Positions 1 through 64,000 of a DNA stretch of 64,000 nt are shown piece after piece. Source of the stretch: Candidatus Altimarinota bacterium (GTDB taxonomy: Bacteria > Patescibacteriota > Gracilibacteria > UBA4473); the NCBI GenBank assembly GCA_020631075.1, contig JAHDHX010000002.1, forward strand, positions 131,462 through 195,461, read 5' to 3'. The position numbers and the translations under genes are program-made. Numbering within the stretch: position 1 is the first letter of the stretch; every line of letters begins with the position of its first letter. The notes beneath the pieces were generated by a model. The model saw only the letters and a list, made by a program, of their open reading frames with translations. It made no database searches and was not told where the DNA came from.

Positions 1-60
1 GAGTGTGATCACCTCGGATGTCTGCAGTGGGCATTCAGACTCGTGACATCTTGAATGTTG
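1..60 (+). repeat. Partial copy (right end) of the dispersed degenerate repeat also present at 8129-8456
   Basis: GATCACCTCGGATGTCTGCAG...GACATCTTGAATGTTG matches GATCACCTCGGAGGACTGCAG...GTCTTGAATGCTG (8410-8456) and CTCGGATGTTCAGAC...GACATCTTGAATGCTG (8209-8245); cut by window edge. Confidence 0.55.
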
Positions 61-94
61 TTGCCGTGGTCGGATTGCCTGAGAAGGGTGGAGG

Positions 95-685
95 TTACTG
101 CGTGCCGAAGGCTTTGGCGTTGAGGCGGCCGAGTTCGAGCTCATCAATGAGGGTGATGCCCTGCGCGCGGGCGATGCGGATGGCGTCGGGCGTAAACGAG
201 CTGGTGGTGACGTAGAGGCCGTGGTTGCAGTTATAGATTTTCATAGTGCCGACAAATTTTTGCATCTCGGGGGAGGTGACTTTTTTATTGAAACGGTAGC
301 GCTTGCATTGGCCGACGTATTTTTTGCCGTCTTTTTCGGCGAAGAAGTCCACACCCATGTCCCCTGCCCCGCCGACGACCCGCGTGCGGTAGCCGAGTTT
401 TTTAAACAGGACGGCGCAGTAGTGCTCGAAGTCGGTGGGGTCGAGCCGGCGGAGCTGTTTGACATTCTGAAAGCGGTCGAGCAGGCGACGAGTGTGCCAC
501 GACAACCAGCTGAGACCCGCGACCATGCCCCACGCCAACACCCCGAGGACGACCAGCCAAAAGGTGAAGGTGAGCAGGGCCCCGAGGAGGGTGATGACCG
601 CGAGGAGCACGAAAATAGGGAGCAGCCAGCGCAGGATGCCCTGCTGGCGGCGGGCCGTGGCGTAGATGCGTTTGGGGGTGCTCAT
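95..685 (-). CDS. Membrane-anchored Mrr/restriction-endonuclease-like domain protein
   Basis: 196 aa; two N-terminal hydrophobic helices, then FEHYCAVLFKKLGYRTRVVGGAGDMGVDFFAEKDGKKYVGQCKRY (GxD...QxK nuclease core). Start overlaps upstream stop (ATGA). Confidence 0.75.
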   Translation of the reverse strand: MSTPKRIYATARRQQGILRWLLPIFVLLAVITLLGALLTFTFWLVVLGVLAWGMVAGLSWLSWHTRRLLDRFQNVKQLRRLDPTDFEHYCAVLFKKLGYRTRVVGGAGDMGVDFFAEKDGKKYVGQCKRYRFNKKVTSPEMQKFVGTMKIYNCNHGLYVTTSSFTPDAIRIARAQGITLIDELELGRLNAKAFGTQ

Positions 686-1803
686 GACATTGAAGTGATG
701 AGGTCGAGCAGCTGGTTGGTGAATTGCTGGGCGGAAAACATCTTGCCGCGCTGCTGCACGGTGTTGGGGTCGAATGTGATCTGGCCAGATTGTAGTGACT
801 CGACCGCGGTGATGACGGCGGCCGCCGTCTGCTGCGCGAAAGGGATGCCTGCGACTGGGGTGACGGACTCCCGCGCGCCGCCTGCGTCATAGTAAATGAC
901 GGGGGTGCCAGTGCACATAGCTTCGACGGGGGTGAGGCCGAAGTCTTCCTCAGGGGGAAAAAGGAAGGCGCGAGCCCCTGCGTAGAGGGCGGGAAGGGCG
1001 CTGTCGTCGACGAAGCCGAGGAACTGAATGTTGTCTGCGCCTAGGGAGTCAGCGAGGGCCTGGCAGCGGGAGAGCTCGGGCCCCGTGCCCGCGAGGCGCA
1101 GGGGGAGGCCCAGCTGGGCGAAGGCGTGGATGAGGAGGTCGAATTTCTTGTAGGGGATGAACCGACCGACGGAGAGGTAGTAGCCGTCGTCGTCTGTGCG
1201 AAAGGCGTCCGAGAAGGTGGCCGTGTCGGTGCATGGGTAAATGGTGGTGGCGGGGGCGCCGTAGTATTTTTGGATCCTCTGGGCGACGTAGTCGGAGTTG
1301 CTGACCCAGTGGGTGACGGTGCTGGCCCCGAGCTGGTCACGGGTGGTGAGGTAGTCAAGCAGGGGGTCTTGCAGGGCGGCGCGGAGGGGGCGCATCCAGT
1401 GGGGGACCTGGTAGGTGCGTTTGTACTCCTCGCGGGCGTGGTAGAGGTAGCGCACGGGACTGTGGCAGTAGCAAATATGCTGCTGGCGGGTGGGGTCGAT
1501 GCGAACGCACTTCGAGAAGGCGCTGGAGAGACTAATGATGATGTCGAACTGGCTGAGGTCGAACCGCTGAAAGGCGCTGGGGAGGAATGGCAGGAGGAAC
1601 TGGTGCTTGGCTCGTAGCCGAGTGGGGAGGTGCTGCAGCCATGAGGGGCGCACGCGGTCGGCCCACTGCGGAAACACACTGGGGGTGTAGACACTGGTGT
1701 AGATGGGCGCGCTGGGGAGCGCTTCGGCCAGGGCCTGGGTGACGCGAGCGGCGCCGCCGAGGTTGGTCAGCCAGTCTTCGATGAGGGCAATCTGGGGGGG
1801 CAT
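682..1803 (-). CDS. Glycosyltransferase family 1/4 (GT-B)
   Basis: 373 aa; SVGRFIPYKKFDLLIHAF...GTGPELSRC...FLFPPEEDFGLTPVEAMCTGTPVIYYDAGGARESV is a typical GT4 C-terminal domain. Confidence 0.88.
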   Translation of the reverse strand: MPPQIALIEDWLTNLGGAARVTQALAEALPSAPIYTSVYTPSVFPQWADRVRPSWLQHLPTRLRAKHQFLLPFLPSAFQRFDLSQFDIIISLSSAFSKCVRIDPTRQQHICYCHSPVRYLYHAREEYKRTYQVPHWMRPLRAALQDPLLDYLTTRDQLGASTVTHWVSNSDYVAQRIQKYYGAPATTIYPCTDTATFSDAFRTDDDGYYLSVGRFIPYKKFDLLIHAFAQLGLPLRLAGTGPELSRCQALADSLGADNIQFLGFVDDSALPALYAGARAFLFPPEEDFGLTPVEAMCTGTPVIYYDAGGARESVTPVAGIPFAQQTAAAVITAVESLQSGQITFDPNTVQQRGKMFSAQQFTNQLLDLITSMS

Positions 1804-1939
1804 ACGGTCAGGAGTGTAGGGGGTTTGGGGTTTGGCGTCAGCTGTTTTTGAATTTGAATCAGAGGGAGTGGGGGAAAAATTGACGGTCTGGGGTGCTGGG
1901 TTTAGGCTGCGGGTGATATTCCCTCTCCCCTCCTCTGCT

Positions 1940-3265
1940 ATGAATGTACTGCGTGTGCTCTTGGTCGGTAATGGTGGGCGGGAGAACGCGATCGCGGCGG
2001 CGCTGGCGCGTAGTGCGCGAGAGATAGAGCTGTTGAACTATGCGACGGCGGTCAACCCTGGGTTGGAGGAGCTGTGTGAGGAGATCCACCTGGGGGGGAG
2101 CCTGACGGACGTGGATGAGATAGTCGCGTATGCGCAGGCGCAGAAGGTGACCCACGCGGTGGTCGGCCCAGAGGCGCCGCTGATCGCGGGGGTGGCGGAC
2201 GGCCTGGCGGCGGTGGGGGTGGCGGTGATGGGACCGACGCAGGCACTGGCGCAGCTGGAGGGTTCGAAGGCGTATACGCGGAATTTGCTCAAAGAGTATA
2301 AGTTGGATTATTCGCCTGTGTATCGGGTGTTTACTGATGGGGGGATGGTGGAGGCGCGCGAGGCGTTTTATAACCGTTTTGACGGGCAGATCGTGGTGAA
2401 AGCCGATGGCCTGTGTGGAGGCAAGGGGGTGCTGGTGGCGGAGGAGCATTTCCATAGTTTTGCGGAGGCGGACGAGTTTGCGGTGGCGGCGATCGAGCAG
2501 TTTGGTCGGGTGGTGTTTGAAGAAAAGCTCGTGGGGGTGGAGTTTAGCTTGATTGCCATCACGGATGGGACGACGCTGCACACTTGCCTGCCGGTGCAGG
2601 ACTATAAACGAGCGCATGACGGCGACACAGGCCCCAACACGGGGGGCATGGGGGCGATAACCGATGTGGATGGGACGTTGCCGTTCCTCGAGCCAGAGCA
2701 CTTTGAGGCGGCGCGGCGGATCCTCACCCATACGCTGGCGGCCGTGCAGGACGACACAGGGCAGACGTATCGTGGGGTGCTGTTTGGGGGTTTTATGATC
2801 ACGCACAGTGGGGTGAAGGTGATTGAGTTTAATTGTCGTTTTGGTGACCCTGAATGCCAAAACATCCTGACGATGCTGGTGTCTGACTTTGGAGAGGTGC
2901 TGGAACGCACTTGTGACGGAACCTTGGGGGAGATGCTGATGTTGGAATTCTCGGCGGAGGCGGTGGTGACGAAGTACCTTTGCCCTGATGGGTACCCTGA
3001 TGCGCCTGTCAAAGGGGAGGCGGTGGTGGTGCCAGAGATCACGCCTGAGAACGTGAGTGTGTATTACTCTTCGGTGGGGAGTGAGGGGGGAAAGCTGCTG
3101 CTAAAAGGTTCGCGGGCGATCGCCGTGACGGCCACGGGGCCGACCCTGGCGGAGGCCAATGAGGCGTGTGAGTCGCATTTGAGTCATTTCTCGGGGCCGC
3201 TGTTTTATCGGTCGGATATAGGGACAGCGGAGTTGCTGGATCGCTATGCGGCGCGTTTGTCATGA
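1940..3265 (+). CDS. purD: Phosphoribosylamine--glycine ligase
   Basis: MNVLRVLLVGNGGRENAIAAAL..., VVKADGLCGGKGVLVA, NTGGMGAI, EFNCRFGDPECQ. Start chosen at the internal ATG (ORF track extends to 1832). Confidence 0.93.
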   Translation: MNVLRVLLVGNGGRENAIAAALARSAREIELLNYATAVNPGLEELCEEIHLGGSLTDVDEIVAYAQAQKVTHAVVGPEAPLIAGVADGLAAVGVAVMGPTQALAQLEGSKAYTRNLLKEYKLDYSPVYRVFTDGGMVEAREAFYNRFDGQIVVKADGLCGGKGVLVAEEHFHSFAEADEFAVAAIEQFGRVVFEEKLVGVEFSLIAITDGTTLHTCLPVQDYKRAHDGDTGPNTGGMGAITDVDGTLPFLEPEHFEAARRILTHTLAAVQDDTGQTYRGVLFGGFMITHSGVKVIEFNCRFGDPECQNILTMLVSDFGEVLERTCDGTLGEMLMLEFSAEAVVTKYLCPDGYPDAPVKGEAVVVPEITPENVSVYYSSVGSEGGKLLLKGSRAIAVTATGPTLAEANEACESHLSHFSGPLFYRSDIGTAELLDRYAARLS

Positions 3266-4392
3266 TCAATCAAAATCGAATTGATTCGCAGCTTTTTTTG
3301 GCCTTTGCGGGGCTGACGATTTTTGGGTTGGTGATGATGAGCTCGGTGTCTATCTCGGAGAGTTTTCAGCGGACGGGCAGCAATGATTACTTTTTTTGGC
3401 GGCATTTTCGCTCGATTGTGATTTCTATTCCTGTGTTTTTGGTGGCGTTGAAGTTTCCGTACCATTGGCTGCGGAAGCTGTCGATTTTTTCCTATATCTT
3501 GGGGATAGCGGGGTTGATATTTGTGTTGTTTTACGGGACGACCAACAACACGTTTGCGCGGTCGTGGATCAATCTGGGGTTTATTTCTGTCCAGCCGGTG
3601 GAGCTGGCGAAGGTGAGTGTGATTATCTTTCTGTCGGCGGTGTTTTCGAGCGGGAAGTATGTGGCGAAGTCATTCTGGTGGGGGTTGGTGCCTTTTGGGG
3701 TGATAGTGGCGTTGCCAGCGGCACTCATCATTGCGCAGCCTGACTTGGGGTCGCTGTTTGTGCTGCTGGTGGCGGCGTCGGCGATTTATTTTGCGGCGGG
3801 GGCGGACTGGCGGCATATCATTTATGGGGGGCTGCTGGGGCTGCTGGTGGTGGTGGGGACGACCCTGACGGTGCCGTATGTGCAGCGGCGGGTGGCGGTG
3901 TTTTTGGACCCGTCGCTTGATCCGCTCAACACTGGGTTTCAGGTGCAGCAGGCGCTGATAGCCATCGGGTCGGGGGGGGTGTTTGGGCGGGGGTTTCAGG
4001 CGTCGATCCAGAAGTTTGATTACCTGCCGGAGGTGCAGTCGGATACAATCTTTGCGATCATCGCGGAGGAACTGGGGCTGCTGGGGGTGATGGGTCTGAT
4101 CGGGGTGTATCTCTTCATCGGTTGGCGGGGGTATGCGATAGCGCTGGCGGCGCCAGATGCCTTCACGCGGCTGCTGGCGGTGGGGATGACGAGCTGGATC
4201 GTGGGGCAGGCGTTTATCAACATTGCGGTAAATCTGGCGCTGCTGCCCAACACGGGGATTACGCTGCCGTTTATCTCCTTTGGGGGGTCGTCGATGCTGT
4301 TCACCTTTGCGGCTTGCGGGGTGCTGCTGCACGTTTCGGGGCACTTGGCGGAGCAGCGTCGGCGTGGGGGGGTGATTAGATCTCGAAAATGA
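3262..4392 (+). CDS. ftsW: FtsW/RodA/SpoVE-family lipid II polymerase/flippase, probably FtsW
   Basis: Polytopic; QPDLGSLFVLL, YLPEVQSDTIFAIIAEELGLLG, LPNTGITLPFISFGGSS; next to murG. Start overlaps purD stop (ATGA). Confidence 0.9.
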   Translation: MINQNRIDSQLFLAFAGLTIFGLVMMSSVSISESFQRTGSNDYFFWRHFRSIVISIPVFLVALKFPYHWLRKLSIFSYILGIAGLIFVLFYGTTNNTFARSWINLGFISVQPVELAKVSVIIFLSAVFSSGKYVAKSFWWGLVPFGVIVALPAALIIAQPDLGSLFVLLVAASAIYFAAGADWRHIIYGGLLGLLVVVGTTLTVPYVQRRVAVFLDPSLDPLNTGFQVQQALIAIGSGGVFGRGFQASIQKFDYLPEVQSDTIFAIIAEELGLLGVMGLIGVYLFIGWRGYAIALAAPDAFTRLLAVGMTSWIVGQAFINIAVNLALLPNTGITLPFISFGGSSMLFTFAACGVLLHVSGHLAEQRRRGGVIRSRK

Positions 4393-5438
4393 AGCGAACA
4401 ATATTTTTGATCGGTGGGGGGACAGGGGGGCACATAGTGCCACTGGGGGCGGTGGCGCGTGAGCTAGAGAAAGGGGACGAGGGGGTGCGACTGGTGCTGG
4501 TGACGGCGTCGGCGGAGCTGGATAAACAGTATTATGAACAAAATTTTAGTACAAATGTGGAGCACCGAATGATCCAGACGGGGAAGATACGGAGCTATTG
4601 GTCGTGGGGGAATGTGTGGGCGCCGTTGCGGGTGCTGCGTGCTGTGGGGCAAGCGTGGTGGTGGCTGTGGCGGGAGCGACCTATGGCGGTGCTGCATAAA
4701 GGGGGGTATGTGTGTTTGCCCTTTGTGCTGGGGTGGTGGCTGCTGCCACCTGGGCGACGGCCGCGGGTGTATTTGCATGAGTCGGACTGCACCACCAGCG
4801 GGATGTCGCGCCTGATCGAGCGGCAGGCAACGCGGGTGTTTCGTACCTTTACAGAGGAGTCCCCTACTCCCCTCTTTCGGACGTATGCGCGCACCGTGAC
4901 GGTGGCTGATGCGGCACCTACGAAGCCCAAATTGCTGGTGATGGGGAGTAGTCTGGGGGCGCAGTATCTCAATGAGGTGGTGGCTGAATCTTTGAGTACA
5001 TTATGTGAACGGTACGCAGTGGCGCTGGTGACGGGAAAAGGGAAGCACATAGCGGTGGAGTATGATGATTTCATGCAATATGAGACGCTGCCGCATGAGG
5101 ATCTGTATAAAAAAATTGATCAATCGGATGTGATTGTCTCACGGGCCAGTGCGGGGAGTATTTCGGAGATATTACATTTGCGGAAGCGGGCGCTCTTCAT
5201 CCCCCTGCCGATAGCGGCGCGTGACCACCAGACGAAGAATGCACAGTGGCTGGCCGAGCGAGGGCTGGCCCACTGGTGCGCGCAGGGGGAACTGACGGCG
5301 GAAAATATTATGCAGCGGCTGGAGGCCCTTGAAAAAGATGAAAGTCTGGGTAAAAAAATTGTTCAATTTGTGTGGGAGCCTGCGGCGGATACTATAGCGG
5401 GGGAATTATTGCGGGGGGTTCATAAACTGAAGACATGA
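4389..5438 (+). CDS. murG: UDP-N-acetylglucosamine--N-acetylmuramyl-(pentapeptide) pyrophosphoryl-undecaprenol N-acetylglucosamine transferase (MurG family)
   Basis: MKRTIFLIGGGTGGHIVPLGAVARELE; LLVMGSSLGAQYLNE; VIVSRASAGSISEI. Start overlaps ftsW stop. Confidence 0.88.
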   Translation: MKRTIFLIGGGTGGHIVPLGAVARELEKGDEGVRLVLVTASAELDKQYYEQNFSTNVEHRMIQTGKIRSYWSWGNVWAPLRVLRAVGQAWWWLWRERPMAVLHKGGYVCLPFVLGWWLLPPGRRPRVYLHESDCTTSGMSRLIERQATRVFRTFTEESPTPLFRTYARTVTVADAAPTKPKLLVMGSSLGAQYLNEVVAESLSTLCERYAVALVTGKGKHIAVEYDDFMQYETLPHEDLYKKIDQSDVIVSRASAGSISEILHLRKRALFIPLPIAARDHQTKNAQWLAERGLAHWCAQGELTAENIMQRLEALEKDESLGKKIVQFVWEPAADTIAGELLRGVHKLKT

Positions 5439-7165
5439 GTACGCTTTTCTTGAAATATCGGCCACGGAGTTTTGCGGATCTGGTGGGGCAGACGGCGGTG
5501 GCGCGGACGCTGCAAAACGCCATTGGGCAGGGGCGGGCGGCCCATGCGTACCTCTTCTCGGGGTCGCGGGGGACAGGGAAAACCTCGACGGCGCGGATAT
5601 TTGCCAAGGCGCTGCTGACGGCGCAGTTGCCGGCAGACAGTGCGGTCACGGCGGAGGAACTGGAAACAATGGTCGACCAAGGGCAACTGGTGGATGTGAT
5701 AGAGATAGATGCGGCGTCTAACCGAGGGATAGACCAGATACGCGATCTGCGGGAGAAGGTGAAGTTTGCGCCGAATCTGGCGCCTGCGAAGGTGTACATC
5801 ATCGATGAGGTGCATATGCTGACGAAGGAGGCGTTTAATGCTTTGCTCAAAACGCTGGAGGAGCCGCCAGAGCACGCCTACTTTGTGCTGGCGACGACGG
5901 AGGTGCACCGTTTGCCTGATACGATTATCTCACGGTGTCAGGTGTTTACGTTTCAGCGGTTTGCGCTGAGTGAAATGGCGGGTCGGTTGAACTATATATG
6001 TGAACAAGAGGGCTATGCGGCCGATGGGGCTGCGCTGGACCTGATAGCGCAAAAGGCGGAAGGGGGGATGCGGGATGCGATTTCGTTCCTCGAGCAGATC
6101 GCCGCGCAGGGGGACGGGCAGGTGACAGAGGCGACCGTGCGTGAGACCCTGGGGCTGGCGGATACGCAGACGTTGTGTGACTTCACGGAGGCGATGCTGG
6201 GGGGCGAAACGGAGGCGGCTTTTGCCATCTTGCAGGGGTTGGGGCGGGATGGGCGAGACTTGCGTTCCTTTGGCCATGACCTGCTGGGGCACTTGCGCGA
6301 GCGGCTGCACGGGAGCCTGAACGCGCCTGAGCTGCCGCGGCTGGTAGCCGTGATAGAGGTGGTGCAGGAGGCTCTGGGGCGGCTGAAAACTTCGCCGATT
6401 GCGGTGCTGCCGTTTGAGATCGCGCTGGTGAAACTGAGCGGGGTGGCGCCTGCGGTGAATACGGCGTCAACGAAGAAGGTGACACCAGCCAAGCCGAAGA
6501 AAGCCCAGCCTGTTGCTTCTAAACCCAAGCCGTCAGCGCCAGTGGAAACAAAATCTGCTGAGAGAAAACAGCCTGTGACGACAGCCGCTGAGCCGCAGAT
6601 CCCTACGAAAACAGTGAAAGCGCCTGTGGTGGAGCAGTCCCCTCCTCCGTCTTCTCCTTCACCAGAGGCGGCGGCGGGGGATGGGTTTGTTTTTGATGAT
6701 GGGGGGTCGCCGACGCCCACGAAGCCCGTGGCAAAAAAGGTTTCGCCTAATCAGGAGGAGGGTGGTACACCAGTAGTGGAAGCTGATCCGCCCACGGCTA
6801 AACCCGCGGGGGCAGCGCCAGGGGTTACTGACTTGCAGGGGGTGATAGCGGCGGTGGAAGGGCAGATGAAGGCCATCGGGGTGAAAGCGGGGCTGAAGGC
6901 CTTTGTGAAGCGATCTTTTCAATCAACGGTGCCGACGCTGGCAGAGGGGCGGCTGGTGTTTGAGACGGATTCGCAGTTTCACCTAGAAAAATTAGATCAC
7001 CTGTCGATCAAACATGATCTGGCGGTGGCGATCAAGGAACTGACTGGGTTTGGAGTGGAGATCGAGTTTCGTAAAAATCTGGCGCTGGCGCAAGAAAAAG
7101 GCGCGGCGATGGACGCTGGGCCGACGGGGGATCATGCTTCGGCGGCGGATTTCTTGAGCTTCTAG
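5435..7165 (+). CDS. dnaX: DNA polymerase III subunit gamma/tau
   Basis: STLFLKYRPRSFADLVGQ, YLFSGSRGTGKTSTARIFAKAL, IDEVHMLTKEAFNALLKTLEEPPEH; long P/K/T linker and C-terminal domain. Start overlaps murG stop. Confidence 0.95.
   Translation: MSTLFLKYRPRSFADLVGQTAVARTLQNAIGQGRAAHAYLFSGSRGTGKTSTARIFAKALLTAQLPADSAVTAEELETMVDQGQLVDVIEIDAASNRGIDQIRDLREKVKFAPNLAPAKVYIIDEVHMLTKEAFNALLKTLEEPPEHAYFVLATTEVHRLPDTIISRCQVFTFQRFALSEMAGRLNYICEQEGYAADGAALDLIAQKAEGGMRDAISFLEQIAAQGDGQVTEATVRETLGLADTQTLCDFTEAMLGGETEAAFAILQGLGRDGRDLRSFGHDLLGHLRERLHGSLNAPELPRLVAVIEVVQEALGRLKTSPIAVLPFEIALVKLSGVAPAVNTASTKKVTPAKPKKAQPVASKPKPSAPVETKSAERKQPVTTAAEPQIPTKTVKAPVVEQSPPPSSPSPEAAAGDGFVFDDGGSPTPTKPVAKKVSPNQEEGGTPVVEADPPTAKPAGAAPGVTDLQGVIAAVEGQMKAIGVKAGLKAFVKRSFQSTVPTLAEGRLVFETDSQFHLEKLDHLSIKHDLAVAIKELTGFGVEIEFRKNLALAQEKGAAMDAGPTGDHASAADFLSF
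6733..6750 (+). promoter_or_regulatory. Candidate -1 programmed frameshift site (A AAA AAG) in dnaX
   Basis: Zero frame GCA(6731) AAA AAG GTT TCG CCT AAT; -1 reading after slippage gives GGT TTC GCC TAA (stop 6748-6750), predicting a ~438-aa gamma-like product versus 576 aa. Confidence 0.6.
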
Positions 7166-7174
7166 GCGGGGGAC

Positions 7175-7963
7175 TTACGCGCTGCAAAGTGCAGCCAAGG
7201 CGCGGCGGAGTGAGTCGCACACGACGGTGAGGCGGTCGAGGTTTACCTCTTGGGCGGATTCGTCCATGTAGAGGCCGCGGTGGAGCTCCAGCTGGATGAC
7301 TTCGCGGCGGAAGCGGTGCTCGGGGACGTGGGACTGGTTCCACTGGGCGCCGTAGTGCTGGGTGATGTAGCCCCCTGCGAACGGCGTGTCGATGAGGGTT
7401 TGGGTCTGGAATTCGTGGCTGAGCGCGTCGGCGAATCTTTGTGCGGTGACTGGGTGACACGACTGGCCGTGGCAGGTGCCGAGATTGACCAGTGGCATGG
7501 TGAAATTAGTGCGGGGGTAATTCATGCTGGGGTCGGGCATGAGCATGACTTCGCCTGTGTCGTGCAGGTCAACGACGTAGACATGGTCGTGCTCTGACTC
7601 GAGGGTGGTGAGCTTGGTGCGGAGCTCGGTGTGGAAGGGGTGGTAGAAGGTGTCGAGGAGGGTGGTTTTGTCTTCGTCAGTGAGGGGCTGGTGCCAGACG
7701 CCGACCCCGCTGAAATCTACCTCGCGGAAGAGGCTGTCGCTGTCGGGGGCGCGGTTTGGGTCACCCAGGGCGCGGGAGTACTCCGCCATGACGAGCTGCT
7801 CACGCGGGAGGAGCCCTTCGGCGAGGTAGTGGGTAGCGAAATCGCTAAAGTACCTTTGCATCCTCTGCTGGATGTAGGGGCTGGTGAGGCGCTCTTGCCA
7901 CTGGGGGGGGATGTAGTAGGAGCCGTGTGGGACTATCAGGAGGAGGTTGGGGGGGAGGGTCAT
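7175..7963 (-). CDS. N-formylglutamate amidohydrolase family protein
   Basis: LLLIVPHGSYYIPP...YVVDLHDTGEVM...NLGTCHGQSC...DTPFAGGYITQHYG...VIQLELHRGLYMDE. Confidence 0.8.
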   Translation of the reverse strand: MTLPPNLLLIVPHGSYYIPPQWQERLTSPYIQQRMQRYFSDFATHYLAEGLLPREQLVMAEYSRALGDPNRAPDSDSLFREVDFSGVGVWHQPLTDEDKTTLLDTFYHPFHTELRTKLTTLESEHDHVYVVDLHDTGEVMLMPDPSMNYPRTNFTMPLVNLGTCHGQSCHPVTAQRFADALSHEFQTQTLIDTPFAGGYITQHYGAQWNQSHVPEHRFRREVIQLELHRGLYMDESAQEVNLDRLTVVCDSLRRALAALCSA

Positions 7964-8046
7964 CGGGTTCTATTATGCCCGATATATGACCAGATGACGA
8001 GTGAAGTGGATGGGGGTGTTTTGGAGGTGGATTAGGTGAAATATGT

Positions 8047-8093
8047 GTGGACTTTTAACGGGGGGGGAAAGTCCACGGTTGAGCGAACCGTGG
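8047..8093. other. Two overlapping perfect hairpins in intergenic DNA
   Basis: GTGGACTTT(8047-8055)/AAAGTCCAC(8068-8076) and CCACGGTT(8073-8080)-GAGCG-AACCGTGG(8086-8093); they share 8073-8076, so they are mutually exclusive as RNA. Confidence 0.5.
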
Positions 8094-8128
8094 TTCGCTG
8101 TCGCAACGCAGCTGGGCAATCTTCAGGC

Positions 8129-8245
8129 GGGTCGCTATCGCTCCCTGCACTTCAGATTCCCGCTGCTCTTTCCTCGCGAGTCTGAAATTGTCACAGACGG
8201 AGCGACTCGCTCGGATGTTCAGACATACAGACATCTTGAATGCTG
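8129..8245 (+). repeat. Degenerate intergenic repeat unit 1
   Basis: GGGTCGCTATCGCTCC...CCGCTGCTCTTTCCTCGCGAGTC...GACTCGCTCGGATG...TCTTGAATGCTG aligns with 8331-8456; contains internal hairpin GCGAGTC/GACTCGC. Confidence 0.7.
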
Positions 8246-8330
8246 CAGGTGACTTGATTCCGCCAAGGCTCCATCTGCGCAACCCTTTCGCATTCGCTGG
8301 AGTTCTTTCGTCGCTGGTTGATTTCGCTGT

Positions 8331-8456
8331 GGGTCGCTCGCCGCTCCAAACTGGCTCAATCACCGCTGCTCTTTCCTCCGCGATCGCTACACTATGAGTC
8401 AGGTGGCGCGATCACCTCGGAGGACTGCAGCAGGTAGTTCGGTGTCTTGAATGCTG
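8331..8456 (+). repeat. Degenerate intergenic repeat unit 2
   Basis: GGGTCGCTCGCCGCTCC...CCGCTGCTCTTTCCTCCGCGATCGC...GCGATCACCTCGGAGG...TCTTGAATGCTG; imperfect internal palindrome; offset ~202 bp from unit 1. Confidence 0.7.
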
Positions 8457-8575
8457 GGGGGAGGGGGGAATTTTTCTGTGTGATGAGTGGGTTTGGTGGA
8501 CTGGGGGAGCGAACCACTGTGGGACAGTTTTGGGCCGAAATGGCTGTAATCTGAAAGTGAGATGAAGGGTGGGGT

Positions 8576-9061
8576 TTATTGCAGGTCGGCGGGGCCAAAA
8601 CCCAAGGGGAGTAAATTTTCGATGCCGACGGTTTCGTAAATTTCACCGTTCACTTTCACCATTAAAATTCTGAGAGGTTGGCTGACGATGTCTTCGACCT
8701 CTTTGATAACCTGACGACAGACACCGCACGGTGTGATGAGTGTTGGTTTTTGGTCTGGGCCAACGACCGCGATGGTGCGGACTTGTTTAGTGGTTTCTTG
8801 ACCGAGTTTCATAACAGAAAATAGTGCGACCTGCTCTGCGCAGGTGGTGGGGCCGTAGGCGGCGTTTTCGATATTGGCACCTGTGATGATCTGGCCGTCG
8901 GCGAGTTGCACGGCGGCGCCGACCTGAAACTCTGAATAGGGGGAATGGGAGCCTGCCCGAGCTGCAAGAGCGGCGCTGACGAGAAGCTGGTCGGGTGGAG
9001 TGAGTTCGTTTTGGTTTTCGTACACCGTGAACTGGGCGGTTATTTCAATTTTTTTAGGCAT
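8576..9061 (-). CDS. cdd: Cytidine deaminase
   Basis: AARAGSHSPYSEFQVGAAV...ANIENAAYGPTTCAEQVAL...TPCGVCRQVIKE: zinc-binding CDA motifs. Confidence 0.92.
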   Translation of the reverse strand: MPKKIEITAQFTVYENQNELTPPDQLLVSAALAARAGSHSPYSEFQVGAAVQLADGQIITGANIENAAYGPTTCAEQVALFSVMKLGQETTKQVRTIAVVGPDQKPTLITPCGVCRQVIKEVEDIVSQPLRILMVKVNGEIYETVGIENLLPLGFGPADLQ

Positions 9062-9168
9062 TTGTTTTTTTGTAATCTTTATTCATTTTTTATCAAATTT
9101 ATTCTTATATTCTAATGTCAATCGCAGTTGTTTGGTTTGGGCGGGCGCTGGGGCATACTCACGGGTGA

Positions 9169-10641
9169 ATGCCTGATGCGAAACAGATCGGACTCAATGC
9201 TCTGGCGCAAGTGCTGGGGAAAGCCAGCACGGTGGTGGCGAGCTTGCTCATCGTCAAAATTATTACTGGGTTTGGACGGGAGTTTTATGGGTCGTACCTC
9301 AATGCGTATGAATATCTGGCCTTTTTTGGGGTGATTGCTGATGCGGGACTCTTTGCCATTGCGGTGCGGCAGATGTCGCAGACACCTGAACATGAGGAGA
9401 TGATTTTGGGGAATATCCTCACGTTGCGGTTGGTGTTTCTGGTCTGTGTGTTGCTGCTGGCGGGGGTGTCGGCGCAGTGGGTGTATGCGGAGAGTGAGCT
9501 GATCAGCCGTGGGATATGGATAACGGGGATAAGCATGAGCCTGACGATCGTGGCGGGGACGCTGAGTGCGGTGCTGCAGCGGCGAATGAAGATTCAGTAT
9601 TTTTCGGGGGCTTTGGCGCTGAGCAAGGTGCTGTTGGCGGGGTTGGTGTTTTGGATCAGTGGGTGCGGGGTGTGGCCGCTGGAATGTGCGGGGGGGGCGA
9701 CGGCGGAGACGTTTTATGCTTTGCTGTGGGCGGGGGTGGTGATAAACGTGGTGCTGGTGGGGCTGGTATATGCCGCGGTGCGGCGGTATGTGCGGATATG
9801 GCCACAGTGGAATGGAGAATTTTGTCGGCAGATATTGCGGGAGTCGTTGCCGTTTGGGTTGGCGCTGGTGTTGCAGACCTTATATCTGCGTTTGGATACG
9901 ATCCTGATATATCGGGTGCTGGGGGAAGGGGCTTCGGGGACGTATGGGGTGGCGGTGCGGGTGCTGGAGAGTTGTCTGGTGGTGGGGGTGTTTTTTGCTC
10001 AGGCGATGCTGCCCCGAATGTCGGGGGATGAGGCGGATGATGCGGCGCTGGGGGCGACCATAACGTGGGGGGTGGAGAAGCTGCTGCTGCTCGCATTACC
10101 ACTGGTGGTGGGGGCGGTGGTGTATGCGGAAGAGATCGTGCTGGTGCTGGCGAATGAGACGTACCTGACCCAGGGGGGGCAGCCCGGGGCGGAGGTGATG
10201 TTGCGGGTGCTGATAGTGACTGTCGTTTTGGCGTACTTGAACCAGCTGTTTACCTATAGCCTGGTGGCGAGGGGGCGGCAGCGGTTTTTGCTGGGGGTGA
10301 ATGCGGCTGCGTTGGCCGCCAATGCGGGGCTGAATGTGTGGCTACTCCCCCAATATGGACTGCTGGCGGCGGCGGGGAGCACGGTGCTGTGTGAGTTGCT
10401 GGTGCTGGGGCTGCTGTGGCGGACGCTGGCGCCGACGGTCAGCTGGCGGTGGAGCCGCCGAGCGTGGGGGGCGATGCTGGTGGGGTGTGTGGCGATTGGG
10501 GGTTTATATACGCTGACGCCCTTGCGCGAAAACTTGCTGTTGGCGGTGGGGTTGGGGCCGATCGTGTATGGGGGGATCGTCTATGCGCTGGTGCCGCGGT
10601 CGTGGTGGCTGTTGCCTGAGCGGTCCCCTACTCTGGGTTGA
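9169..10641 (+). CDS. Polysaccharide biosynthesis/flippase protein (Wzx/MATE-like)
   Basis: 490 aa polytopic; NALAQVLGKASTVVASLLIVKIITGFGREFYGSYLNAYEYLAFFGVIADAGLFAIAVRQMSQ. Confidence 0.82.
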   Translation: MPDAKQIGLNALAQVLGKASTVVASLLIVKIITGFGREFYGSYLNAYEYLAFFGVIADAGLFAIAVRQMSQTPEHEEMILGNILTLRLVFLVCVLLLAGVSAQWVYAESELISRGIWITGISMSLTIVAGTLSAVLQRRMKIQYFSGALALSKVLLAGLVFWISGCGVWPLECAGGATAETFYALLWAGVVINVVLVGLVYAAVRRYVRIWPQWNGEFCRQILRESLPFGLALVLQTLYLRLDTILIYRVLGEGASGTYGVAVRVLESCLVVGVFFAQAMLPRMSGDEADDAALGATITWGVEKLLLLALPLVVGAVVYAEEIVLVLANETYLTQGGQPGAEVMLRVLIVTVVLAYLNQLFTYSLVARGRQRFLLGVNAAALAANAGLNVWLLPQYGLLAAAGSTVLCELLVLGLLWRTLAPTVSWRWSRRAWGAMLVGCVAIGGLYTLTPLRENLLLAVGLGPIVYGGIVYALVPRSWWLLPERSPTLG

Positions 10642-10942
10642 GGAGGGTTCGGAGGATGTCGGGGTTGTCTTCGTCGAGGACGCGGTTGGGTTGCTGGTGC
10701 CCGCAGACGCTACACTGGTGGATGACGCGATGGTAGGAGCCGCGCCGTAGCGTGGAGCGGATGGGGCGCATGAGCCCGCCGCAATTGGCTGCGCGGTCAC
10801 CCGGCATGATGTCGAGGTGGACGGAGTGCAAACAATGCGGGCAGTGGTTGCGACAGGTGGACTGGGCTGGGGGGACACTCGTGCCGCAGTGGGCGCAGGT
10901 GAAGCCTTCATTGACCACGGTGAAGCGGGAGTTAGAGTGCAT
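10628..10942 (-). CDS. RNHCP domain-containing protein
   Basis: FTCAHCGTSVPPAQSTCRNHCPHCLHSVHLDIMPGDRAANCGGLMRPI...HQCSVCGHQQPNRVLDEDNP; CxxC pairs and the RNHCPxCLxSxHxD signature. Confidence 0.85.
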   Translation of the reverse strand: MHSNSRFTVVNEGFTCAHCGTSVPPAQSTCRNHCPHCLHSVHLDIMPGDRAANCGGLMRPIRSTLRRGSYHRVIHQCSVCGHQQPNRVLDEDNPDILRTLLNPE

Positions 10943-10944
10943 GT

Positions 10945-11679
10945 GTGCAAATTATAGACGTGATGGGTGTGCCGATCCACTCGGTGGATGAAACGGAGCG
11001 CGATGCGTTGCTGGGGGGATTGCTGCGGGGCGAAAAGGGGGTGCACGTGGCGACGGTGAATCCTGAATTCCTCGTGCGGGGGGCGCGGGAGGCGCGGTTT
11101 GGGGAGATCCTCCGACAGAAGACGCTCAACCTGTGTGATGGCTATGGGATAGTGCTGCTGTGTCGCTGGCTGGGGCTGGGGCAGATGCACCGTCACACGG
11201 GGGTGACCCTGGCCGAGAGAGTGTGTGCCCTGGCGGCGGAAACGGGGCAAGGGGTGTGGCTGGTGGGAGGCCGCGGGGTCGCGCCGACGGCCCAAAGATG
11301 GCTGCAAGAGCGGCAACCGAACCTGCGCGTGCTGGGGGCGGAAGACGGGGCCCCTGACGAGGTGTCGGCGGCATTGCGGGTGGCGCGACCCGCGGTGGTG
11401 CTGGTGGCGATGGGGGCGCCGAAACAGGCGTATTACATCCGTCGGTTGCTGCGCGAGGTGCCCAGTGTGCGGCTGGCGATGGGGGTGGGGGGGACGTTTG
11501 ATTTCTGGGCGGGGCGGGTGCCGCGGGCCCCTGCGTGGATGCAGGACTGGGGCGTGGAGTGGTTGTATAGACTGCTCAAACAGCCGCGCCTGCGGGGGAG
11601 GCGGATCTGGCGGGCGGTGGGGGTTTACCCGTGGTTGATGCTGAAATGGTGGTGGCGAGCAGGACGAGAGAAGATCTAG
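10945..11679 (+). CDS. WecB/TagA/CpsF family glycosyltransferase
   Basis: GVHVATVNPEFLVRGARE...LNLCDGYGIVLLCRWLGLGQMHRHTGVTLAERV...VLVAMGAPKQAYYI...GVGGTFDFWAGRVPRAPAWMQDWGVEWLYRLLKQP. Confidence 0.92.
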   Translation: MQIIDVMGVPIHSVDETERDALLGGLLRGEKGVHVATVNPEFLVRGAREARFGEILRQKTLNLCDGYGIVLLCRWLGLGQMHRHTGVTLAERVCALAAETGQGVWLVGGRGVAPTAQRWLQERQPNLRVLGAEDGAPDEVSAALRVARPAVVLVAMGAPKQAYYIRRLLREVPSVRLAMGVGGTFDFWAGRVPRAPAWMQDWGVEWLYRLLKQPRLRGRRIWRAVGVYPWLMLKWWWRAGREKI

Positions 11680-12083
11680 AGACTGTCGAGCTCGGACAAG
11701 AGGTCGTCTTCGTTTTGGGCTTCGGCAGCGCGGGATTCGGCTTCACGCTCTTGCAGCTGGGCCTGCTCGGCGACTCGTTTTTGGCCTTCGGACTGGGCGA
11801 TGGCGTTGGCCTGCTGGTCGGACATGGGTTTTGTCTTCCCGTACTTTTGGCGGATCTCGGCCAGCTTGTCACGCTCACGCGTTAGGATGCCGCGGAGGCG
11901 TTCGAGCTGTTCGGGCTTCATGACCTGGGTGAGGTTGAACCAGTATTGCCGTTCGCCGTCGTCCATCGACTCGGACTCCAGAATGAGCTGGACGAGCTCG
12001 GGGTCAGACTCCATGAGCTGGGGGGGGACGGTGAAGTCAGTGACCGTCTTGCCGGTGGTGGTGTGTATGAGGGTGAAGTCCAT
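11676..12083 (-). CDS. Hypothetical protein, C-terminal coiled-coil
   Basis: 135 aa ORF; codon usage like neighbours; shares a palindromic CTAG stop with the convergent gene. Confidence 0.65.
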   Translation of the reverse strand: MDFTLIHTTTGKTVTDFTVPPQLMESDPELVQLILESESMDDGERQYWFNLTQVMKPEQLERLRGILTRERDKLAEIRQKYGKTKPMSDQQANAIAQSEGQKRVAEQAQLQEREAESRAAEAQNEDDLLSELDSL

Positions 12084-12157
12084 GACGGGGAGAGTATGCT
12101 GCCATGGTAGATGGGAGCAAGGGGCGGTTTAAGATTTTGTCTTTACAAGCGCGAGAG

Positions 12158-13621
12158 TTATTGGTTGATCTGTGGGGTATAGTCTGCCTTGAGGGCGGGG
12201 CCGAGGAGCCGAGAGAGCTCAGTGCGCTCGTTGGGGTGGTTTCGGCTGATTTGATTGTCGTACCACGAGCGGAGGGTACTGAAGTCGATGGGGTTGCTGG
12301 GTGACTGGAAAAGCTGGTCAACCACGCCGAGCTGAAAGAGGTGTGAGCCGCCGTCTTTGGCTTTGTCGGAGGCTTGGGTGCTGCTGATAATCTTGTCGGC
12401 GGCGCTGAGATATTTTACGGCTTTGAGGGCGTAGGTTGCTTTTTCGGTGGGGGTACTGGTGGGGAGGCCCTTTAGATGAGAGAAGTCGTAGGTGGGGGCT
12501 TTGATGTCTGTGCTGTCGAACTGGGTACTGAAGAGCGCACCAGTGACGGCGGTGAGGATGGCTTGGCGGAAGTCATTATGCAGGGGGTACTCCTCACCCG
12601 AGCCGCGGGTGAGTCGCTGGATCTGCGTGACGAAGCCTTCGAGGCCGTTGTCGTCTTGTCCGATTTGCAGGGCGACATTTGTGTCTAGTTTATTTTTATT
12701 GCCGATGAGGTTGTGAACAGCTTTGCCGATGATGTCTTGAAACTCCTTTTTGTAGGATTGGAAGCGGGCTTGGGTTTCTGGGTCGGCGTTGGGGGCGGTG
12801 GCTTTCTCGGCCAGGGAGTTGAGGTCGGTGCCGAAGGGCCAGAAGATACCGTTGTCAACGTTGGCTTTGCCGAAGCTGTGCCAGCTGCCGAAGAGATCTT
12901 GGAGATAATCTTCAACCTTTTGTGTCTGAAGGGAGATGTTTTTGGTGGCGGCGTCAACCACGGTGGTGTCGATGGATTCGGTGCTGTTGCCGGGGATGAC
13001 GGTTTGGTTGGAGTGGTCTTGGTTTTGAGTGACTTCTTCGTTGAGGGCGGACTTTTCGGTGTTTACCTCTTGCAGGAGGCCGAGGGAGATAGAGAGTTCC
13101 TCTATGATGGCGGAGGGCTCTTTGTCCCAGCCTGTCCAGCTGCCGATGTAATTACAGAAGCCTTCCCAGTGGTTGCTGACAATATTGCGGTTGTTGTTGT
13201 CGGCTTGGCGGAGTTTGTCGATCTGATCACCAAAGGTGGCGAAGACTTGGCTGAAGGTGTATTCGCCGTTTGAGTCTTTGGCAATTTGCTCGAGGGCGGT
13301 GATCATTTCTTTGACGCTCTGTTTGGTGAATCCTTCTTTTTTGATCGACTGGATGCCGTCGGTGGCGACGGCGACTTCGACAAATTGTTCGGTCTTGGGG
13401 TCGGGGATCCAGCCGTCTGGGGCGTCGGGGCCAGAGGCGACATTGCTGGCGAATTTTGCGAATTGGTCAACGACGGCTTCGACCTTTTGGACGATGGCTT
13501 GGTCGTAGATGGGGTACTCTTTGCTGTCAAACGTGGGGGTGACCTCCTGACTGCCTGAGTTGAAAATCAAACGAGGGGTGCCCAGTGGGAAGCGGTGAAC
13601 GTGGGAAGAGAAGTGTTTCAT
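12158..13621 (-). CDS. Hypothetical protein, unknown family
   Basis: ~487 aa from internal ATG (MKHFSSHVHRF); TATACT-6nt-ATG promoter context immediately upstream. Confidence 0.7.
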   Translation of the reverse strand: MKHFSSHVHRFPLGTPRLIFNSGSQEVTPTFDSKEYPIYDQAIVQKVEAVVDQFAKFASNVASGPDAPDGWIPDPKTEQFVEVAVATDGIQSIKKEGFTKQSVKEMITALEQIAKDSNGEYTFSQVFATFGDQIDKLRQADNNNRNIVSNHWEGFCNYIGSWTGWDKEPSAIIEELSISLGLLQEVNTEKSALNEEVTQNQDHSNQTVIPGNSTESIDTTVVDAATKNISLQTQKVEDYLQDLFGSWHSFGKANVDNGIFWPFGTDLNSLAEKATAPNADPETQARFQSYKKEFQDIIGKAVHNLIGNKNKLDTNVALQIGQDDNGLEGFVTQIQRLTRGSGEEYPLHNDFRQAILTAVTGALFSTQFDSTDIKAPTYDFSHLKGLPTSTPTEKATYALKAVKYLSAADKIISSTQASDKAKDGGSHLFQLGVVDQLFQSPSNPIDFSTLRSWYDNQISRNHPNERTELSRLLGPALKADYTPQINQ

Positions 13622-13663
13622 CTGCTCAGTATAGCACAATTGAAGTTTACAAATCAATGGAGT

Positions 13664-16600
13664 CTAGGTGGGGAGATTGTCTAGCTCGAAATAGGTGGGG
13701 TCGGCCAAGATGCTGCTGGCGACCTTGGAGCGGAGCTCTTTTTGGAATTTGATCTTGGAGGTGGTGTCTTGGGTGGAGTCAGAGTAGAGCCGGGCGATGC
13801 GGATGAGGGTCTGGGCGCCTGTGGGACTTGAGACGCTGCCAGCTGAAAGTTTGGCCACGGACTGTTGCAGGGCGGACGTGATGCGGCCGTGGAGCTCGGG
13901 TGTGCGGAGGTCGGCCATGAGGGTGCCCAGTGAGGTGAGGAGCTGGGCGTGCACTGGGGCGGACTGCGGTGCGGCCAAGAGGTTTGGGGTGCCGAGCGAC
14001 TGCAGGAGGGGTTTGAGCTCGGTGAAGTCGAGGTTTTTGTCGTAGTCACCCTGAAACAGGTCGGTGGTGAGGAAGCCTTGGTAGCGTTCGACGAGATGGC
14101 TGAGGGAGGCGGCGTCAGCGTAGCCCTGCTGGATGGCGGTGGCGTGTGGCCCGAGGTCAGTGAAGGTGGTTTTGAATCGGCTGAGGACGGTGGTGGGGTC
14201 GAGGTCACCAAACGGGAGCTGGCCGTAGAGCAGGCTGCGTTGCTCGTTTTCTGTTTGAATGAAGGCAGTGAGGGCGTTTTCAAACTCGGTGGGGGTGCTG
14301 GTGAGGGCGTCGAGGATGATTTTATGTTGGGCTTCGATCTGGGTGATGGTCAGGCCAGTGTCGAGCCCGTGGGCGACGACGTCGGCGTAGGAGTCGGCGT
14401 GGTCGAAGAAGTCTTCGACCATGGGTACGCCGCGGAGGCGGTGGCCGTAGCCCAAGGTGAGGAGGGCGTCGATGACGGGGCGGATGGTGGGGTGGGTGGA
14501 GAGGGTTTCATTATAGACGGCGGCCCAGTCGCCTGTGGCGGGGTCGTGCTCGCTGGGGGTGTTGTCTTTATCTACTTTGGGTTGGTATTCCTCCCGCACT
14601 ATGCCGGCCAATAGCCCGCCGAGGGAAACGGCGGCGTGCTGGCCGTCGGTGGTCATGAGAATTTGCTCAGGCAGGGACAAGAGCTGGGCGTTGCTGGTGT
14701 CTCGGCCAGCGGCGTTGAACGGGGGGTTGTCGGGGTGGTAGTATTGCTGCAGGTACTCACCCGTGGACACCAGCCGAAAAGGGGTGGCGGTGTCGAACCC
14801 GATGGCGCCAGTCTTAAAGACTTTTTCGAGATTTTTGAGGTCGCGGCGGGAGAGGCCATTTTTGAAGGTGGGGTGGCCGTTGATGTCCTTGTAGGCGTCG
14901 ACGTTGGCGAGGAGGTTTTCGACGCCGAGCTTGACGGTGGGGTCAAGCTGGAGGTAGTGCTTGTAGGCGGCGCGGCTGGCGAAGAGGTCTTGCCAGTCTT
15001 CTTGACCAGTGGTGAAGGCTTTTTCCAGTTTTTTCTGAATTTCTTCGGCTTTGTCGCGGATGGCTTGGGTTTGGTCGAGGTGTTGCTGGTGATCGGTGTA
15101 GTTTTGGCGGAGGCTGTCGAACCAGTCCTGCACGTTGCCCATGGGGAAGAAGAAGTCGCCTGTGTCGGTGACGGAACGGTCCTTGAACTTCGGGTAGCCG
15201 CTGACCGTGACGTAGCGCCCTGTGTAGGCGGTGGGTGAGTTGTCGGGGGTGATTTTGTTTTTGCCCCACTCGACCCACTCGCTGATGGTGCTTTTGGCTT
15301 CGGCGGGGACGATGTTTTCCCAGCCTACGTAGGCGGCGCCTTTGGCCAGTAGGAGCCCGAGGGCGGTCCAGGTGAAGTAGTTTTTGGGGTTGAGGTACCA
15401 ACGGCCGATGCGGGGGGCGAGACTCTGGGACTGGAAGAAGCTCCAGCCGAGGTAGAGGCCCGCGGCTCCGCCGAGGGCTTTGGCGCCGTTGGAGAGGTCT
15501 TTGGATTTCAGGAAGTCGGGGTCGGTGACGTCGAATTTGTCACGGAGGACGGCGTCATGGAAGGCGGTGATGTGAGAATTGTCCAGCTGGAGGTCGGTGC
15601 GGTGGTTGTCGTCGACATTCTGCGAGAGGCACTGGGCGAGGTGCACGTAGGCGGTTTTGAGTTTTTGGCTGTCAGGGCTGTCTTCGATTTCCTTCCCGAT
15701 GGTGGCGGCGGTGCCGTCGGCCAAGTAGGGGGTGAGGTCGTCAATGGCGTGGAGAAATTTCTCGTCGGGGGGCATGACGTCGGGGGCGAACTCGTCGGCG
15801 TCAAGGTTAAGGTTACTGAGTTTGGTTCGTTTTTTGATTTCAGATTTGGTGTGTTGGCGGTACTGCTCGATGACTTCAGCGAGGCTGTCGCCTTTGCGGA
15901 GAGATTTGGGGATGAAACCCGTTTGCCCTTTTTCTTTACTGAGGTTGGTGATGTATTTTTTGAGTAAGTAGACGGCGTCGGCGCCCTTGGACGTGACGGC
16001 GAAGAGGGCAACTTCGTGCGGGGAATTATTGCGGTCGTAGAGGCCTTTTATGCCCTTGAGCGAGGCGCGGATGCTCGGGGTGGTGAGCGCCTGGGCGACG
16101 TCGGCGTGGGTGGCGCGGCGACTGGCGGAGAAGCTCTCTATCAGGTCGATGGCGTTGCGGTTGCGGCTGGCGCTGGCGGACACGCCCGTGAACCCCGCGA
16201 GGGTGTCGCGGTCGATGCCGAAGAAGTCCCAGATTTCTTGCGGGATGATGGAGGCGACCTGGTGCAGGAGGCCCTTAATGCGGCCCGCTTGCCAGGCAAC
16301 CATTTGCAGCTCGGAGGGTTTGGTGCGGAGCTTGTAGTCGTGGAACCAGTCAGACCAGACCATGGCACCAGTGCCCGTGGCGTCGACGTAGGCGTCGTAG
16401 GCGTCGCCTGGGTCGGTGTCACGCATATGGCGGGGGACGGTGTCTTTTTTCTTCAAGATGGCCTGGTGGAGGTCGAGTTGCTCCTTGAGCTGCTGGGGGG
16501 ACATCCCCGTGAGTTCGTCTTCGGTGAATTTGAGCTGGGCGGTGCCGCCGTACTCCGTCAGGAGGTCGGTGAAGATCTGGAAGTTTTGCTGTTGGCGTTG

Positions 16601-18511
16601 TCTTTCTTTGCGGGCCTGAGGCGTGTCGGCGGAGAGGTCAACGCCGTCAACATTGGTCGGGAGGGCGGCGGCGGACAGGAGGTCCGCGAAGGCGGTGTCG
16701 ACTGAGGAGAGCAGGACGCCCTCGGCGTGGGTGCGGGACTGGGCGGTGAAGCCTGGGGTTTCGTTGCAGAAGTATTGCTGGTACCAGGACTCGATGGTCT
16801 GGATGCCGATGATCTGGGTGAGGGCGGGGTATTTGTCATAAATATTGACGATGGCGCCGCTCTCGCCAAAGAGGCTGCGGAATTTCTGCATTTGCTCATT
16901 GGCCCAGCGGCCAAAGTCACCTTTGCCCGTGGCGGTGACGGCGTCGATCTGCTGGGAGAGAATGTCGTTTTGGTAGGTCTGCATGTCGTGCTGCCAGCTC
17001 TGGAAGTCTTTCTGTAGCTGCGTGAGTACGAGGAGTTTGAGGTTTTGGACGAATTGTTCCCGTTCGGTGCGGGTGAGGAGGCTGATGTCTTCGGTGGTGG
17101 TGTATTCGTTAATGCCTGCTGTGAGTTTGGCTTGGCGAACGAGGTCGCCGAAATTTGGAATGCGCTGGAGGGTGCGGTTGAGATTGGCGGAGAGGGAGGT
17201 GTTTTTCTTGACGACTTCGGCGACGCGGCGGGCTTCGAACTCGTCGATGGCGTTTTGGAGGAAGGTTTGGAGTTTTTTTTGGTCGGAGCGGACGTTGGTC
17301 TGGTCAAGATCACCGCCGAAGAGCTGATCGGCGACGGCGCCGAGTAGGATCATTTTTTCGGAGTCGGCGTCGAGCGCGAGCTGTTCTTGCTGGGTCATGG
17401 ACTTAAAAATCTTTTCGATCTGCTTTTCAGCGCGGTTGAAAATTTTATCAATTTGTTTGGGGGGGAGGTCGGTTTGGTCGAGCAGGAGGGCTTTGAGGTC
17501 GGTGGCGACGGCGAGAAATGCGTCGTCGGAGGTGATCTCGGGGCGGGTTTTGCCGTCGATGGTGCCTGACTCGAAGTCAACCCGTGGGGTGGGCTGGTCG
17601 ACGCTGGCCCGCTGGGAGACTTGGATTTCTTCCTCGTCTATGATTTTGTCCCGGTCGCCTGTTTTGTGGATCTGCTCGGCGCGACGGAACTGCCGCCCAG
17701 ACTCGACGAAGATGAAGCCGACCGTTTCGGCGAGCCACTGGCGGTTGTCGTCCTGATTGCCAGTGATGGCTTTGATGCGTTTCCAGACGGCGCGCTCGCG
17801 GTCGTTGGTCGGGTTGTCGTAGATGGGGGCGAGCTGGGCCACGGTGGCGAGGGCGTCGCCGAGGGCCGAGACGCTGGCCTGAAAGAGAAGCGCCTGATGG
17901 CTGGGGGTGCCGTCGGGGTTGGTGTTTTGGTAGAGATTACGCAGGACGTTATCTTCGGCTTTGGGGTTGATCTGCAGGGATTTGAGCAGGGCCTTCATGT
18001 CGTCGAGGGCTTTGGTGACGACTTTATGCGGGCGCTGGTATTCGGGTGATGACTCCTTACGGGCGTCTTGCTGGTTTTCGGCTTTGACGGCTTGGCCGTC
18101 GATGGCGACCAGGTCGCTGAGCTGGAACTCGACCGTGCGGTGCTGGCCGCCGACCCAGTGCTCGTGCGCGGTGATGGTGGCTTGGCCGTTTTTGACGCTG
18201 TATTTGAGCTTGACGGTGCGGCTGGCGTTGGAGTTGAGCTCGAGGGTAACTCTTCCGCGCTCGCGGGCTTTGCCTGGGCGCTTAATGACGGCGTTTTTGA
18301 CGCGGATCTTGCGGATGTTTTTGGGGAGGGCGTCTTTAAGGCTTTCAAAGTCGGCGGCGAGGTTTTGCTGGGTGAATTGCTTGGTGTCTATGATGGCGTT
18401 TGAACTCTCGTCGAGGGAGCGAAGCGAGGCGTCAACGCTGGCTGCCAAGCGCTCGTGGCTCTCGAATGAGTCACTGTGCAGTTGGTTGTTTTGCGGGGTG
18501 CCGTGAGACAT
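13664..18511 (-). CDS. Very large hypothetical protein (1615 aa), Q/D/T-rich, with two central hydrophobic segments
   Basis: Uninterrupted 4.8-kb ORF; hydrophobic stretches around ALGGAAGLYLGWSFF and WTALGLLLAKGAAYVGW; no family recognised. Confidence 0.85.
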   Translation of the reverse strand: MSHGTPQNNQLHSDSFESHERLAASVDASLRSLDESSNAIIDTKQFTQQNLAADFESLKDALPKNIRKIRVKNAVIKRPGKARERGRVTLELNSNASRTVKLKYSVKNGQATITAHEHWVGGQHRTVEFQLSDLVAIDGQAVKAENQQDARKESSPEYQRPHKVVTKALDDMKALLKSLQINPKAEDNVLRNLYQNTNPDGTPSHQALLFQASVSALGDALATVAQLAPIYDNPTNDRERAVWKRIKAITGNQDDNRQWLAETVGFIFVESGRQFRRAEQIHKTGDRDKIIDEEEIQVSQRASVDQPTPRVDFESGTIDGKTRPEITSDDAFLAVATDLKALLLDQTDLPPKQIDKIFNRAEKQIEKIFKSMTQQEQLALDADSEKMILLGAVADQLFGGDLDQTNVRSDQKKLQTFLQNAIDEFEARRVAEVVKKNTSLSANLNRTLQRIPNFGDLVRQAKLTAGINEYTTTEDISLLTRTEREQFVQNLKLLVLTQLQKDFQSWQHDMQTYQNDILSQQIDAVTATGKGDFGRWANEQMQKFRSLFGESGAIVNIYDKYPALTQIIGIQTIESWYQQYFCNETPGFTAQSRTHAEGVLLSSVDTAFADLLSAAALPTNVDGVDLSADTPQARKERQRQQQNFQIFTDLLTEYGGTAQLKFTEDELTGMSPQQLKEQLDLHQAILKKKDTVPRHMRDTDPGDAYDAYVDATGTGAMVWSDWFHDYKLRTKPSELQMVAWQAGRIKGLLHQVASIIPQEIWDFFGIDRDTLAGFTGVSASASRNRNAIDLIESFSASRRATHADVAQALTTPSIRASLKGIKGLYDRNNSPHEVALFAVTSKGADAVYLLKKYITNLSKEKGQTGFIPKSLRKGDSLAEVIEQYRQHTKSEIKKRTKLSNLNLDADEFAPDVMPPDEKFLHAIDDLTPYLADGTAATIGKEIEDSPDSQKLKTAYVHLAQCLSQNVDDNHRTDLQLDNSHITAFHDAVLRDKFDVTDPDFLKSKDLSNGAKALGGAAGLYLGWSFFQSQSLAPRIGRWYLNPKNYFTWTALGLLLAKGAAYVGWENIVPAEAKSTISEWVEWGKNKITPDNSPTAYTGRYVTVSGYPKFKDRSVTDTGDFFFPMGNVQDWFDSLRQNYTDHQQHLDQTQAIRDKAEEIQKKLEKAFTTGQEDWQDLFASRAAYKHYLQLDPTVKLGVENLLANVDAYKDINGHPTFKNGLSRRDLKNLEKVFKTGAIGFDTATPFRLVSTGEYLQQYYHPDNPPFNAAGRDTSNAQLLSLPEQILMTTDGQHAAVSLGGLLAGIVREEYQPKVDKDNTPSEHDPATGDWAAVYNETLSTHPTIRPVIDALLTLGYGHRLRGVPMVEDFFDHADSYADVVAHGLDTGLTITQIEAQHKIILDALTSTPTEFENALTAFIQTENEQRSLLYGQLPFGDLDPTTVLSRFKTTFTDLGPHATAIQQGYADAASLSHLVERYQGFLTTDLFQGDYDKNLDFTELKPLLQSLGTPNLLAAPQSAPVHAQLLTSLGTLMADLRTPELHGRITSALQQSVAKLSAGSVSSPTGAQTLIRIARLYSDSTQDTTSKIKFQKELRSKVASSILADPTYFELDNLPT

Positions 18512-18552
18512 GGCGGGGGGTGTGGTTGGTTTGGGGGTATCTCGCGATTATA

Positions 18553-18774
18553 TCACGACTGGGACTCGTTTGGCGAATGGTCTGACCAGACGTCGTCAAA
18601 CTGGGCGTCGAAGTTGGCGGCCTTAAGTTCGGCGGCTTCGAGCTGGGAGATGTGTTGGGAAAGTTGGCGGATTTCTTCGGGGGTTTTGATCTGGCCGCCG
18701 AAGGGGCTCTGGCGGCGACGGCCCGAACGATGACGCCAGCCGCGGTGACGAGAGTGGTAGCGGGAGTTGTACAT
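18553..18774 (-). CDS. Small hypothetical protein (73 aa)
   Basis: ORF with TATGAT 8 nt upstream of ATG; fits a divergent intergenic region with ligA. Confidence 0.5.
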   Translation of the reverse strand: MYNSRYHSRHRGWRHRSGRRRQSPFGGQIKTPEEIRQLSQHISQLEAAELKAANFDAQFDDVWSDHSPNESQS

Positions 18775-18789
18775 ATCGGTTCATCATAG

Positions 18790-20859
<2,070 letters not shown>

Positions 20860-20983
20860 TCGGAGGTGTGACTAGAATATGGTGCGAATTGCGGTTCTGG
20901 GGGAGAAACTTTGACGTGGGGGGGGAAGAGGCGATAGCATATCGAAGATTTTTTCTTTCTTTGGATTTTTTCCTCTCACATAG

Positions 20984-23179
20984 ATGCAAGACTCTGTATG
21001 GCGGCAGCTGGGGGCTGTGGTAGTGGCGGTGATTATAGCGGGGGTGATAACCTTTGGCTCGCAGCTGGGGGTGGGGGCTTTGCCCGGAGCGCTGAGCAAC
21101 GTGGCGGATTGGCAGATATATAAAGGACTGGACCTGGCGGGGGGAACGGAGCTGGACTATGCGATCGACCTGTCGGAGGCGGAAGCTCAGAATGCGGACA
21201 ATGATCCGACGAATGACTTGGACATAAACGAGATAGCGGAGTCGGTGCGGGACTCGCTGGAAGCGCGGGTCAACCCTAATGGGGTGGGGGAAGTGGTGGT
21301 GAAGCGTTCGCAGCTGGATGATGAACAGCATGTGTTGATCCAACTGCCGCCGACTTTTGACGTGAACACGGTGAAGTCTTCGGCGGAGCAGGACAATCGG
21401 TTGGTGTTTTATGAAGAAGACTCGGCGTATGGGGAGGCGGAGCGAGAGCGGATACGCGGGTTGATCTCGCAGGCGCAGACGGACTGGGACGCGGTGGTGG
21501 CGAAGGAGTCAGAGAGTGTGATCGTCGACACGGTGACGTATGAAGAGCGGTTTGTGAGTGAAGTCCGTGATGCGGGACTGGCGGAAAAGCTGCAAGCGGC
21601 GGAAGTGGGCACGGTGCTGCCAGAGCTGATCGAGACGCAGAATGAACTGCGGTTTGAGACTGATGATGATGGGAACTCACGGATAGTGGGGACGCCCGGG
21701 CCAGTGGTGGGGCTGGTGCGACTGACTGACCGTGGGCAAGCCGAGCGCGAAGTGACCACACCCGCGGGGGCGGAGGTGCGGCACATCTTGTTTGCCTACC
21801 CCGGGGCGGAGCGGGCCGCCGAAGATGTGAAATATGCGGACATAGACACGGCCCGAGCCGAAGCACAAAAGGTACTGAACCAACTGAAAGCGGACGGAAC
21901 GGAGAACTTTGCGGAGTTGGCGAAGGAGTACTCAACCGAGCCAGCGGCCCAGCAGTCGGGCGGTGACCTGCGGAATGCTTCGGGTGAGTATGACGTGATC
22001 ACGTCGCAGTCGCCGTATGCGCCTGACTTCATTGCGGGGATCCACGGAGCGGCGGGGACCAACGCGGAGGGACTAGTGCCTGACCTCGTGGAGACGCCGT
22101 TTGGATTTCATATCATCGATGTGGTGGGGTACACCGAAGAGGTGACTGAAACCAAAATGGAGACGCAGGTGAGCTATGATATGCTGACATTCCGCAGTGA
22201 TGAGCTGCGGTGGAAGCCGACGGAGCTGACGGGGGCGCAGCTGGTGAAGGCTTCGGTGGCGCCAGATGAAATCGGGAAGCCGTCGGTGGTGTTGCTGCTC
22301 AATGACGAGGGGGCGGACCTGTTTGCGGAGATGACGGGCCGACTGGCCGCGCGGACGTGTAGTGATGACTATGGCAACACGCGTGACTGTCTGCTCGACA
22401 CGCGGGTGGGGCGACAGCGTGTGACCACGGCGACGGTCAGTGAGCAGCTGATCACCCGTGAGCCGCGGATCACCAACATTCCGACGTATGACATTGCCAA
22501 GGGGTATGCGGATAGGCTGAATCTGGGGGCTATCGAGGCGCCAGTGAAACTGGTGGGGCAGATGACGATCGAGCCACAGCTGGGGGAGGCGCAACTGAGC
22601 CAGTCTGTCCGTGCGGGGATGTTTGGAATCTTGGCGACGATGATCTATATGATCCTTGCCTATGGATTGCCTGGGGTATTGGCGGCGATTGCGTTGTCGA
22701 TCTATATGACTTTCTTTGCGGGGGTGCTCAAAGCGTGGGGGCCTTTCTTTGGCTCGCCGATCGTGATGACGCTGGCGGGGGTGGCAGGGCTGGCGCTGTC
22801 TATCGGGCTGGCGGTGGACGGAAACATTTTGATCTTTGAACGGATACGCGAGGAGCTGCGCCGAGGGCGGTCGGTGAAACAGTCGATCGAGCTGGGGTTC
22901 CAGCGGGCGTTGTCTGCGATTACGGACTCGAACCTGACGACGCTCTTTGTGAGTATTATTTTGTACTCGTTTGGGACTTCGTTGATCAAGGGGTTTGCGA
23001 TCATGCTGATCGTGGGGACGTCCTTGTCGTGGATTACGGCGTACTTTGTCAGTCGGGTGCTGCTGCGCACGGCGTATGCGCTGGGGTTTGACAGTCCGTC
23101 GGCGTATGGCGTGAAGGGGGGCGCGGACAGTGCCAAAACTAAAAATTCTTCTGGCGGTACCATCCGCTCTCGTTCTTAA
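20984..23179 (+). CDS. secD: Protein translocase subunit SecD with inserted parvulin-type (PpiC) domain
   Basis: GLDLAGGTELDYAI...; TM region IGLAVDGNILIFERIREELRRG; insertion AEVRHILFAYPG...NFAELAKEYSTEPAAQQSGGDLR...VETPFGFHIIDVVGYTEE. Confidence 0.9.
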   Translation: MQDSVWRQLGAVVVAVIIAGVITFGSQLGVGALPGALSNVADWQIYKGLDLAGGTELDYAIDLSEAEAQNADNDPTNDLDINEIAESVRDSLEARVNPNGVGEVVVKRSQLDDEQHVLIQLPPTFDVNTVKSSAEQDNRLVFYEEDSAYGEAERERIRGLISQAQTDWDAVVAKESESVIVDTVTYEERFVSEVRDAGLAEKLQAAEVGTVLPELIETQNELRFETDDDGNSRIVGTPGPVVGLVRLTDRGQAEREVTTPAGAEVRHILFAYPGAERAAEDVKYADIDTARAEAQKVLNQLKADGTENFAELAKEYSTEPAAQQSGGDLRNASGEYDVITSQSPYAPDFIAGIHGAAGTNAEGLVPDLVETPFGFHIIDVVGYTEEVTETKMETQVSYDMLTFRSDELRWKPTELTGAQLVKASVAPDEIGKPSVVLLLNDEGADLFAEMTGRLAARTCSDDYGNTRDCLLDTRVGRQRVTTATVSEQLITREPRITNIPTYDIAKGYADRLNLGAIEAPVKLVGQMTIEPQLGEAQLSQSVRAGMFGILATMIYMILAYGLPGVLAAIALSIYMTFFAGVLKAWGPFFGSPIVMTLAGVAGLALSIGLAVDGNILIFERIREELRRGRSVKQSIELGFQRALSAITDSNLTTLFVSIILYSFGTSLIKGFAIMLIVGTSLSWITAYFVSRVLLRTAYALGFDSPSAYGVKGGADSAKTKNSSGGTIRSRS

Positions 23180-23193
23180 TCTTGCCCTTTGAC

Positions 23194-24093
23194 ATGAACA
23201 TTACTGCACAACGACAATCATGGTTTGGACTTTCACTGGGGGTGTTGCTGGTGAGTGTGCTCTCGATTATATTTTTTCGGTTTAATCTGGGGTTGGACTT
23301 CCTCGGGGGGGCGCGCTGGGCGCTGAGCTTTGACGAGGCGACGGTGACGGCGGAACAGATGACGGACTTTTTTGCCACGCAGGGGAACCTGACCAAAGAG
23401 GCGCAGGTGCAGGCGACGAGTGAGGGGTTCCTCGTGACGGTGGAGAGTCTGCCTGATGCTGAGATTACGACGCTGAAAGAAAACTTGCGGACGAGTCTGG
23501 GGGAATACACTGAGTCGGCGTACCAAAATGTGGACGCGGCGATCGGCCAGCGGTTTCAGTATAAATCACTGACGGCGATCGCGATGGCGCTGGTGGTAAT
23601 AGTCGCCTTTGTGGCGTGGGCGTTTCGGTCTATCCCTGAGTCGATCAATCCGCTCCGTTTTGGGGGGGTGGCGATCATTGCGCTGGCGCATGATGTTCTG
23701 ATCATTATGGGGGTGTTTGCGATCTTGGGGTATTTCTTTGACGTGGAGCTGGGGTTAACCTTCATTACAGCGTTGCTGGCGACGCTGGGATTCTCGGTCA
23801 ATGATACGATTGTGATCCTTGATCGGGTGCGGGAGAACATCCACACGCAGAAGGCGAGTGAGACCTTTGAAGACACGATCGAGAAATCTGTCCAGCAGAC
23901 GCTGCGACGGTCGATCAACACGTCGATCTCGACGCTGCTCCCCTTGTTTGCGCTTTTGATCTTCGGGGCGCCGAGTATTTTTTACTTCGTGCTGGCGCTG
24001 ATCATCGGGATTGCGGTGGGGACGTATTCGTCGATCTTCCTGGCGGCGCCGTTGCTGGTGAGCTGGAAGGACTGGGCGGATGCGCGGGCGTAA
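23194..24093 (+). CDS. secF: Protein translocase subunit SecF
   Basis: FNLGLDFLGGARWAL...FSVNDTIVILDRVRENI...RRSINTSISTLLPLFALLIFGA. Confidence 0.94.
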   Translation: MNITAQRQSWFGLSLGVLLVSVLSIIFFRFNLGLDFLGGARWALSFDEATVTAEQMTDFFATQGNLTKEAQVQATSEGFLVTVESLPDAEITTLKENLRTSLGEYTESAYQNVDAAIGQRFQYKSLTAIAMALVVIVAFVAWAFRSIPESINPLRFGGVAIIALAHDVLIIMGVFAILGYFFDVELGLTFITALLATLGFSVNDTIVILDRVRENIHTQKASETFEDTIEKSVQQTLRRSINTSISTLLPLFALLIFGAPSIFYFVLALIIGIAVGTYSSIFLAAPLLVSWKDWADARA

Positions 24094-24105
24094 ATCGTAT
24101 TGATT

Positions 24106-24777
24106 ATGACAGCTGAGGTGCGATTGCCTGCAACCTGGAAAGCGGCGCTGGCGGAAGAATTTGCCGCGCCGTATATGCTGGAGTTGCGAAAGTTCCTCGT
24201 GGAGGAAATGGCGTCTGGGCGGGGGATCTGCCCTGCGCCTGACCAGATATTTCGTGCGCTGTGGTTGACGGAGCTGCCCGATGTGCGGGTGGTGATCTTG
24301 GGCCAAGACCCTTACCACGGGGAGGGACAGGCACATGGGTTGAGTTTTAGCGTGCGGGAGGGGGTGAAGCTGCCGCCGTCGCTGCGGAATATATATGCGG
24401 AGCGAGAGACCGACGTGGGGGTGGCCCCCTCCGCCAGTGGGGACCTGACGGGGTGGGCGAAGCAGGGGGTGTTGTTGCTCAACGCTGTGCTGACGGTGGA
24501 ACCGAGCCGAGCGGGGTCACACGCGGGGCGGGGGTGGGAGCGGCTGACTGACGCGATAGTGGCGGCGGTGAGTGGGGGGCGGGAGTCGGTGGTGTTTGTC
24601 CTGTGGGGGAAGTATGCGCAGCGGAAGGGGGCGAAGATAGACCGTGAACGGCACTGTGTGCTGACGGCGCCCCACCCGTCGCCGTTGTCGGCGCACCGAG
24701 GGTTTTTTGGGTCGCGGCCCTTTAGCCAGGCCAATGCGTGGCTGCGAACACACGGACGAGGGGAGATAATGTGGTGA
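24106..24777 (+). CDS. ung: Uracil-DNA glycosylase
   Basis: VVILGQDPYHGEGQAHGLSFSV, LLLNAVLTVEPSRAGSH, APHPSPLSAHRGFFGSRPFSQAN. Confidence 0.95.
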   Translation: MTAEVRLPATWKAALAEEFAAPYMLELRKFLVEEMASGRGICPAPDQIFRALWLTELPDVRVVILGQDPYHGEGQAHGLSFSVREGVKLPPSLRNIYAERETDVGVAPSASGDLTGWAKQGVLLLNAVLTVEPSRAGSHAGRGWERLTDAIVAAVSGGRESVVFVLWGKYAQRKGAKIDRERHCVLTAPHPSPLSAHRGFFGSRPFSQANAWLRTHGRGEIMW

Positions 24778-24817
24778 GGGGGTAGAAAACTGTGGTGGGG
24801 TGTGGTAAAATAGAGTG

Positions 24818-24970
24818 ATGAGTGCCTCCCCTCCCCTGCCCCCAGCGCGGTCAGAACGACACCGAAATCTGCTGATGTTGCGCAGTCTGGTGTGGGGGGC
24901 GCTGCGGCGGGCGGAGGCGGTGATGGACTCGGCGCCAGTGGGGGGAGCTGCTCAACCCGCGGGAAGATGA
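24818..24970 (+). CDS. Small ORF (50 aa) overlapping the start of the glucosaminidase-domain gene
   Basis: MSASPPLPPARSERHRNLLMLRSLVWGALRRAEAVMDSAPVGGAAQPAGR*; ATG 6 nt after TAAAAT; stop overlaps the next ATG (ATGA). Below the ORF-track size cutoff. Confidence 0.45.
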   Translation: MSASPPLPPARSERHRNLLMLRSLVWGALRRAEAVMDSAPVGGAAQPAGR

Positions 24971-26919
24971 GCTTTGAAAAGAAGGCACAGGCGCACATTG
25001 AAGCCCATGCTGATGGGCTGGACGCGGAGCAGCTGGCTCTGCTGCAACAGGAGAGAGCGGAGTTGCTGAACCTGATGCAAGATGTGCTGGGGGAAGACGA
25101 GGCGGCTGAAACTGCGGAGGGGGAGCCTGACTTGGCGAAGCTGAAGGCGCGCTGGGAGGAGATGAAGGAGAAACCTAAAAAGCGAAAGCGGGTGAATGCT
25201 GCGGTTGCTGCTTATTTTAAAGAAAATAGTAAGCAGGACATGCTTGGAAGTGAATTACTTTCTCTTCCAGAATTTGAAGAGAATGCTATGGATTTTGCCC
25301 TTGGGTTGGCGGAATTTTTTCATAAGTTTGACCTAGAGAACTCTGAAGATCAGGCGAAACTGGAAGCGGTGGAGGCAAAGGTCGATGAGATGACGTTTAC
25401 CCTTACCTCTAATCTGACGGACTCGGAAGAGCTGCGTAATGCGCCTGGGTTGAAGGATATGATAGCGAACCTGAAGGGGGACGAGGCGGAACTGAATGCG
25501 CTGGGGGGGCAGTTTTATACGTTGTTGCTGCTGATACGGGAAGTTACGGGGAATTCGTTTGGGTTTGCGCTGTTTGACGCTGTTTTTGACTATGAAGGGA
25601 AGGCGGACAGTGCGGAGTATTATGCGGCGGTGGCGCTGGCTGATGAGTTGCCGCTGGACACGACCGAAAAGTGGGCCGAGTATGCGGAGACGGACTGGGA
25701 GGCGGAACTGGCGACGCTGTTGCGGTACCAGAAAGATTTTGCGTCCTATGGTGAGGTGGACACCTATGTGCCAGCGACGTGGGAGGGGGTCACGGACTTT
25801 GCGTCGCTGGTGGATGATGTAGCGCAGGCGATCGAGAAGGTGAGTTTTGAGGTGTCGTTGGGGTACGCGGCGATGGAGACGCCAGAGCGGGAGGCGTATG
25901 TGGCGGAGCGACTGGCGAAGCCTGGGTACCAAAAGCTGGAGCAGGTGGCACTGGCGCAGCAGATGGAGGTCGACCTGTCGGACACGAGTAAGGAGCCGAT
26001 AGACTGGGAACGAGAGTATGAAACTTTGCGGCGGATAGCCCAAGATGAGGCGGGGACGGATGCGGGAGTGGGGGCGGAAGAATTAGTGGTGTACTATGAC
26101 CTGTTGCGGGTGATGGTCAACGGTGGGGGGACGGCGGAGCTGACAGCGTGGAAAGAGCGGTATGATGGGGTGGTGCCCAGCAACATAGACTTCGGGGGGT
26201 TGATGGTGCATGAGGTGGTGGAAGCGGGGGATGAAAAGAAAGATGGGGAACAAGAAAAGAAAGCGCAGTCGGTGGGGATGCAGAGTGATGGGGGGCAGAA
26301 GGACGTGGTGGGGGGGAAGAAAAAGAACATTGTGACGGAAAAACGTAAAGCTAGTGATGTGAAACAGGTAGATAAAAAATCTAAGTATTCAGATAAATTA
26401 GATCTAAATAGAACCTTATCTATCTCTGAGCCGATAAAATCACAATTTATTCAAAAGGCTTTTCCGTCTGTCATGAAGATTTTGAAAGACAATTCAATTA
26501 CTATTCCGCCAGAAGTAGTTATTGGTCAGCTTATGATTGAGTCGGGATATGGCTCTAGTAAAAGTAAGTCTTATTTTGGAATTAAAAAATGGAAAGGTTC
26601 ACAGGCAGAAATTAGGGCGTTTGATTCTCAAGAAGAGGGAGCGAATGGAAATATGTATAGTGAGAAGTCAAACTTTGAAGTCTACCTTTCCTTAGAGGAG
26701 GGTGTGATGGCTTATGCTAGATTTATTAAGGGTAATCCTCGATATAAAAATGCGATGGCCCAGTCATCTTCTCCGCTCAGGTATTTGCAGGAAATTGCTA
26801 AAGCTGGTTATGCAACTGATTCGCGCTATGTGCAAAAATGTATCACTGCGTATAATACAGCTTTGAATGAATACAAAGAAAATGGTGGTGATGATTCGGA
26901 ATGGCGTAGCTTCTCATGA
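24967..26919 (+). CDS. Protein with C-terminal mannosyl-glycoprotein endo-beta-N-acetylglucosaminidase-type (glucosaminidase) domain
   Basis: IPPEVVIGQLMIESGYGSSKSKSYFGIKKWKG...FEVYLSLEEGVMAYARFIKGNPRYKNAM...AGYATDSRYVQKCITAY; N-terminal half unknown, coiled/acidic. Confidence 0.8.
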   Translation: MSFEKKAQAHIEAHADGLDAEQLALLQQERAELLNLMQDVLGEDEAAETAEGEPDLAKLKARWEEMKEKPKKRKRVNAAVAAYFKENSKQDMLGSELLSLPEFEENAMDFALGLAEFFHKFDLENSEDQAKLEAVEAKVDEMTFTLTSNLTDSEELRNAPGLKDMIANLKGDEAELNALGGQFYTLLLLIREVTGNSFGFALFDAVFDYEGKADSAEYYAAVALADELPLDTTEKWAEYAETDWEAELATLLRYQKDFASYGEVDTYVPATWEGVTDFASLVDDVAQAIEKVSFEVSLGYAAMETPEREAYVAERLAKPGYQKLEQVALAQQMEVDLSDTSKEPIDWEREYETLRRIAQDEAGTDAGVGAEELVVYYDLLRVMVNGGGTAELTAWKERYDGVVPSNIDFGGLMVHEVVEAGDEKKDGEQEKKAQSVGMQSDGGQKDVVGGKKKNIVTEKRKASDVKQVDKKSKYSDKLDLNRTLSISEPIKSQFIQKAFPSVMKILKDNSITIPPEVVIGQLMIESGYGSSKSKSYFGIKKWKGSQAEIRAFDSQEEGANGNMYSEKSNFEVYLSLEEGVMAYARFIKGNPRYKNAMAQSSSPLRYLQEIAKAGYATDSRYVQKCITAYNTALNEYKENGGDDSEWRSFS

Positions 26920-27039
26920 TTTGTATAAATAAAATAATAAAACCCTCTTGATGGAGTGAATTTCTACTTTTTCCCTTGCCAAAGCCAAAAAGTACACGCT
27001 ACAGTCTGGGTAGTATTATTTTCTTACTCCTTTCCTCCA

Positions 27040-27321
27040 ATGGCTATGACCAAAGGTGACCTCGTCGACGCTATCGCTAAACACACTGGCGCGACCAAAA
27101 AAATGGCAGGTGACTGCCTCGAAGCTCTGATCAACGTGATCACCAAAGAGCTTAAATCAGGTGGTCAAGTGACTATTACTGGTTTCGGGACATTCAAGGT
27201 GTCACAACGGGCGGCACGAACTGGTGTTAACCCACAAAACCCAAGCCAGAAAATCCAAATCCCAGCGATGACGGTGCCAACCTTCAAAGCGGGTAAAAAC
27301 CTCAAAGAAGCTGTACGCTAG
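27040..27321 (+). CDS. hup: HU-family DNA-binding protein
   Basis: MTKGDLVDAIAKHTGATKKMAGDCLEALINVITKELKSGGQVTITGFGTFKVSQRAARTGVNPQNPSQKIQIPAMTVPTFKAGKNLKEAV. Confidence 0.96.
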   Translation: MAMTKGDLVDAIAKHTGATKKMAGDCLEALINVITKELKSGGQVTITGFGTFKVSQRAARTGVNPQNPSQKIQIPAMTVPTFKAGKNLKEAVR

Positions 27322-27370
27322 AGGAGGAACGTAGTGTGAGCCGAGGGAGGGGGGATCGGTTGACCGACTA

Positions 27371-27405
27371 GAAAAACCTCAGAGATGATTCTCTGGGGTT
27401 TTTTG
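27371..27405 (+). terminator. Intrinsic terminator after hup
   Basis: AAAAACCTCAGAGA-TGAT-TCTCTGGGGTTTTTTG hairpin with T-tract. Confidence 0.85.
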
Positions 27406-27456
27406 TTTGGGGATTTGCTGGTCAGTGGGGGGGCGGCGGGGCATAATCACGCCACT

Positions 27457-28545
27457 ATGGTGATAGATGCTGTTGGGTCCGATGAGGGGGGAGAGGCTTT
27501 GCCCTCCTCTGTGGTGGGGAATGCTGACCTGCTGTCTGCGGGGGGGGCGGGGCGTAATGATGACTATGAGCGGGCGCTGCGGCCTGAGAATTTTGATCAG
27601 TATGTGGGGCAAGAAGAGGTGAAGGCGAATTTGAAGGTGTTTACCTCGGCCGCGAAGGGGCGGGGGGAGACGCTGGATCATACGCTGTTTTATGGGCCGC
27701 CTGGGCTGGGGAAGACGACGCTGGCACTGATATGCGCGGCGGCGATGGGGGCGCAGATGCGCCAGACGGCTGGGCCCGCGCTGGAGAAACCTGCGGATCT
27801 GGCGTCGATCTTGACCAATCTGCAGGCGGGGGATGTGCTGTTTGTTGATGAAATACACCGTTTGCGTTTGCCGGTGGAAGAGGTGCTGTACACGGCGATG
27901 GAGGACTTTGCGATTGATATCATCGTCGGGAAGGGGCCGACCGCGCGGACGATGCGCATAGAGGTGCCGCCCTTTACGCTCATTGGGGCGACGACGAAGG
28001 CTAGTTTGCTCTCGGGGCCTTTGCGGGACCGCTTCGGGCACATAGAGAAGCTGCGGTACTATTCGGTAGAAGAGCTGGGGCGGATCGTCACCCGATCGGC
28101 GGGGTTGCTGGGGGTGGAGATAGACCCAACGGCCGCCCAGACGCTGGCCGAAAATGCCCGACGGACGCCGCGAATCGCCAACCGACTGCTGCGACGGCTG
28201 CGGGATTTTGCGCAGATAGAGGGGATGGGGCGGATCACGCATAACTTAGCCGTGTCGGCGCTGCAGCGGCTGGGGGTGAGTGATGGGGGGCTGGACTATG
28301 GGGATCGGGAGTATTTGTCCTGCCTGTGTGATAAATTTAGCGGGGGGCCAGTGGGGATCAGCACACTGGCGGCGGCGACGGGTGAAGACCGGGCGACGCT
28401 AGAGGACATGATTGAGCCGTTTTTGATCCGTCAGGGGTTTCTGACCCGTACGCCCAGAGGTCGCCAAGCGACACCGCGGGCGATGGAGCTGATGGGGGTG
28501 AAAATAGTTGGGGCGGAGAGCCAAGAGCAGAGGCGGTTGCTGTGA
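27457..28545 (+). CDS. ruvB: Holliday junction branch migration helicase RuvB
   Basis: ALRPENFDQYVGQEEVKANLKVF...LDHTLFYGPPGLGKTTLALI...FTLIGATTKASLLSGPLRDRFG; start set at the internal ATG. Confidence 0.96.
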   Translation: MVIDAVGSDEGGEALPSSVVGNADLLSAGGAGRNDDYERALRPENFDQYVGQEEVKANLKVFTSAAKGRGETLDHTLFYGPPGLGKTTLALICAAAMGAQMRQTAGPALEKPADLASILTNLQAGDVLFVDEIHRLRLPVEEVLYTAMEDFAIDIIVGKGPTARTMRIEVPPFTLIGATTKASLLSGPLRDRFGHIEKLRYYSVEELGRIVTRSAGLLGVEIDPTAAQTLAENARRTPRIANRLLRRLRDFAQIEGMGRITHNLAVSALQRLGVSDGGLDYGDREYLSCLCDKFSGGPVGISTLAAATGEDRATLEDMIEPFLIRQGFLTRTPRGRQATPRAMELMGVKIVGAESQEQRRLL

Positions 28546-28577
28546 AAAAAAACACCCTGTGGAGAGATGACAGGGTG
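28545..28577 (-). terminator. Intrinsic terminator for the minus-strand HPF-like gene
   Basis: Minus strand CACCCTGT-CATCTCTCC-ACAGGGTG followed by TTTTTTTT. Confidence 0.85.
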
Positions 28578-28628
28578 CGATGGTTTGAAAATGTGAGGTG
28601 TGACCTTGGGTGATCTAGACGTTTTGAT

Positions 28629-28949
28629 CTAGTGACTCATGTGTTTGTCGTGGAAGGTTTTGATCTGGGATTTGAGTTTGTCGTGGAGGAGGTCGGCGCA
28701 TTTTTTAATAGTGTCGGTGGAGACTTCGGCGTGGAAGTTGCCGTGGTGCGCGCAGGTGATGTGGCTTTTGGCTTCGAAGCGGTCGCCCGCGTGGTGTTTG
28801 TTTTTATCAAGGGTGACGTCGCACTTGACGGCGTCGGGGTCACCGCCCATGGAGCCGAGGATGACGCTGAGGTGGCGGAGTTTGTCTTCGAAGTAGGCTT
28901 GGTCTTCGGGGAAGAAGGTGACGTGGTGGGTTTTGAACTGGAACTGCAT
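28629..28949 (-). CDS. HPF/RaiA-family ribosome-associated factor (short form)
   Basis: 106 aa MQFQFKTHHVTFFPEDQAYFEDKLRHLSVIL...KCDVTLDKNKHHAGDRFEAKSHI. Confidence 0.72.
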   Translation of the reverse strand: MQFQFKTHHVTFFPEDQAYFEDKLRHLSVILGSMGGDPDAVKCDVTLDKNKHHAGDRFEAKSHITCAHHGNFHAEVSTDTIKKCADLLHDKLKSQIKTFHDKHMSH

Positions 28950-28969
28950 AGTAAAAGGAGGGTGAAAAA

Positions 28970-29773
28970 TTAATCAACGAGGATGAGAGCCGAAGGGGGC
29001 GCCAGTAAGAGGGCGTTTTGGAGTTCGGAAACGGTGGTCTGGCCCAAAGTGACGGGCAGCGGCGCGGGCGTGCCCGCGGGGTGCTGGGCGGCCCACTGGG
29101 CGGTGACGTGGTCGATAGTGCTGGGGCTGGCGGTCAAGACAGGAGTGTTGCCTGCGAGGGCTCTGACCTGGGCGGCGTAGGACAGCGTGCCGCGGATGGA
29201 CTCACGCACGTAGAGGCAAAAGACACTCAAGCCCGCGGCCAGTAGCAAGAGCCCGAGCACGAGGTAACCGATGGGGATTTCCGTGACTTCGCTGAAGCGG
29301 CCGACGGTGCTGAGCTGGAACTGGGCGGCGGACTGGGTGGTGATGGTGGTAAAGTCCGCAGTGATCTGGTCGTGGACGGCGCTGGCGATGGTGGGGCTCT
29401 GTGACTGGAGCGACAGGGGGAGGCTCAGGGTGACGAAGAGGTTGGCGCGGTTTTGTTTGCGGGCGGTGATCTTGCGTTTGAAGTTTGGGATCTGGATGCC
29501 GCTGCGGTCCATCACGCGCTGGCGGAAGGCGGGGTCTTGGACCCAGCCGCTGATCATCTCGGCGGCTCTTTCGGCGCCCTCCATGGCGTAGAAGTGGTTG
29601 CTGGCTTCGGTGCCTTGGGTGGGGATGACGCTGTAGTAGAGGGTGGTTTTTTCACTCTGGGGCATGAGAGCGAGAAGCCCGAGGAGGATGACGGCCCAGA
29701 CACAAAACAGCCCGAGGCCCAGCCGCCACTGGCGCCGAAGGGGGGAGAGTAAATCGCTGAGGGTGAAGTACAT
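28970..29773 (-). CDS. Wzz-like / chain-length determinant-like membrane protein
   Basis: 267 aa; TM near each end (LFCVWAVILLGLLALM; IGYLVLGLLLLAAGLSVFCLYV) with a central extracytoplasmic region. Confidence 0.6.
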   Translation of the reverse strand: MYFTLSDLLSPLRRQWRLGLGLFCVWAVILLGLLALMPQSEKTTLYYSVIPTQGTEASNHFYAMEGAERAAEMISGWVQDPAFRQRVMDRSGIQIPNFKRKITARKQNRANLFVTLSLPLSLQSQSPTIASAVHDQITADFTTITTQSAAQFQLSTVGRFSEVTEIPIGYLVLGLLLLAAGLSVFCLYVRESIRGTLSYAAQVRALAGNTPVLTASPSTIDHVTAQWAAQHPAGTPAPLPVTLGQTTVSELQNALLLAPPSALILVD

Positions 29774-29785
29774 AAATGGGGGGAC

Positions 29786-31285
29786 CTAAAGAGTGAGGAG
29801 GCTGTCGGTGCTGCCGGGGGCGCTGCACCCGCGGCCGTGGTGCTCGACCCAGTCGAGGTAGTCGGGGGTGACCTCGGGGGTGACGTAGCCGCCGTCAAAG
29901 CAGCCAGTGCAGAAATTGCGGATGTCGGGGTTGCCTGCCTGGGCGGCGGCGATGAGGTCGGGGACGGTCTGGTAGAAAAGGGCGTCGACGCCGAGGACTT
30001 CGGCGATCTGCTCGGTGGTGAGGCCGTGGGCGACGAGCTCGCGCCGAGTGGGGATGTCGACTCCGTAGACGTCGGGGAAGCGGACGGCGGGTGCGCCGCT
30101 GGCGACGAAGACTTTTTGGGCGCCTGCGTCGCGGCACATCTGGACGATGGCTTTCATGGTGTTGCCGCGTACGATGGAGTCGTCGACGAGTAAGATGTTT
30201 TTGTCTTTGATCTCGAGCTCGACGGGGTTGAGCTTTTGGCGGATGGATTTCTTGCGTTTGGTTTGGTCGGGCATGATGAATGTGCGGCCGACGTAGCGGT
30301 TTTTGATCAAGCCTTCGCGGTAGGTAAGCGAAAGGTCTTGGGCGAGCTGCATAGCGACGGGGCGTGAGCTGTCGGGCACGGGGATGACGACGTCAATCGG
30401 GAGATCGGCGGCGGCGACCTGCTGGGCGAGGGCGGAGCCCATGCGGAGTTGGGTCTTATAGACTGAGATGCCGTTGAGCATGGAGTCAGGCCGGGCGAGG
30501 TAGACGTACTCAAAGATGCAGGGCTCAAGCGAACCTTCTGCGCACTGGTGGCTGTGGAGCTGGCCGTCGTGGTCGATGAGGATGGCCTCACCTGGGGCAA
30601 CATCACGCAGGAGGGTGAAGCCGAGGGCTTTGAGGGCGACGTCTTCGGAGGCGAAGCAATATTCGTCGCCTTTGACTGTCTTGCGGTGCCCGAGCACGAG
30701 GGGGCGGATGCCTTTGGGGTCGCGGAAGGCGAAGAGGCCGAGGTCGTCTATAAGTGTGATGACGCTGTAGGCACCTGTGACGTGCTGCATGAGCTGCTCG
30801 GTCGCGGTGAACACCGCTGTGCGGAGAGTGTCGGTGGTGCGGTCGCGACCTTTGACCTGGGTGTAGAGCTCGTCGGCGAAGACATTGAGCAGGAGCTCGG
30901 TGTCGGAGTCTGTCTGCAGGTAGCGGTGGTAGTGGGTGTCGAGGAGGTTTTTGAGCTCGCGGGTGTTGGTCAGGTTGCCATTATGGATGAGGTAGATGCC
31001 GAGGGGGGCATTGACAAAAAATGGCTGGGCTTCGAGTGCGTCGGCGGTGCCGGCCGTCGGGTAGCGGACATGGCCGAGGCCGACTGACCCCGGAAGTGTG
31101 GCGATGGTGCTGGGGGTGAAGACGTCACGCACGAGGCCGTTGGCTTTGTGTGCGTGGAACTTGCGCCCGTCGAAGGTGACCATGCCCGCGGCGTCTTGCC
31201 CACGGTGCTGGAGCATTAAAAGACCGTCGTAGAGGTCATAACACGCGGGAGCTGACCGCAGACTCAGGCCGATGATGCCGCACAT
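29786..31285 (-). CDS. purF: Amidophosphoribosyltransferase
   Basis: MCGIIGLSL...LQHRGQDAAGMVTFDG; VIPVPDSSRPVAMQLAQ; NILLVDDSIVRGNTMKAIVQMCRDAGA. Confidence 0.96.
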   Translation of the reverse strand: MCGIIGLSLRSAPACYDLYDGLLMLQHRGQDAAGMVTFDGRKFHAHKANGLVRDVFTPSTIATLPGSVGLGHVRYPTAGTADALEAQPFFVNAPLGIYLIHNGNLTNTRELKNLLDTHYHRYLQTDSDTELLLNVFADELYTQVKGRDRTTDTLRTAVFTATEQLMQHVTGAYSVITLIDDLGLFAFRDPKGIRPLVLGHRKTVKGDEYCFASEDVALKALGFTLLRDVAPGEAILIDHDGQLHSHQCAEGSLEPCIFEYVYLARPDSMLNGISVYKTQLRMGSALAQQVAAADLPIDVVIPVPDSSRPVAMQLAQDLSLTYREGLIKNRYVGRTFIMPDQTKRKKSIRQKLNPVELEIKDKNILLVDDSIVRGNTMKAIVQMCRDAGAQKVFVASGAPAVRFPDVYGVDIPTRRELVAHGLTTEQIAEVLGVDALFYQTVPDLIAAAQAGNPDIRNFCTGCFDGGYVTPEVTPDYLDWVEHHGRGCSAPGSTDSLLTL

Positions 31286-31360
31286 GGGGAGGAGGCTTAG
31301 GAGGGGGCCTTATAATAATGAAATCGGGGCGGAGGCCAAGACAGGCTGGGAGAATTCGGG

Positions 31361-31366
31361 TATAAT
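31361..31366 (+). promoter_or_regulatory. -10 element TATAAT, 6 nt before ATG (leaderless promoter)
   Basis: TATAAT-CGGGTG-ATG. Confidence 0.65.
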
Positions 31367-31372
31367 CGGGTG

Positions 31373-31909
31373 ATGAATTACTTTACGCTGGAGCTGGTGG
31401 GGTTGCTGGTGGTGCTCTTTGTGCTGAGTGGGGTGGCGTGGGCGGGTGTGCGCGGGGGTGCACCGTGGGTGCCGACCTCACGCAAGGGGGTGGAAAAAGC
31501 CCTGCAGCTGGCACGGCTGCAAGCGGGAGAGACGGTGTATGACGTGGGGTGTGGGGATGGGCGCACCATGTGGGCGGCGCACCGCGCGGGGGCGGGGCGG
31601 GTGGTGGGGATAGAGCTGGCGCTGCCGCTGTGGGGACTGTGCCAGCTGCGCCGTGTGCTGGGGCGGTATGCCAACACGGAGGTGCGCTGGGGCAATGCGT
31701 TTGCGCAGGGGGACTATGCAGAGGCGGACGTGCTGTTTGTATTCCTGATGACGGAGCCAATGCAAGAGTTTGAGCGGGTGGTGTGGCCGCAGCTGAAAAC
31801 AGGGACGCGGGTGGTTTCCCATGCCTTCACCATGCCGAATGTGCCCGTGCGTGAGACGGTGCCGTTTGTGAAGTGGGGGCACGCGCCGTTGTACTTGTAT
31901 GTGAAGTAG
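31373..31909 (+). CDS. SAM-dependent methyltransferase-like protein
   Basis: LQAGETVYDVGCGDGRTMWAAHRAGAGRVVGIELALPLW...WGNAFAQGDYAEADVLFVFL. Confidence 0.8.
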   Translation: MNYFTLELVGLLVVLFVLSGVAWAGVRGGAPWVPTSRKGVEKALQLARLQAGETVYDVGCGDGRTMWAAHRAGAGRVVGIELALPLWGLCQLRRVLGRYANTEVRWGNAFAQGDYAEADVLFVFLMTEPMQEFERVVWPQLKTGTRVVSHAFTMPNVPVRETVPFVKWGHAPLYLYVK

Positions 31910-31924
31910 ATTATTTTATTAATT

Positions 31925-32524
31925 TCAGTGATTTTGAATGTAATCAAGGATGTTTTGAGCTCTCTGTGAATGGATAGTATTAGTTGACTTGGATATTTTC
32001 CTGACCTTATTCATGAATTTATTATCTTGTATATTTAAAGCAATGCGGTCATAATATCTCCATGACTTATGATTTAAGGAATTAATTCGTTTTAAGATTA
32101 CATCTTGGAGCCTTTTTTTTTGTTTTTTAGATAAATGTTGAGGGTATCGGGCAAAGGCTTTAGCAATTTTTTTCAATAGATATCCTGATCTAAAGCAATA
32201 TGGATCAGCTTCAAGCCAGCATATCCCAGCCTCAATAGCTACTTTATCTCCTTTTCTTATGCGCAGAACACCTTCGTTTTCAAATTCGTATAAGTCTCTA
32301 TAAATACCGTGGTAAACATCAAGTAATTTAGTTCTGTGGTATGAATGTTTTTGATCATGAATATCCCATAGCAAATTTAGACTTTCCTTTATTGCATTTA
32401 ATTCTAGTGATCTTTTTTTAATAAATAAGCAAGAGTATTTTTGATATCCGTCTTCGGTTGTGTTTTCATTTAATTGAGACTTATTGCTTAAGTGATTTAT
32501 TATTGATTTTATTTTTTTTATCAT
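31925..32524 (-). CDS. Hypothetical protein in an AT-rich island
   Basis: 199 aa intact ORF with AT-rich codon usage, unlike flanking genes; K/I/N-rich. Confidence 0.6.
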   Translation of the reverse strand: MIKKIKSIINHLSNKSQLNENTTEDGYQKYSCLFIKKRSLELNAIKESLNLLWDIHDQKHSYHRTKLLDVYHGIYRDLYEFENEGVLRIRKGDKVAIEAGICWLEADPYCFRSGYLLKKIAKAFARYPQHLSKKQKKRLQDVILKRINSLNHKSWRYYDRIALNIQDNKFMNKVRKISKSTNTIHSQRAQNILDYIQNH

Positions 32525-32613
32525 TTTTTAGAAATATTGATAATTTTCTATACTTATTTTACTTCTGATAAGATTTTTGTATATTTTTTTAATTATTTTG
32601 TGCAATGATGTGG

Positions 32614-32619
32614 TATACT
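32614..32619 (+). promoter_or_regulatory. Extended -10 (TGTGGTATACT) upstream of the virB4-like gene
   Basis: TGTGGTATACT 28 nt before ATG. Confidence 0.55.
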
Positions 32620-32647
32620 ATTTAGATAGAAACTAGAAAAAAAGACT

Positions 32648-35167
32648 ATGGCAGACCACACCGTCGGGAGTGAGCAGGAAGATGCGCCGCTGGGCCCTGT
32701 GCCAGCGGTGCTGGCCAACCCGCCGCGAGCGGCTGTGTCAGACGGTAGCCCGAGCTGGGATGTGAACCCACCACGGCCCGTCGAAGACGACACCGACGAC
32801 AGTGAAGAGGCCGTGGTGGCGAAGACACTGGGGGAAGAAGGCGCGCTAGACGACACGGTGGTGGCCGCACCAGTGGGAGAAAAACCGAGTGTGTGGAGCC
32901 GACTGTGGGGGAGCAAAAAGAAGCCAGAGACTGAGGCCAAGACAGCGAGCCATGAGACTGTCACGCACGTGGGGGCGGCGATGACTGACCCTGCGGTGGA
33001 GCAGGTGTTGGCGGAGGTGGAGCAAGAAAATGATGAAGCGGTGGGGATGCTGGCGGAGCCAACAGGTGGGCAGGGGGACGTGCGGCTGAGTGAGGCTCCG
33101 CAGGGGGAAGCGGCAGAAAAAAGTGAGGCGGAGCATGAAGCGGGGGCGCGGGTGAAGATAACCAATGGGGAGACGCCTGGGTCGCCGCAGCACTCGATGC
33201 TGGAGCGGCTGAAGCACAAGTGGTCGGCCCATGTGGAGAAGAACAAGCAAAACGCCCAGAGCCGAGCGGCGGTCAAAAATGGCGTAGAGAAGCTGGCCGA
33301 TGCAGCGCGGCCGACTGACCGACCGCTGACGGAAGAGGAGCAGATGCAGGCGTTTTTTTTGGATTTCGAGCCGAAGCGTGACCGTAAAAAACTGACCAAG
33401 GCGCTGCGCAAGAAGATCATCGAGGCGGAGAAGCTGTACCAACAGGGGACGATCTCGATCAAGGACCTGGTGGCGCCGACGTCGATGGAATGCAAGTCCT
33501 TCAAGACGACACTCAACGGGCAGTATGTGCAGAGCTTTTATGTGACGGCGTATCCGCGGTTTGTGGAGCCGAACTGGCTGAGCTCGATCATCAACTATGA
33601 TGCGACGATGGACATTTCGATGTTTGTGTACCCAACGGAAAGTGCGAAAATAATGCGGGTGCTGCAACGCCGCGTGCTGGAGATGGTCACAACGCGCAAC
33701 ATGCAGCGTCGGAAGGGGGCGATCGCTGACCCTGGGCTGGAAACGGCGCTGGAAGACGCGGAACGACTGCGGCGTGACTTGCAGAAAGGCACGGAACGGT
33801 ACTTTCAGCTAGGGATGTATTGCACGGTGTATGCAGACACGGAGGAGAAACTGAAGTCGATCATGGAGCAGCTGAAGACGGTGCTCTCGGGCCAGATGGT
33901 GCTGACGCGCAATGCGGACTTCCGCACGGAGCGGGCGTTTAAGTCGACGCTGCCGCAGGCGACTGACCTGCTGTATGAGGTGCGGAACATGAACACCAGT
34001 CCCCTCTCGACGACGTTTCCGTTTGTGTCGAGTTCGCTGACGTCTGACGAAGGGATTTTATACGGACTGAACCGTCACAATAATTCACTGATTATCTTTG
34101 ATCGCTTCCAGCTGCAGAATGCAAACTCGGTTGTCTTTGCGGCTTCGGGGGCGGGGAAATCTTATGCGGTGAAGTTGGAAATATTGCGTTCGCTGATGAC
34201 GGGGACGGACGTGATCGTGCTCGACCCTGAAAACGAGTACCAAAACCTGACCCGTGCGGTGGGGGGGACGTACATTAACATCTCGCTGAACTCGGAGCAG
34301 CGGATCAACCCGTTTGACCTGTCGCTGCCGTATGACGCGGCTAATGCGAAGCCCGGTGACCTGTTGCGGGAAAACATCATTAACTTGATCGGGCTGCTGA
34401 ACATCATGCTGGGGAAGCTGACCCCGCTGGAGGAAGGACTAATGGATCGGGCGTTGTTTCAGACGTATAACCTCAAAGGGATCACTCCTGAAACGGTTGA
34501 CCCGACGATGTACGCCATGCCGACGATGCTCGACTTGCAGAATGTGCTGACGAGTATGCAGGGGGGGCGTGACCTGGCGCTGCGGCTGGAGAAATTTACG
34601 CGGGGAACCTTTGCGGGGTTGTTTTCTAAAGACACGAATGTGAATCTGAGCTCGGGGTTGGTGACGTTTTCTATTCGTGATCTGGAAGACCAGTTGCGGC
34701 CAGTGGCGATGTATATCTTGCTGAATTTCATCTGGTCGAAGGTGCGCTCGGACATGAAGCGGCGGATCCTGACGATCGATGAGGCGTGGAACATCGTGCA
34801 ACACGAGGACAGTGGCCGTTTCTTGCATAACCTCGTGAAGCGGGCGCGGAAGTATTACCTCGGGGTGACGACGATCACCCAAGATGTGGAGGACTTCATG
34901 GAGAGCCCATGGGGCAAACCCGTGATCACCAATGCGGCGATGACGCTGCTGCTGCGGCAGGCGCCTTCGGCGATGGACCGACTGGAAAAGGTCTTTAACC
35001 TGACCCAGGGGGAGCGGTACTTGCTGCTGAATGCGGGGCTGGGGCAGGGGCTTTTCTTTGCGGGGAGTCAGCACGTGGCGGTGCAGGTGATCGCCAGCTA
35101 TGGCGAAGACAAGCTGGTGACGACCAACCCGCAGGAGGTGCTGGAGCAGCGGCAGGCGGCGGCTTAG
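32648..35167 (+). CDS. VirB4/TraC-family type IV secretion ATPase with long acidic N-terminal extension
   Basis: VVFAASGAGKSYAVKLEILRSL (Walker A), DVIVLDPENEYQNLTRAVGGTYINISLNSEQRINPFDLS, RRILTIDEAWNIVQHEDSGRFLHNLVKRARKYYLGVTTITQDVEDF. Confidence 0.92.
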   Translation: MADHTVGSEQEDAPLGPVPAVLANPPRAAVSDGSPSWDVNPPRPVEDDTDDSEEAVVAKTLGEEGALDDTVVAAPVGEKPSVWSRLWGSKKKPETEAKTASHETVTHVGAAMTDPAVEQVLAEVEQENDEAVGMLAEPTGGQGDVRLSEAPQGEAAEKSEAEHEAGARVKITNGETPGSPQHSMLERLKHKWSAHVEKNKQNAQSRAAVKNGVEKLADAARPTDRPLTEEEQMQAFFLDFEPKRDRKKLTKALRKKIIEAEKLYQQGTISIKDLVAPTSMECKSFKTTLNGQYVQSFYVTAYPRFVEPNWLSSIINYDATMDISMFVYPTESAKIMRVLQRRVLEMVTTRNMQRRKGAIADPGLETALEDAERLRRDLQKGTERYFQLGMYCTVYADTEEKLKSIMEQLKTVLSGQMVLTRNADFRTERAFKSTLPQATDLLYEVRNMNTSPLSTTFPFVSSSLTSDEGILYGLNRHNNSLIIFDRFQLQNANSVVFAASGAGKSYAVKLEILRSLMTGTDVIVLDPENEYQNLTRAVGGTYINISLNSEQRINPFDLSLPYDAANAKPGDLLRENIINLIGLLNIMLGKLTPLEEGLMDRALFQTYNLKGITPETVDPTMYAMPTMLDLQNVLTSMQGGRDLALRLEKFTRGTFAGLFSKDTNVNLSSGLVTFSIRDLEDQLRPVAMYILLNFIWSKVRSDMKRRILTIDEAWNIVQHEDSGRFLHNLVKRARKYYLGVTTITQDVEDFMESPWGKPVITNAAMTLLLRQAPSAMDRLEKVFNLTQGERYLLLNAGLGQGLFFAGSQHVAVQVIASYGEDKLVTTNPQEVLEQRQAAA

Positions 35168-35196
35168 AGGGAAAGGTTTCTGAAGAATTTTCCTAT

Positions 35197-35228
35197 AAAA
35201 AACCACTCTGGGGACAGAGTGGGTTTTT
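35197..35228. terminator. Bidirectional intrinsic terminator between virB4-like gene and trxA
   Basis: AAAAAACCACTCTG-GGGA-CAGAGTGGGTTTTTAA between convergent genes. Confidence 0.88.
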
Positions 35229-35248
35229 AATCAGAAACTTAGAATAAA

Positions 35249-35560
35249 CTAGGCGCTGAGCATCTCTACCAGTTTTTCTTTGGGCTGGGAGCCGACGGCT
35301 TCGCCGATCAGTTCGCCGTCTTTGAAAACTTTAAAAGCGGGGATGGACATGACGCCGAACTCTTGGGCGAGCTCTGGGTCGGTGTCGACATCAATCTTGA
35401 CGATTTTTTGACCTTCGGTGAGGGTGGGGGTGAGCTCCTCCAGCAGGGGGAGCATGGCCTGACAGGGGCCACACCACGGGGCGAAGAAGTCAACGAGGAC
35501 GGTGCCTTTGAAGTCTTTTACTTCGGCCTGAAAGGTGTCTTTGGTCACGACGGTTGCCAT
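35249..35560 (-). CDS. trxA: Thioredoxin
   Basis: VLVDFFAPWCGPCQAMLPLLEEL...KIDVDTDPELAQEFGVMSIPAFKVFKDGE. Confidence 0.96.
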   Translation of the reverse strand: MATVVTKDTFQAEVKDFKGTVLVDFFAPWCGPCQAMLPLLEELTPTLTEGQKIVKIDVDTDPELAQEFGVMSIPAFKVFKDGELIGEAVGSQPKEKLVEMLSA

Positions 35561-35686
35561 GGGAAAGAGTGAAAAATGGTAGATAAGTAGTACGATTCTA
35601 GTTTACCCCACGTGGAGCGTGGGGGCGAGCAAAATGGTGGATTGTGGGTAGGCTGGACTACGGAGGGCTTTGAAATTTTGGATTTT

Positions 35687-36307
35687 TTACTGCGAATACC
35701 GTTGTTCGAGCATTTTGAGGAAGGTGAGGCACTCTTTGGCCTGGGTGGAGGCGGGGTGGTGCTGGACGACGGACTCGAAGGATTGTTTGGCGAGGGTGAA
35801 CTGTTGGTCGTTCATGTAGCAGACGCCGAGGTCGCAAAGGATGTTTGGGTCGGTGTCGCTGAGCGTATGGGCGCGCTCCAGCACGGCGATGCCGCGGGCA
35901 GAACGGTGGGAATTATAAAGAGACCAGCCGAGGCAGCGGAGGATCTCGGGGTGGTTTGGGGTCAAGCTGTCGGCGGCGGTGAGGGAGGCGATGGAGCGAG
36001 ACCACTGCTGGTGCAGGGAATACAAAAAACCCAGCAGATAGTGCGCGTTGGCGGAGCTGGGGTTGAGGGTGATGGCGTGGGTGAGGGCTTTGGTGGCGGC
36101 GTCGAGTTGCCGCAGGGAGAGGTAGCAGTCACCGAGCTCTTCGTAGGCCTCGAAACAGGTGGGGGTGTCGGTGATGACGGAGTTGAGTAGCTGGATGGCG
36201 GTGTCGTAATCCCCCGTCAGTTTGGCGTCTTCGGCCTGGTCGAGGGTGCTGAGGACGAATTCGCTGTAGTGGGTCTGGGCGGGGGTGGAGATGGGTTCGG
36301 TGGTCAT
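35687..36307 (-). CDS. TPR-repeat protein
   Basis: Repeated units CFEAYEELGDCYLSLRQLDAATKALTHAI, SANAHYLLGFLYSLHQQWSRSIASLTAA, DPNILCDLGVCYMNDQQFTLAKQSFESVV. Confidence 0.85.
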   Translation of the reverse strand: MTTEPISTPAQTHYSEFVLSTLDQAEDAKLTGDYDTAIQLLNSVITDTPTCFEAYEELGDCYLSLRQLDAATKALTHAITLNPSSANAHYLLGFLYSLHQQWSRSIASLTAADSLTPNHPEILRCLGWSLYNSHRSARGIAVLERAHTLSDTDPNILCDLGVCYMNDQQFTLAKQSFESVVQHHPASTQAKECLTFLKMLEQRYSQ

Positions 36308-36476
36308 GGGGTGGAGTTTGGGGGGGAGTTTTTTTTGGGGAATCCGCTGGCTTCTCTGGCTGAGGGATGTGGGGGTTGTATTTCATTGTACCCGAAAATG
36401 AAGGGGAAGTGAACCCTGAAGTGGGGGAAAATGAGACGTGAGCAAACGACCAGTCCCCTCCTCTGGGTGGTGGGTG

Positions 36477-39400
36477 CTATTGGCTCGGGTCTGTGACGGT
36501 GAGGGTGACGGTCTGCTGGGTGTGCTGGTCGAGGGTGTCGCGCAGGTGCAGGGTGAACTGGGTGCTGGTGCCAGTAGGCAGACCCGGGTGCTGGAAGTAG
36601 AGGGTGGAGTCGAAGGTGGTGGTGGGGTTGCCCAGTGATTCGCTGTCAGGGGGACGGGTGAAGGCGGGGTGGGCGGGGTCGAAGCTGGGGGTGTCTGAGT
36701 TGGCTGGTTTTTCAGGTGACTCGGGGCTCAATGGTGCGGTCAACTGGGCGGTGAGGGCGCGGAACAGTTGGCGGAAACTGAAAGCCCTGTCGGGGGTGTC
36801 AGTGGTGGTAGGCGCCAGAGCGAGGCTGTCGGGCAATGGGGTGGGGCGGGGCTGGCCGAAGCGGTCAAGCGATGGTTCTGTAGTGGAGGCGAAGTCGCGG
36901 TCGTTGGTGAAGTTGCCGTCGGCGTCAGTGTCGACGGTGGGGTCGAGGTCAAACCAGGCGTCTGCTAAGCCAGCGGTGGCGACCGAGGGGCGGGCGTCGA
37001 TGACGAAGGGGGTGTCGGGGGGAAGCTGTCTGGCCGTGGGGTGGGCAAACTGGGCCGTGAGGGGTTGGTCAGTGGGGGTGGGGTAGGGGTCGTGCAAGAA
37101 CTGGAACCGTGGGAAGCTGCTGACGGGGCCACGCTGGGCGGAGAGGGCGCCATACCACTTGGCGGGGGGCAGCAGGGCGAGGTGGCGGATGATGTCGGTG
37201 AGTTGGTCGAAGTGATAGAGAACGTAGGTCTGGTGCTGGTCGATCTGCACTTGGGTGCCGTCGAAGAGCTCGATAACCACTTGGTCCCCTGCCCCGAGTG
37301 CGAAGGCGGTGCCGTGCGGCAGGGCGAGATTAGGCCTAGGGGGGATGGACTCAAACTGCTCGGGGGCGTCGAGGGCGATGTGGCTGACTTCCCCCTGGGT
37401 GACGCACAGTTCGGCGTCTTCGATGATGGTCTCTTCGCCTTGCTCGATGACGATGGTGAGGGTGTCGAAGGGTTGGTCCGGGCGCTGGGGCACGCGCACG
37501 GTGACTTCTGACCGTGGGGCGAGCCCCAGCAGGGTGTGGGTGCCTGAGAGGAAGGGTTTGGGGAGGTTTGGGTCAGCGCAAGCGGACGGTGACTGGGTGA
37601 GCAGGGGGTGCTCAGGCGGGGCGATGATCTCGGGCGTGCCTGTCAGTGAAACGAGGCGCGAGGTGAGGGGGCGGATTTCATACAAACGGGGGGGGCGACG
37701 GACGAGGAAAGCCGTGCGGTCCCAGCGGTCGGAGCTGCGCACCGTGCCGCTGGTAGGGGTGTCGGTGGGGGTGTCACCCGTGAAAAAGTCGTAGAGCGGG
37801 GCGAGGAAGGGCCGGCTGGGTTGCTCGGGCGAAGGTGTCTGGCTGGTGGAGGGGGTGGCGGCCCATTCGTAGGACATGTCGGGGCGGTCGGAGATGGTCC
37901 ACTCGTAGTAGGCTGTCTGCGGGTCTAGCCTGTCAAGGCGGAGCTGGGCGCCGCGGCTGGTGGTGGTGAAGTCGAAGACTTGGGCGGGGGCAAACTGTGA
38001 CGCGAAGCGGGCAAATGACCAAAATTCAGGTGAGTCGCTGGCGACGGCGTTGGGGCTGAGTGGCTCGGCACTGGGGGGGGCACCTGCCCGACCCGCGAGC
38101 AGGTCACCGTAGCGCTGGCCACCGCCGAGACGGGGGCCCCACTGGTCGGGGCAGGACTTCAGATAAAGGTCAGACCCGATGAAGTGAAAGGTGGGCGTGT
38201 CGGCGTAGGGACACGGCTGGCTGGGGGGGGCGGCGCAGTCGTGCAGGCTTTGGTCGTAGTCAGGGTTGGCGGGGGTGGCCCCGAGCGACTGGCCGACCGC
38301 GGTGGGGAAGGACGTGAGTGGCTGGGCGAGGCCCGTGCAGGGGTCACACTGGGTGGTGCCAGCGGGCAAGAAGACCTGTGACTCTGGGGTGGGGAGGGTG
38401 ACTGACCCTGTGTCGAGGTCGATGCCGAGGCGGGCCATGGCGCGGTCAGAGAGTTCGCTGGGGGTGGAGGAAACGTCGGTCAGACGCTCGGCGCCGAAGG
38501 CTTGGGCGGCTTCTAAGATCTCGGGGGGCATGGTGCTGGCGACCAGTTGGCTGATCTCGGGCGGGTGGGCGGCCAGCTGGTGCATTTCCTCGCCCCAGTG
38601 CTGCGGCGTGGTGAACTGGGCCAGCTGCGAAAGCAGGAGCTGGCTCTGGCCGAAATTAATGTCGCCCTGACGGATGCGGTCGAGGCGAGAAGCAAAGTCA
38701 GTCGTGGCGGCGAGCACCTCCGCCGAGGGGGGGACATCGCCCCAGGCGGTCAGGGAAATGGTCTGGGTAGTGGGGCTGGCAGGCGTGTGGCTGAGGCGGG
38801 GGGTGTCGACGGGCAGGCAGTCAGGTGCGCCGCTGAGCGTGCTGAGGTTGGACAGGGTGGTGACGGAGCAATCCATGGTGGATTGGACCTGGGTGACGGT
38901 CTGGTTGAGGGCTTCGAGGGAGGGGGCGAGGTCGTACTTTAGGGTGGTGACGAGGTCTTTTTTGGGGACTTTGGGGACGTCGAATTTCCACGCGGTGGGG
39001 CTCCAGTCGAGGGGGATCATGCTCGTGCGGTTGGTGATGGACTCAATGTGGGAGTTGAGGTCCCACTCGGGGACGGGCATGATGCCCTTCAAGATGAAGC
39101 ACACGAGCTGCAGGAGTGTCTCGAGGACGTCGATGATTTTTTCGAGGGGTTCGAGGAAATTGGGGATGTCGAACGGGACGGGGGGGATGGTGGGCAGGCT
39201 GGGGAGGTCAACCGTGGGGAGGTCGAGGGTGCTGAAGTCGGGGACGCTGATGGCGGGCAGCTGCGGTGCGGAGGGCACGGTGGGAAAGCTGACGGCGGGC
39301 AGGACGGTGTCGAGGTCGAATGAGCTGGGGAGGCTGGGGGTCTGGGCCTGGGCGGTGGGCAGCAGGGGGTGGGCCGACTGGGCGACGGTGAGACGCAGGG

Positions 39401-42400
39401 GGTCGGTGTAGGACAGGAGGCGGCTGAGCTCGCTGACTTTCAGGGTGGGGAGGGGGACATTTTTGGGGAGGGTGGGCTCGAGCTGGGGGGTGATGGTGAC
39501 GGGGTTGAGTTTGATCTCGGGGATGGTGACCTCGGCCCCTGCGGTGACCTGGCTGAGGTCGAGGACGAGGTTGGGCAGCTGGGGCATGGGGATGACGGGG
39601 AGTTTGATCCACCCAAAGAGAATGCGGATGATGAACTCGTCGAGTTTGCCTTTGCCCACGGCGCAGCCGTGACAGTTGGCCCCGAAGGCATTAAAGACGG
39701 CGGGAATCTTGCCCACGGTGGACATGATCTGCATGACGTCGCTGCGCAGGGTCAGCCATGACTGGAGGTCGTCCTTGAGGCTTTTGAGATACTTCCCAAA
39801 GAAGTCGCTGATCTGCTGGTCGTTTTGGCTGAGGGTTTGCTTAATCTCGCGGATGCGCTCGACGAGCTGGGGCAGTGAGCGGGCGGCTTGGTCAAGGGAC
39901 TGAAGCTGGGTGGCGGTGTCTTGGAACTGGGTGGGGAGGGTGTCGAGCTGGGCCAAGAAGGTGTCGCTGTCCGACAGGATGCGGTCGCGTCGGGCGGTGA
40001 CGGCGTCGAGGATGGCGGTGCGGGCGTCAGACAGTTGCACCTGGGCGAGCTGCTGCGGGCTGGCCACGGTGAAGTTGGGCAGGGGGCCCGCGAAGCGGGG
40101 CTGGGCGGCGAGGAAGTCGGACAGGAGCTGCTGGGCGGCGAGCTGGTCACGCAGCTGGGTCAGGCCCTGACTAGACTGTGACTGGAAGATGTCGCGGCTG
40201 GATTTGAACTGTTGACTGAAGGTTTTGAGAGCTTTGACGTGCTGGCGGATGTCGCGTAGCTGTGACTGCAGCACGCTGGGGTCGATCTGGGGGTAATTGA
40301 TCGGGGTGGGTTTGAGCGTGAGGTCAATGAAGGGTGACTGGCTGAGGGAGTCGAGGCTGAGGGGTTCTGAAGTGGAGCTGCTGCTATTGCTGGAGGACGC
40401 TTCAGGGAGGCTGGGTTGGATGACTTTGAGCTCGGGAAGGTTGAAGTTGCTGAACTCGGCCATTTGGTCCTTGACCCAGGTGGTGATGAAGTCAAACGAG
40501 CCAACGGCCGTGTTGCGCGGGAGGGTGGTGGTGCCGCGGACGTTTTTGGGTGGTTGGGCTTGCAGGGTGCTGTGCTGGGTGGCCCACGGGTCGGCGTGGC
40601 CGAGGGTGTCATTGGCCAAGAGGCCAAGCGAGCACTGCTGTGGCCCCGTGGCCGAGGCCGCCAGTGGCTGGGTGCTGACCCCGCTGTCAGGCGGGGTGTC
40701 GGCCCCAGCGAGTGGGTCGGGGCAGGACTGCGGCAATGACGGCACCAGTGGGATGGCGAACGCCACGCAGAAGGGGGCGAAGAGGGGGGCAGAGAAGCCG
40801 TTGAAGTTGGCGCCGCAGAGCCCCATGCCCAGCTGCAATGAGGTGGTGGGACTGATATAGAGCCGAAAGAGGCTGGCCAGATGGGTGGGGGCAAACGGCG
40901 GTGGTGGCACCCAAAAGACAGGGACGCCTGGGCTGGGGGCGGAAGGAATAGTGATGGGGGGGAGGTAGAACGAGCGGTTGCCTGGGGCCAAAAATGAGTA
41001 GGACGGGAGGGCGAGTGACCAGCTGCATTCGCCGACGCAGGTCTGGCTGGCGCGCTGGGTGCTGGCGAAGGTGGCCCCGAGGGAGTCGGTGGCTGTCTCG
41101 GGGTTGGAGCGGGGGGCGGAGTCAAAAAAGTCGGGGATGGTGTCGCCGTCGGAGTCTTCGGCCAGGGCGGCGGCGAGATATTCGGCTTCCTCCTCGTCGG
41201 TCATGGACGCGTATGGCTCGATGGTTTCCTTGTCAAAGGGGACGGGTGCGGTGACAGGGCGGTAGGCTTCGGTGCTGGCGTAAAACTGGTAGAGCGTGGT
41301 GGAGGTGGGGTCGGCGATGTCAGTCTGCCACGGGATGACCACCATGTCGCCGCCGTCGGGGTGTGACTGCACCGACAGCACGGGGGTGGGCAGGTCGCTG
41401 GAGCTGGGGGTGAGGAGGGTGAAGCTGATCTGGCAGGTCTGGTCAGGGGTGAGGGTGAGCCCGCTGGCCCAGGCACTGCCCCACTGTGGCTGGACGGTGG
41501 CGACGGCGTCGGCCCCACAGCCGCTGAAACTGACGGCGGTGGGGTCGACGCGACGCTGGCCAAACTGCGGGATGATGAGCTGCAGGTCGGTGACGGGGGT
41601 GTCGTTGGACAGGGTGATGAGGCCTGCGGTGCCTTGCAGGGTGAGCTCGGCGCTCTGCCATTGGGTCAGGGGGACGGGGATGAAGGTCAGCTGGCGGTCA
41701 GGGTCGGTGGGGTCTGGCACTTCCACAAAGCGGGAGTCGCGCACGGCGAGGGTGGTTTGCTGGCTGAGATCGGGACTTGTGACGCTGAGGTACCGCAGCT
41801 GGGGGAAGAGCTGGTCGAGGTAGAGGCGGTCGATCTGAGAGGGGTCTTCGACGTTGGTGGGGAAATCACGGATGGCGGGGGCGTACCACTCGGTCTCAGG
41901 CAGGATGGGGAGGCGGTTTTGGAAGCCGTCTTTGGTCCCTTTGGCGAGATAGAGCTGGTTGTCGATCGTCTGCATGATGATGTCGAGCCGGCCGTCGCCT
42001 GTCAGGTCACGGCCTTTGATCTGGGCGACGTCGCCGTATTTACTCAGGGTGGTACTTTGTTTTTTGTATTTCTTTTTCTTTTTTTTGTATTTTTTGATCT
42101 CGCCGTTGTCTTTGAGTTTGACGTAGTCTTGGTCACCGTCGCCGTCGTTGTCATAAAACACGACGCCTGACTGGCGGCGGATGGTGGGGGGCGGAGTGGT
42201 GAGGGGGCGGGCGTAACTCTCGCTGATGGGGGGGGCGGAGTCGGCCTGGGTGAAGGTTTCGATGAGGTCGGGGGGGGACCACTCCCCTGCCCTGCCCTGG
42301 GTACTGATGTACAGAGCGGGTTGGCTGGTCAAAAAGGCGAGGTCGAGGTCGCCGTCGTTGTCAAAGTCGCCACCTTTGAAGCGGGTGACATCAGGCGGGA

Positions 42401-45400
42401 CGGGGAGGTCGAGCGGTTGGCGGATGAGCTGGCCGTTGATGTTGCGTTCGAGGAGGAGCTGGCCCTCGACCAAGGCGAGGAAGTCACCCAGGCCGTCACC
42501 ACCGAGGTCGAGCGAGAGCACTTGGCCGGTGGGTTCGGCGGGCCACTGGAGCAGGAGCCCCTGGTCGCGGTAGTTGGTGTTGCCTTTCGGGTCGGCGTAG
42601 AGCAGGTGCATCTGGCGGCCGACGCGGGGGATGAGGTCGGGCTGGTTGTCGGCGTTGAGGTCGGTGACGAGCACCTGACTGAGCGACCCGCTGGGTGAGC
42701 GCCAGATGTGTCGGCCGATGTCTGGGGTGACGCCGCCACTGCTGACGGGGGCCGACTGCCCCCGAGGCAGGCGGAGGGTGGGGTCACCCAGCACGATAAG
42801 CGCGTCCGATGCGCCGATGGTGGTGGCTTCGCCGACGCTGCTGCCCCCCGCCAGGTGCACTGCTGGCCGCCAGTCCCCTTCCCAGACGACGTTGTGGCCG
42901 TTGTCGTCCTCGATGCTCTGGCGAGGGGAGCCGAGCTGTGAACGGGCGGGCTCGTGTACTTCCAGATGGCGGAAACCCCACCCCTGCGCACTGTCGCTGT
43001 CGGGGCCTGTGACGACGGGGGTCGGCACGGCCCACGGGGCGAGTGGTTGGAGCTGGATGCCCGTGCCGTAGCCGAGGCTGAACTCCGGCACGAGGCGGAG
43101 TGACTGTTGCAGGGCGGTGGGGCGCGGGGTGGTGAATTCGTAGGTGGTCAGGTCGCGCTGGTCGGTTGTGAGCGGCGTGGGGCGGTCAGCTGTTGACTGC
43201 AGCAAGAGGCCAGTGGCGTCACTCTGGTCGAGGTCTGGGGTGAGGGTGAGGCCGTTGCGTGGGGGCTGGAAGTGGAGACGACCGAGGCGCTCACGGCCGT
43301 AGAAGACGTCGTAGGTGCGGACATTGCGCGAGGCGTGCGGTGCAAACCGCCACCCACCGTCGGGGAACTGGCCGTCACGCGGGGGAACGGCATTGAGGAG
43401 GAGCTGGCCGTAGGCACCGACCTCCAGCACTCGGGCACCGCGGATGCTGAGCACGTTGCCTTGGGCGCTGACCTCCCGCTGTTGCAGCAGGGAGGGTTCG
43501 GGGGTGAAGTAGAGGCCCTCGCCTGCGGTCTGGGTGGTGTGGAAGTACAACTGCGGAAACTGGGAAAACCCGATCTGGCCGACGGTGTCGCCGAGGGTGA
43601 AGCGGGGAAACCCGTCCGTGGTGGTGGGGTCGAAGCTGGGGAGGGGGCCGACGAGCACGGTGCCGTCGTCGGTCAGAAGGGGGAGCTGTGCCTGCGGGAT
43701 GAGCCAGAGGGTGCCGAGTGTCTGGTCACCGCGGGTCAGTGCCCAGCGGAGGAGGCTGTGGGGTTCGTCTTTTGGCTGGGTGAGGGTCAGGGCGAGGTCA
43801 CGCAGGGTGAGGCCCCCTGTGGGTGAGACTTCAATGATGGGGGTGTCGTCAAGTAGAAAGACGTTGTCGTCGAAACTGAAGTCGGGAGGGGCTGTGTCTG
43901 GGGTGGGGGTGGGCTGGAGGATGATATTGGCGAAGGTGCTCTGCCCCGCGAGGCCGAGAGTGGCGGGGCGGTCAAAGGTGAGCTGGGCGGTGGCGAGCGG
44001 GGTGCTGGGGCTGAGCCCAGGCACGGTGTCGGCGAAGTCAGACGCGGGGAGGAGGCTGAACTGGGCGGTGGGGCGGCCCGTCAAAAACTGGGCGGTGAGC
44101 CGCGCAGAGAGGTGGCCGTCGGGGGCGAGGGCGCCGAGCTGGAGGCTGGGGTCGGGGGCCTGCACGAGAGTGCTGACTGACTGGGCCGCGCCCGACAGCA
44201 GCCAGCGGAGGCCGAAGCTCTGGCTGCTGGTGAGGCCGAGGCCGTCGATGCCGCTGATGGTGGTGTGGAGCGCGCTGAGCGACAGGGTGCTGAGGTCGCT
44301 GGGGGTGAGCTGGGTGGTGACGATGGTCTGGGCGCTGGCGGGCACGAGGGTGGTGCCCGCGCCGACGGTGGCGGTGATGGTGCCCGAAGCACTGGTGGTG
44401 GTGACCGGGAGGGTGAGGGTAGCTTCGCCCTGGGTGAGGGTGATGGTGCTGGGGAGAGTGTCGCCCAGTAGGCGGCTGGCGGGGCCGCTGAAACTCAGCG
44501 GGACGGTGCCCGACCACGGCGTGCTGGACCCAGTGCTGTCGAGGGCCGAAACGGTGAGAGTGAGTGACTCACCCGCGGCGGCGGCCACGGTGGGGCGGGC
44601 AAACTGGGCACTGAGCCCGACGGCGTCACCCGCGAGGGTGGTGAAGTTGAATGGGTCAGCGGTGAAGCCCCCGAGCTGAGGGGTGACGGCTGTCTGGCCC
44701 GAGACGTGCCCACGAGCGTAGGCAAAGCGGCTGATGCCGCCAGTGAGGGTGACGGTGCTGGGGAATGAGCCGTGCTGCGGCGAGGACGAAAGTAGGTCAA
44801 CGGTGGTAGACAAGGGGATGAGCTGGCCGTCGGGGGTAGTGAGGCGAATGAGGCCGACCTGCACGGTGTCGTCGGTGACTGCCAGCTGGCTGACGGTGGT
44901 GTCGAGGCGCAGGCTGGGGTTGGTGATGGTTTGGAACTCCACTGTGGTGGGTGTCGGCAGGCTGGGCGTGGTGAGGGTGAGGCTGTCAACGGTGGCACCT
45001 GGGCGGAGGGAAAGGTGCAGCTGGGCTTGGGCGGCGGTGGGGCTGGGGTGGAAGGTGGCGGTCAGGCCCTCGGGCAGAGTGTCAGGGAGTTGCCACTGGT
45101 GGTCGAGGGGGGCGGTGACGAGTGCGTTGCCGTAGGTGTCTGTCAGGCGGAGGTCAACGACGTGGGTGGGGCCGCCCGTGACTAAAAACGGGTGCGGCTG
45201 GCTGGCTGTGACACTGGCCAGGGGGCCAGGGGTGACGCTCAGCTGGGTGGTGAAGGGGGGTAGGCTGCCGCTGGGGTCGGTGAGGGTGATGGGCCAGCTG
45301 CCGCTGCGGGTGTCGGGGAGAATGGGAAGAGTGAGCTGGCCGTCGGTGAGGGTGACGGTCTGGCCATTCGGGAAGGAGTGGCCGTCGCTGGTGACTTCCA

Positions 45401-48400
45401 GTGTGGTGGAGGGGGTGTCGGCCAATGGTTGGCCGTCGGGGTCAGTGAGGCTGAGCGAAAAGGTGATGGGGGTGTCTGCCCCTGCGGTGACCTGGGCGGT
45501 GGGGCGGTCGAGCACCCACTGCTGTGGTGTGACCGTGACGGGGATGGTGAGACTGTGGGCACTGGGCCCGCTGTAGAGGGCTTCGATGAGGAATGTGCCG
45601 CTGTAGGGAGCCCCCTGTGGCAGGAGCTGAAACTGGGCCTGGCCCTGACGAGGGGTGAGCGTGCGGGGGGTGAGGGTGAACGCACGCGCGGCGGCAGGGT
45701 CGGTGATGCTGAGCGTGACGCTGCCGCTGCCGAGGGTGCTGGCGGGGGCGCCGTCGGCAAACCACTGGAGGGCAAAGGTGCTGGGCTGGGCGGAGCGGCT
45801 GGAGCGGGTGAGGGCCTCGGGGGTGGCGGTCAGGAGGTCGGTGGGGGTCTGTGACTCGGTGGCGGTGATGGTGGTGACCTGTCCGCTGACTGGGTCGGTG
45901 ATCAGCTGCGCTGTGGCTTGGGATTGCTTGGTGCTGAAGTCGGCGTAGCAGGTGACGGCTTCGGGGCCGCTGAGCCCGCTGCAGGTTTCGGTCAGGGCGG
46001 CCCCTGCGAGGATGTCGGTGCGGAGGTCGAGGTCGCCGATGAGGTACTGCGGGGTGGGTGCAGCGGGGGGGCGGGGGCCAACACTCAGGGTGGTGTCGGT
46101 GGGGGTGGGGCTGGGTTGGCCTTGCTCAAACCCCCACTGGATGGCGCTGGACCCTGGGGTACCTGGGGCGGCGACCAAGTGCATGAATTCGTAGCCTGTG
46201 GCGGGGGCGGGGGCCTCTGGGTCAGTGTCGGTGGTGGGGGGTGGGTCGAGGTGAAAGAAGCGCTGGCTGTGCTGGGCGGGGGTGAGGGTGGTGGGCACGG
46301 GCCACTGCGCCGCGGGGTAGGCCCCTAGCGCATGGGCGAAGGCGAGGCGGTTTTTGGATTCGACGTCGAGCTGGAGCCAAAAGAGGGCTTCGGCCAGGCG
46401 GCTGGCGGGGTAGGTTGTCTGGAGATCATGCAGGAGGGTGGGCACTGCGGCGAGCGTGTCGCTGAACCCAGGAGTGCTTTCGGTGAAGTCGGTGGGGAGG
46501 AACTCTGCGAGCTGGCTGCCGCTGCAGGTGCCGCCACTCTGGGGGAGGACATTTTGCGTGAGGGTGGTGCCCAGCGGGGTGAAGAGACTGAAGACGGCAT
46601 GGCGGAGGCGTTCGAACTCGGTCAATGGGTCGGCGGTGGAGTCGACCGTTTGCAGGAGGTCGTAGATGCTGGGGTACTCTAGCCGAAAGAAGGTGCCAGA
46701 GAGGCCGTAAAACGAGACCCCGCGCGGGTCGTCGATGGGGAGGGCTTGGGCGTCTTGGGCGAGGAGCTGGGCGCGGAGGGTTTCGGGGGTGGGTTCGATG
46801 TGGTGGTAGAGCGAATCGACTTGGCCGTCGCACTGGGGGGGCTTCATGATGCTGGCGCAGCCACTGGCCCCGACGGACCCTGCCAGTCGCCGCGTGGTGG
46901 CGCCGATGTCAAAGATGGGTTGCTCGGGGCCGACGTGGTGCTTGACGATGCCGGTGACGCACTGCCACCGAGAGTTTGACACGATGTCAGCGGCGTCGTG
47001 GCGGGCCATGCAGCGTTTGGCTTCGCGGTAGTGGGGCTCGCCTGTGTCTTCGTCGTACTCCAGATTTGACGCGCAGCACCCTTCGAGGGGGTCTTTGCGC
47101 CAGCGTTTGATGGGGTTGTCTTCGGACTGGTCGATGTAGGTGTAGCACTCGTCGATGGTGCTGGGGTCGTAGGCGATGTTGGCTTCGACCATTTGGGCGT
47201 GGCTGCCGCTGGCGGTGGGGTCGGGGGCTGTGCCGCGGATGATGCTGCACTGGTCGGCGGTGGTGATGTCGTCGCGGTCGACGCCGTACCAATAGAGGTC
47301 ACGTCCGCCGCAGTTGTCGGCGGTTAACTCGCGGAAGTCAAAGCGGGCGGCGATCTGTGACTCCTGTATAGCGTCAAAGATGATCTGCTCGGCGGCGAGC
47401 TGGAAGTCGAGGAGGTACTGGCGGGAGGTTTCGTCCTTTTGCGCGACGAGGGTGGGGGTGGTGTCTATCTGGGAGGGGGCCCAGCGGCCAGCGCGCTGCA
47501 CCATGGTGGTGATGTCGGACACCCAGCCCGTATGCATGGCCATGTAGGTGCGAAGGTATTGCTCGATGGCGCCCTTGGACCAGATGTCGGGCATGAAGTC
47601 AAACACCGACGAGAGGTCGTCGGGTTTCTCTTCGGGGCGGTACTCTTCGGGGATGGCGTCCCACGGGATGTCAACTTCGCTGAGCACTTCGCCCATGACC
47701 TGTCGCAGGAGGGCGGTGGTGTACCATTGGTGTGAGAGGGGCTTGAGGTGAGTGAGGTAGTTGCGGTAGAGCTGCAGCTCGGCGGGGCTGACGCCTTGGG
47801 CTTGCTCGGGTTGGTTGAGGAAAAAGGCCCGTTCGGGGAAGGTTAACTCTCCACTGTGGACGAGGTGGTTGGTTTCAAAGTAGCGAACGAGGTCGTCGAT
47901 GGCGTCTGGGCCTGACTGGTCAGAGCGGATGACCCCGTGCCAGAGCTCGGGGCGGTCGTCACCGTGGGGGACGGCGACAAACTGGCTCTGGGCCGCCTGC
48001 CAGACGTAGCTGGGGTCGACGATGTCGGTGTAGGGAGAGATGGAGACGTGCTGGGCGCCGAATTTGTCGACGGTGGGCAGAGGCAGGTCGCCGATGAGCA
48101 CAAAGCCTTCGAGCTGTGACTGGGCGCGGCCGTCGTGCCCCTGAAAGTAGAGTGAGGCGAGACCGTCACGGATGGTGAGCGGTGAGGTGCTGGGAGGGAC
48201 GGCGACTGGCACTACGCTGGCACCCGCGGTGGTGGTGATGTCGTCGAGGTAGCGTTCGAGGAGGGGGAGAAGGGTGGGGTCGTCGACGAGGTCGTCGGCA
48301 ACGAGCACAGCGATGAGGCGCTCACGCTCTGTTGCGGGGGGAGGGGTTTGGTGCGGGGCGGACTTGAGTGTGGGCCAGTCGGTGTCGCCGCTGAAACTGG

Positions 48401-48494
48401 CCCAGGCAACAGCGTGTGGTGCGACCAGGCTGCCACACAGCCAGACACACAGGGCACGACGCGCACAGCGCAACAGAGAGGGAAACACGGTCAA
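36477..48494 (-). CDS. Giant secreted multidomain surface protein (~4005 aa): signal peptide, gingipain(C25)-like N-region, Ig-like repeats, FG-GAP/VCBS-type repeats, Ca-binding motif, coiled-coil and Pro-rich regions
   Basis: Uninterrupted 12-kb ORF; N-term RCARRALCVWLCGSLVAPHAVAWA; FVLIGDLPLPTVDKF...YTDIVDPSYVW; FDNDGDLDLAFL, YDNDGDGDQDYV, DLTGDGRLDIIM; DSDGDTIPDFFDSAPRSNPE. Start is TTG (48494) or nearby GTG. Confidence 0.88.
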   Translation of the reverse strand: MTVFPSLLRCARRALCVWLCGSLVAPHAVAWASFSGDTDWPTLKSAPHQTPPPATERERLIAVLVADDLVDDPTLLPLLERYLDDITTTAGASVVPVAVPPSTSPLTIRDGLASLYFQGHDGRAQSQLEGFVLIGDLPLPTVDKFGAQHVSISPYTDIVDPSYVWQAAQSQFVAVPHGDDRPELWHGVIRSDQSGPDAIDDLVRYFETNHLVHSGELTFPERAFFLNQPEQAQGVSPAELQLYRNYLTHLKPLSHQWYTTALLRQVMGEVLSEVDIPWDAIPEEYRPEEKPDDLSSVFDFMPDIWSKGAIEQYLRTYMAMHTGWVSDITTMVQRAGRWAPSQIDTTPTLVAQKDETSRQYLLDFQLAAEQIIFDAIQESQIAARFDFRELTADNCGGRDLYWYGVDRDDITTADQCSIIRGTAPDPTASGSHAQMVEANIAYDPSTIDECYTYIDQSEDNPIKRWRKDPLEGCCASNLEYDEDTGEPHYREAKRCMARHDAADIVSNSRWQCVTGIVKHHVGPEQPIFDIGATTRRLAGSVGASGCASIMKPPQCDGQVDSLYHHIEPTPETLRAQLLAQDAQALPIDDPRGVSFYGLSGTFFRLEYPSIYDLLQTVDSTADPLTEFERLRHAVFSLFTPLGTTLTQNVLPQSGGTCSGSQLAEFLPTDFTESTPGFSDTLAAVPTLLHDLQTTYPASRLAEALFWLQLDVESKNRLAFAHALGAYPAAQWPVPTTLTPAQHSQRFFHLDPPPTTDTDPEAPAPATGYEFMHLVAAPGTPGSSAIQWGFEQGQPSPTPTDTTLSVGPRPPAAPTPQYLIGDLDLRTDILAGAALTETCSGLSGPEAVTCYADFSTKQSQATAQLITDPVSGQVTTITATESQTPTDLLTATPEALTRSSRSAQPSTFALQWFADGAPASTLGSGSVTLSITDPAAARAFTLTPRTLTPRQGQAQFQLLPQGAPYSGTFLIEALYSGPSAHSLTIPVTVTPQQWVLDRPTAQVTAGADTPITFSLSLTDPDGQPLADTPSTTLEVTSDGHSFPNGQTVTLTDGQLTLPILPDTRSGSWPITLTDPSGSLPPFTTQLSVTPGPLASVTASQPHPFLVTGGPTHVVDLRLTDTYGNALVTAPLDHQWQLPDTLPEGLTATFHPSPTAAQAQLHLSLRPGATVDSLTLTTPSLPTPTTVEFQTITNPSLRLDTTVSQLAVTDDTVQVGLIRLTTPDGQLIPLSTTVDLLSSSPQHGSFPSTVTLTGGISRFAYARGHVSGQTAVTPQLGGFTADPFNFTTLAGDAVGLSAQFARPTVAAAAGESLTLTVSALDSTGSSTPWSGTVPLSFSGPASRLLGDTLPSTITLTQGEATLTLPVTTTSASGTITATVGAGTTLVPASAQTIVTTQLTPSDLSTLSLSALHTTISGIDGLGLTSSQSFGLRWLLSGAAQSVSTLVQAPDPSLQLGALAPDGHLSARLTAQFLTGRPTAQFSLLPASDFADTVPGLSPSTPLATAQLTFDRPATLGLAGQSTFANIILQPTPTPDTAPPDFSFDDNVFLLDDTPIIEVSPTGGLTLRDLALTLTQPKDEPHSLLRWALTRGDQTLGTLWLIPQAQLPLLTDDGTVLVGPLPSFDPTTTDGFPRFTLGDTVGQIGFSQFPQLYFHTTQTAGEGLYFTPEPSLLQQREVSAQGNVLSIRGARVLEVGAYGQLLLNAVPPRDGQFPDGGWRFAPHASRNVRTYDVFYGRERLGRLHFQPPRNGLTLTPDLDQSDATGLLLQSTADRPTPLTTDQRDLTTYEFTTPRPTALQQSLRLVPEFSLGYGTGIQLQPLAPWAVPTPVVTGPDSDSAQGWGFRHLEVHEPARSQLGSPRQSIEDDNGHNVVWEGDWRPAVHLAGGSSVGEATTIGASDALIVLGDPTLRLPRGQSAPVSSGGVTPDIGRHIWRSPSGSLSQVLVTDLNADNQPDLIPRVGRQMHLLYADPKGNTNYRDQGLLLQWPAEPTGQVLSLDLGGDGLGDFLALVEGQLLLERNINGQLIRQPLDLPVPPDVTRFKGGDFDNDGDLDLAFLTSQPALYISTQGRAGEWSPPDLIETFTQADSAPPISESYARPLTTPPPTIRRQSGVVFYDNDGDGDQDYVKLKDNGEIKKYKKKKKKYKKQSTTLSKYGDVAQIKGRDLTGDGRLDIIMQTIDNQLYLAKGTKDGFQNRLPILPETEWYAPAIRDFPTNVEDPSQIDRLYLDQLFPQLRYLSVTSPDLSQQTTLAVRDSRFVEVPDPTDPDRQLTFIPVPLTQWQSAELTLQGTAGLITLSNDTPVTDLQLIIPQFGQRRVDPTAVSFSGCGADAVATVQPQWGSAWASGLTLTPDQTCQISFTLLTPSSSDLPTPVLSVQSHPDGGDMVVIPWQTDIADPTSTTLYQFYASTEAYRPVTAPVPFDKETIEPYASMTDEEEAEYLAAALAEDSDGDTIPDFFDSAPRSNPETATDSLGATFASTQRASQTCVGECSWSLALPSYSFLAPGNRSFYLPPITIPSAPSPGVPVFWVPPPPFAPTHLASLFRLYISPTTSLQLGMGLCGANFNGFSAPLFAPFCVAFAIPLVPSLPQSCPDPLAGADTPPDSGVSTQPLAASATGPQQCSLGLLANDTLGHADPWATQHSTLQAQPPKNVRGTTTLPRNTAVGSFDFITTWVKDQMAEFSNFNLPELKVIQPSLPEASSSNSSSSTSEPLSLDSLSQSPFIDLTLKPTPINYPQIDPSVLQSQLRDIRQHVKALKTFSQQFKSSRDIFQSQSSQGLTQLRDQLAAQQLLSDFLAAQPRFAGPLPNFTVASPQQLAQVQLSDARTAILDAVTARRDRILSDSDTFLAQLDTLPTQFQDTATQLQSLDQAARSLPQLVERIREIKQTLSQNDQQISDFFGKYLKSLKDDLQSWLTLRSDVMQIMSTVGKIPAVFNAFGANCHGCAVGKGKLDEFIIRILFGWIKLPVIPMPQLPNLVLDLSQVTAGAEVTIPEIKLNPVTITPQLEPTLPKNVPLPTLKVSELSRLLSYTDPLRLTVAQSAHPLLPTAQAQTPSLPSSFDLDTVLPAVSFPTVPSAPQLPAISVPDFSTLDLPTVDLPSLPTIPPVPFDIPNFLEPLEKIIDVLETLLQLVCFILKGIMPVPEWDLNSHIESITNRTSMIPLDWSPTAWKFDVPKVPKKDLVTTLKYDLAPSLEALNQTVTQVQSTMDCSVTTLSNLSTLSGAPDCLPVDTPRLSHTPASPTTQTISLTAWGDVPPSAEVLAATTDFASRLDRIRQGDINFGQSQLLLSQLAQFTTPQHWGEEMHQLAAHPPEISQLVASTMPPEILEAAQAFGAERLTDVSSTPSELSDRAMARLGIDLDTGSVTLPTPESQVFLPAGTTQCDPCTGLAQPLTSFPTAVGQSLGATPANPDYDQSLHDCAAPPSQPCPYADTPTFHFIGSDLYLKSCPDQWGPRLGGGQRYGDLLAGRAGAPPSAEPLSPNAVASDSPEFWSFARFASQFAPAQVFDFTTTSRGAQLRLDRLDPQTAYYEWTISDRPDMSYEWAATPSTSQTPSPEQPSRPFLAPLYDFFTGDTPTDTPTSGTVRSSDRWDRTAFLVRRPPRLYEIRPLTSRLVSLTGTPEIIAPPEHPLLTQSPSACADPNLPKPFLSGTHTLLGLAPRSEVTVRVPQRPDQPFDTLTIVIEQGEETIIEDAELCVTQGEVSHIALDAPEQFESIPPRPNLALPHGTAFALGAGDQVVIELFDGTQVQIDQHQTYVLYHFDQLTDIIRHLALLPPAKWYGALSAQRGPVSSFPRFQFLHDPYPTPTDQPLTAQFAHPTARQLPPDTPFVIDARPSVATAGLADAWFDLDPTVDTDADGNFTNDRDFASTTEPSLDRFGQPRPTPLPDSLALAPTTTDTPDRAFSFRQLFRALTAQLTAPLSPESPEKPANSDTPSFDPAHPAFTRPPDSESLGNPTTTFDSTLYFQHPGLPTGTSTQFTLHLRDTLDQHTQQTVTLTVTDPSQ

Positions 48495-48706
48495 GAGAGC
48501 GAGAGGAGGAGGGATGTCTGTGGGGGAAGGGGCACTGGGGGGCTGTGGTCACGCTATGCGTGAGGAGCAACAGGCCAAAAATGCCAGCAGAACCATCACA
48601 CAGAATGGTAGTCCGTGGGGGTGGCTCTGGCGAGGGGGCACGACAAAATAGCCTCGCGTTCAAAGGTAAAATGTGGCGAAGCGTCAGGTGGGAATTTGTG
48701 CAGACG

Positions 48707-51700
48707 CTAGACACCAGCGGTGACACGCTCTATGGCGTCGGTGTACTCGACTGACCCACGGCTGGGTGCGCCTGCGATGTGCAGGCTGCCCCCGCCACGA
48801 CCGCCCCCCGTGGCGGTTTCGACGACTGACACGGGCTCTTCGCCCGGGAGGGTGCGCTCGGTGACGAAGGATTCGAGGGCTTTTTGGATGGCCTCGGTGT
48901 TGGTATACAGGGCGCCAGCGCCTTCGTCGGCGTCTTCGGAGATCATTTTTTGCACGCCGTCGATGAACTCTGGTCCGAGCTTTTTATTGATGTTACGCCA
49001 CTGTGAGCCGTATTTGTTGCCTTTAGTCTGCATATAGTTTTCGTATTCGGTTCGTTTGCCGTCGTCGAGGTTTGATTCGCTCATGACATTGCGAAACATG
49101 GTGAAGATGTCGTCGCGGGAGCGGGAGAGTTTACTTGCATCTTCTATGTACCCCCGATCGTACTCAAACATTTCCTCGGAAAAGACCGTCGGGTTTGACC
49201 CTGACCCTGAGTGGTTGCCTTGCATGGTCATCATGCCTGTCATGCCCGCGCGCAGTGACCGCCCGAAGTCGGTAAGGAGTTCTTTTTTCTTCACGGCCCA
49301 CCACTGAGTCTGGCCGAAGCGTTCGTCGTAGTCTTGGATGTGTTTTTGCAGGCCGACGGCGTAGCCCCGAAAGCCGTGGAAGAGCATACGGTAGTAGTCG
49401 GGGGTGTATTTATCTTTCCCGTTGTTGTTTCGTTCCAGCATTTGCACGATCTGGTCAGGGGGGAAGAACGGAAACTGGCTCATGGCTTCGTCGTGGTCGG
49501 CTTTTTCGTCGGACATCCGCATGTTTCGCATCACACGCCCGCGGGCTTTGTCAGACTGCAGCACGACGGAGTACCAAAACTGTTTCATCTTGGCTTTGAC
49601 GGGTTCTTTCGTCACGTTAAAGCCAGTCTCATCATCACCCAGCATTTCTTTCCAGCATTTGAAGTCGTGGAAATTCCACGGGCGGGACTCCGCCCCAGGG
49701 ACGGACTCGTCGACGAGGAGGCCATCTTTTTTGGGGCCGCCTTCGGTCCAAAACTCCAGCACGGGGAAGCCCCCGAGGAACTGGTCGTTCATGCGGATGG
49801 CGGCGTTGCGTGACAGCAGGGGGATGCCCCGTGGGTCAGTGGTGGCCATGCCCATGATGAGGTAGTAGAACCGTTGGTCGGGTTGGCCGTTCATCTTGCC
49901 TTTCTCAAACGAGGCGCGAATGAACTGCTCAAACCGCGCGGGGTCGATGTTTTCGGTGTCGCCTTTTTCCCACCGACTGAGCATATCGGCGAGGATCTCT
50001 GTCCGAACGCTGCCGTTGTCTTCGTAGGAGCCAAATTCACGGTCGTATGAGCTTTGTTTTTCCTTGGCTTTGCCGTCCATGGACGTTTCCCAGTCACGGA
50101 AGACCTGTGGCGACCAGATGAGGCCGATGGCTTTCTCGACTTTGGCTTGTATCTCCGCGTATTTGAGGTTGGTGAGGTCATTTTTACGAAACTTGACTTG
50201 GGTTTGGAAGCGTTCGAGGGTCTTCCACAGGCCTGGGTCGTCCCACATGAGGATCCCTTTGTCACGCAGGACATTAATGAGACCACGGGCTTCGTCGACG
50301 TCGCGGGTTTTATAGAGAGCGTCGCGGTTGGCGGAGATGTCTTGGTCGGCGTGCTGGGTTTCAAACTCCTTAAACCGTTTTTCTTCTGACTCCTCCATCA
50401 TCCGAAAGAATTCTTTCCCCCAGGTGAACTTGTCCCCGAAGATGCCGTACCCGATCGTTCCGACGCGGGCTTCTTTTTGCCGATTAAATTGGGTCTCTTG
50501 GAATTCGATACACTTTTTGACCAGTTCGACGAGCTCGTTGATGCTGAAGCTCTTGCCGCCACGGTTCATCCATTCGCCCCATTCGTTTTGGACTTTATCC
50601 TTAATGATGTCACGAAATTTCGTGCCGGGGGCGCGTAGGGCCAGGCCGTGCTCGTCAAGGTAGTGCCTGATCTTGGCGACTTGGTCTAGGGCTTTGTCGG
50701 TCAGATCGACGGCGACTTCCCACCCAGCGAGCTGTGTGACGGCTTCGGCTCTGGTCTGGGGGTCGGTGTTGTATCTGCCCAGCCACTGCGCGAAAAACTG
50801 GGGATCAGAAAACTCGTCTTGTAGGGTGGCGTAGCGGTCGATGGAGTGCTTGAGGCGGTCGACCTCACGGCTGGCCTGGGCAACTGACAGGCCGTAGCGG
50901 TCGCTGAACCATTTTGGGTCGTGGTGGCGTTGGGCTTTTTTGATGTCGCGCTCGAGGAGCTCGATGATGGGCTGGGACTCTTCGACGAGCAGCTGATAGC
51001 TTTCACGGAATTTGCGATTTTTTTCTTCGGCTTTTTCTCGGAATTCGTCTTTCTGGATGGTTTCGTCGAGGTCGAATTCCAAGTTTTTGAGGACCTTTAA
51101 CCCACGGGCGTGCTGGGCGAGCTGGCGGTTGCGGAGGTCAGCTTCCTGCGCGTAGAAGCCTGTCTCAAAGTCGAACACGTGGTCGAACATATTGAGGTAC
51201 TTCGGGCACTCGATGAAGGGGGATTCGTCACCGAAAACGTAGTGGGGAGTTTGGCCCATCTGGGCGAGCTTGTCACCATACCGACCGATGTGGCCGTAGA
51301 GAGTGTTGGCGTTTTTGATAAACAGGGTGTGGAGCATATCCCGCGGGAGGAGGTCGCGGCAGATGAAGTACATATCACGGATGGCAGACCGCAGGTCGAC
51401 CCCAGCGCGGGTGAATGACTTCACGGTGTTCTCAAAAATCTTTTGGTACTTCTCTTTGTCGTAGGTGCGTTTGCCTTGGTTGACCTCGCGGACGATGGTC
51501 TGCAGGGCGGCTAGGTCGGCGGTGAGGCGCTTGGTGGTGGTTTGGATTTTTTCGCGCATACGGCGGGTTTTCTCGCCTGCTTCGGCGAGAGCTTCACTGC
51601 CCGGGACGTAAAACGAGTCCGTGACCTCTCCGCGTTCGTTTTTGACTTCGACCTGGCCACCGTTTCGGTACTGGTTTCGGTTGTGGGTCCAGGTCTGGTC

Positions 51701-54625
51701 GAGCATGATGCGGTCGGCGATCTGTGACAGTGACCAGCCCTTGGGGGGGTAGTCGGGGTCAAACGTCCAGGGGACTTTTTGCAGTTGCTTGATGAGGTCG
51801 GCGCGGTTTTGGGCTTTGTAGAGCTTTGACCGCAGGGCAAACTGCTCGTCAGGGGTGAGGGCGGTGTAGCGAGCTAAGATCTGGTTGATCTGGAACTCAC
51901 TGATGGAGGTCATGTACGCATCATGGTTTTTTTGGTTGATGTTGATCCGCTTCTGAATTTCCTTGAGGCGCCGCCGCTTTTTTTCGCTTGATTCGCCCTG
52001 GGCTTCGATGTCGCGGCTGTCGATGGTGCGCATATGTGGGCGTTGCCACTCGGCAAAAAATGCTTCGGCTTTCTCACGCTGGCCGACGAGGCCCATCTTG
52101 CCCATGAGGGTGTCTATAATGCGGTAGCGGTAGTAGCCGACACCACCGTCGATGAGTTCGAGCATATCCTGCCCGAGGCCGAAATTTAGCTCGTTGTAGT
52201 GACGATCCTTCTGCATGGCTTCGAGCAGTGCCGCGGATGACATGACCCGATCAAGGGCTTTGTACCACTGTGCAAACTGGTCTTCGGGGTGGGTGATCTT
52301 GGGCAGGCGGATGCTGGCCAGGGCGTCGTCGATGGCCTTGACCATGACGGTGCGAAACGAGCTGACCGTCTGGCGGTGGGCCTGGCTGAGTTGCATCCCC
52401 CCTGGGGTGGCGGCCAAAAACTCATGGATCTGTTGCTGCTCGGTGGAGGCGGGCCCTGGCTGGACGGGGTTGGCGCCGTTGTGCCCGTCGTCTTCCAGCA
52501 AGAGCACTTGCATATCGGCGGCCATCAGGCGGCCGTTTTGCAGGCGGGAGTTGAGCCCGCGTTCGTATTGTCGTTTGGTTTTGAGCGCGAGGTCGTGCGG
52601 GTCGGCCAGCAGGGCGGCAAACTGTTTGCGGTTTTCGTTTTCGTCCAGATGTTTCCAGACTTCGGTTTGTGACTCTTTCAGTTGTTTTTTGAGCGTGCCG
52701 AGCTCTTCGTTCATCCCCTCTTCGTAGGCGAAATTACCTTTTTCTTTGATCTTGGCTTTGGCTTCGTTTTGCTTCTGGGTGTGGGTCTGAAAGGTGGATT
52801 GAGCGTTTTGGATGGTCTGAAAAAACGTCGTGCGGCGGATAGACCGTGAGCCAAGCTGGCTGACGCCGTTGACAAACTCGGCCATGGCTTCGTTTTGTTT
52901 CTTGTCCCTTAAGGCCTGGGCGGCGGGGGTGTCTTCGCCTGCTTCGAAGCGATTCGTGAGGGCGTCCCAGCGTTCTTGAAACTGGTGGGCGAGGTCGTTG
53001 ACGCGGTCGACTTCGTCGGTGGTGGGGGCGTCTTTGGGGTTGAGGACGTTGGCCCCCGGGGCCGACGCCAGCGGGTAAAAGATGCGGTGGGTGAACTCGT
53101 GCAGGTTGGCGCCGTTGGCGGCGTAGACACTGACGTTGACCCCGGTGGGGGTGCCAGCGGCGTCGAGCTGGGCGACTTCGATGACATTGGTGGTGTTAGG
53201 CGGGGCGTAGTTGGCCGTCGGTTGCATCTCACGCAGCAGCACACGACGTGACTGGGTGACGTCGGCGCGTGAGGACCGATAGGTGTCGGCGTCTTCGTCG
53301 TTTTGGTTCTCAGGCTGGCGGAGGAAGACGTTGATTTGGTCTTCTTCACGGCGGTCCATTTCGGTTTCTTGTTCGGCGATCTTTTCCTTCAGGTCGGCGA
53401 TTTTATTTTTGAGGGGTTGGGGGACGTCGAGCCACTGGGACTCGTTGTAGTTGTGGGCGGGTGCTCTGAACTCTGGGTGGATGAGGATGTCACGCAGGGT
53501 GCGCACATGGGCGGGGAGCAGAACGGGGCTTTTTTGCGCCCAGCCGAGGAACTGGGCGGCGTTGCCACGGATGACGAGATCTTCGAGGCGGTGTCGGGCC
53601 TCGGGGTAGCGGGTGGAGCCCATCCGAAAGCCAGCGAACTCTGCCTGGGGGGACTCCATGAAGTCGTCGAGGAGGTCCCACGCGAGGAGGTAGTTGGGGT
53701 TGTTGGCGTTTTGGCTGTAGGTGGCGCGCTGCTGTGGGCTGAGCTGACTGTCAACGGGGGGGAGGAGTTCGGCCACGACCTCTTGGGTGAGGTCTTCCCA
53801 GTGGGCGAAGTCACGGTAGATGCCCCAGTCGTGACTGCTGGGGAAGAGTTTGCGGGCTTCGAGGGTGAGGAGCTTTTCGGTGTTGGTCAGGCCTGGGGGG
53901 AGTTCGGGCGGGTGCTCACCGCTGATGATTTGCTCGACACTGCGCGCGGGGGCGTTGCGACGCTTAAGGTAGCGGTCGAGGTAGGTTTGGGTCAGGGTGA
54001 TGATAGCGTCGCGGGCTTGTTCAAACTTGCGGTCGATCGACCCTCGGGTGCTTTCGCCTTTCAGTTTGACTTCGTTGATGATCCCGCTGCGCTCGATGTG
54101 CCGATAGGCCTGAATGAGGCGTGTGGCTTGGCTGACATCCCACGTGGAGACGTCTGACTCCAGCGCGGTGCTGAGCATTTGGGTTTCTTTGTCCAGGCGG
54201 GCTTTGATCTCTGTCCGCATATGTACGGGAAGAAGATTGCGCAGGCGGAAGTTGCCGTAGATGTCGAAGAGGATGCGCGGGGGGACGGCCTTTTGGCTGG
54301 TTTGCGCGACGGAAATGTAGTAGCCGGTAAGGTCGCGGAACTTATAGATGAGGTTTTGCCGCTCAGTGTCGGGCATGGTGGGGTCACGCAGCTGGTCGGT
54401 GAGCTCGTAGAGGTGTCGGGTGCGGAAGTAGAGTGGGTTGTCGAGCGGGGTGTCGGTTTCTTGGCGCTGGCCAGCATTTTCGAGGTTGTCGGCGTCTATC
54501 GTGCGGGGGGTGTTGGCGTTGGGGACGCCCGTGACGACGTGCTCGTCGCGGTAGTCAACCATGTGCACCCGAGTGTGGGGGCTCAGGCGGGGGGTGAGGC
54601 GAAGGCCGACAAGAAGCTGCACCAT
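48707..54625 (-). CDS. Very large hypothetical protein (1972 aa) with zincin-like HEFTH motif
   Basis: Uninterrupted 5.9-kb ORF; ANLHEFTHRIFYPLA ... NEAMAEFVNGV; no signal peptide recognised. TATAAT 11 nt upstream of ATG. Confidence 0.87.
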   Translation of the reverse strand: MVQLLVGLRLTPRLSPHTRVHMVDYRDEHVVTGVPNANTPRTIDADNLENAGQRQETDTPLDNPLYFRTRHLYELTDQLRDPTMPDTERQNLIYKFRDLTGYYISVAQTSQKAVPPRILFDIYGNFRLRNLLPVHMRTEIKARLDKETQMLSTALESDVSTWDVSQATRLIQAYRHIERSGIINEVKLKGESTRGSIDRKFEQARDAIITLTQTYLDRYLKRRNAPARSVEQIISGEHPPELPPGLTNTEKLLTLEARKLFPSSHDWGIYRDFAHWEDLTQEVVAELLPPVDSQLSPQQRATYSQNANNPNYLLAWDLLDDFMESPQAEFAGFRMGSTRYPEARHRLEDLVIRGNAAQFLGWAQKSPVLLPAHVRTLRDILIHPEFRAPAHNYNESQWLDVPQPLKNKIADLKEKIAEQETEMDRREEDQINVFLRQPENQNDEDADTYRSSRADVTQSRRVLLREMQPTANYAPPNTTNVIEVAQLDAAGTPTGVNVSVYAANGANLHEFTHRIFYPLASAPGANVLNPKDAPTTDEVDRVNDLAHQFQERWDALTNRFEAGEDTPAAQALRDKKQNEAMAEFVNGVSQLGSRSIRRTTFFQTIQNAQSTFQTHTQKQNEAKAKIKEKGNFAYEEGMNEELGTLKKQLKESQTEVWKHLDENENRKQFAALLADPHDLALKTKRQYERGLNSRLQNGRLMAADMQVLLLEDDGHNGANPVQPGPASTEQQQIHEFLAATPGGMQLSQAHRQTVSSFRTVMVKAIDDALASIRLPKITHPEDQFAQWYKALDRVMSSAALLEAMQKDRHYNELNFGLGQDMLELIDGGVGYYRYRIIDTLMGKMGLVGQREKAEAFFAEWQRPHMRTIDSRDIEAQGESSEKKRRRLKEIQKRININQKNHDAYMTSISEFQINQILARYTALTPDEQFALRSKLYKAQNRADLIKQLQKVPWTFDPDYPPKGWSLSQIADRIMLDQTWTHNRNQYRNGGQVEVKNERGEVTDSFYVPGSEALAEAGEKTRRMREKIQTTTKRLTADLAALQTIVREVNQGKRTYDKEKYQKIFENTVKSFTRAGVDLRSAIRDMYFICRDLLPRDMLHTLFIKNANTLYGHIGRYGDKLAQMGQTPHYVFGDESPFIECPKYLNMFDHVFDFETGFYAQEADLRNRQLAQHARGLKVLKNLEFDLDETIQKDEFREKAEEKNRKFRESYQLLVEESQPIIELLERDIKKAQRHHDPKWFSDRYGLSVAQASREVDRLKHSIDRYATLQDEFSDPQFFAQWLGRYNTDPQTRAEAVTQLAGWEVAVDLTDKALDQVAKIRHYLDEHGLALRAPGTKFRDIIKDKVQNEWGEWMNRGGKSFSINELVELVKKCIEFQETQFNRQKEARVGTIGYGIFGDKFTWGKEFFRMMEESEEKRFKEFETQHADQDISANRDALYKTRDVDEARGLINVLRDKGILMWDDPGLWKTLERFQTQVKFRKNDLTNLKYAEIQAKVEKAIGLIWSPQVFRDWETSMDGKAKEKQSSYDREFGSYEDNGSVRTEILADMLSRWEKGDTENIDPARFEQFIRASFEKGKMNGQPDQRFYYLIMGMATTDPRGIPLLSRNAAIRMNDQFLGGFPVLEFWTEGGPKKDGLLVDESVPGAESRPWNFHDFKCWKEMLGDDETGFNVTKEPVKAKMKQFWYSVVLQSDKARGRVMRNMRMSDEKADHDEAMSQFPFFPPDQIVQMLERNNNGKDKYTPDYYRMLFHGFRGYAVGLQKHIQDYDERFGQTQWWAVKKKELLTDFGRSLRAGMTGMMTMQGNHSGSGSNPTVFSEEMFEYDRGYIEDASKLSRSRDDIFTMFRNVMSESNLDDGKRTEYENYMQTKGNKYGSQWRNINKKLGPEFIDGVQKMISEDADEGAGALYTNTEAIQKALESFVTERTLPGEEPVSVVETATGGGRGGGSLHIAGAPSRGSVEYTDAIERVTAGV

Positions 54626-54636
54626 GGGGTCTGGGT

Positions 54637-54642
54637 ATTATA
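54637..54642 (-). promoter_or_regulatory. Extended -10 (GTGGTATAAT) of the 1972-aa protein gene
   Basis: Minus strand CCGTGGTATAATACCCAGACCCCATGG. Confidence 0.6.
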
Positions 54643-54672
54643 CCACGGTGGGCGGGGTGGGGCTAGGGGGGA

Positions 54673-57090
54673 TTACAGCCTGACATCAGTGATATTGCCG
54701 CTCGCGTCCACGCTAAACTGGATGTTTGGGAAGTGTCCGATTGCTTGGGTGAGTGCGGTTTTGAAGTAGTTGTTATTTTGATCTTCGAGCAGTGTTTTGA
54801 AATTTGCTTTGACGTTAAATGTATCGTCGAGATTCATGGCGTTGAGTTTGTCGCGTACGATGTTGGCGTTGTCACCAGCCAGTATCGTGGTCATATCATA
54901 ATCCTTGGAGGCGTTTGGGTTGGTGGGGTCGCCTTTTGTGAGGGTAAATGTGTTTGCGTTTTGTGAGGCTCGTGGAGCGGTGACGCCAAAGGCGCTGACA
55001 AGCTCGGCGTGGGAGCTGTTTGCATTCACGCCAGTGCTGGCCATGGGGGTGTTGGCGAGTTTGCCGGTGTTGCTGAGCTGTGTGTAGAGTGACTGTGTGG
55101 CTGTGCTGCTTCCCATGACGGCATTAACGGCGTCATTGCTGTTTTGGTTGTAGACATCGTTGTAATTATTGATCGTGATCTCATTACTGTTGGGGTCGGC
55201 CTTGATAGTAACGCTGTTGCCGCTGGTGTTGACCTGTGGGCCAGTGGGGGTTTCATTGGGTTTTATCTGGTCGTTGAAGGGGTCGTTCGCGTTGCGGCCA
55301 GTGATGCCCGCCAAGGCTGCTTTGAGGTTTGAATCACTACTCCGCGGGTTGGTAAGAGTTTTGTAATAGCTTTGAAGGTTTTTATCGAGTTTTGACTGGT
55401 CGATGTTTTTGAGGGAGGCTTGGACTTCTTTGGAACGGAGTTGGTCGAGATTGCTGACGTCTGCCAAGGCGGTGTTGAAGTATTCTTTTTGTTTGTCTTG
55501 TGACTTGGTGGCACCTTGGTTGAAATCGGTGATGGAGCGGTCGAGCTTATTAATGCTGGCACTGCTGAGATTTGCTCCTTCGTCAAACAGCCCTAAGTCG
55601 GCAAATACTTTGCGTTGACGGTCTCTTTGGTTTGAGCGGTAGGCGCTGTCGACCTGTGACGGGAAGGACAGGAGGTCGCCGAGGGAGGCGTCGGCGGTCT
55701 TGGTCGGGTCGCGGGGGTCAGAGATGCGGAACCAAGGACGGTCCAACAGTGAGACGTCGAAAGCGAATTTGCCCAGTTGCTCCGCGCCTGACTTGATCTG
55801 GTCGGTGATGTTTTCGATGAATTTGGCGCCCTTGAAGGCGGTGAAACTGGCGGTCCAAAACACCATGACGGTCAAAATCTGCCAGATGAACCCATGTGAA
55901 CCCCGCGAAAAGACCCCTGACCCGACCTGCACAAAGGTGGACTCGGTCGAGAGGATGGTGGTGTCGGCCATGGCGGACATCATCACGAAGGAGACGGCCA
56001 GGGCGAGACCGATCTTAATGGGCATGATGAGGTAATTCAGGATGTCGGCGGAGCTGAAGTCGCCTCCGCCGTCTCCCAGCCCGAGGATGCCCATGGCGAT
56101 CAAAGCGGGTGAGGCGACCATGATGAGCCACAGCACCACCGTGCGGATGAGCAACGCCGCGAAGGTCGCCCCCAGCACCACGACGTAGGCCGCGGCCATG
56201 ATGGTGGAAAATAGGACGTCGTTGGCGACCTCTAGCCACGAGCCGAGCTTGGCCGAGAGGGCGGGCATATGCTGGAGCTGCTGGAAGTAAACCGCGAAGG
56301 CGAGGAAGAGATTATGCGTGGTGGAGGAGGTGCCGCGGTAGGCGGAATCGGCGTTTTCGGGGTCGATCTTAAACCAGCAGCTCTGGGCTTCGACGTTGTC
56401 GGCCTTGCAGTAGTGGGCGTTGAGCCACTGGCTGAAGGTCTTGCAGTCGTTTGTCTGGATGGCGGTGAGCTGATCAACGGTGTAGGTGCTGCGTTGGGGT
56501 TCGGGTGAGTAGCAGGGGTCGCCGTTGACGTCGGTGGCGAAGGAGAGCATATCGCCGACGTCGGCGGCGCCTTTGGCTTCGATAGCCGTGTCGGCCACCG
56601 AGATGACCGCAATGGTGACCACGTGCACGGCGTCAATGATGACACGGAAGCCCAGCAAAGAGAAATTAATAGCGATCATGGAGAGGATCACCTTGGGGAG
56701 CATATCTTTGATGGTCCACTTGGACTCGCCCGCGATGCCGATGCCCGCGAAGAGGTTGGTGAAGGCGAGCACGACCATGAGCAGCACGAAGCCGACGTTG
56801 GTCAGGTTGCGGATGACGACCCACATGGGGCGGATGCCCTCCATGGCGGCCTCACCCGTGAGGTACTCTGTCCCCATGAGGCTCCCGCCGAGCTCGATGA
56901 GCTTGAGGGCGAGGAAGGTCATGAGATTAATGAGCAGGCTGAGGAAAAGGGCCACGGACTGCAAGATGGTGCTGTCGGTCTGGGCGTAGGCCACCGTGGG
57001 GAGGAGCACCAACGCCAGTCCCCCACCCCAAAGGGCGTGGGCACGTCGGCCCCAAGGCCAGAGAGCGCGAAGACGCGAAAGCAGCTGCAT
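54673..57090 (-). CDS. TrbL/VirB6-like polytopic membrane protein
   Basis: Signal-like N-term ALVLLPTVAYAQ, many TM helices, conserved-looking PALIAMGILGLGDGGGDFSSADILNYLIMPIKIGLALAVSFVMMSAMADTTILS and ILTVMVFWTASFTAFKGAKFIENITDQIKSGAEQLGKF; start set at MQLLSRL. Confidence 0.72.
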   Translation of the reverse strand: MQLLSRLRALWPWGRRAHALWGGGLALVLLPTVAYAQTDSTILQSVALFLSLLINLMTFLALKLIELGGSLMGTEYLTGEAAMEGIRPMWVVIRNLTNVGFVLLMVVLAFTNLFAGIGIAGESKWTIKDMLPKVILSMIAINFSLLGFRVIIDAVHVVTIAVISVADTAIEAKGAADVGDMLSFATDVNGDPCYSPEPQRSTYTVDQLTAIQTNDCKTFSQWLNAHYCKADNVEAQSCWFKIDPENADSAYRGTSSTTHNLFLAFAVYFQQLQHMPALSAKLGSWLEVANDVLFSTIMAAAYVVVLGATFAALLIRTVVLWLIMVASPALIAMGILGLGDGGGDFSSADILNYLIMPIKIGLALAVSFVMMSAMADTTILSTESTFVQVGSGVFSRGSHGFIWQILTVMVFWTASFTAFKGAKFIENITDQIKSGAEQLGKFAFDVSLLDRPWFRISDPRDPTKTADASLGDLLSFPSQVDSAYRSNQRDRQRKVFADLGLFDEGANLSSASINKLDRSITDFNQGATKSQDKQKEYFNTALADVSNLDQLRSKEVQASLKNIDQSKLDKNLQSYYKTLTNPRSSDSNLKAALAGITGRNANDPFNDQIKPNETPTGPQVNTSGNSVTIKADPNSNEITINNYNDVYNQNSNDAVNAVMGSSTATQSLYTQLSNTGKLANTPMASTGVNANSSHAELVSAFGVTAPRASQNANTFTLTKGDPTNPNASKDYDMTTILAGDNANIVRDKLNAMNLDDTFNVKANFKTLLEDQNNNYFKTALTQAIGHFPNIQFSVDASGNITDVRL

Positions 57091-57096
57091 CTGGGT

Positions 57097-57102
57097 AGTA
57101 TA
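57097..57102 (-). promoter_or_regulatory. -10 TATACT, 6 nt before ATG of the TrbL/VirB6-like gene
   Basis: Minus strand GTGTGGTATACT-ACCCAG-ATG. Confidence 0.65.
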
Positions 57103-57146
57103 CCACACGGAGGGGGCGGGATGAAAGTGCTAGTTGGAGTGATCCC

Positions 57147-59843
57147 TTATTCGCCCTCGGCGGTGGAAGAGGCCTGACTGATGCTGGTGACGCGGTGGTC
57201 GGCCTGCTGCCCGCGGAAGAAATTCTTAATATTTTTGAGCAGGCTGAGAGGGTTGAGCTTACTGCCGGTGTGGACGGGCTTCATGGTGACGTCGTTGCCA
57301 CTGACCTTGAGGGCGAAGTATTGCGTCTCGCCGTTGGGGGTGCGCCCGCTGAAGACCGCCGCGCGGTCGTACTTAAACCGTTGGCCGATGAAGTTGGTGA
57401 TCTGGGCGGTGAAGCGCTGGAGGTAGGCGGAGGGTTCCCGCAGGATGGAGAGGCCAGTGCCTTCGGTCAGACCCTCGATGAGGCCGCTGTTGACGGCGGC
57501 GGTGTGGGACTGGGTGCGGTTGAGGGTGGTGCTGAAGGTGTTTTTGAGGCTTGACGCCGTGGTTTCCTTGAGGTTGGTGAGGGTGTGGTCTTGCCCGCCG
57601 ATGGTGAAGGTGTATTTTTGACCGAGGAGGGGGTCTTCTTCACTGTCGCGGAGGTTGCGGATGAGGCTGACGGCGTCGTCGGCGACGTTGAATTTGGCTT
57701 TCTCTTGGGCGGCGTCCATGTCTAGTTGCCAGGCGTTGTCTTTTGACGCGCGGTCGACTGCGTCCCAGAACTGTTCGTTGGCTTGGCTGATGGTGACGTT
57801 GTCGGTTTCGTTGAACCCGAAGCCGACGCGGTTGCCGTCTTGCTCGAGGTTTTCGTTGGCGAGGAGGGCTTCCCAGAGGGCTTTGAACCGTGAATGGGGT
57901 TTCTCGCCTGCGTTGGGCACGGCGGCCAACTGGTCCATAAGGCGGTCAACGGTGGGCTGGGTCAGCACGCCACCCGCCACCATGGCGGTGAGGAGCTTCT
58001 GCATGAATTTGGGTTCGCCGAGGCTCTGACCAGCGTCCGTCTCAAACCGACTGCGGGCCTCATGAAACAGCTGGCGGATGGTGCCGTGGTTTTTGATGGG
58101 GAGCTCTGAGGGTTTGAGAGATTTGAGATCTTCGATCTCGGCCAGGCGTTCGGCGCGACGCTCAAACCCCGCGTGTAGGCCGTTGGTCGCCCAATAGAGC
58201 GCCCCTGCGGACAGACGAATGAACCCCATGGTGCCCAGGAGAATGCCGGCTCCGTTGAGCCCCCCGAGAAACTCGCCCTGTTGCATGATCTGCGGGGTCT
58301 GGGTGAGCTGTGAGATCTGGCTGAGGGCGAGGTGTTGCTCTTTGCCTTTCAGCTTGTCGGCTTGCTCTATCAGGACGGCGAGGTGCTGGGTGCTTTTCTC
58401 ACCCACGGCGTCGCCGAGGTCGTACCAGATTTCGGGCGCGTGGGGGTTGGGCTCGCCTGGGTCGGGGGCGAGGAGTATGTTTTCGATCAGGGCTTGTTGG
58501 AAGGCGAAGTAGTGGTCTTGGCTGAGTGAAATGTGGGCCTGAAACAAGCGGGTGACCTGGTCGAGGGTGTTGACCTGGGCGGTGTGGGGGCGGTCGGCGG
58601 GTTGGCCGCTGGGGGTGGTGACGGTGGCAAACAGCCCTGGGTTGTGCGCCATGGTCAGCTGGTGCGATTGCAGGAAGGTGCTCATCTGGCGGTAGTGGGT
58701 GGGGGTGAGCGGTTTGCCTTCGGCCAGGTGGTCAAAGATGGCAGTGGTGTCTGGCGGGGCGAGTGAGCGCAGCTGCTGGGCTTGGTGCTTGACCCAGCCT
58801 TCGGGGGTGCGGCGTTTGTCTTCGGCGGTTTCTATGCCGAAGTAGCGAAACAGGCCGTCGCGTGTTTCGCCCGCCACTTCCCAAACGTGGTCGAGGAAGG
58901 GTTGGTCTTCGGTGAAGGAGCCGTAGATGGCTTTGCCGAGGTGCTCGAAGGGTTGGTAGATGGCTTGGCCGATCTTCTGTGCGGCCCAAGTGAAGGCGCC
59001 GCCTTCGGCTTGTTTCCAATTGAGCCCTATACCCCCGAGCTGGGTGACGATGGCGACGGAGGCGGCGCCCCAGAGCAGGTAGGTGGGTTTATTGATCGCG
59101 CCTGAGGACTCCAAGCTGCGGCCGAGTGCGTACCCCAGCCAGGCCGTGAAGGCCACCCCGTAGAAGTCGCTAGTCTGGCCCCAGCCGCCCTCGACCTGGC
59201 TGATGATCTGCTCCGCGAAGGTGGGTGACTCGGTCAGGGCTTGTAGGTCGGCGATGGGGTTGGTGACGGCGGCGTCGGCAAAGATGGCTTGGCCAGCGGT
59301 CAGTACGTGCTGACGGAGGGCTTCGCGTTGGGCCAGGGCCGTGGTGCCAGCCCCTGGGCGGAGCGGTGACTGCAGCTGGCGCATGGCGAGGACATACTCC
59401 TCGGGGGTGAAGCCGTGAGCGTTGAGGCGGGCTTCCAGCGCTTCGCGTTGCTGTTGCAGGAGCTGCTGCAGGCGCAGGGCTTCGGCTGACTCAACGGCTT
59501 GGGTGGCGGCTTCAGCGGCTTGGGTGCGTTGCTCGGGCGTGCGGGGGGGGCGGGAGGGTGATGCGCTGGGGGTGTCTTGCGGTTGGCTGAGCCAATGGGC
59601 GATGACTTGCTGGTCGACGTGGCCGTCGAGCCGTCGGGGGGCTCTGGGTGAGTGCTGGGCGAGGTCGCTGAGTTCGGCTTGGGTGTGTTGGATTTCTTGG
59701 GCGGCTTCGACGTCGAAGTCGGTGATTTCGGGCTGTTTGTAGCTGTCGGGGGATAGATGCGTGCTGCCAATATTCCCCAGCAGTCGGGGGCTCGGCCAGA
59801 GGGCTGAGTGACTGGGTGATGGGGAGGAGGGCAGAAGTTGCAT
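57147..59843 (-). CDS. Large hypothetical protein (898 aa) with internal hydrophobic segments
   Basis: Intact ORF; TM-like YGVAFTAWLGYALG, YLLWGAASVAIVTQLGGIGL, GAGILLGTMGFIRLSAGALYWA. Confidence 0.85.
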   Translation of the reverse strand: MQLLPSSPSPSHSALWPSPRLLGNIGSTHLSPDSYKQPEITDFDVEAAQEIQHTQAELSDLAQHSPRAPRRLDGHVDQQVIAHWLSQPQDTPSASPSRPPRTPEQRTQAAEAATQAVESAEALRLQQLLQQQREALEARLNAHGFTPEEYVLAMRQLQSPLRPGAGTTALAQREALRQHVLTAGQAIFADAAVTNPIADLQALTESPTFAEQIISQVEGGWGQTSDFYGVAFTAWLGYALGRSLESSGAINKPTYLLWGAASVAIVTQLGGIGLNWKQAEGGAFTWAAQKIGQAIYQPFEHLGKAIYGSFTEDQPFLDHVWEVAGETRDGLFRYFGIETAEDKRRTPEGWVKHQAQQLRSLAPPDTTAIFDHLAEGKPLTPTHYRQMSTFLQSHQLTMAHNPGLFATVTTPSGQPADRPHTAQVNTLDQVTRLFQAHISLSQDHYFAFQQALIENILLAPDPGEPNPHAPEIWYDLGDAVGEKSTQHLAVLIEQADKLKGKEQHLALSQISQLTQTPQIMQQGEFLGGLNGAGILLGTMGFIRLSAGALYWATNGLHAGFERRAERLAEIEDLKSLKPSELPIKNHGTIRQLFHEARSRFETDAGQSLGEPKFMQKLLTAMVAGGVLTQPTVDRLMDQLAAVPNAGEKPHSRFKALWEALLANENLEQDGNRVGFGFNETDNVTISQANEQFWDAVDRASKDNAWQLDMDAAQEKAKFNVADDAVSLIRNLRDSEEDPLLGQKYTFTIGGQDHTLTNLKETTASSLKNTFSTTLNRTQSHTAAVNSGLIEGLTEGTGLSILREPSAYLQRFTAQITNFIGQRFKYDRAAVFSGRTPNGETQYFALKVSGNDVTMKPVHTGSKLNPLSLLKNIKNFFRGQQADHRVTSISQASSTAEGE

Positions 59844-59852
59844 ACGGAGGGG

Positions 59853-60359
59853 CTAGAGCTGCAGGGCGCGAGCCCAGATCTGGGTGAGGGATTCGCGGCG
59901 GTCGGTCAGTTCGGTCAGGCCCGCTTGGCCGAGGTGCTGCCGAAACCACTCGGGGCTGCGGGAACCCATCTGGACGGGGATAGTGTAGCGGTGGTATTTG
60001 GCCTGGATGTCAAAGTAGATGACGTGCACGGCGGGCTGGTGGACGATCCAGTAGCCGATGACGTCACCCAGTGGGATGGCGTCGGCGTCTATCTGCAGGG
60101 TGGTGTCATACACAAAGACGTAGTGCGTCTGGTGCCCTTCGTGGTGGTAGTAGGCCCAGAAGGCGATGATGATGGCAAAGCACAGAGCGAGGATGAAATC
60201 CCCCTGCCACAGGGCCGAAAGGATGATGCCAAACACGACCGAGCAAAAGCCCACCAGCCACCAGAGGCCCCGTGGGTGGGGGTGATGGTCGTAGGCCTGC
60301 CACGCGCAGATGATCTGGCCGTGGTATTGCAGGGGGAGCGGGGTGGTGGGGGCGGGCAT
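59853..60359 (-). CDS. Small membrane protein (two TM helices), unknown
   Basis: ~168 aa from ATG (MPAPTTPLPLQYHGQ); GLWWLVGFCSVVFGIILSALW, DFILALCFAIIIAFWAYYH; 9 nt upstream of the 898-aa gene. Confidence 0.75.
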   Translation of the reverse strand: MPAPTTPLPLQYHGQIICAWQAYDHHPHPRGLWWLVGFCSVVFGIILSALWQGDFILALCFAIIIAFWAYYHHEGHQTHYVFVYDTTLQIDADAIPLGDVIGYWIVHQPAVHVIYFDIQAKYHRYTIPVQMGSRSPEWFRQHLGQAGLTELTDRRESLTQIWARALQL

Positions 60360-60397
60360 ACGGAAGGGGGGCGCGAGAGTGCGGGGACTATCGCGTG

Positions 60398-60403
60398 AGT
60401 ATA
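60398..60403 (-). promoter_or_regulatory. Extended -10 (GTGGTATACT) upstream of the 60359-57147 gene pair
   Basis: Minus strand TTTGTGGTATACTCACGCGATAG. Confidence 0.55.
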
Positions 60404-60413
60404 CCACAAACTC

Positions 60414-60604
60414 GGGAGTGTTCACAAATTGGCAAAAGTACATTGAGCTTGAAGTACACAGTTAGATTTGAGTGAAAAAAGGATCTTTTTGGCTGCAAAA
60501 TGGTTGCGCATTTTTGCCTTGATCCATCAAGGCTGCAAATACGCGCCCATTTTTCGCTCAAAAATCTCTCTTTTTTCTTCTCAAACCAATTTGTGAACAC
60601 TCCC
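60414..60604. repeat. ~190-bp nested palindromic element with perfect 19-bp terminal inverted repeats
   Basis: GGGAGTGTTCACAAATTGG (60414-60432) and CCAATTTGTGAACACTCCC (60586-60604); inner arms AGATTTGAGTGAAAAA / TTTTTCGCTCAAAAATCT; apex GCCTTGAT-CC-ATCAAGGC. Confidence 0.85.
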
Positions 60605-60615
60605 TAGCACTAACG

Positions 60616-61560
60616 CTATATAACTGTGTGGTGGCGGATGAGCTTGCCCGTGAGGTCAACCCCGCGCAGCTGTGACCCCGTGTCGATGACGCTGCGGCTG
60701 GCGATGACGTCCGACAGGGTGACCTGTGGGTAGACGATGCAGTCTGTCAGGCGGCAGCCGTGCAGCTGGCACCCTGCCCCGATGTAAACCCGACCGTGAA
60801 AGGTGCAGTCTGACACCTGTGCGGTGGGGTGGATGGTGGTGGGCTGGGGCTGGAGGTCGCAGTGGGCGGCGAGGTAGGTGGAGAATGACCCGACGTCGTA
60901 CCACCCGCCTCCGACCGTGACGGCCTGCACGCAGACGCCAGCGGCGAGCAGGGCGGGGAAGATCTCGCCGAGCTTGTCAGGGTGGGTGGCGGCGGCGCTG
61001 TGCAACAGGGGGATGAGGTCGCCCCCCAGCCGCAGGAAGGCCGTGGAAACGAGGGTGGATTTGGGTTGGGGGGGCTTCTCGGCGAAGCCGATGACGGTGT
61101 GGCCGTCGGCGGCGACCTCGACCACGCCGAAGCGCCGTGCGGTGTGGCGGTCAGGCACTTGCCGCACGCAGAGGCTGGCGGTGTCACTCCCCTGCCCCAT
61201 CTGGGCGGGCTGCCACTGGGGGAGGAGGTTGTCACCCGCGAGGATGAGCAAGTCGTCGCGGATTTGCTGCTCCTCCACACAGACAGAGATGCAGCGCAAC
61301 GCCCCGAGCTTTTGCTGGTCACTGTGGGCGTCTTCGCACCAGATGGTGGTGTGGGGGCGGCCGAGGGCGGTGACCTCGGCCCTGAAGTCATTCGCAAACA
61401 GGGAGTTGGTGATGATGGTAACAGGCCAAGCGGTGGGCACCCGTTGCAGGATGTGCGCCAAGATGGTCTGGCCGTCGATGAGGAGGAGGGGTTTGGCGCG
61501 GTGCTCTGTCAGGGGCCAGAGACGCGTCGCGAAGCCGCCAGCGAGGATGAGGGTGTGCAT
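60616..61560 (-). CDS. Nucleotidyltransferase (NTP-transferase / sugar-phosphate nucleotidylyltransferase family)
   Basis: MHTLILAGGFATRLWPLTEHRAKPLLLIDGQTILAHIL; ILAGDNLLP; C-terminal left-handed beta-helix-like repeats. Confidence 0.87.
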   Translation of the reverse strand: MHTLILAGGFATRLWPLTEHRAKPLLLIDGQTILAHILQRVPTAWPVTIITNSLFANDFRAEVTALGRPHTTIWCEDAHSDQQKLGALRCISVCVEEQQIRDDLLILAGDNLLPQWQPAQMGQGSDTASLCVRQVPDRHTARRFGVVEVAADGHTVIGFAEKPPQPKSTLVSTAFLRLGGDLIPLLHSAAATHPDKLGEIFPALLAAGVCVQAVTVGGGWYDVGSFSTYLAAHCDLQPQPTTIHPTAQVSDCTFHGRVYIGAGCQLHGCRLTDCIVYPQVTLSDVIASRSVIDTGSQLRGVDLTGKLIRHHTVI

Positions 61561-61597
61561 CACACACGAGGATAGCGCAGGGAGACGGTGGAACAAC

Positions 61598-61627
61598 AAA
61601 AAACCCCCCTCGGGGGAGGGGGGTTTT
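61598..61627 (-). terminator. Intrinsic terminator downstream of the 61677-62453 gene
   Basis: Minus strand AAAACCCCCCTC-CCCC-GAGGGGGGTTTTTT. Confidence 0.85.
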
Positions 61628-61676
61628 CATAAACCATACAGGAATCACAGTGAAGCGCGAGGCCTCGGGTGAGAGG

Positions 61677-62453
61677 CTACTCTATATCCATGATGAGTTC
61701 TTCGAGCTCGGTGAGCTCTTGGTCGAGGTCGTCAGAGCTGATGACTTCGATCACTTCGACGGCCTGGGTCATGGCCTCTTCGGCCATTTGCTCAGCGGCT
61801 TGCGCGGCTTGTGCTTCGGCGACTTGAGCGGTGGCGCTCATGATGGCGGCTTGCATGATGGCTTGGAACTCGGCTTCTGAAACGGGGAGCTGTTCTTTCA
61901 TCATGTCGTTTGACGTGATGGCCATGGTGTTATTCACGGGCTCGATGACGGTCATGGTTTTCATGTTGTTCATGGTGTTCATGTTGCCACGGCCTTTCAT
62001 AATGACGATGCCTCGGTCACGGTCGGCGAGGCGGGCAGCGACACGGTCAACAGTGCCACGACGTTGCACCATGCGGTCGAAATTAGGCATGGTGGACGGT
62101 CGTTTGGGTTTGTCCGTCTGGGTGGTGATGACTGACTTGGCGGAAACGTAGTTGCGTTTCAGGAACTGGTATGGTGCGTTGCCGTTGGCGATGTATTGCT
62201 TCTCACGCAGGGTGACGGCCGCGCCAGCGGGCAGTTTTTGGTCAGCGGTTTCTTGCATTTTGATGCCTTCGTGGATGAGACGAATAGCGTCGTCGCGGAA
62301 GCTGTCTGGGAGCTCGCGGTAAGAAATGAGGCCAGCGATGTAGTCAGCCATGATGGCTTCGCGGTACTCAGCGGTGTAGGCTTTGACGTCTTGGGTCACG
62401 GCCATGGTCGCGCCAGCAAAGGCAGCGAGCAGAAGGAGGTGCTTGATATTCAT
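61677..62453 (-). CDS. Secreted hypothetical protein with Met-rich segment and acidic Ala/Glu-rich C-terminus
   Basis: MNIKHLLLLAAFAGATMAVTQDVKA signal peptide; MNTMNNMKTMTVIEPVNNTMAITSNDMMKEQ. Confidence 0.72.
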   Translation of the reverse strand: MNIKHLLLLAAFAGATMAVTQDVKAYTAEYREAIMADYIAGLISYRELPDSFRDDAIRLIHEGIKMQETADQKLPAGAAVTLREKQYIANGNAPYQFLKRNYVSAKSVITTQTDKPKRPSTMPNFDRMVQRRGTVDRVAARLADRDRGIVIMKGRGNMNTMNNMKTMTVIEPVNNTMAITSNDMMKEQLPVSEAEFQAIMQAAIMSATAQVAEAQAAQAAEQMAEEAMTQAVEVIEVISSDDLDQELTELEELIMDIE

Positions 62454-62630
62454 GAATAAAGAGAGGAGTAAGAAACAATGAATTGGCTTCACTGTGAACA
62501 AAGCAACAGCGAATTTAGACTCTTCTGCTCTTTTGACAAACTTTTTTTGCTATTTCTTGATCATGTTTTGTGTGCAGATGTGTATTGCAAGCCTTTACAG
62601 GGTGGGGAGAGCGGTGATGTGACGGTTTTT

Positions 62631-62659
62631 TTGACACGGGGAGAGATTTGGTCACTATG
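62631..62659 (+). promoter_or_regulatory. Sigma70-type promoter upstream of secE
   Basis: TTGACA(62631-62636)-16/17 nt-CACTATG. Confidence 0.5.
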
Positions 62660-62698
62660 CGCGACGATAAGTGTCTGTCCGTTTTTCAAAGTACTCCT

Positions 62699-62884
62699 AT
62701 GTCATACATTAAAGCTCGCCGAGACGAACTCAAAAACGTTACTTGGCCCACCTGGAAACAAGCCACCCACCAGATGGCAGTGGTATTGGTCTTTATGCTC
62801 CTGACGGGCATTGTGCTGGGGGTGGTGGACTACGCCCTGAAGCTGGGGGTGCTGGAACTGTTTGATGTCCTTAACGCTGGGTAA
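62699..62884 (+). CDS. secE: Preprotein translocase subunit SecE
   Basis: MSYIKARRDELKNVTWPTWKQATHQMAVVLVFMLLTGIVLGVVDYALKLGV; next to nusG. Confidence 0.93.
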   Translation: MSYIKARRDELKNVTWPTWKQATHQMAVVLVFMLLTGIVLGVVDYALKLGVLELFDVLNAG

Positions 62885-62887
62885 TCT

Positions 62888-63436
62888 ATGGCCAAGCAAG
62901 ATCCTACACTCGGTCGGAACTGGTATGTGATCCACACCTACTCTGGGTATGAAGACGCGGTGACGCGGGCACTGCTGCAGCGGATAGAATCCATGGGGAT
63001 GCAAGAGTATGTGTTTGAAGTACTGGTACCGAAAGAGAAAAAAACGGTGATCAAAAACGGGAAGCCAACGGTGGTGGATAAAAACCTCTTCCCTGGGTAT
63101 GTGCTGGTGGACATGATCGTGACGGATGATTCTTGGTTTCTGGTGCGAAACACGCCCAACGTGACGGGGTTTGTGGGTTCGGGGAACATCCCCGTGCCGG
63201 TGCTGCCCGAAGAGTTTGGGATCATTAAACGGCGGATAAGCCAAGACACGCCGACCAATGAAATAGCGTATTCGGTGGGGGATCTGGTGGAGATCAAAGC
63301 GGGGCCGTTTGCGAACTATGTGGGGAATATCTCAGACGTGAGCCCGCAGAAAGGGAAGGTCACGGTGATGGTGTCGATCTTTGATCGGGAAACGCCAGTT
63401 GAGCTTGACTTTGACCAGATAATTAAAAAGATCTAG
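62888..63436 (+). CDS. nusG: Transcription termination/antitermination protein NusG
   Basis: NWYVIHTYSGYEDAV...LFPGYVLVDMIVTDDSWFLVRNTPNVTGFVG...GDLVEIKAGPFANYVGNISDV. Confidence 0.97.
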   Translation: MAKQDPTLGRNWYVIHTYSGYEDAVTRALLQRIESMGMQEYVFEVLVPKEKKTVIKNGKPTVVDKNLFPGYVLVDMIVTDDSWFLVRNTPNVTGFVGSGNIPVPVLPEEFGIIKRRISQDTPTNEIAYSVGDLVEIKAGPFANYVGNISDVSPQKGKVTVMVSIFDRETPVELDFDQIIKKI

Positions 63437-63500
63437 TCGCTTCTACTCTGCTTCTCCAACATTTTTAAAAAAAGTCTGAGGGTGGTGTGCCGAGGTGTGA

Positions 63501-63602
63501 TAGAATAGGGGGATGCACACTGTGAGGGGGTGCACTGAAACTCAGATACTCGGATTGATTCTCTTTTGTCTCTTGATTCTTATAAAAAATGCCTCCGTCT
63601 AA
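63501..63602 (+). promoter_or_regulatory. Candidate rplK promoter with leaderless 29-codon upstream ORF overlapping the rplK start
   Basis: TAGAAT(63501-63506)-AGGGGG-ATG(63513); ORF MHTVRGCTETQILGLILFCLLILIKNASV* ends 63602, out of frame with rplK ATG at 63589. Confidence 0.45.
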
Positions 63603-64000
63603 ACCATTTGCTTCCAAGTTTAAGATCCAGCTGCCCGCTGGTGCGGCCACGCCTGCGCCACCTGTGGGGCCAGTGCTGGGTCAGCATGGGGTTAACATCC
63701 AGCAGTTTTGTAGCCAGTTTAATGACGCGACTGGTGACAAGAAGGGCTCTGGGTTGATCATCCCAGTGATTTGTTACGTCTTTGAAGACAAGACTTTTGA
63801 GCTGGAATTCAAAACACCACCCGCGTCTATCTTGATCAAAAAAGAGCTGGGGATACCGAAAGGTTCGGCTCGGCCCAACACCGAAAAGATCGGGAAGATC
63901 AGCCGAGCGCAACTGGAAGCGGTGGCTGAGCAAAAAATGAAAGATTTGAATTGTTATGACATGGACGCGGCGGTGAAGATCATCGCGGGGACGGCCGTGC
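63589..64000 (+). CDS. rplK: 50S ribosomal protein L11 (truncated by window end)
   Basis: FKIQLPAGAATPAPPVGPVLGQHGVNIQQFCSQFNDATGDKKGSGLIIPVICYVFEDKTFELEFKTPPAS. Confidence 0.97.
   Translation, partial: MPPSKPFASKFKIQLPAGAATPAPPVGPVLGQHGVNIQQFCSQFNDATGDKKGSGLIIPVICYVFEDKTFELEFKTPPASILIKKELGIPKGSARPNTEKIGKISRAQLEAVAEQKMKDLNCYDMDAAVKIIAGTAV

What the first reader, a model, noticed from the sequence alone, without database searches (positions are those of the whole stretch)
32648..60359. Candidate type IV secretion-like / surface machine built from VirB4, TrbL/VirB6-like and giant unknown proteins
A VirB4 ATPase (32648-35167) lies near a minus-strand block with a 4005-aa secreted protein, a 1972-aa unknown protein, a TrbL/VirB6-like protein, an 898-aa protein with TM segments and a small two-TM protein. 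I see no relaxase, coupling protein or other canonical VirB/Tra genes. The layout suggests a reduced, divergent machine for DNA uptake, attachment or secretion of the giant protein. Function and completeness are inference.
Basis: inference. Interest (0 to 1): 0.7.

Follow-up and report, generated by a model that had tools for sequence, protein, structure and literature searches.

The report
Missing VirB6 locus of Gracilibacteria
Tiny host-dependent bacteria (Gracilibacteria) were thought to have a DNA/protein-transfer machine without its membrane channel protein; this stretch of genome holds that channel protein, highly diverged and moved to a separate gene cluster together with a new, nearly universal small membrane partner.

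Summary
The genes are real and at the stated coordinates. The 811-aa protein is a diverged VirB6/TrbL. A profile from Gracilibacteria copies finds proteins elsewhere in the phylum, and in 16 of 20 such loci they sit beside PrgI, TrsD or VirB4; profile-profile E = 7.6e-30, and 5 of 12 of those proteins match Pfam TrbL/VirB6. It occurs in 137/145 class genomes, although a 2025 survey called VirB6 scarce or absent in Gracilibacteria.

The small two-TM protein (about 168 aa) is a nearly universal companion (131/145), upstream of VirB6 in 14 families and inside a PrgI-TrsD-VirB2 pilin operon in another. The 1972-aa protein is a partial companion (85/145), next to VirB6 in 8 families. The 898-aa protein is conserved by position only. 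The 4005-aa giant has its own Sec-type signal peptide, is a class-wide family (112/145) usually encoded elsewhere, and is missing where VirB6 remains; it is not shown to be cargo.

The genome also has PrgI, TrsD, VirB2-like pilins and VirD4-like ATPases, all outside the window. Best reading: half of a scattered, rearranged Gracilibacteria type IV secretion system with lineage-specific subunits. Substrate and direction of transport unknown.

The parts
32648..35167 (+). VirB4 ATPase (839 aa; about 190-aa acidic N-terminal extension; Walker A ASGAGKS, Walker B LTIDEAW)
   Evidence: Pfam TraG P-loop 1.9e-23; NCBIfam CD1110-family VirB4 7.5e-111, above cut-off; homologue in 59 of 60 relatives; motifs read in the sequence
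59853..60359 (-). Small two-TM protein with a C-terminal beta-rich (PH-like, inferred) domain, about 168 aa: class-wide T4SS companion, called S196 in the text (196 aa if the upstream ATG 60443 is used)
   Evidence: Profile A1 hits 131 of 145 class genomes; upstream of VirB6 within 5.5 kb in 54 of 69 same-contig genomes, 14 families; PrgI-TrsD-pilin-S196 operon in family f14
57147..59843 (-). 898-aa protein with hydrophobic segments; fast-evolving gene slot between S196 and VirB6
   Evidence: Same position and similar size in relatives, but mean column identity 13% and no significant phmmer hit for this member; no Pfam
54673..57108 (-). VirB6/TrbL homologue, 811 aa: signal-like N-terminus, 7-8 TM segments, about 370-aa hydrophilic C-terminal extension ('extended VirB6' type)
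   Evidence: Profile hits 137/145 class genomes and, elsewhere in the phylum, proteins beside PrgI/TrsD/VirB4 in 16 of 20 loci; hhalign to those 7.6e-30; 5 of 12 of those match PF04610 TrbL/VirB6; fold search lists R388 VirB6 chains in the top 10
48707..54625 (-). 1972-aa cytoplasmic-looking all-alpha protein with a conserved C-terminal domain (residues about 1350-1800); partial T4SS companion
   Evidence: CTD profile in 85/145 class genomes; directly after VirB6 in 27 of 34 same-contig genomes, 8 families, and directly after S196 in 10 f5 genomes; no Pfam, PHROG or significant fold match
36477..48494 (-). 4005-aa Sec-exported giant surface protein (conserved N-terminal 650-aa domain without known family, Ig-like repeat-rich middle, FG-GAP repeats near 1996-2053)
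   Evidence: Signal peptide and N-terminal domain conserved in 9 homologues; FG-GAP 9.1e-10; N-terminal-domain profile in 112/145 class genomes; neighbour of the 1972-aa gene within family f1 only

Best explanation
The block is one half of a chromosomal type IV secretion system of Gracilibacteria whose genes have been scattered. VirB4 (window), PrgI/VirB3 and TrsD (contig C49), VirB6 (window) and VirB2-like pilins would form the inner-membrane engine and pilus, as in the T4SS that is essential for epibiotic growth in the related Saccharibacterium S. epibionticum. The 811-aa protein is the VirB6 channel subunit, so diverged that earlier HMM surveys missed it. The small two-TM protein is a lineage-specific subunit that most likely binds the VirB6/VirB3 inner-membrane platform from the cytoplasmic side with its soluble domain (inferred). 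The 1972-aa protein is probably a cytoplasmic helical scaffold or substrate-handling factor of the same system (inferred). The 4005-aa giant is a separately Sec-exported surface protein, probably an adhesin that holds the partner cell while the T4SS works (inferred), not a T4SS substrate. Shown: homology, gene order and co-occurrence. Inferred: assembly, cargo and direction of transport.
For: VirB4 identity and presence in 59/60 relatives. VirB6: class-wide 137/145; profile reaches proteins elsewhere in the phylum that sit beside PrgI, TrsD or VirB4 in 16/20 loci; hhalign Prob 99.8, E 7.6e-30; those proteins match Pfam TrbL/VirB6, best 4e-7, and their profile's top PDB sequence is TrwI/VirB6 of R388 (E 0.041); fold search of the window's own model puts three R388 VirB6 chains in its top 10 of 350,542, though with non-significant E 1.8-2.7. 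Within the class, L059 carries VirB6-PrgI-TrsD-VirB4 in one row. S196: 131/145, almost always single copy; adjacency to VirB6 (14 families), to the 1972-aa gene (f5) and to PrgI-TrsD-pilin (f14). Other T4SS parts in the own genome. Essential T4SS in S. epibionticum: PMC10633639.
Against: No direct sequence match of the window's 811-aa protein to Pfam TrbL, and the fold matches are individually non-significant. No VirB8 or VirB1 was looked for or shown. The genes lie at three or more places in the genome. The 1972-aa profile finds it in only 85/145 genomes and often unlinked. Nothing shows that the proteins interact, or what is transported.
Confidence: 0.8

Rival explanations
1. The 811-aa protein is a VirB6 homologue, but the S196-VirB6-1972 block is a separate VirB4-independent membrane channel or attachment machine, and the VirB4/PrgI/TrsD genes serve something else.
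For: In most Gracilibacteria the VirB6 block and VirB4/PrgI lie on different contigs or far apart; the 1972-aa protein has no T4SS relative.
Against: VirB4, PrgI and the VirB6 profile each occur in nearly all genomes of the class; L059 has them in one operon; in f14 S196 is in the PrgI-TrsD-pilin operon.
Confidence: 0.1
2. The machine secretes the 4005-aa giant: a dedicated transporter encoded next to its substrate.
For: In about ten family-f1 genomes the giant follows the 1972-aa gene directly.
Against: Sec-type signal peptide in all 9 homologues; the giant is usually encoded elsewhere in the other families and is not found in families f5 and f7, which keep VirB6 and S196.
Confidence: 0.05
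3. The 1972-aa protein is not a machine part but the main translocated effector of the T4SS.
For: Large, no TM or signal peptide, encoded beside VirB6 or S196, N-terminal part divergent with a conserved C-terminal domain.
Against: No effector-type domain found; not detected in 60 of 145 genomes that mostly keep VirB6, which would also fit a lost or diverged scaffold.
Confidence: 0.15

Closest known systems
Patescibacteria T4SS (MPF_FATA-like; Quinonero-Coronel et al. 2025, PMC12102498)
   Same: VirB4, TrsD, PrgI and VirB2-like pilins in the chromosome, no relaxase; TrsD and PrgI unlinked from virB4 in Gracilibacteria, as here
   Different: That survey found VirB6 scarce or absent in Gracilibacteria; here a class-wide VirB6 is found in a separate block, with a new small subunit and a large helical companion not described there
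Essential T4SS of Ca. Southlakia epibionticum (Wang et al. 2023, PMC10633639)
   Same: Gram-positive-type composition with pilins and no recognised relaxase
   Different: One contiguous cluster (SEML1_0006-0019) there; scattered here, with S196 and the 1972-aa protein
R388 VirB6 (TrwI)
   Same: Polytopic inner-membrane protein; remote sequence match through the relatives elsewhere in the phylum and weak fold match
   Different: 342 aa versus 811 aa with a hydrophilic C-terminal extension ('extended VirB6' as described in PMC12857230)
Giant surface proteins of Vampirococcus lugosii (PMC8080830)
   Same: Very large surface proteins in a related CPR lineage, proposed for host attachment
   Different: Homology to the giant family here was not tested; no T4SS link was reported there

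Membership tests
Type IV secretion system | VirB4 ATPase with TraG-type P-loop domain | tested here: met
   Walker motifs
Type IV secretion system | Polytopic VirB6/TrbL protein | tested here: met
   Via phylum-wide operon linkage and profile-profile match; direct Pfam match of the window protein not met
Type IV secretion system | VirB3/PrgI | tested here: met
   PF12666 2.1e-12 on contig C49, beside a TrsD-like protein
Type IV secretion system | VirB8 | not tested
   no search run
Type IV secretion system | VirB2-like pilin | tested here: met
   15 PF18895 matches, 14 over cut-off
Type IV secretion system | Coupling protein VirD4 | tested here: met
   4 TraG-D_C matches over cut-off, all unlinked; role in this system unproven
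Conjugation system | Relaxase | tested here: not met
   PF03432 absent; other relaxase families not searched
MPF_FATA Patescibacteria clade | VirB4 phylogenetic position | not tested
   Best NCBIfam model is the CD1110 VirB4 family; no tree built
VirB6/TrbL family | 4-6 or more TM segments and W..R..N / K..LPK..NFS / R..LW..SP motif set shared with VirB6 proteins in VirB4 operons | tested here: met
   alignments A6 and A10
PrgI/VirB3 family (for the 168-aa protein) | Profile similarity to PrgI | tested here: not met
   hhalign Prob 1.8; weak VirB3 matches in 5 of 25 members, best E 0.0015; a separate PrgI exists

The most novel reading that the evidence does not exclude
Gracilibacteria run a remodelled T4SS in which VirB6 works with two lineage-specific subunits (the nearly universal two-TM protein and a very large helical cytoplasmic protein), with the 1972-aa protein possibly being loaded or translocated into the host cell.
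Probability: 0.5. Interest if true: 0.75.

Novelty: new variant of a known kind. Interest (0 to 1): 0.6.

Why it matters
The T4SS is essential for the one CPR bacterium where this was tested, yet its subunit list in Gracilibacteria had a hole at VirB6. This work fills the hole with a class-wide gene, explains why it was missed (extreme divergence plus relocation), and names a new single-copy subunit candidate that is nearly as universal as VirB6. That gives concrete targets for localisation, interaction and structure work on how CPR epibionts exchange material with their hosts.

Tried and rejected
Pfam, NCBIfam and PHROGs on the 811-, 898-, 1972- and 196-aa proteins gave nothing usable. The HEFTH motif at about residue 509 of the 1972-aa protein (zinc-protease-like) occurs only in the window's copy and was dropped. 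The giant's N-terminal domain was suspected by eye to be gingipain/C25-like: no Pfam or PDB support. S196 as a second PrgI/VirB3: hhalign negative. Fold search of the 1972-aa C-terminal domain against PDB and BFVD: only non-significant all-alpha matches. A class-wide alignment of the 1972-aa domain was too diverse for the search for related loci; the family-level one gave nine loci, named mostly Candidatus Gracilibacteria. The 1615-aa protein at 13664-18511 as a relative of the 898-aa slot: no phmmer link.

Full report
What is there. The window is G000:C5:131462-195461 of a 1.46-Mb, 50-contig genome. Its nearest named relatives are Candidatus Gracilibacteria and other Patescibacteria MAGs, and several families in its class read TGA as a sense codon. 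The row on the minus strand is S196 (about 168 aa), 898 aa, 811 aa, 1972 aa, 4005 aa, with gaps of 9, 38, 47 and 212 bases. VirB4 stands on the plus strand 1.3 kb beyond the giant, with a thioredoxin and a TPR protein between.

VirB4. It carries a TraG P-loop domain, passes the NCBIfam cut-off for the CD1110 VirB4 family and has a homologue in 59 of 60 relatives. PrgI is in 52 of the same 60. In the own genome PrgI lies on contig C49 directly before a 244-aa TrsD-like protein, as published for Gracilibacteria, where TrsD and PrgI are notable for not lying near virB4 (PMC12102498).

The 811-aa protein is VirB6. No curated family recognises it directly. A profile of 34 Gracilibacteria copies (A6) finds it in 137 of 145 class genomes and finds more distant matches in genomes of the same phylum outside the class. 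Of 20 such outside loci fetched, 16 have PrgI, TrsD or VirB4 genes on the same stretch, typically next door; the four others include one on a 5-kb contig. Profile-profile comparison of the two sets gives Prob 99.8 and E 7.6e-30. Five of 12 outside members match Pfam TrbL/VirB6, best 4e-7, and the profile's best PDB sequence is TrwI, the R388 VirB6 (E 0.041). The window protein's own AlphaFold model (mean pLDDT 73.5) gives no significant fold match, but three chains of the R388 stalk/IMC structures longer than VirB5 (so taken as VirB6) are ranks 4, 7 and 10 of 350,542 chains, with target-normalised TM-scores of 0.40, 0.25 and 0.42. Inside the class, L059 shows VirB6 (1404 aa), PrgI, TrsD and VirB4 in one row. 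Together these establish homology; the 2025 survey had reported VirB6 as scarce or absent in Gracilibacteria and suspected extreme divergence (PMC12102498).

S196. The profile of the small protein hits 131 of 145 class genomes, almost always once. It stands upstream of VirB6 on the same strand within 5.5 kb in 54 of the 69 genomes that have both on one contig, in 14 families. In family f5, where VirB6 is elsewhere, it lies directly before the 1972-aa gene in 10 genomes. In recoded family f14 it is the gene after PrgI-TrsD-pilin: HMM-confirmed PrgI and TrsD in five loci, with the pilin passing the PF18895 cut-off in the two that were scanned. No S196 hit was found near VirB6 in the 20 outside loci, so it may be class-specific. 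It is not a second PrgI. The alignment shows two TM segments followed by a beta-rich domain; the PH-like label is my inference from the pattern and from weak DUF5673/DUF6232 and bPH matches.

The 1972-aa protein. No TM or signal peptide. Its C-terminal domain (about 1350-1800) is conserved, is in 85 of 145 genomes and follows VirB6 directly in 27 of 34 same-contig genomes from 8 families. The AlphaFold model of that domain is good (mean pLDDT 78), all-helical, and matches no known structure significantly.

The 898-aa protein. A gene of 470-1000 aa fills this slot in relatives, but the sequences are nearly unalignable (13% mean column identity; close relatives only). It is a fast-evolving part or an unrelated passenger; I cannot tell.

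The giant. Homologues of 3762-4460 aa align over most of their length and share a signal peptide and a 650-residue N-terminal domain unknown to Pfam and PDB. The family is class-wide (112/145) but usually encoded elsewhere; families f5 and f7 lack it while keeping VirB6. Its link to the 1972-aa gene is a feature of family f1. A Sec-exported adhesin is the simplest reading (inference; giant proteins of Vampirococcus were read so, PMC8080830).

Limits. The genomes are mostly fragmented MAGs, so absence and non-linkage counts are upper bounds. Class-wide counts for VirB4 and PrgI come from the 60-genome set, those for VirB6, S196, the 1972-aa domain and the giant from a 145-genome set that largely contains it. 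The adjacency counts were made from positions transcribed, in which the weakest matches are not all listed. Function is untested; the only functional data are from another CPR class (PMC10633639), where the T4SS is essential and its cargo unknown (PMC11665869).

Noticed in passing
L109:2273-10930 (G000:C35, own genome): A 2885-aa reading frame begins with a signal peptide and a VirB2-like T4SS_pilin domain (PF18895 match at C35:138393-138575): a giant protein with a pilin-like head.
   Followed up: partly
G000 contigs C35, C22, C3, C7: 15 T4SS_pilin matches in one 1.46-Mb genome, several in tandem.
   Followed up: no
window:20984-23179: SecD-type protein with a PPIC rotamase domain lying before the SecDF P1 head and SecD/SecF C-terminal domain.
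   Followed up: no
window:13664-18511 and 12158-13657: 1615-aa and 499-aa neighbouring proteins without any Pfam family above cut-off (PHROGs also negative for the first); the first has a hydrophobic hairpin in its middle.
   Followed up: partly
L115:5689-10611; L146, L149, L152, L159: Two VirB6-like genes in tandem in a recoded Gracilibacteria family (f10) and in loci from elsewhere in the phylum.
   Followed up: no
window:32648-33220: The window's VirB4 has an acidic low-complexity N-terminal extension of about 190 aa that most relatives lack.
   Followed up: no
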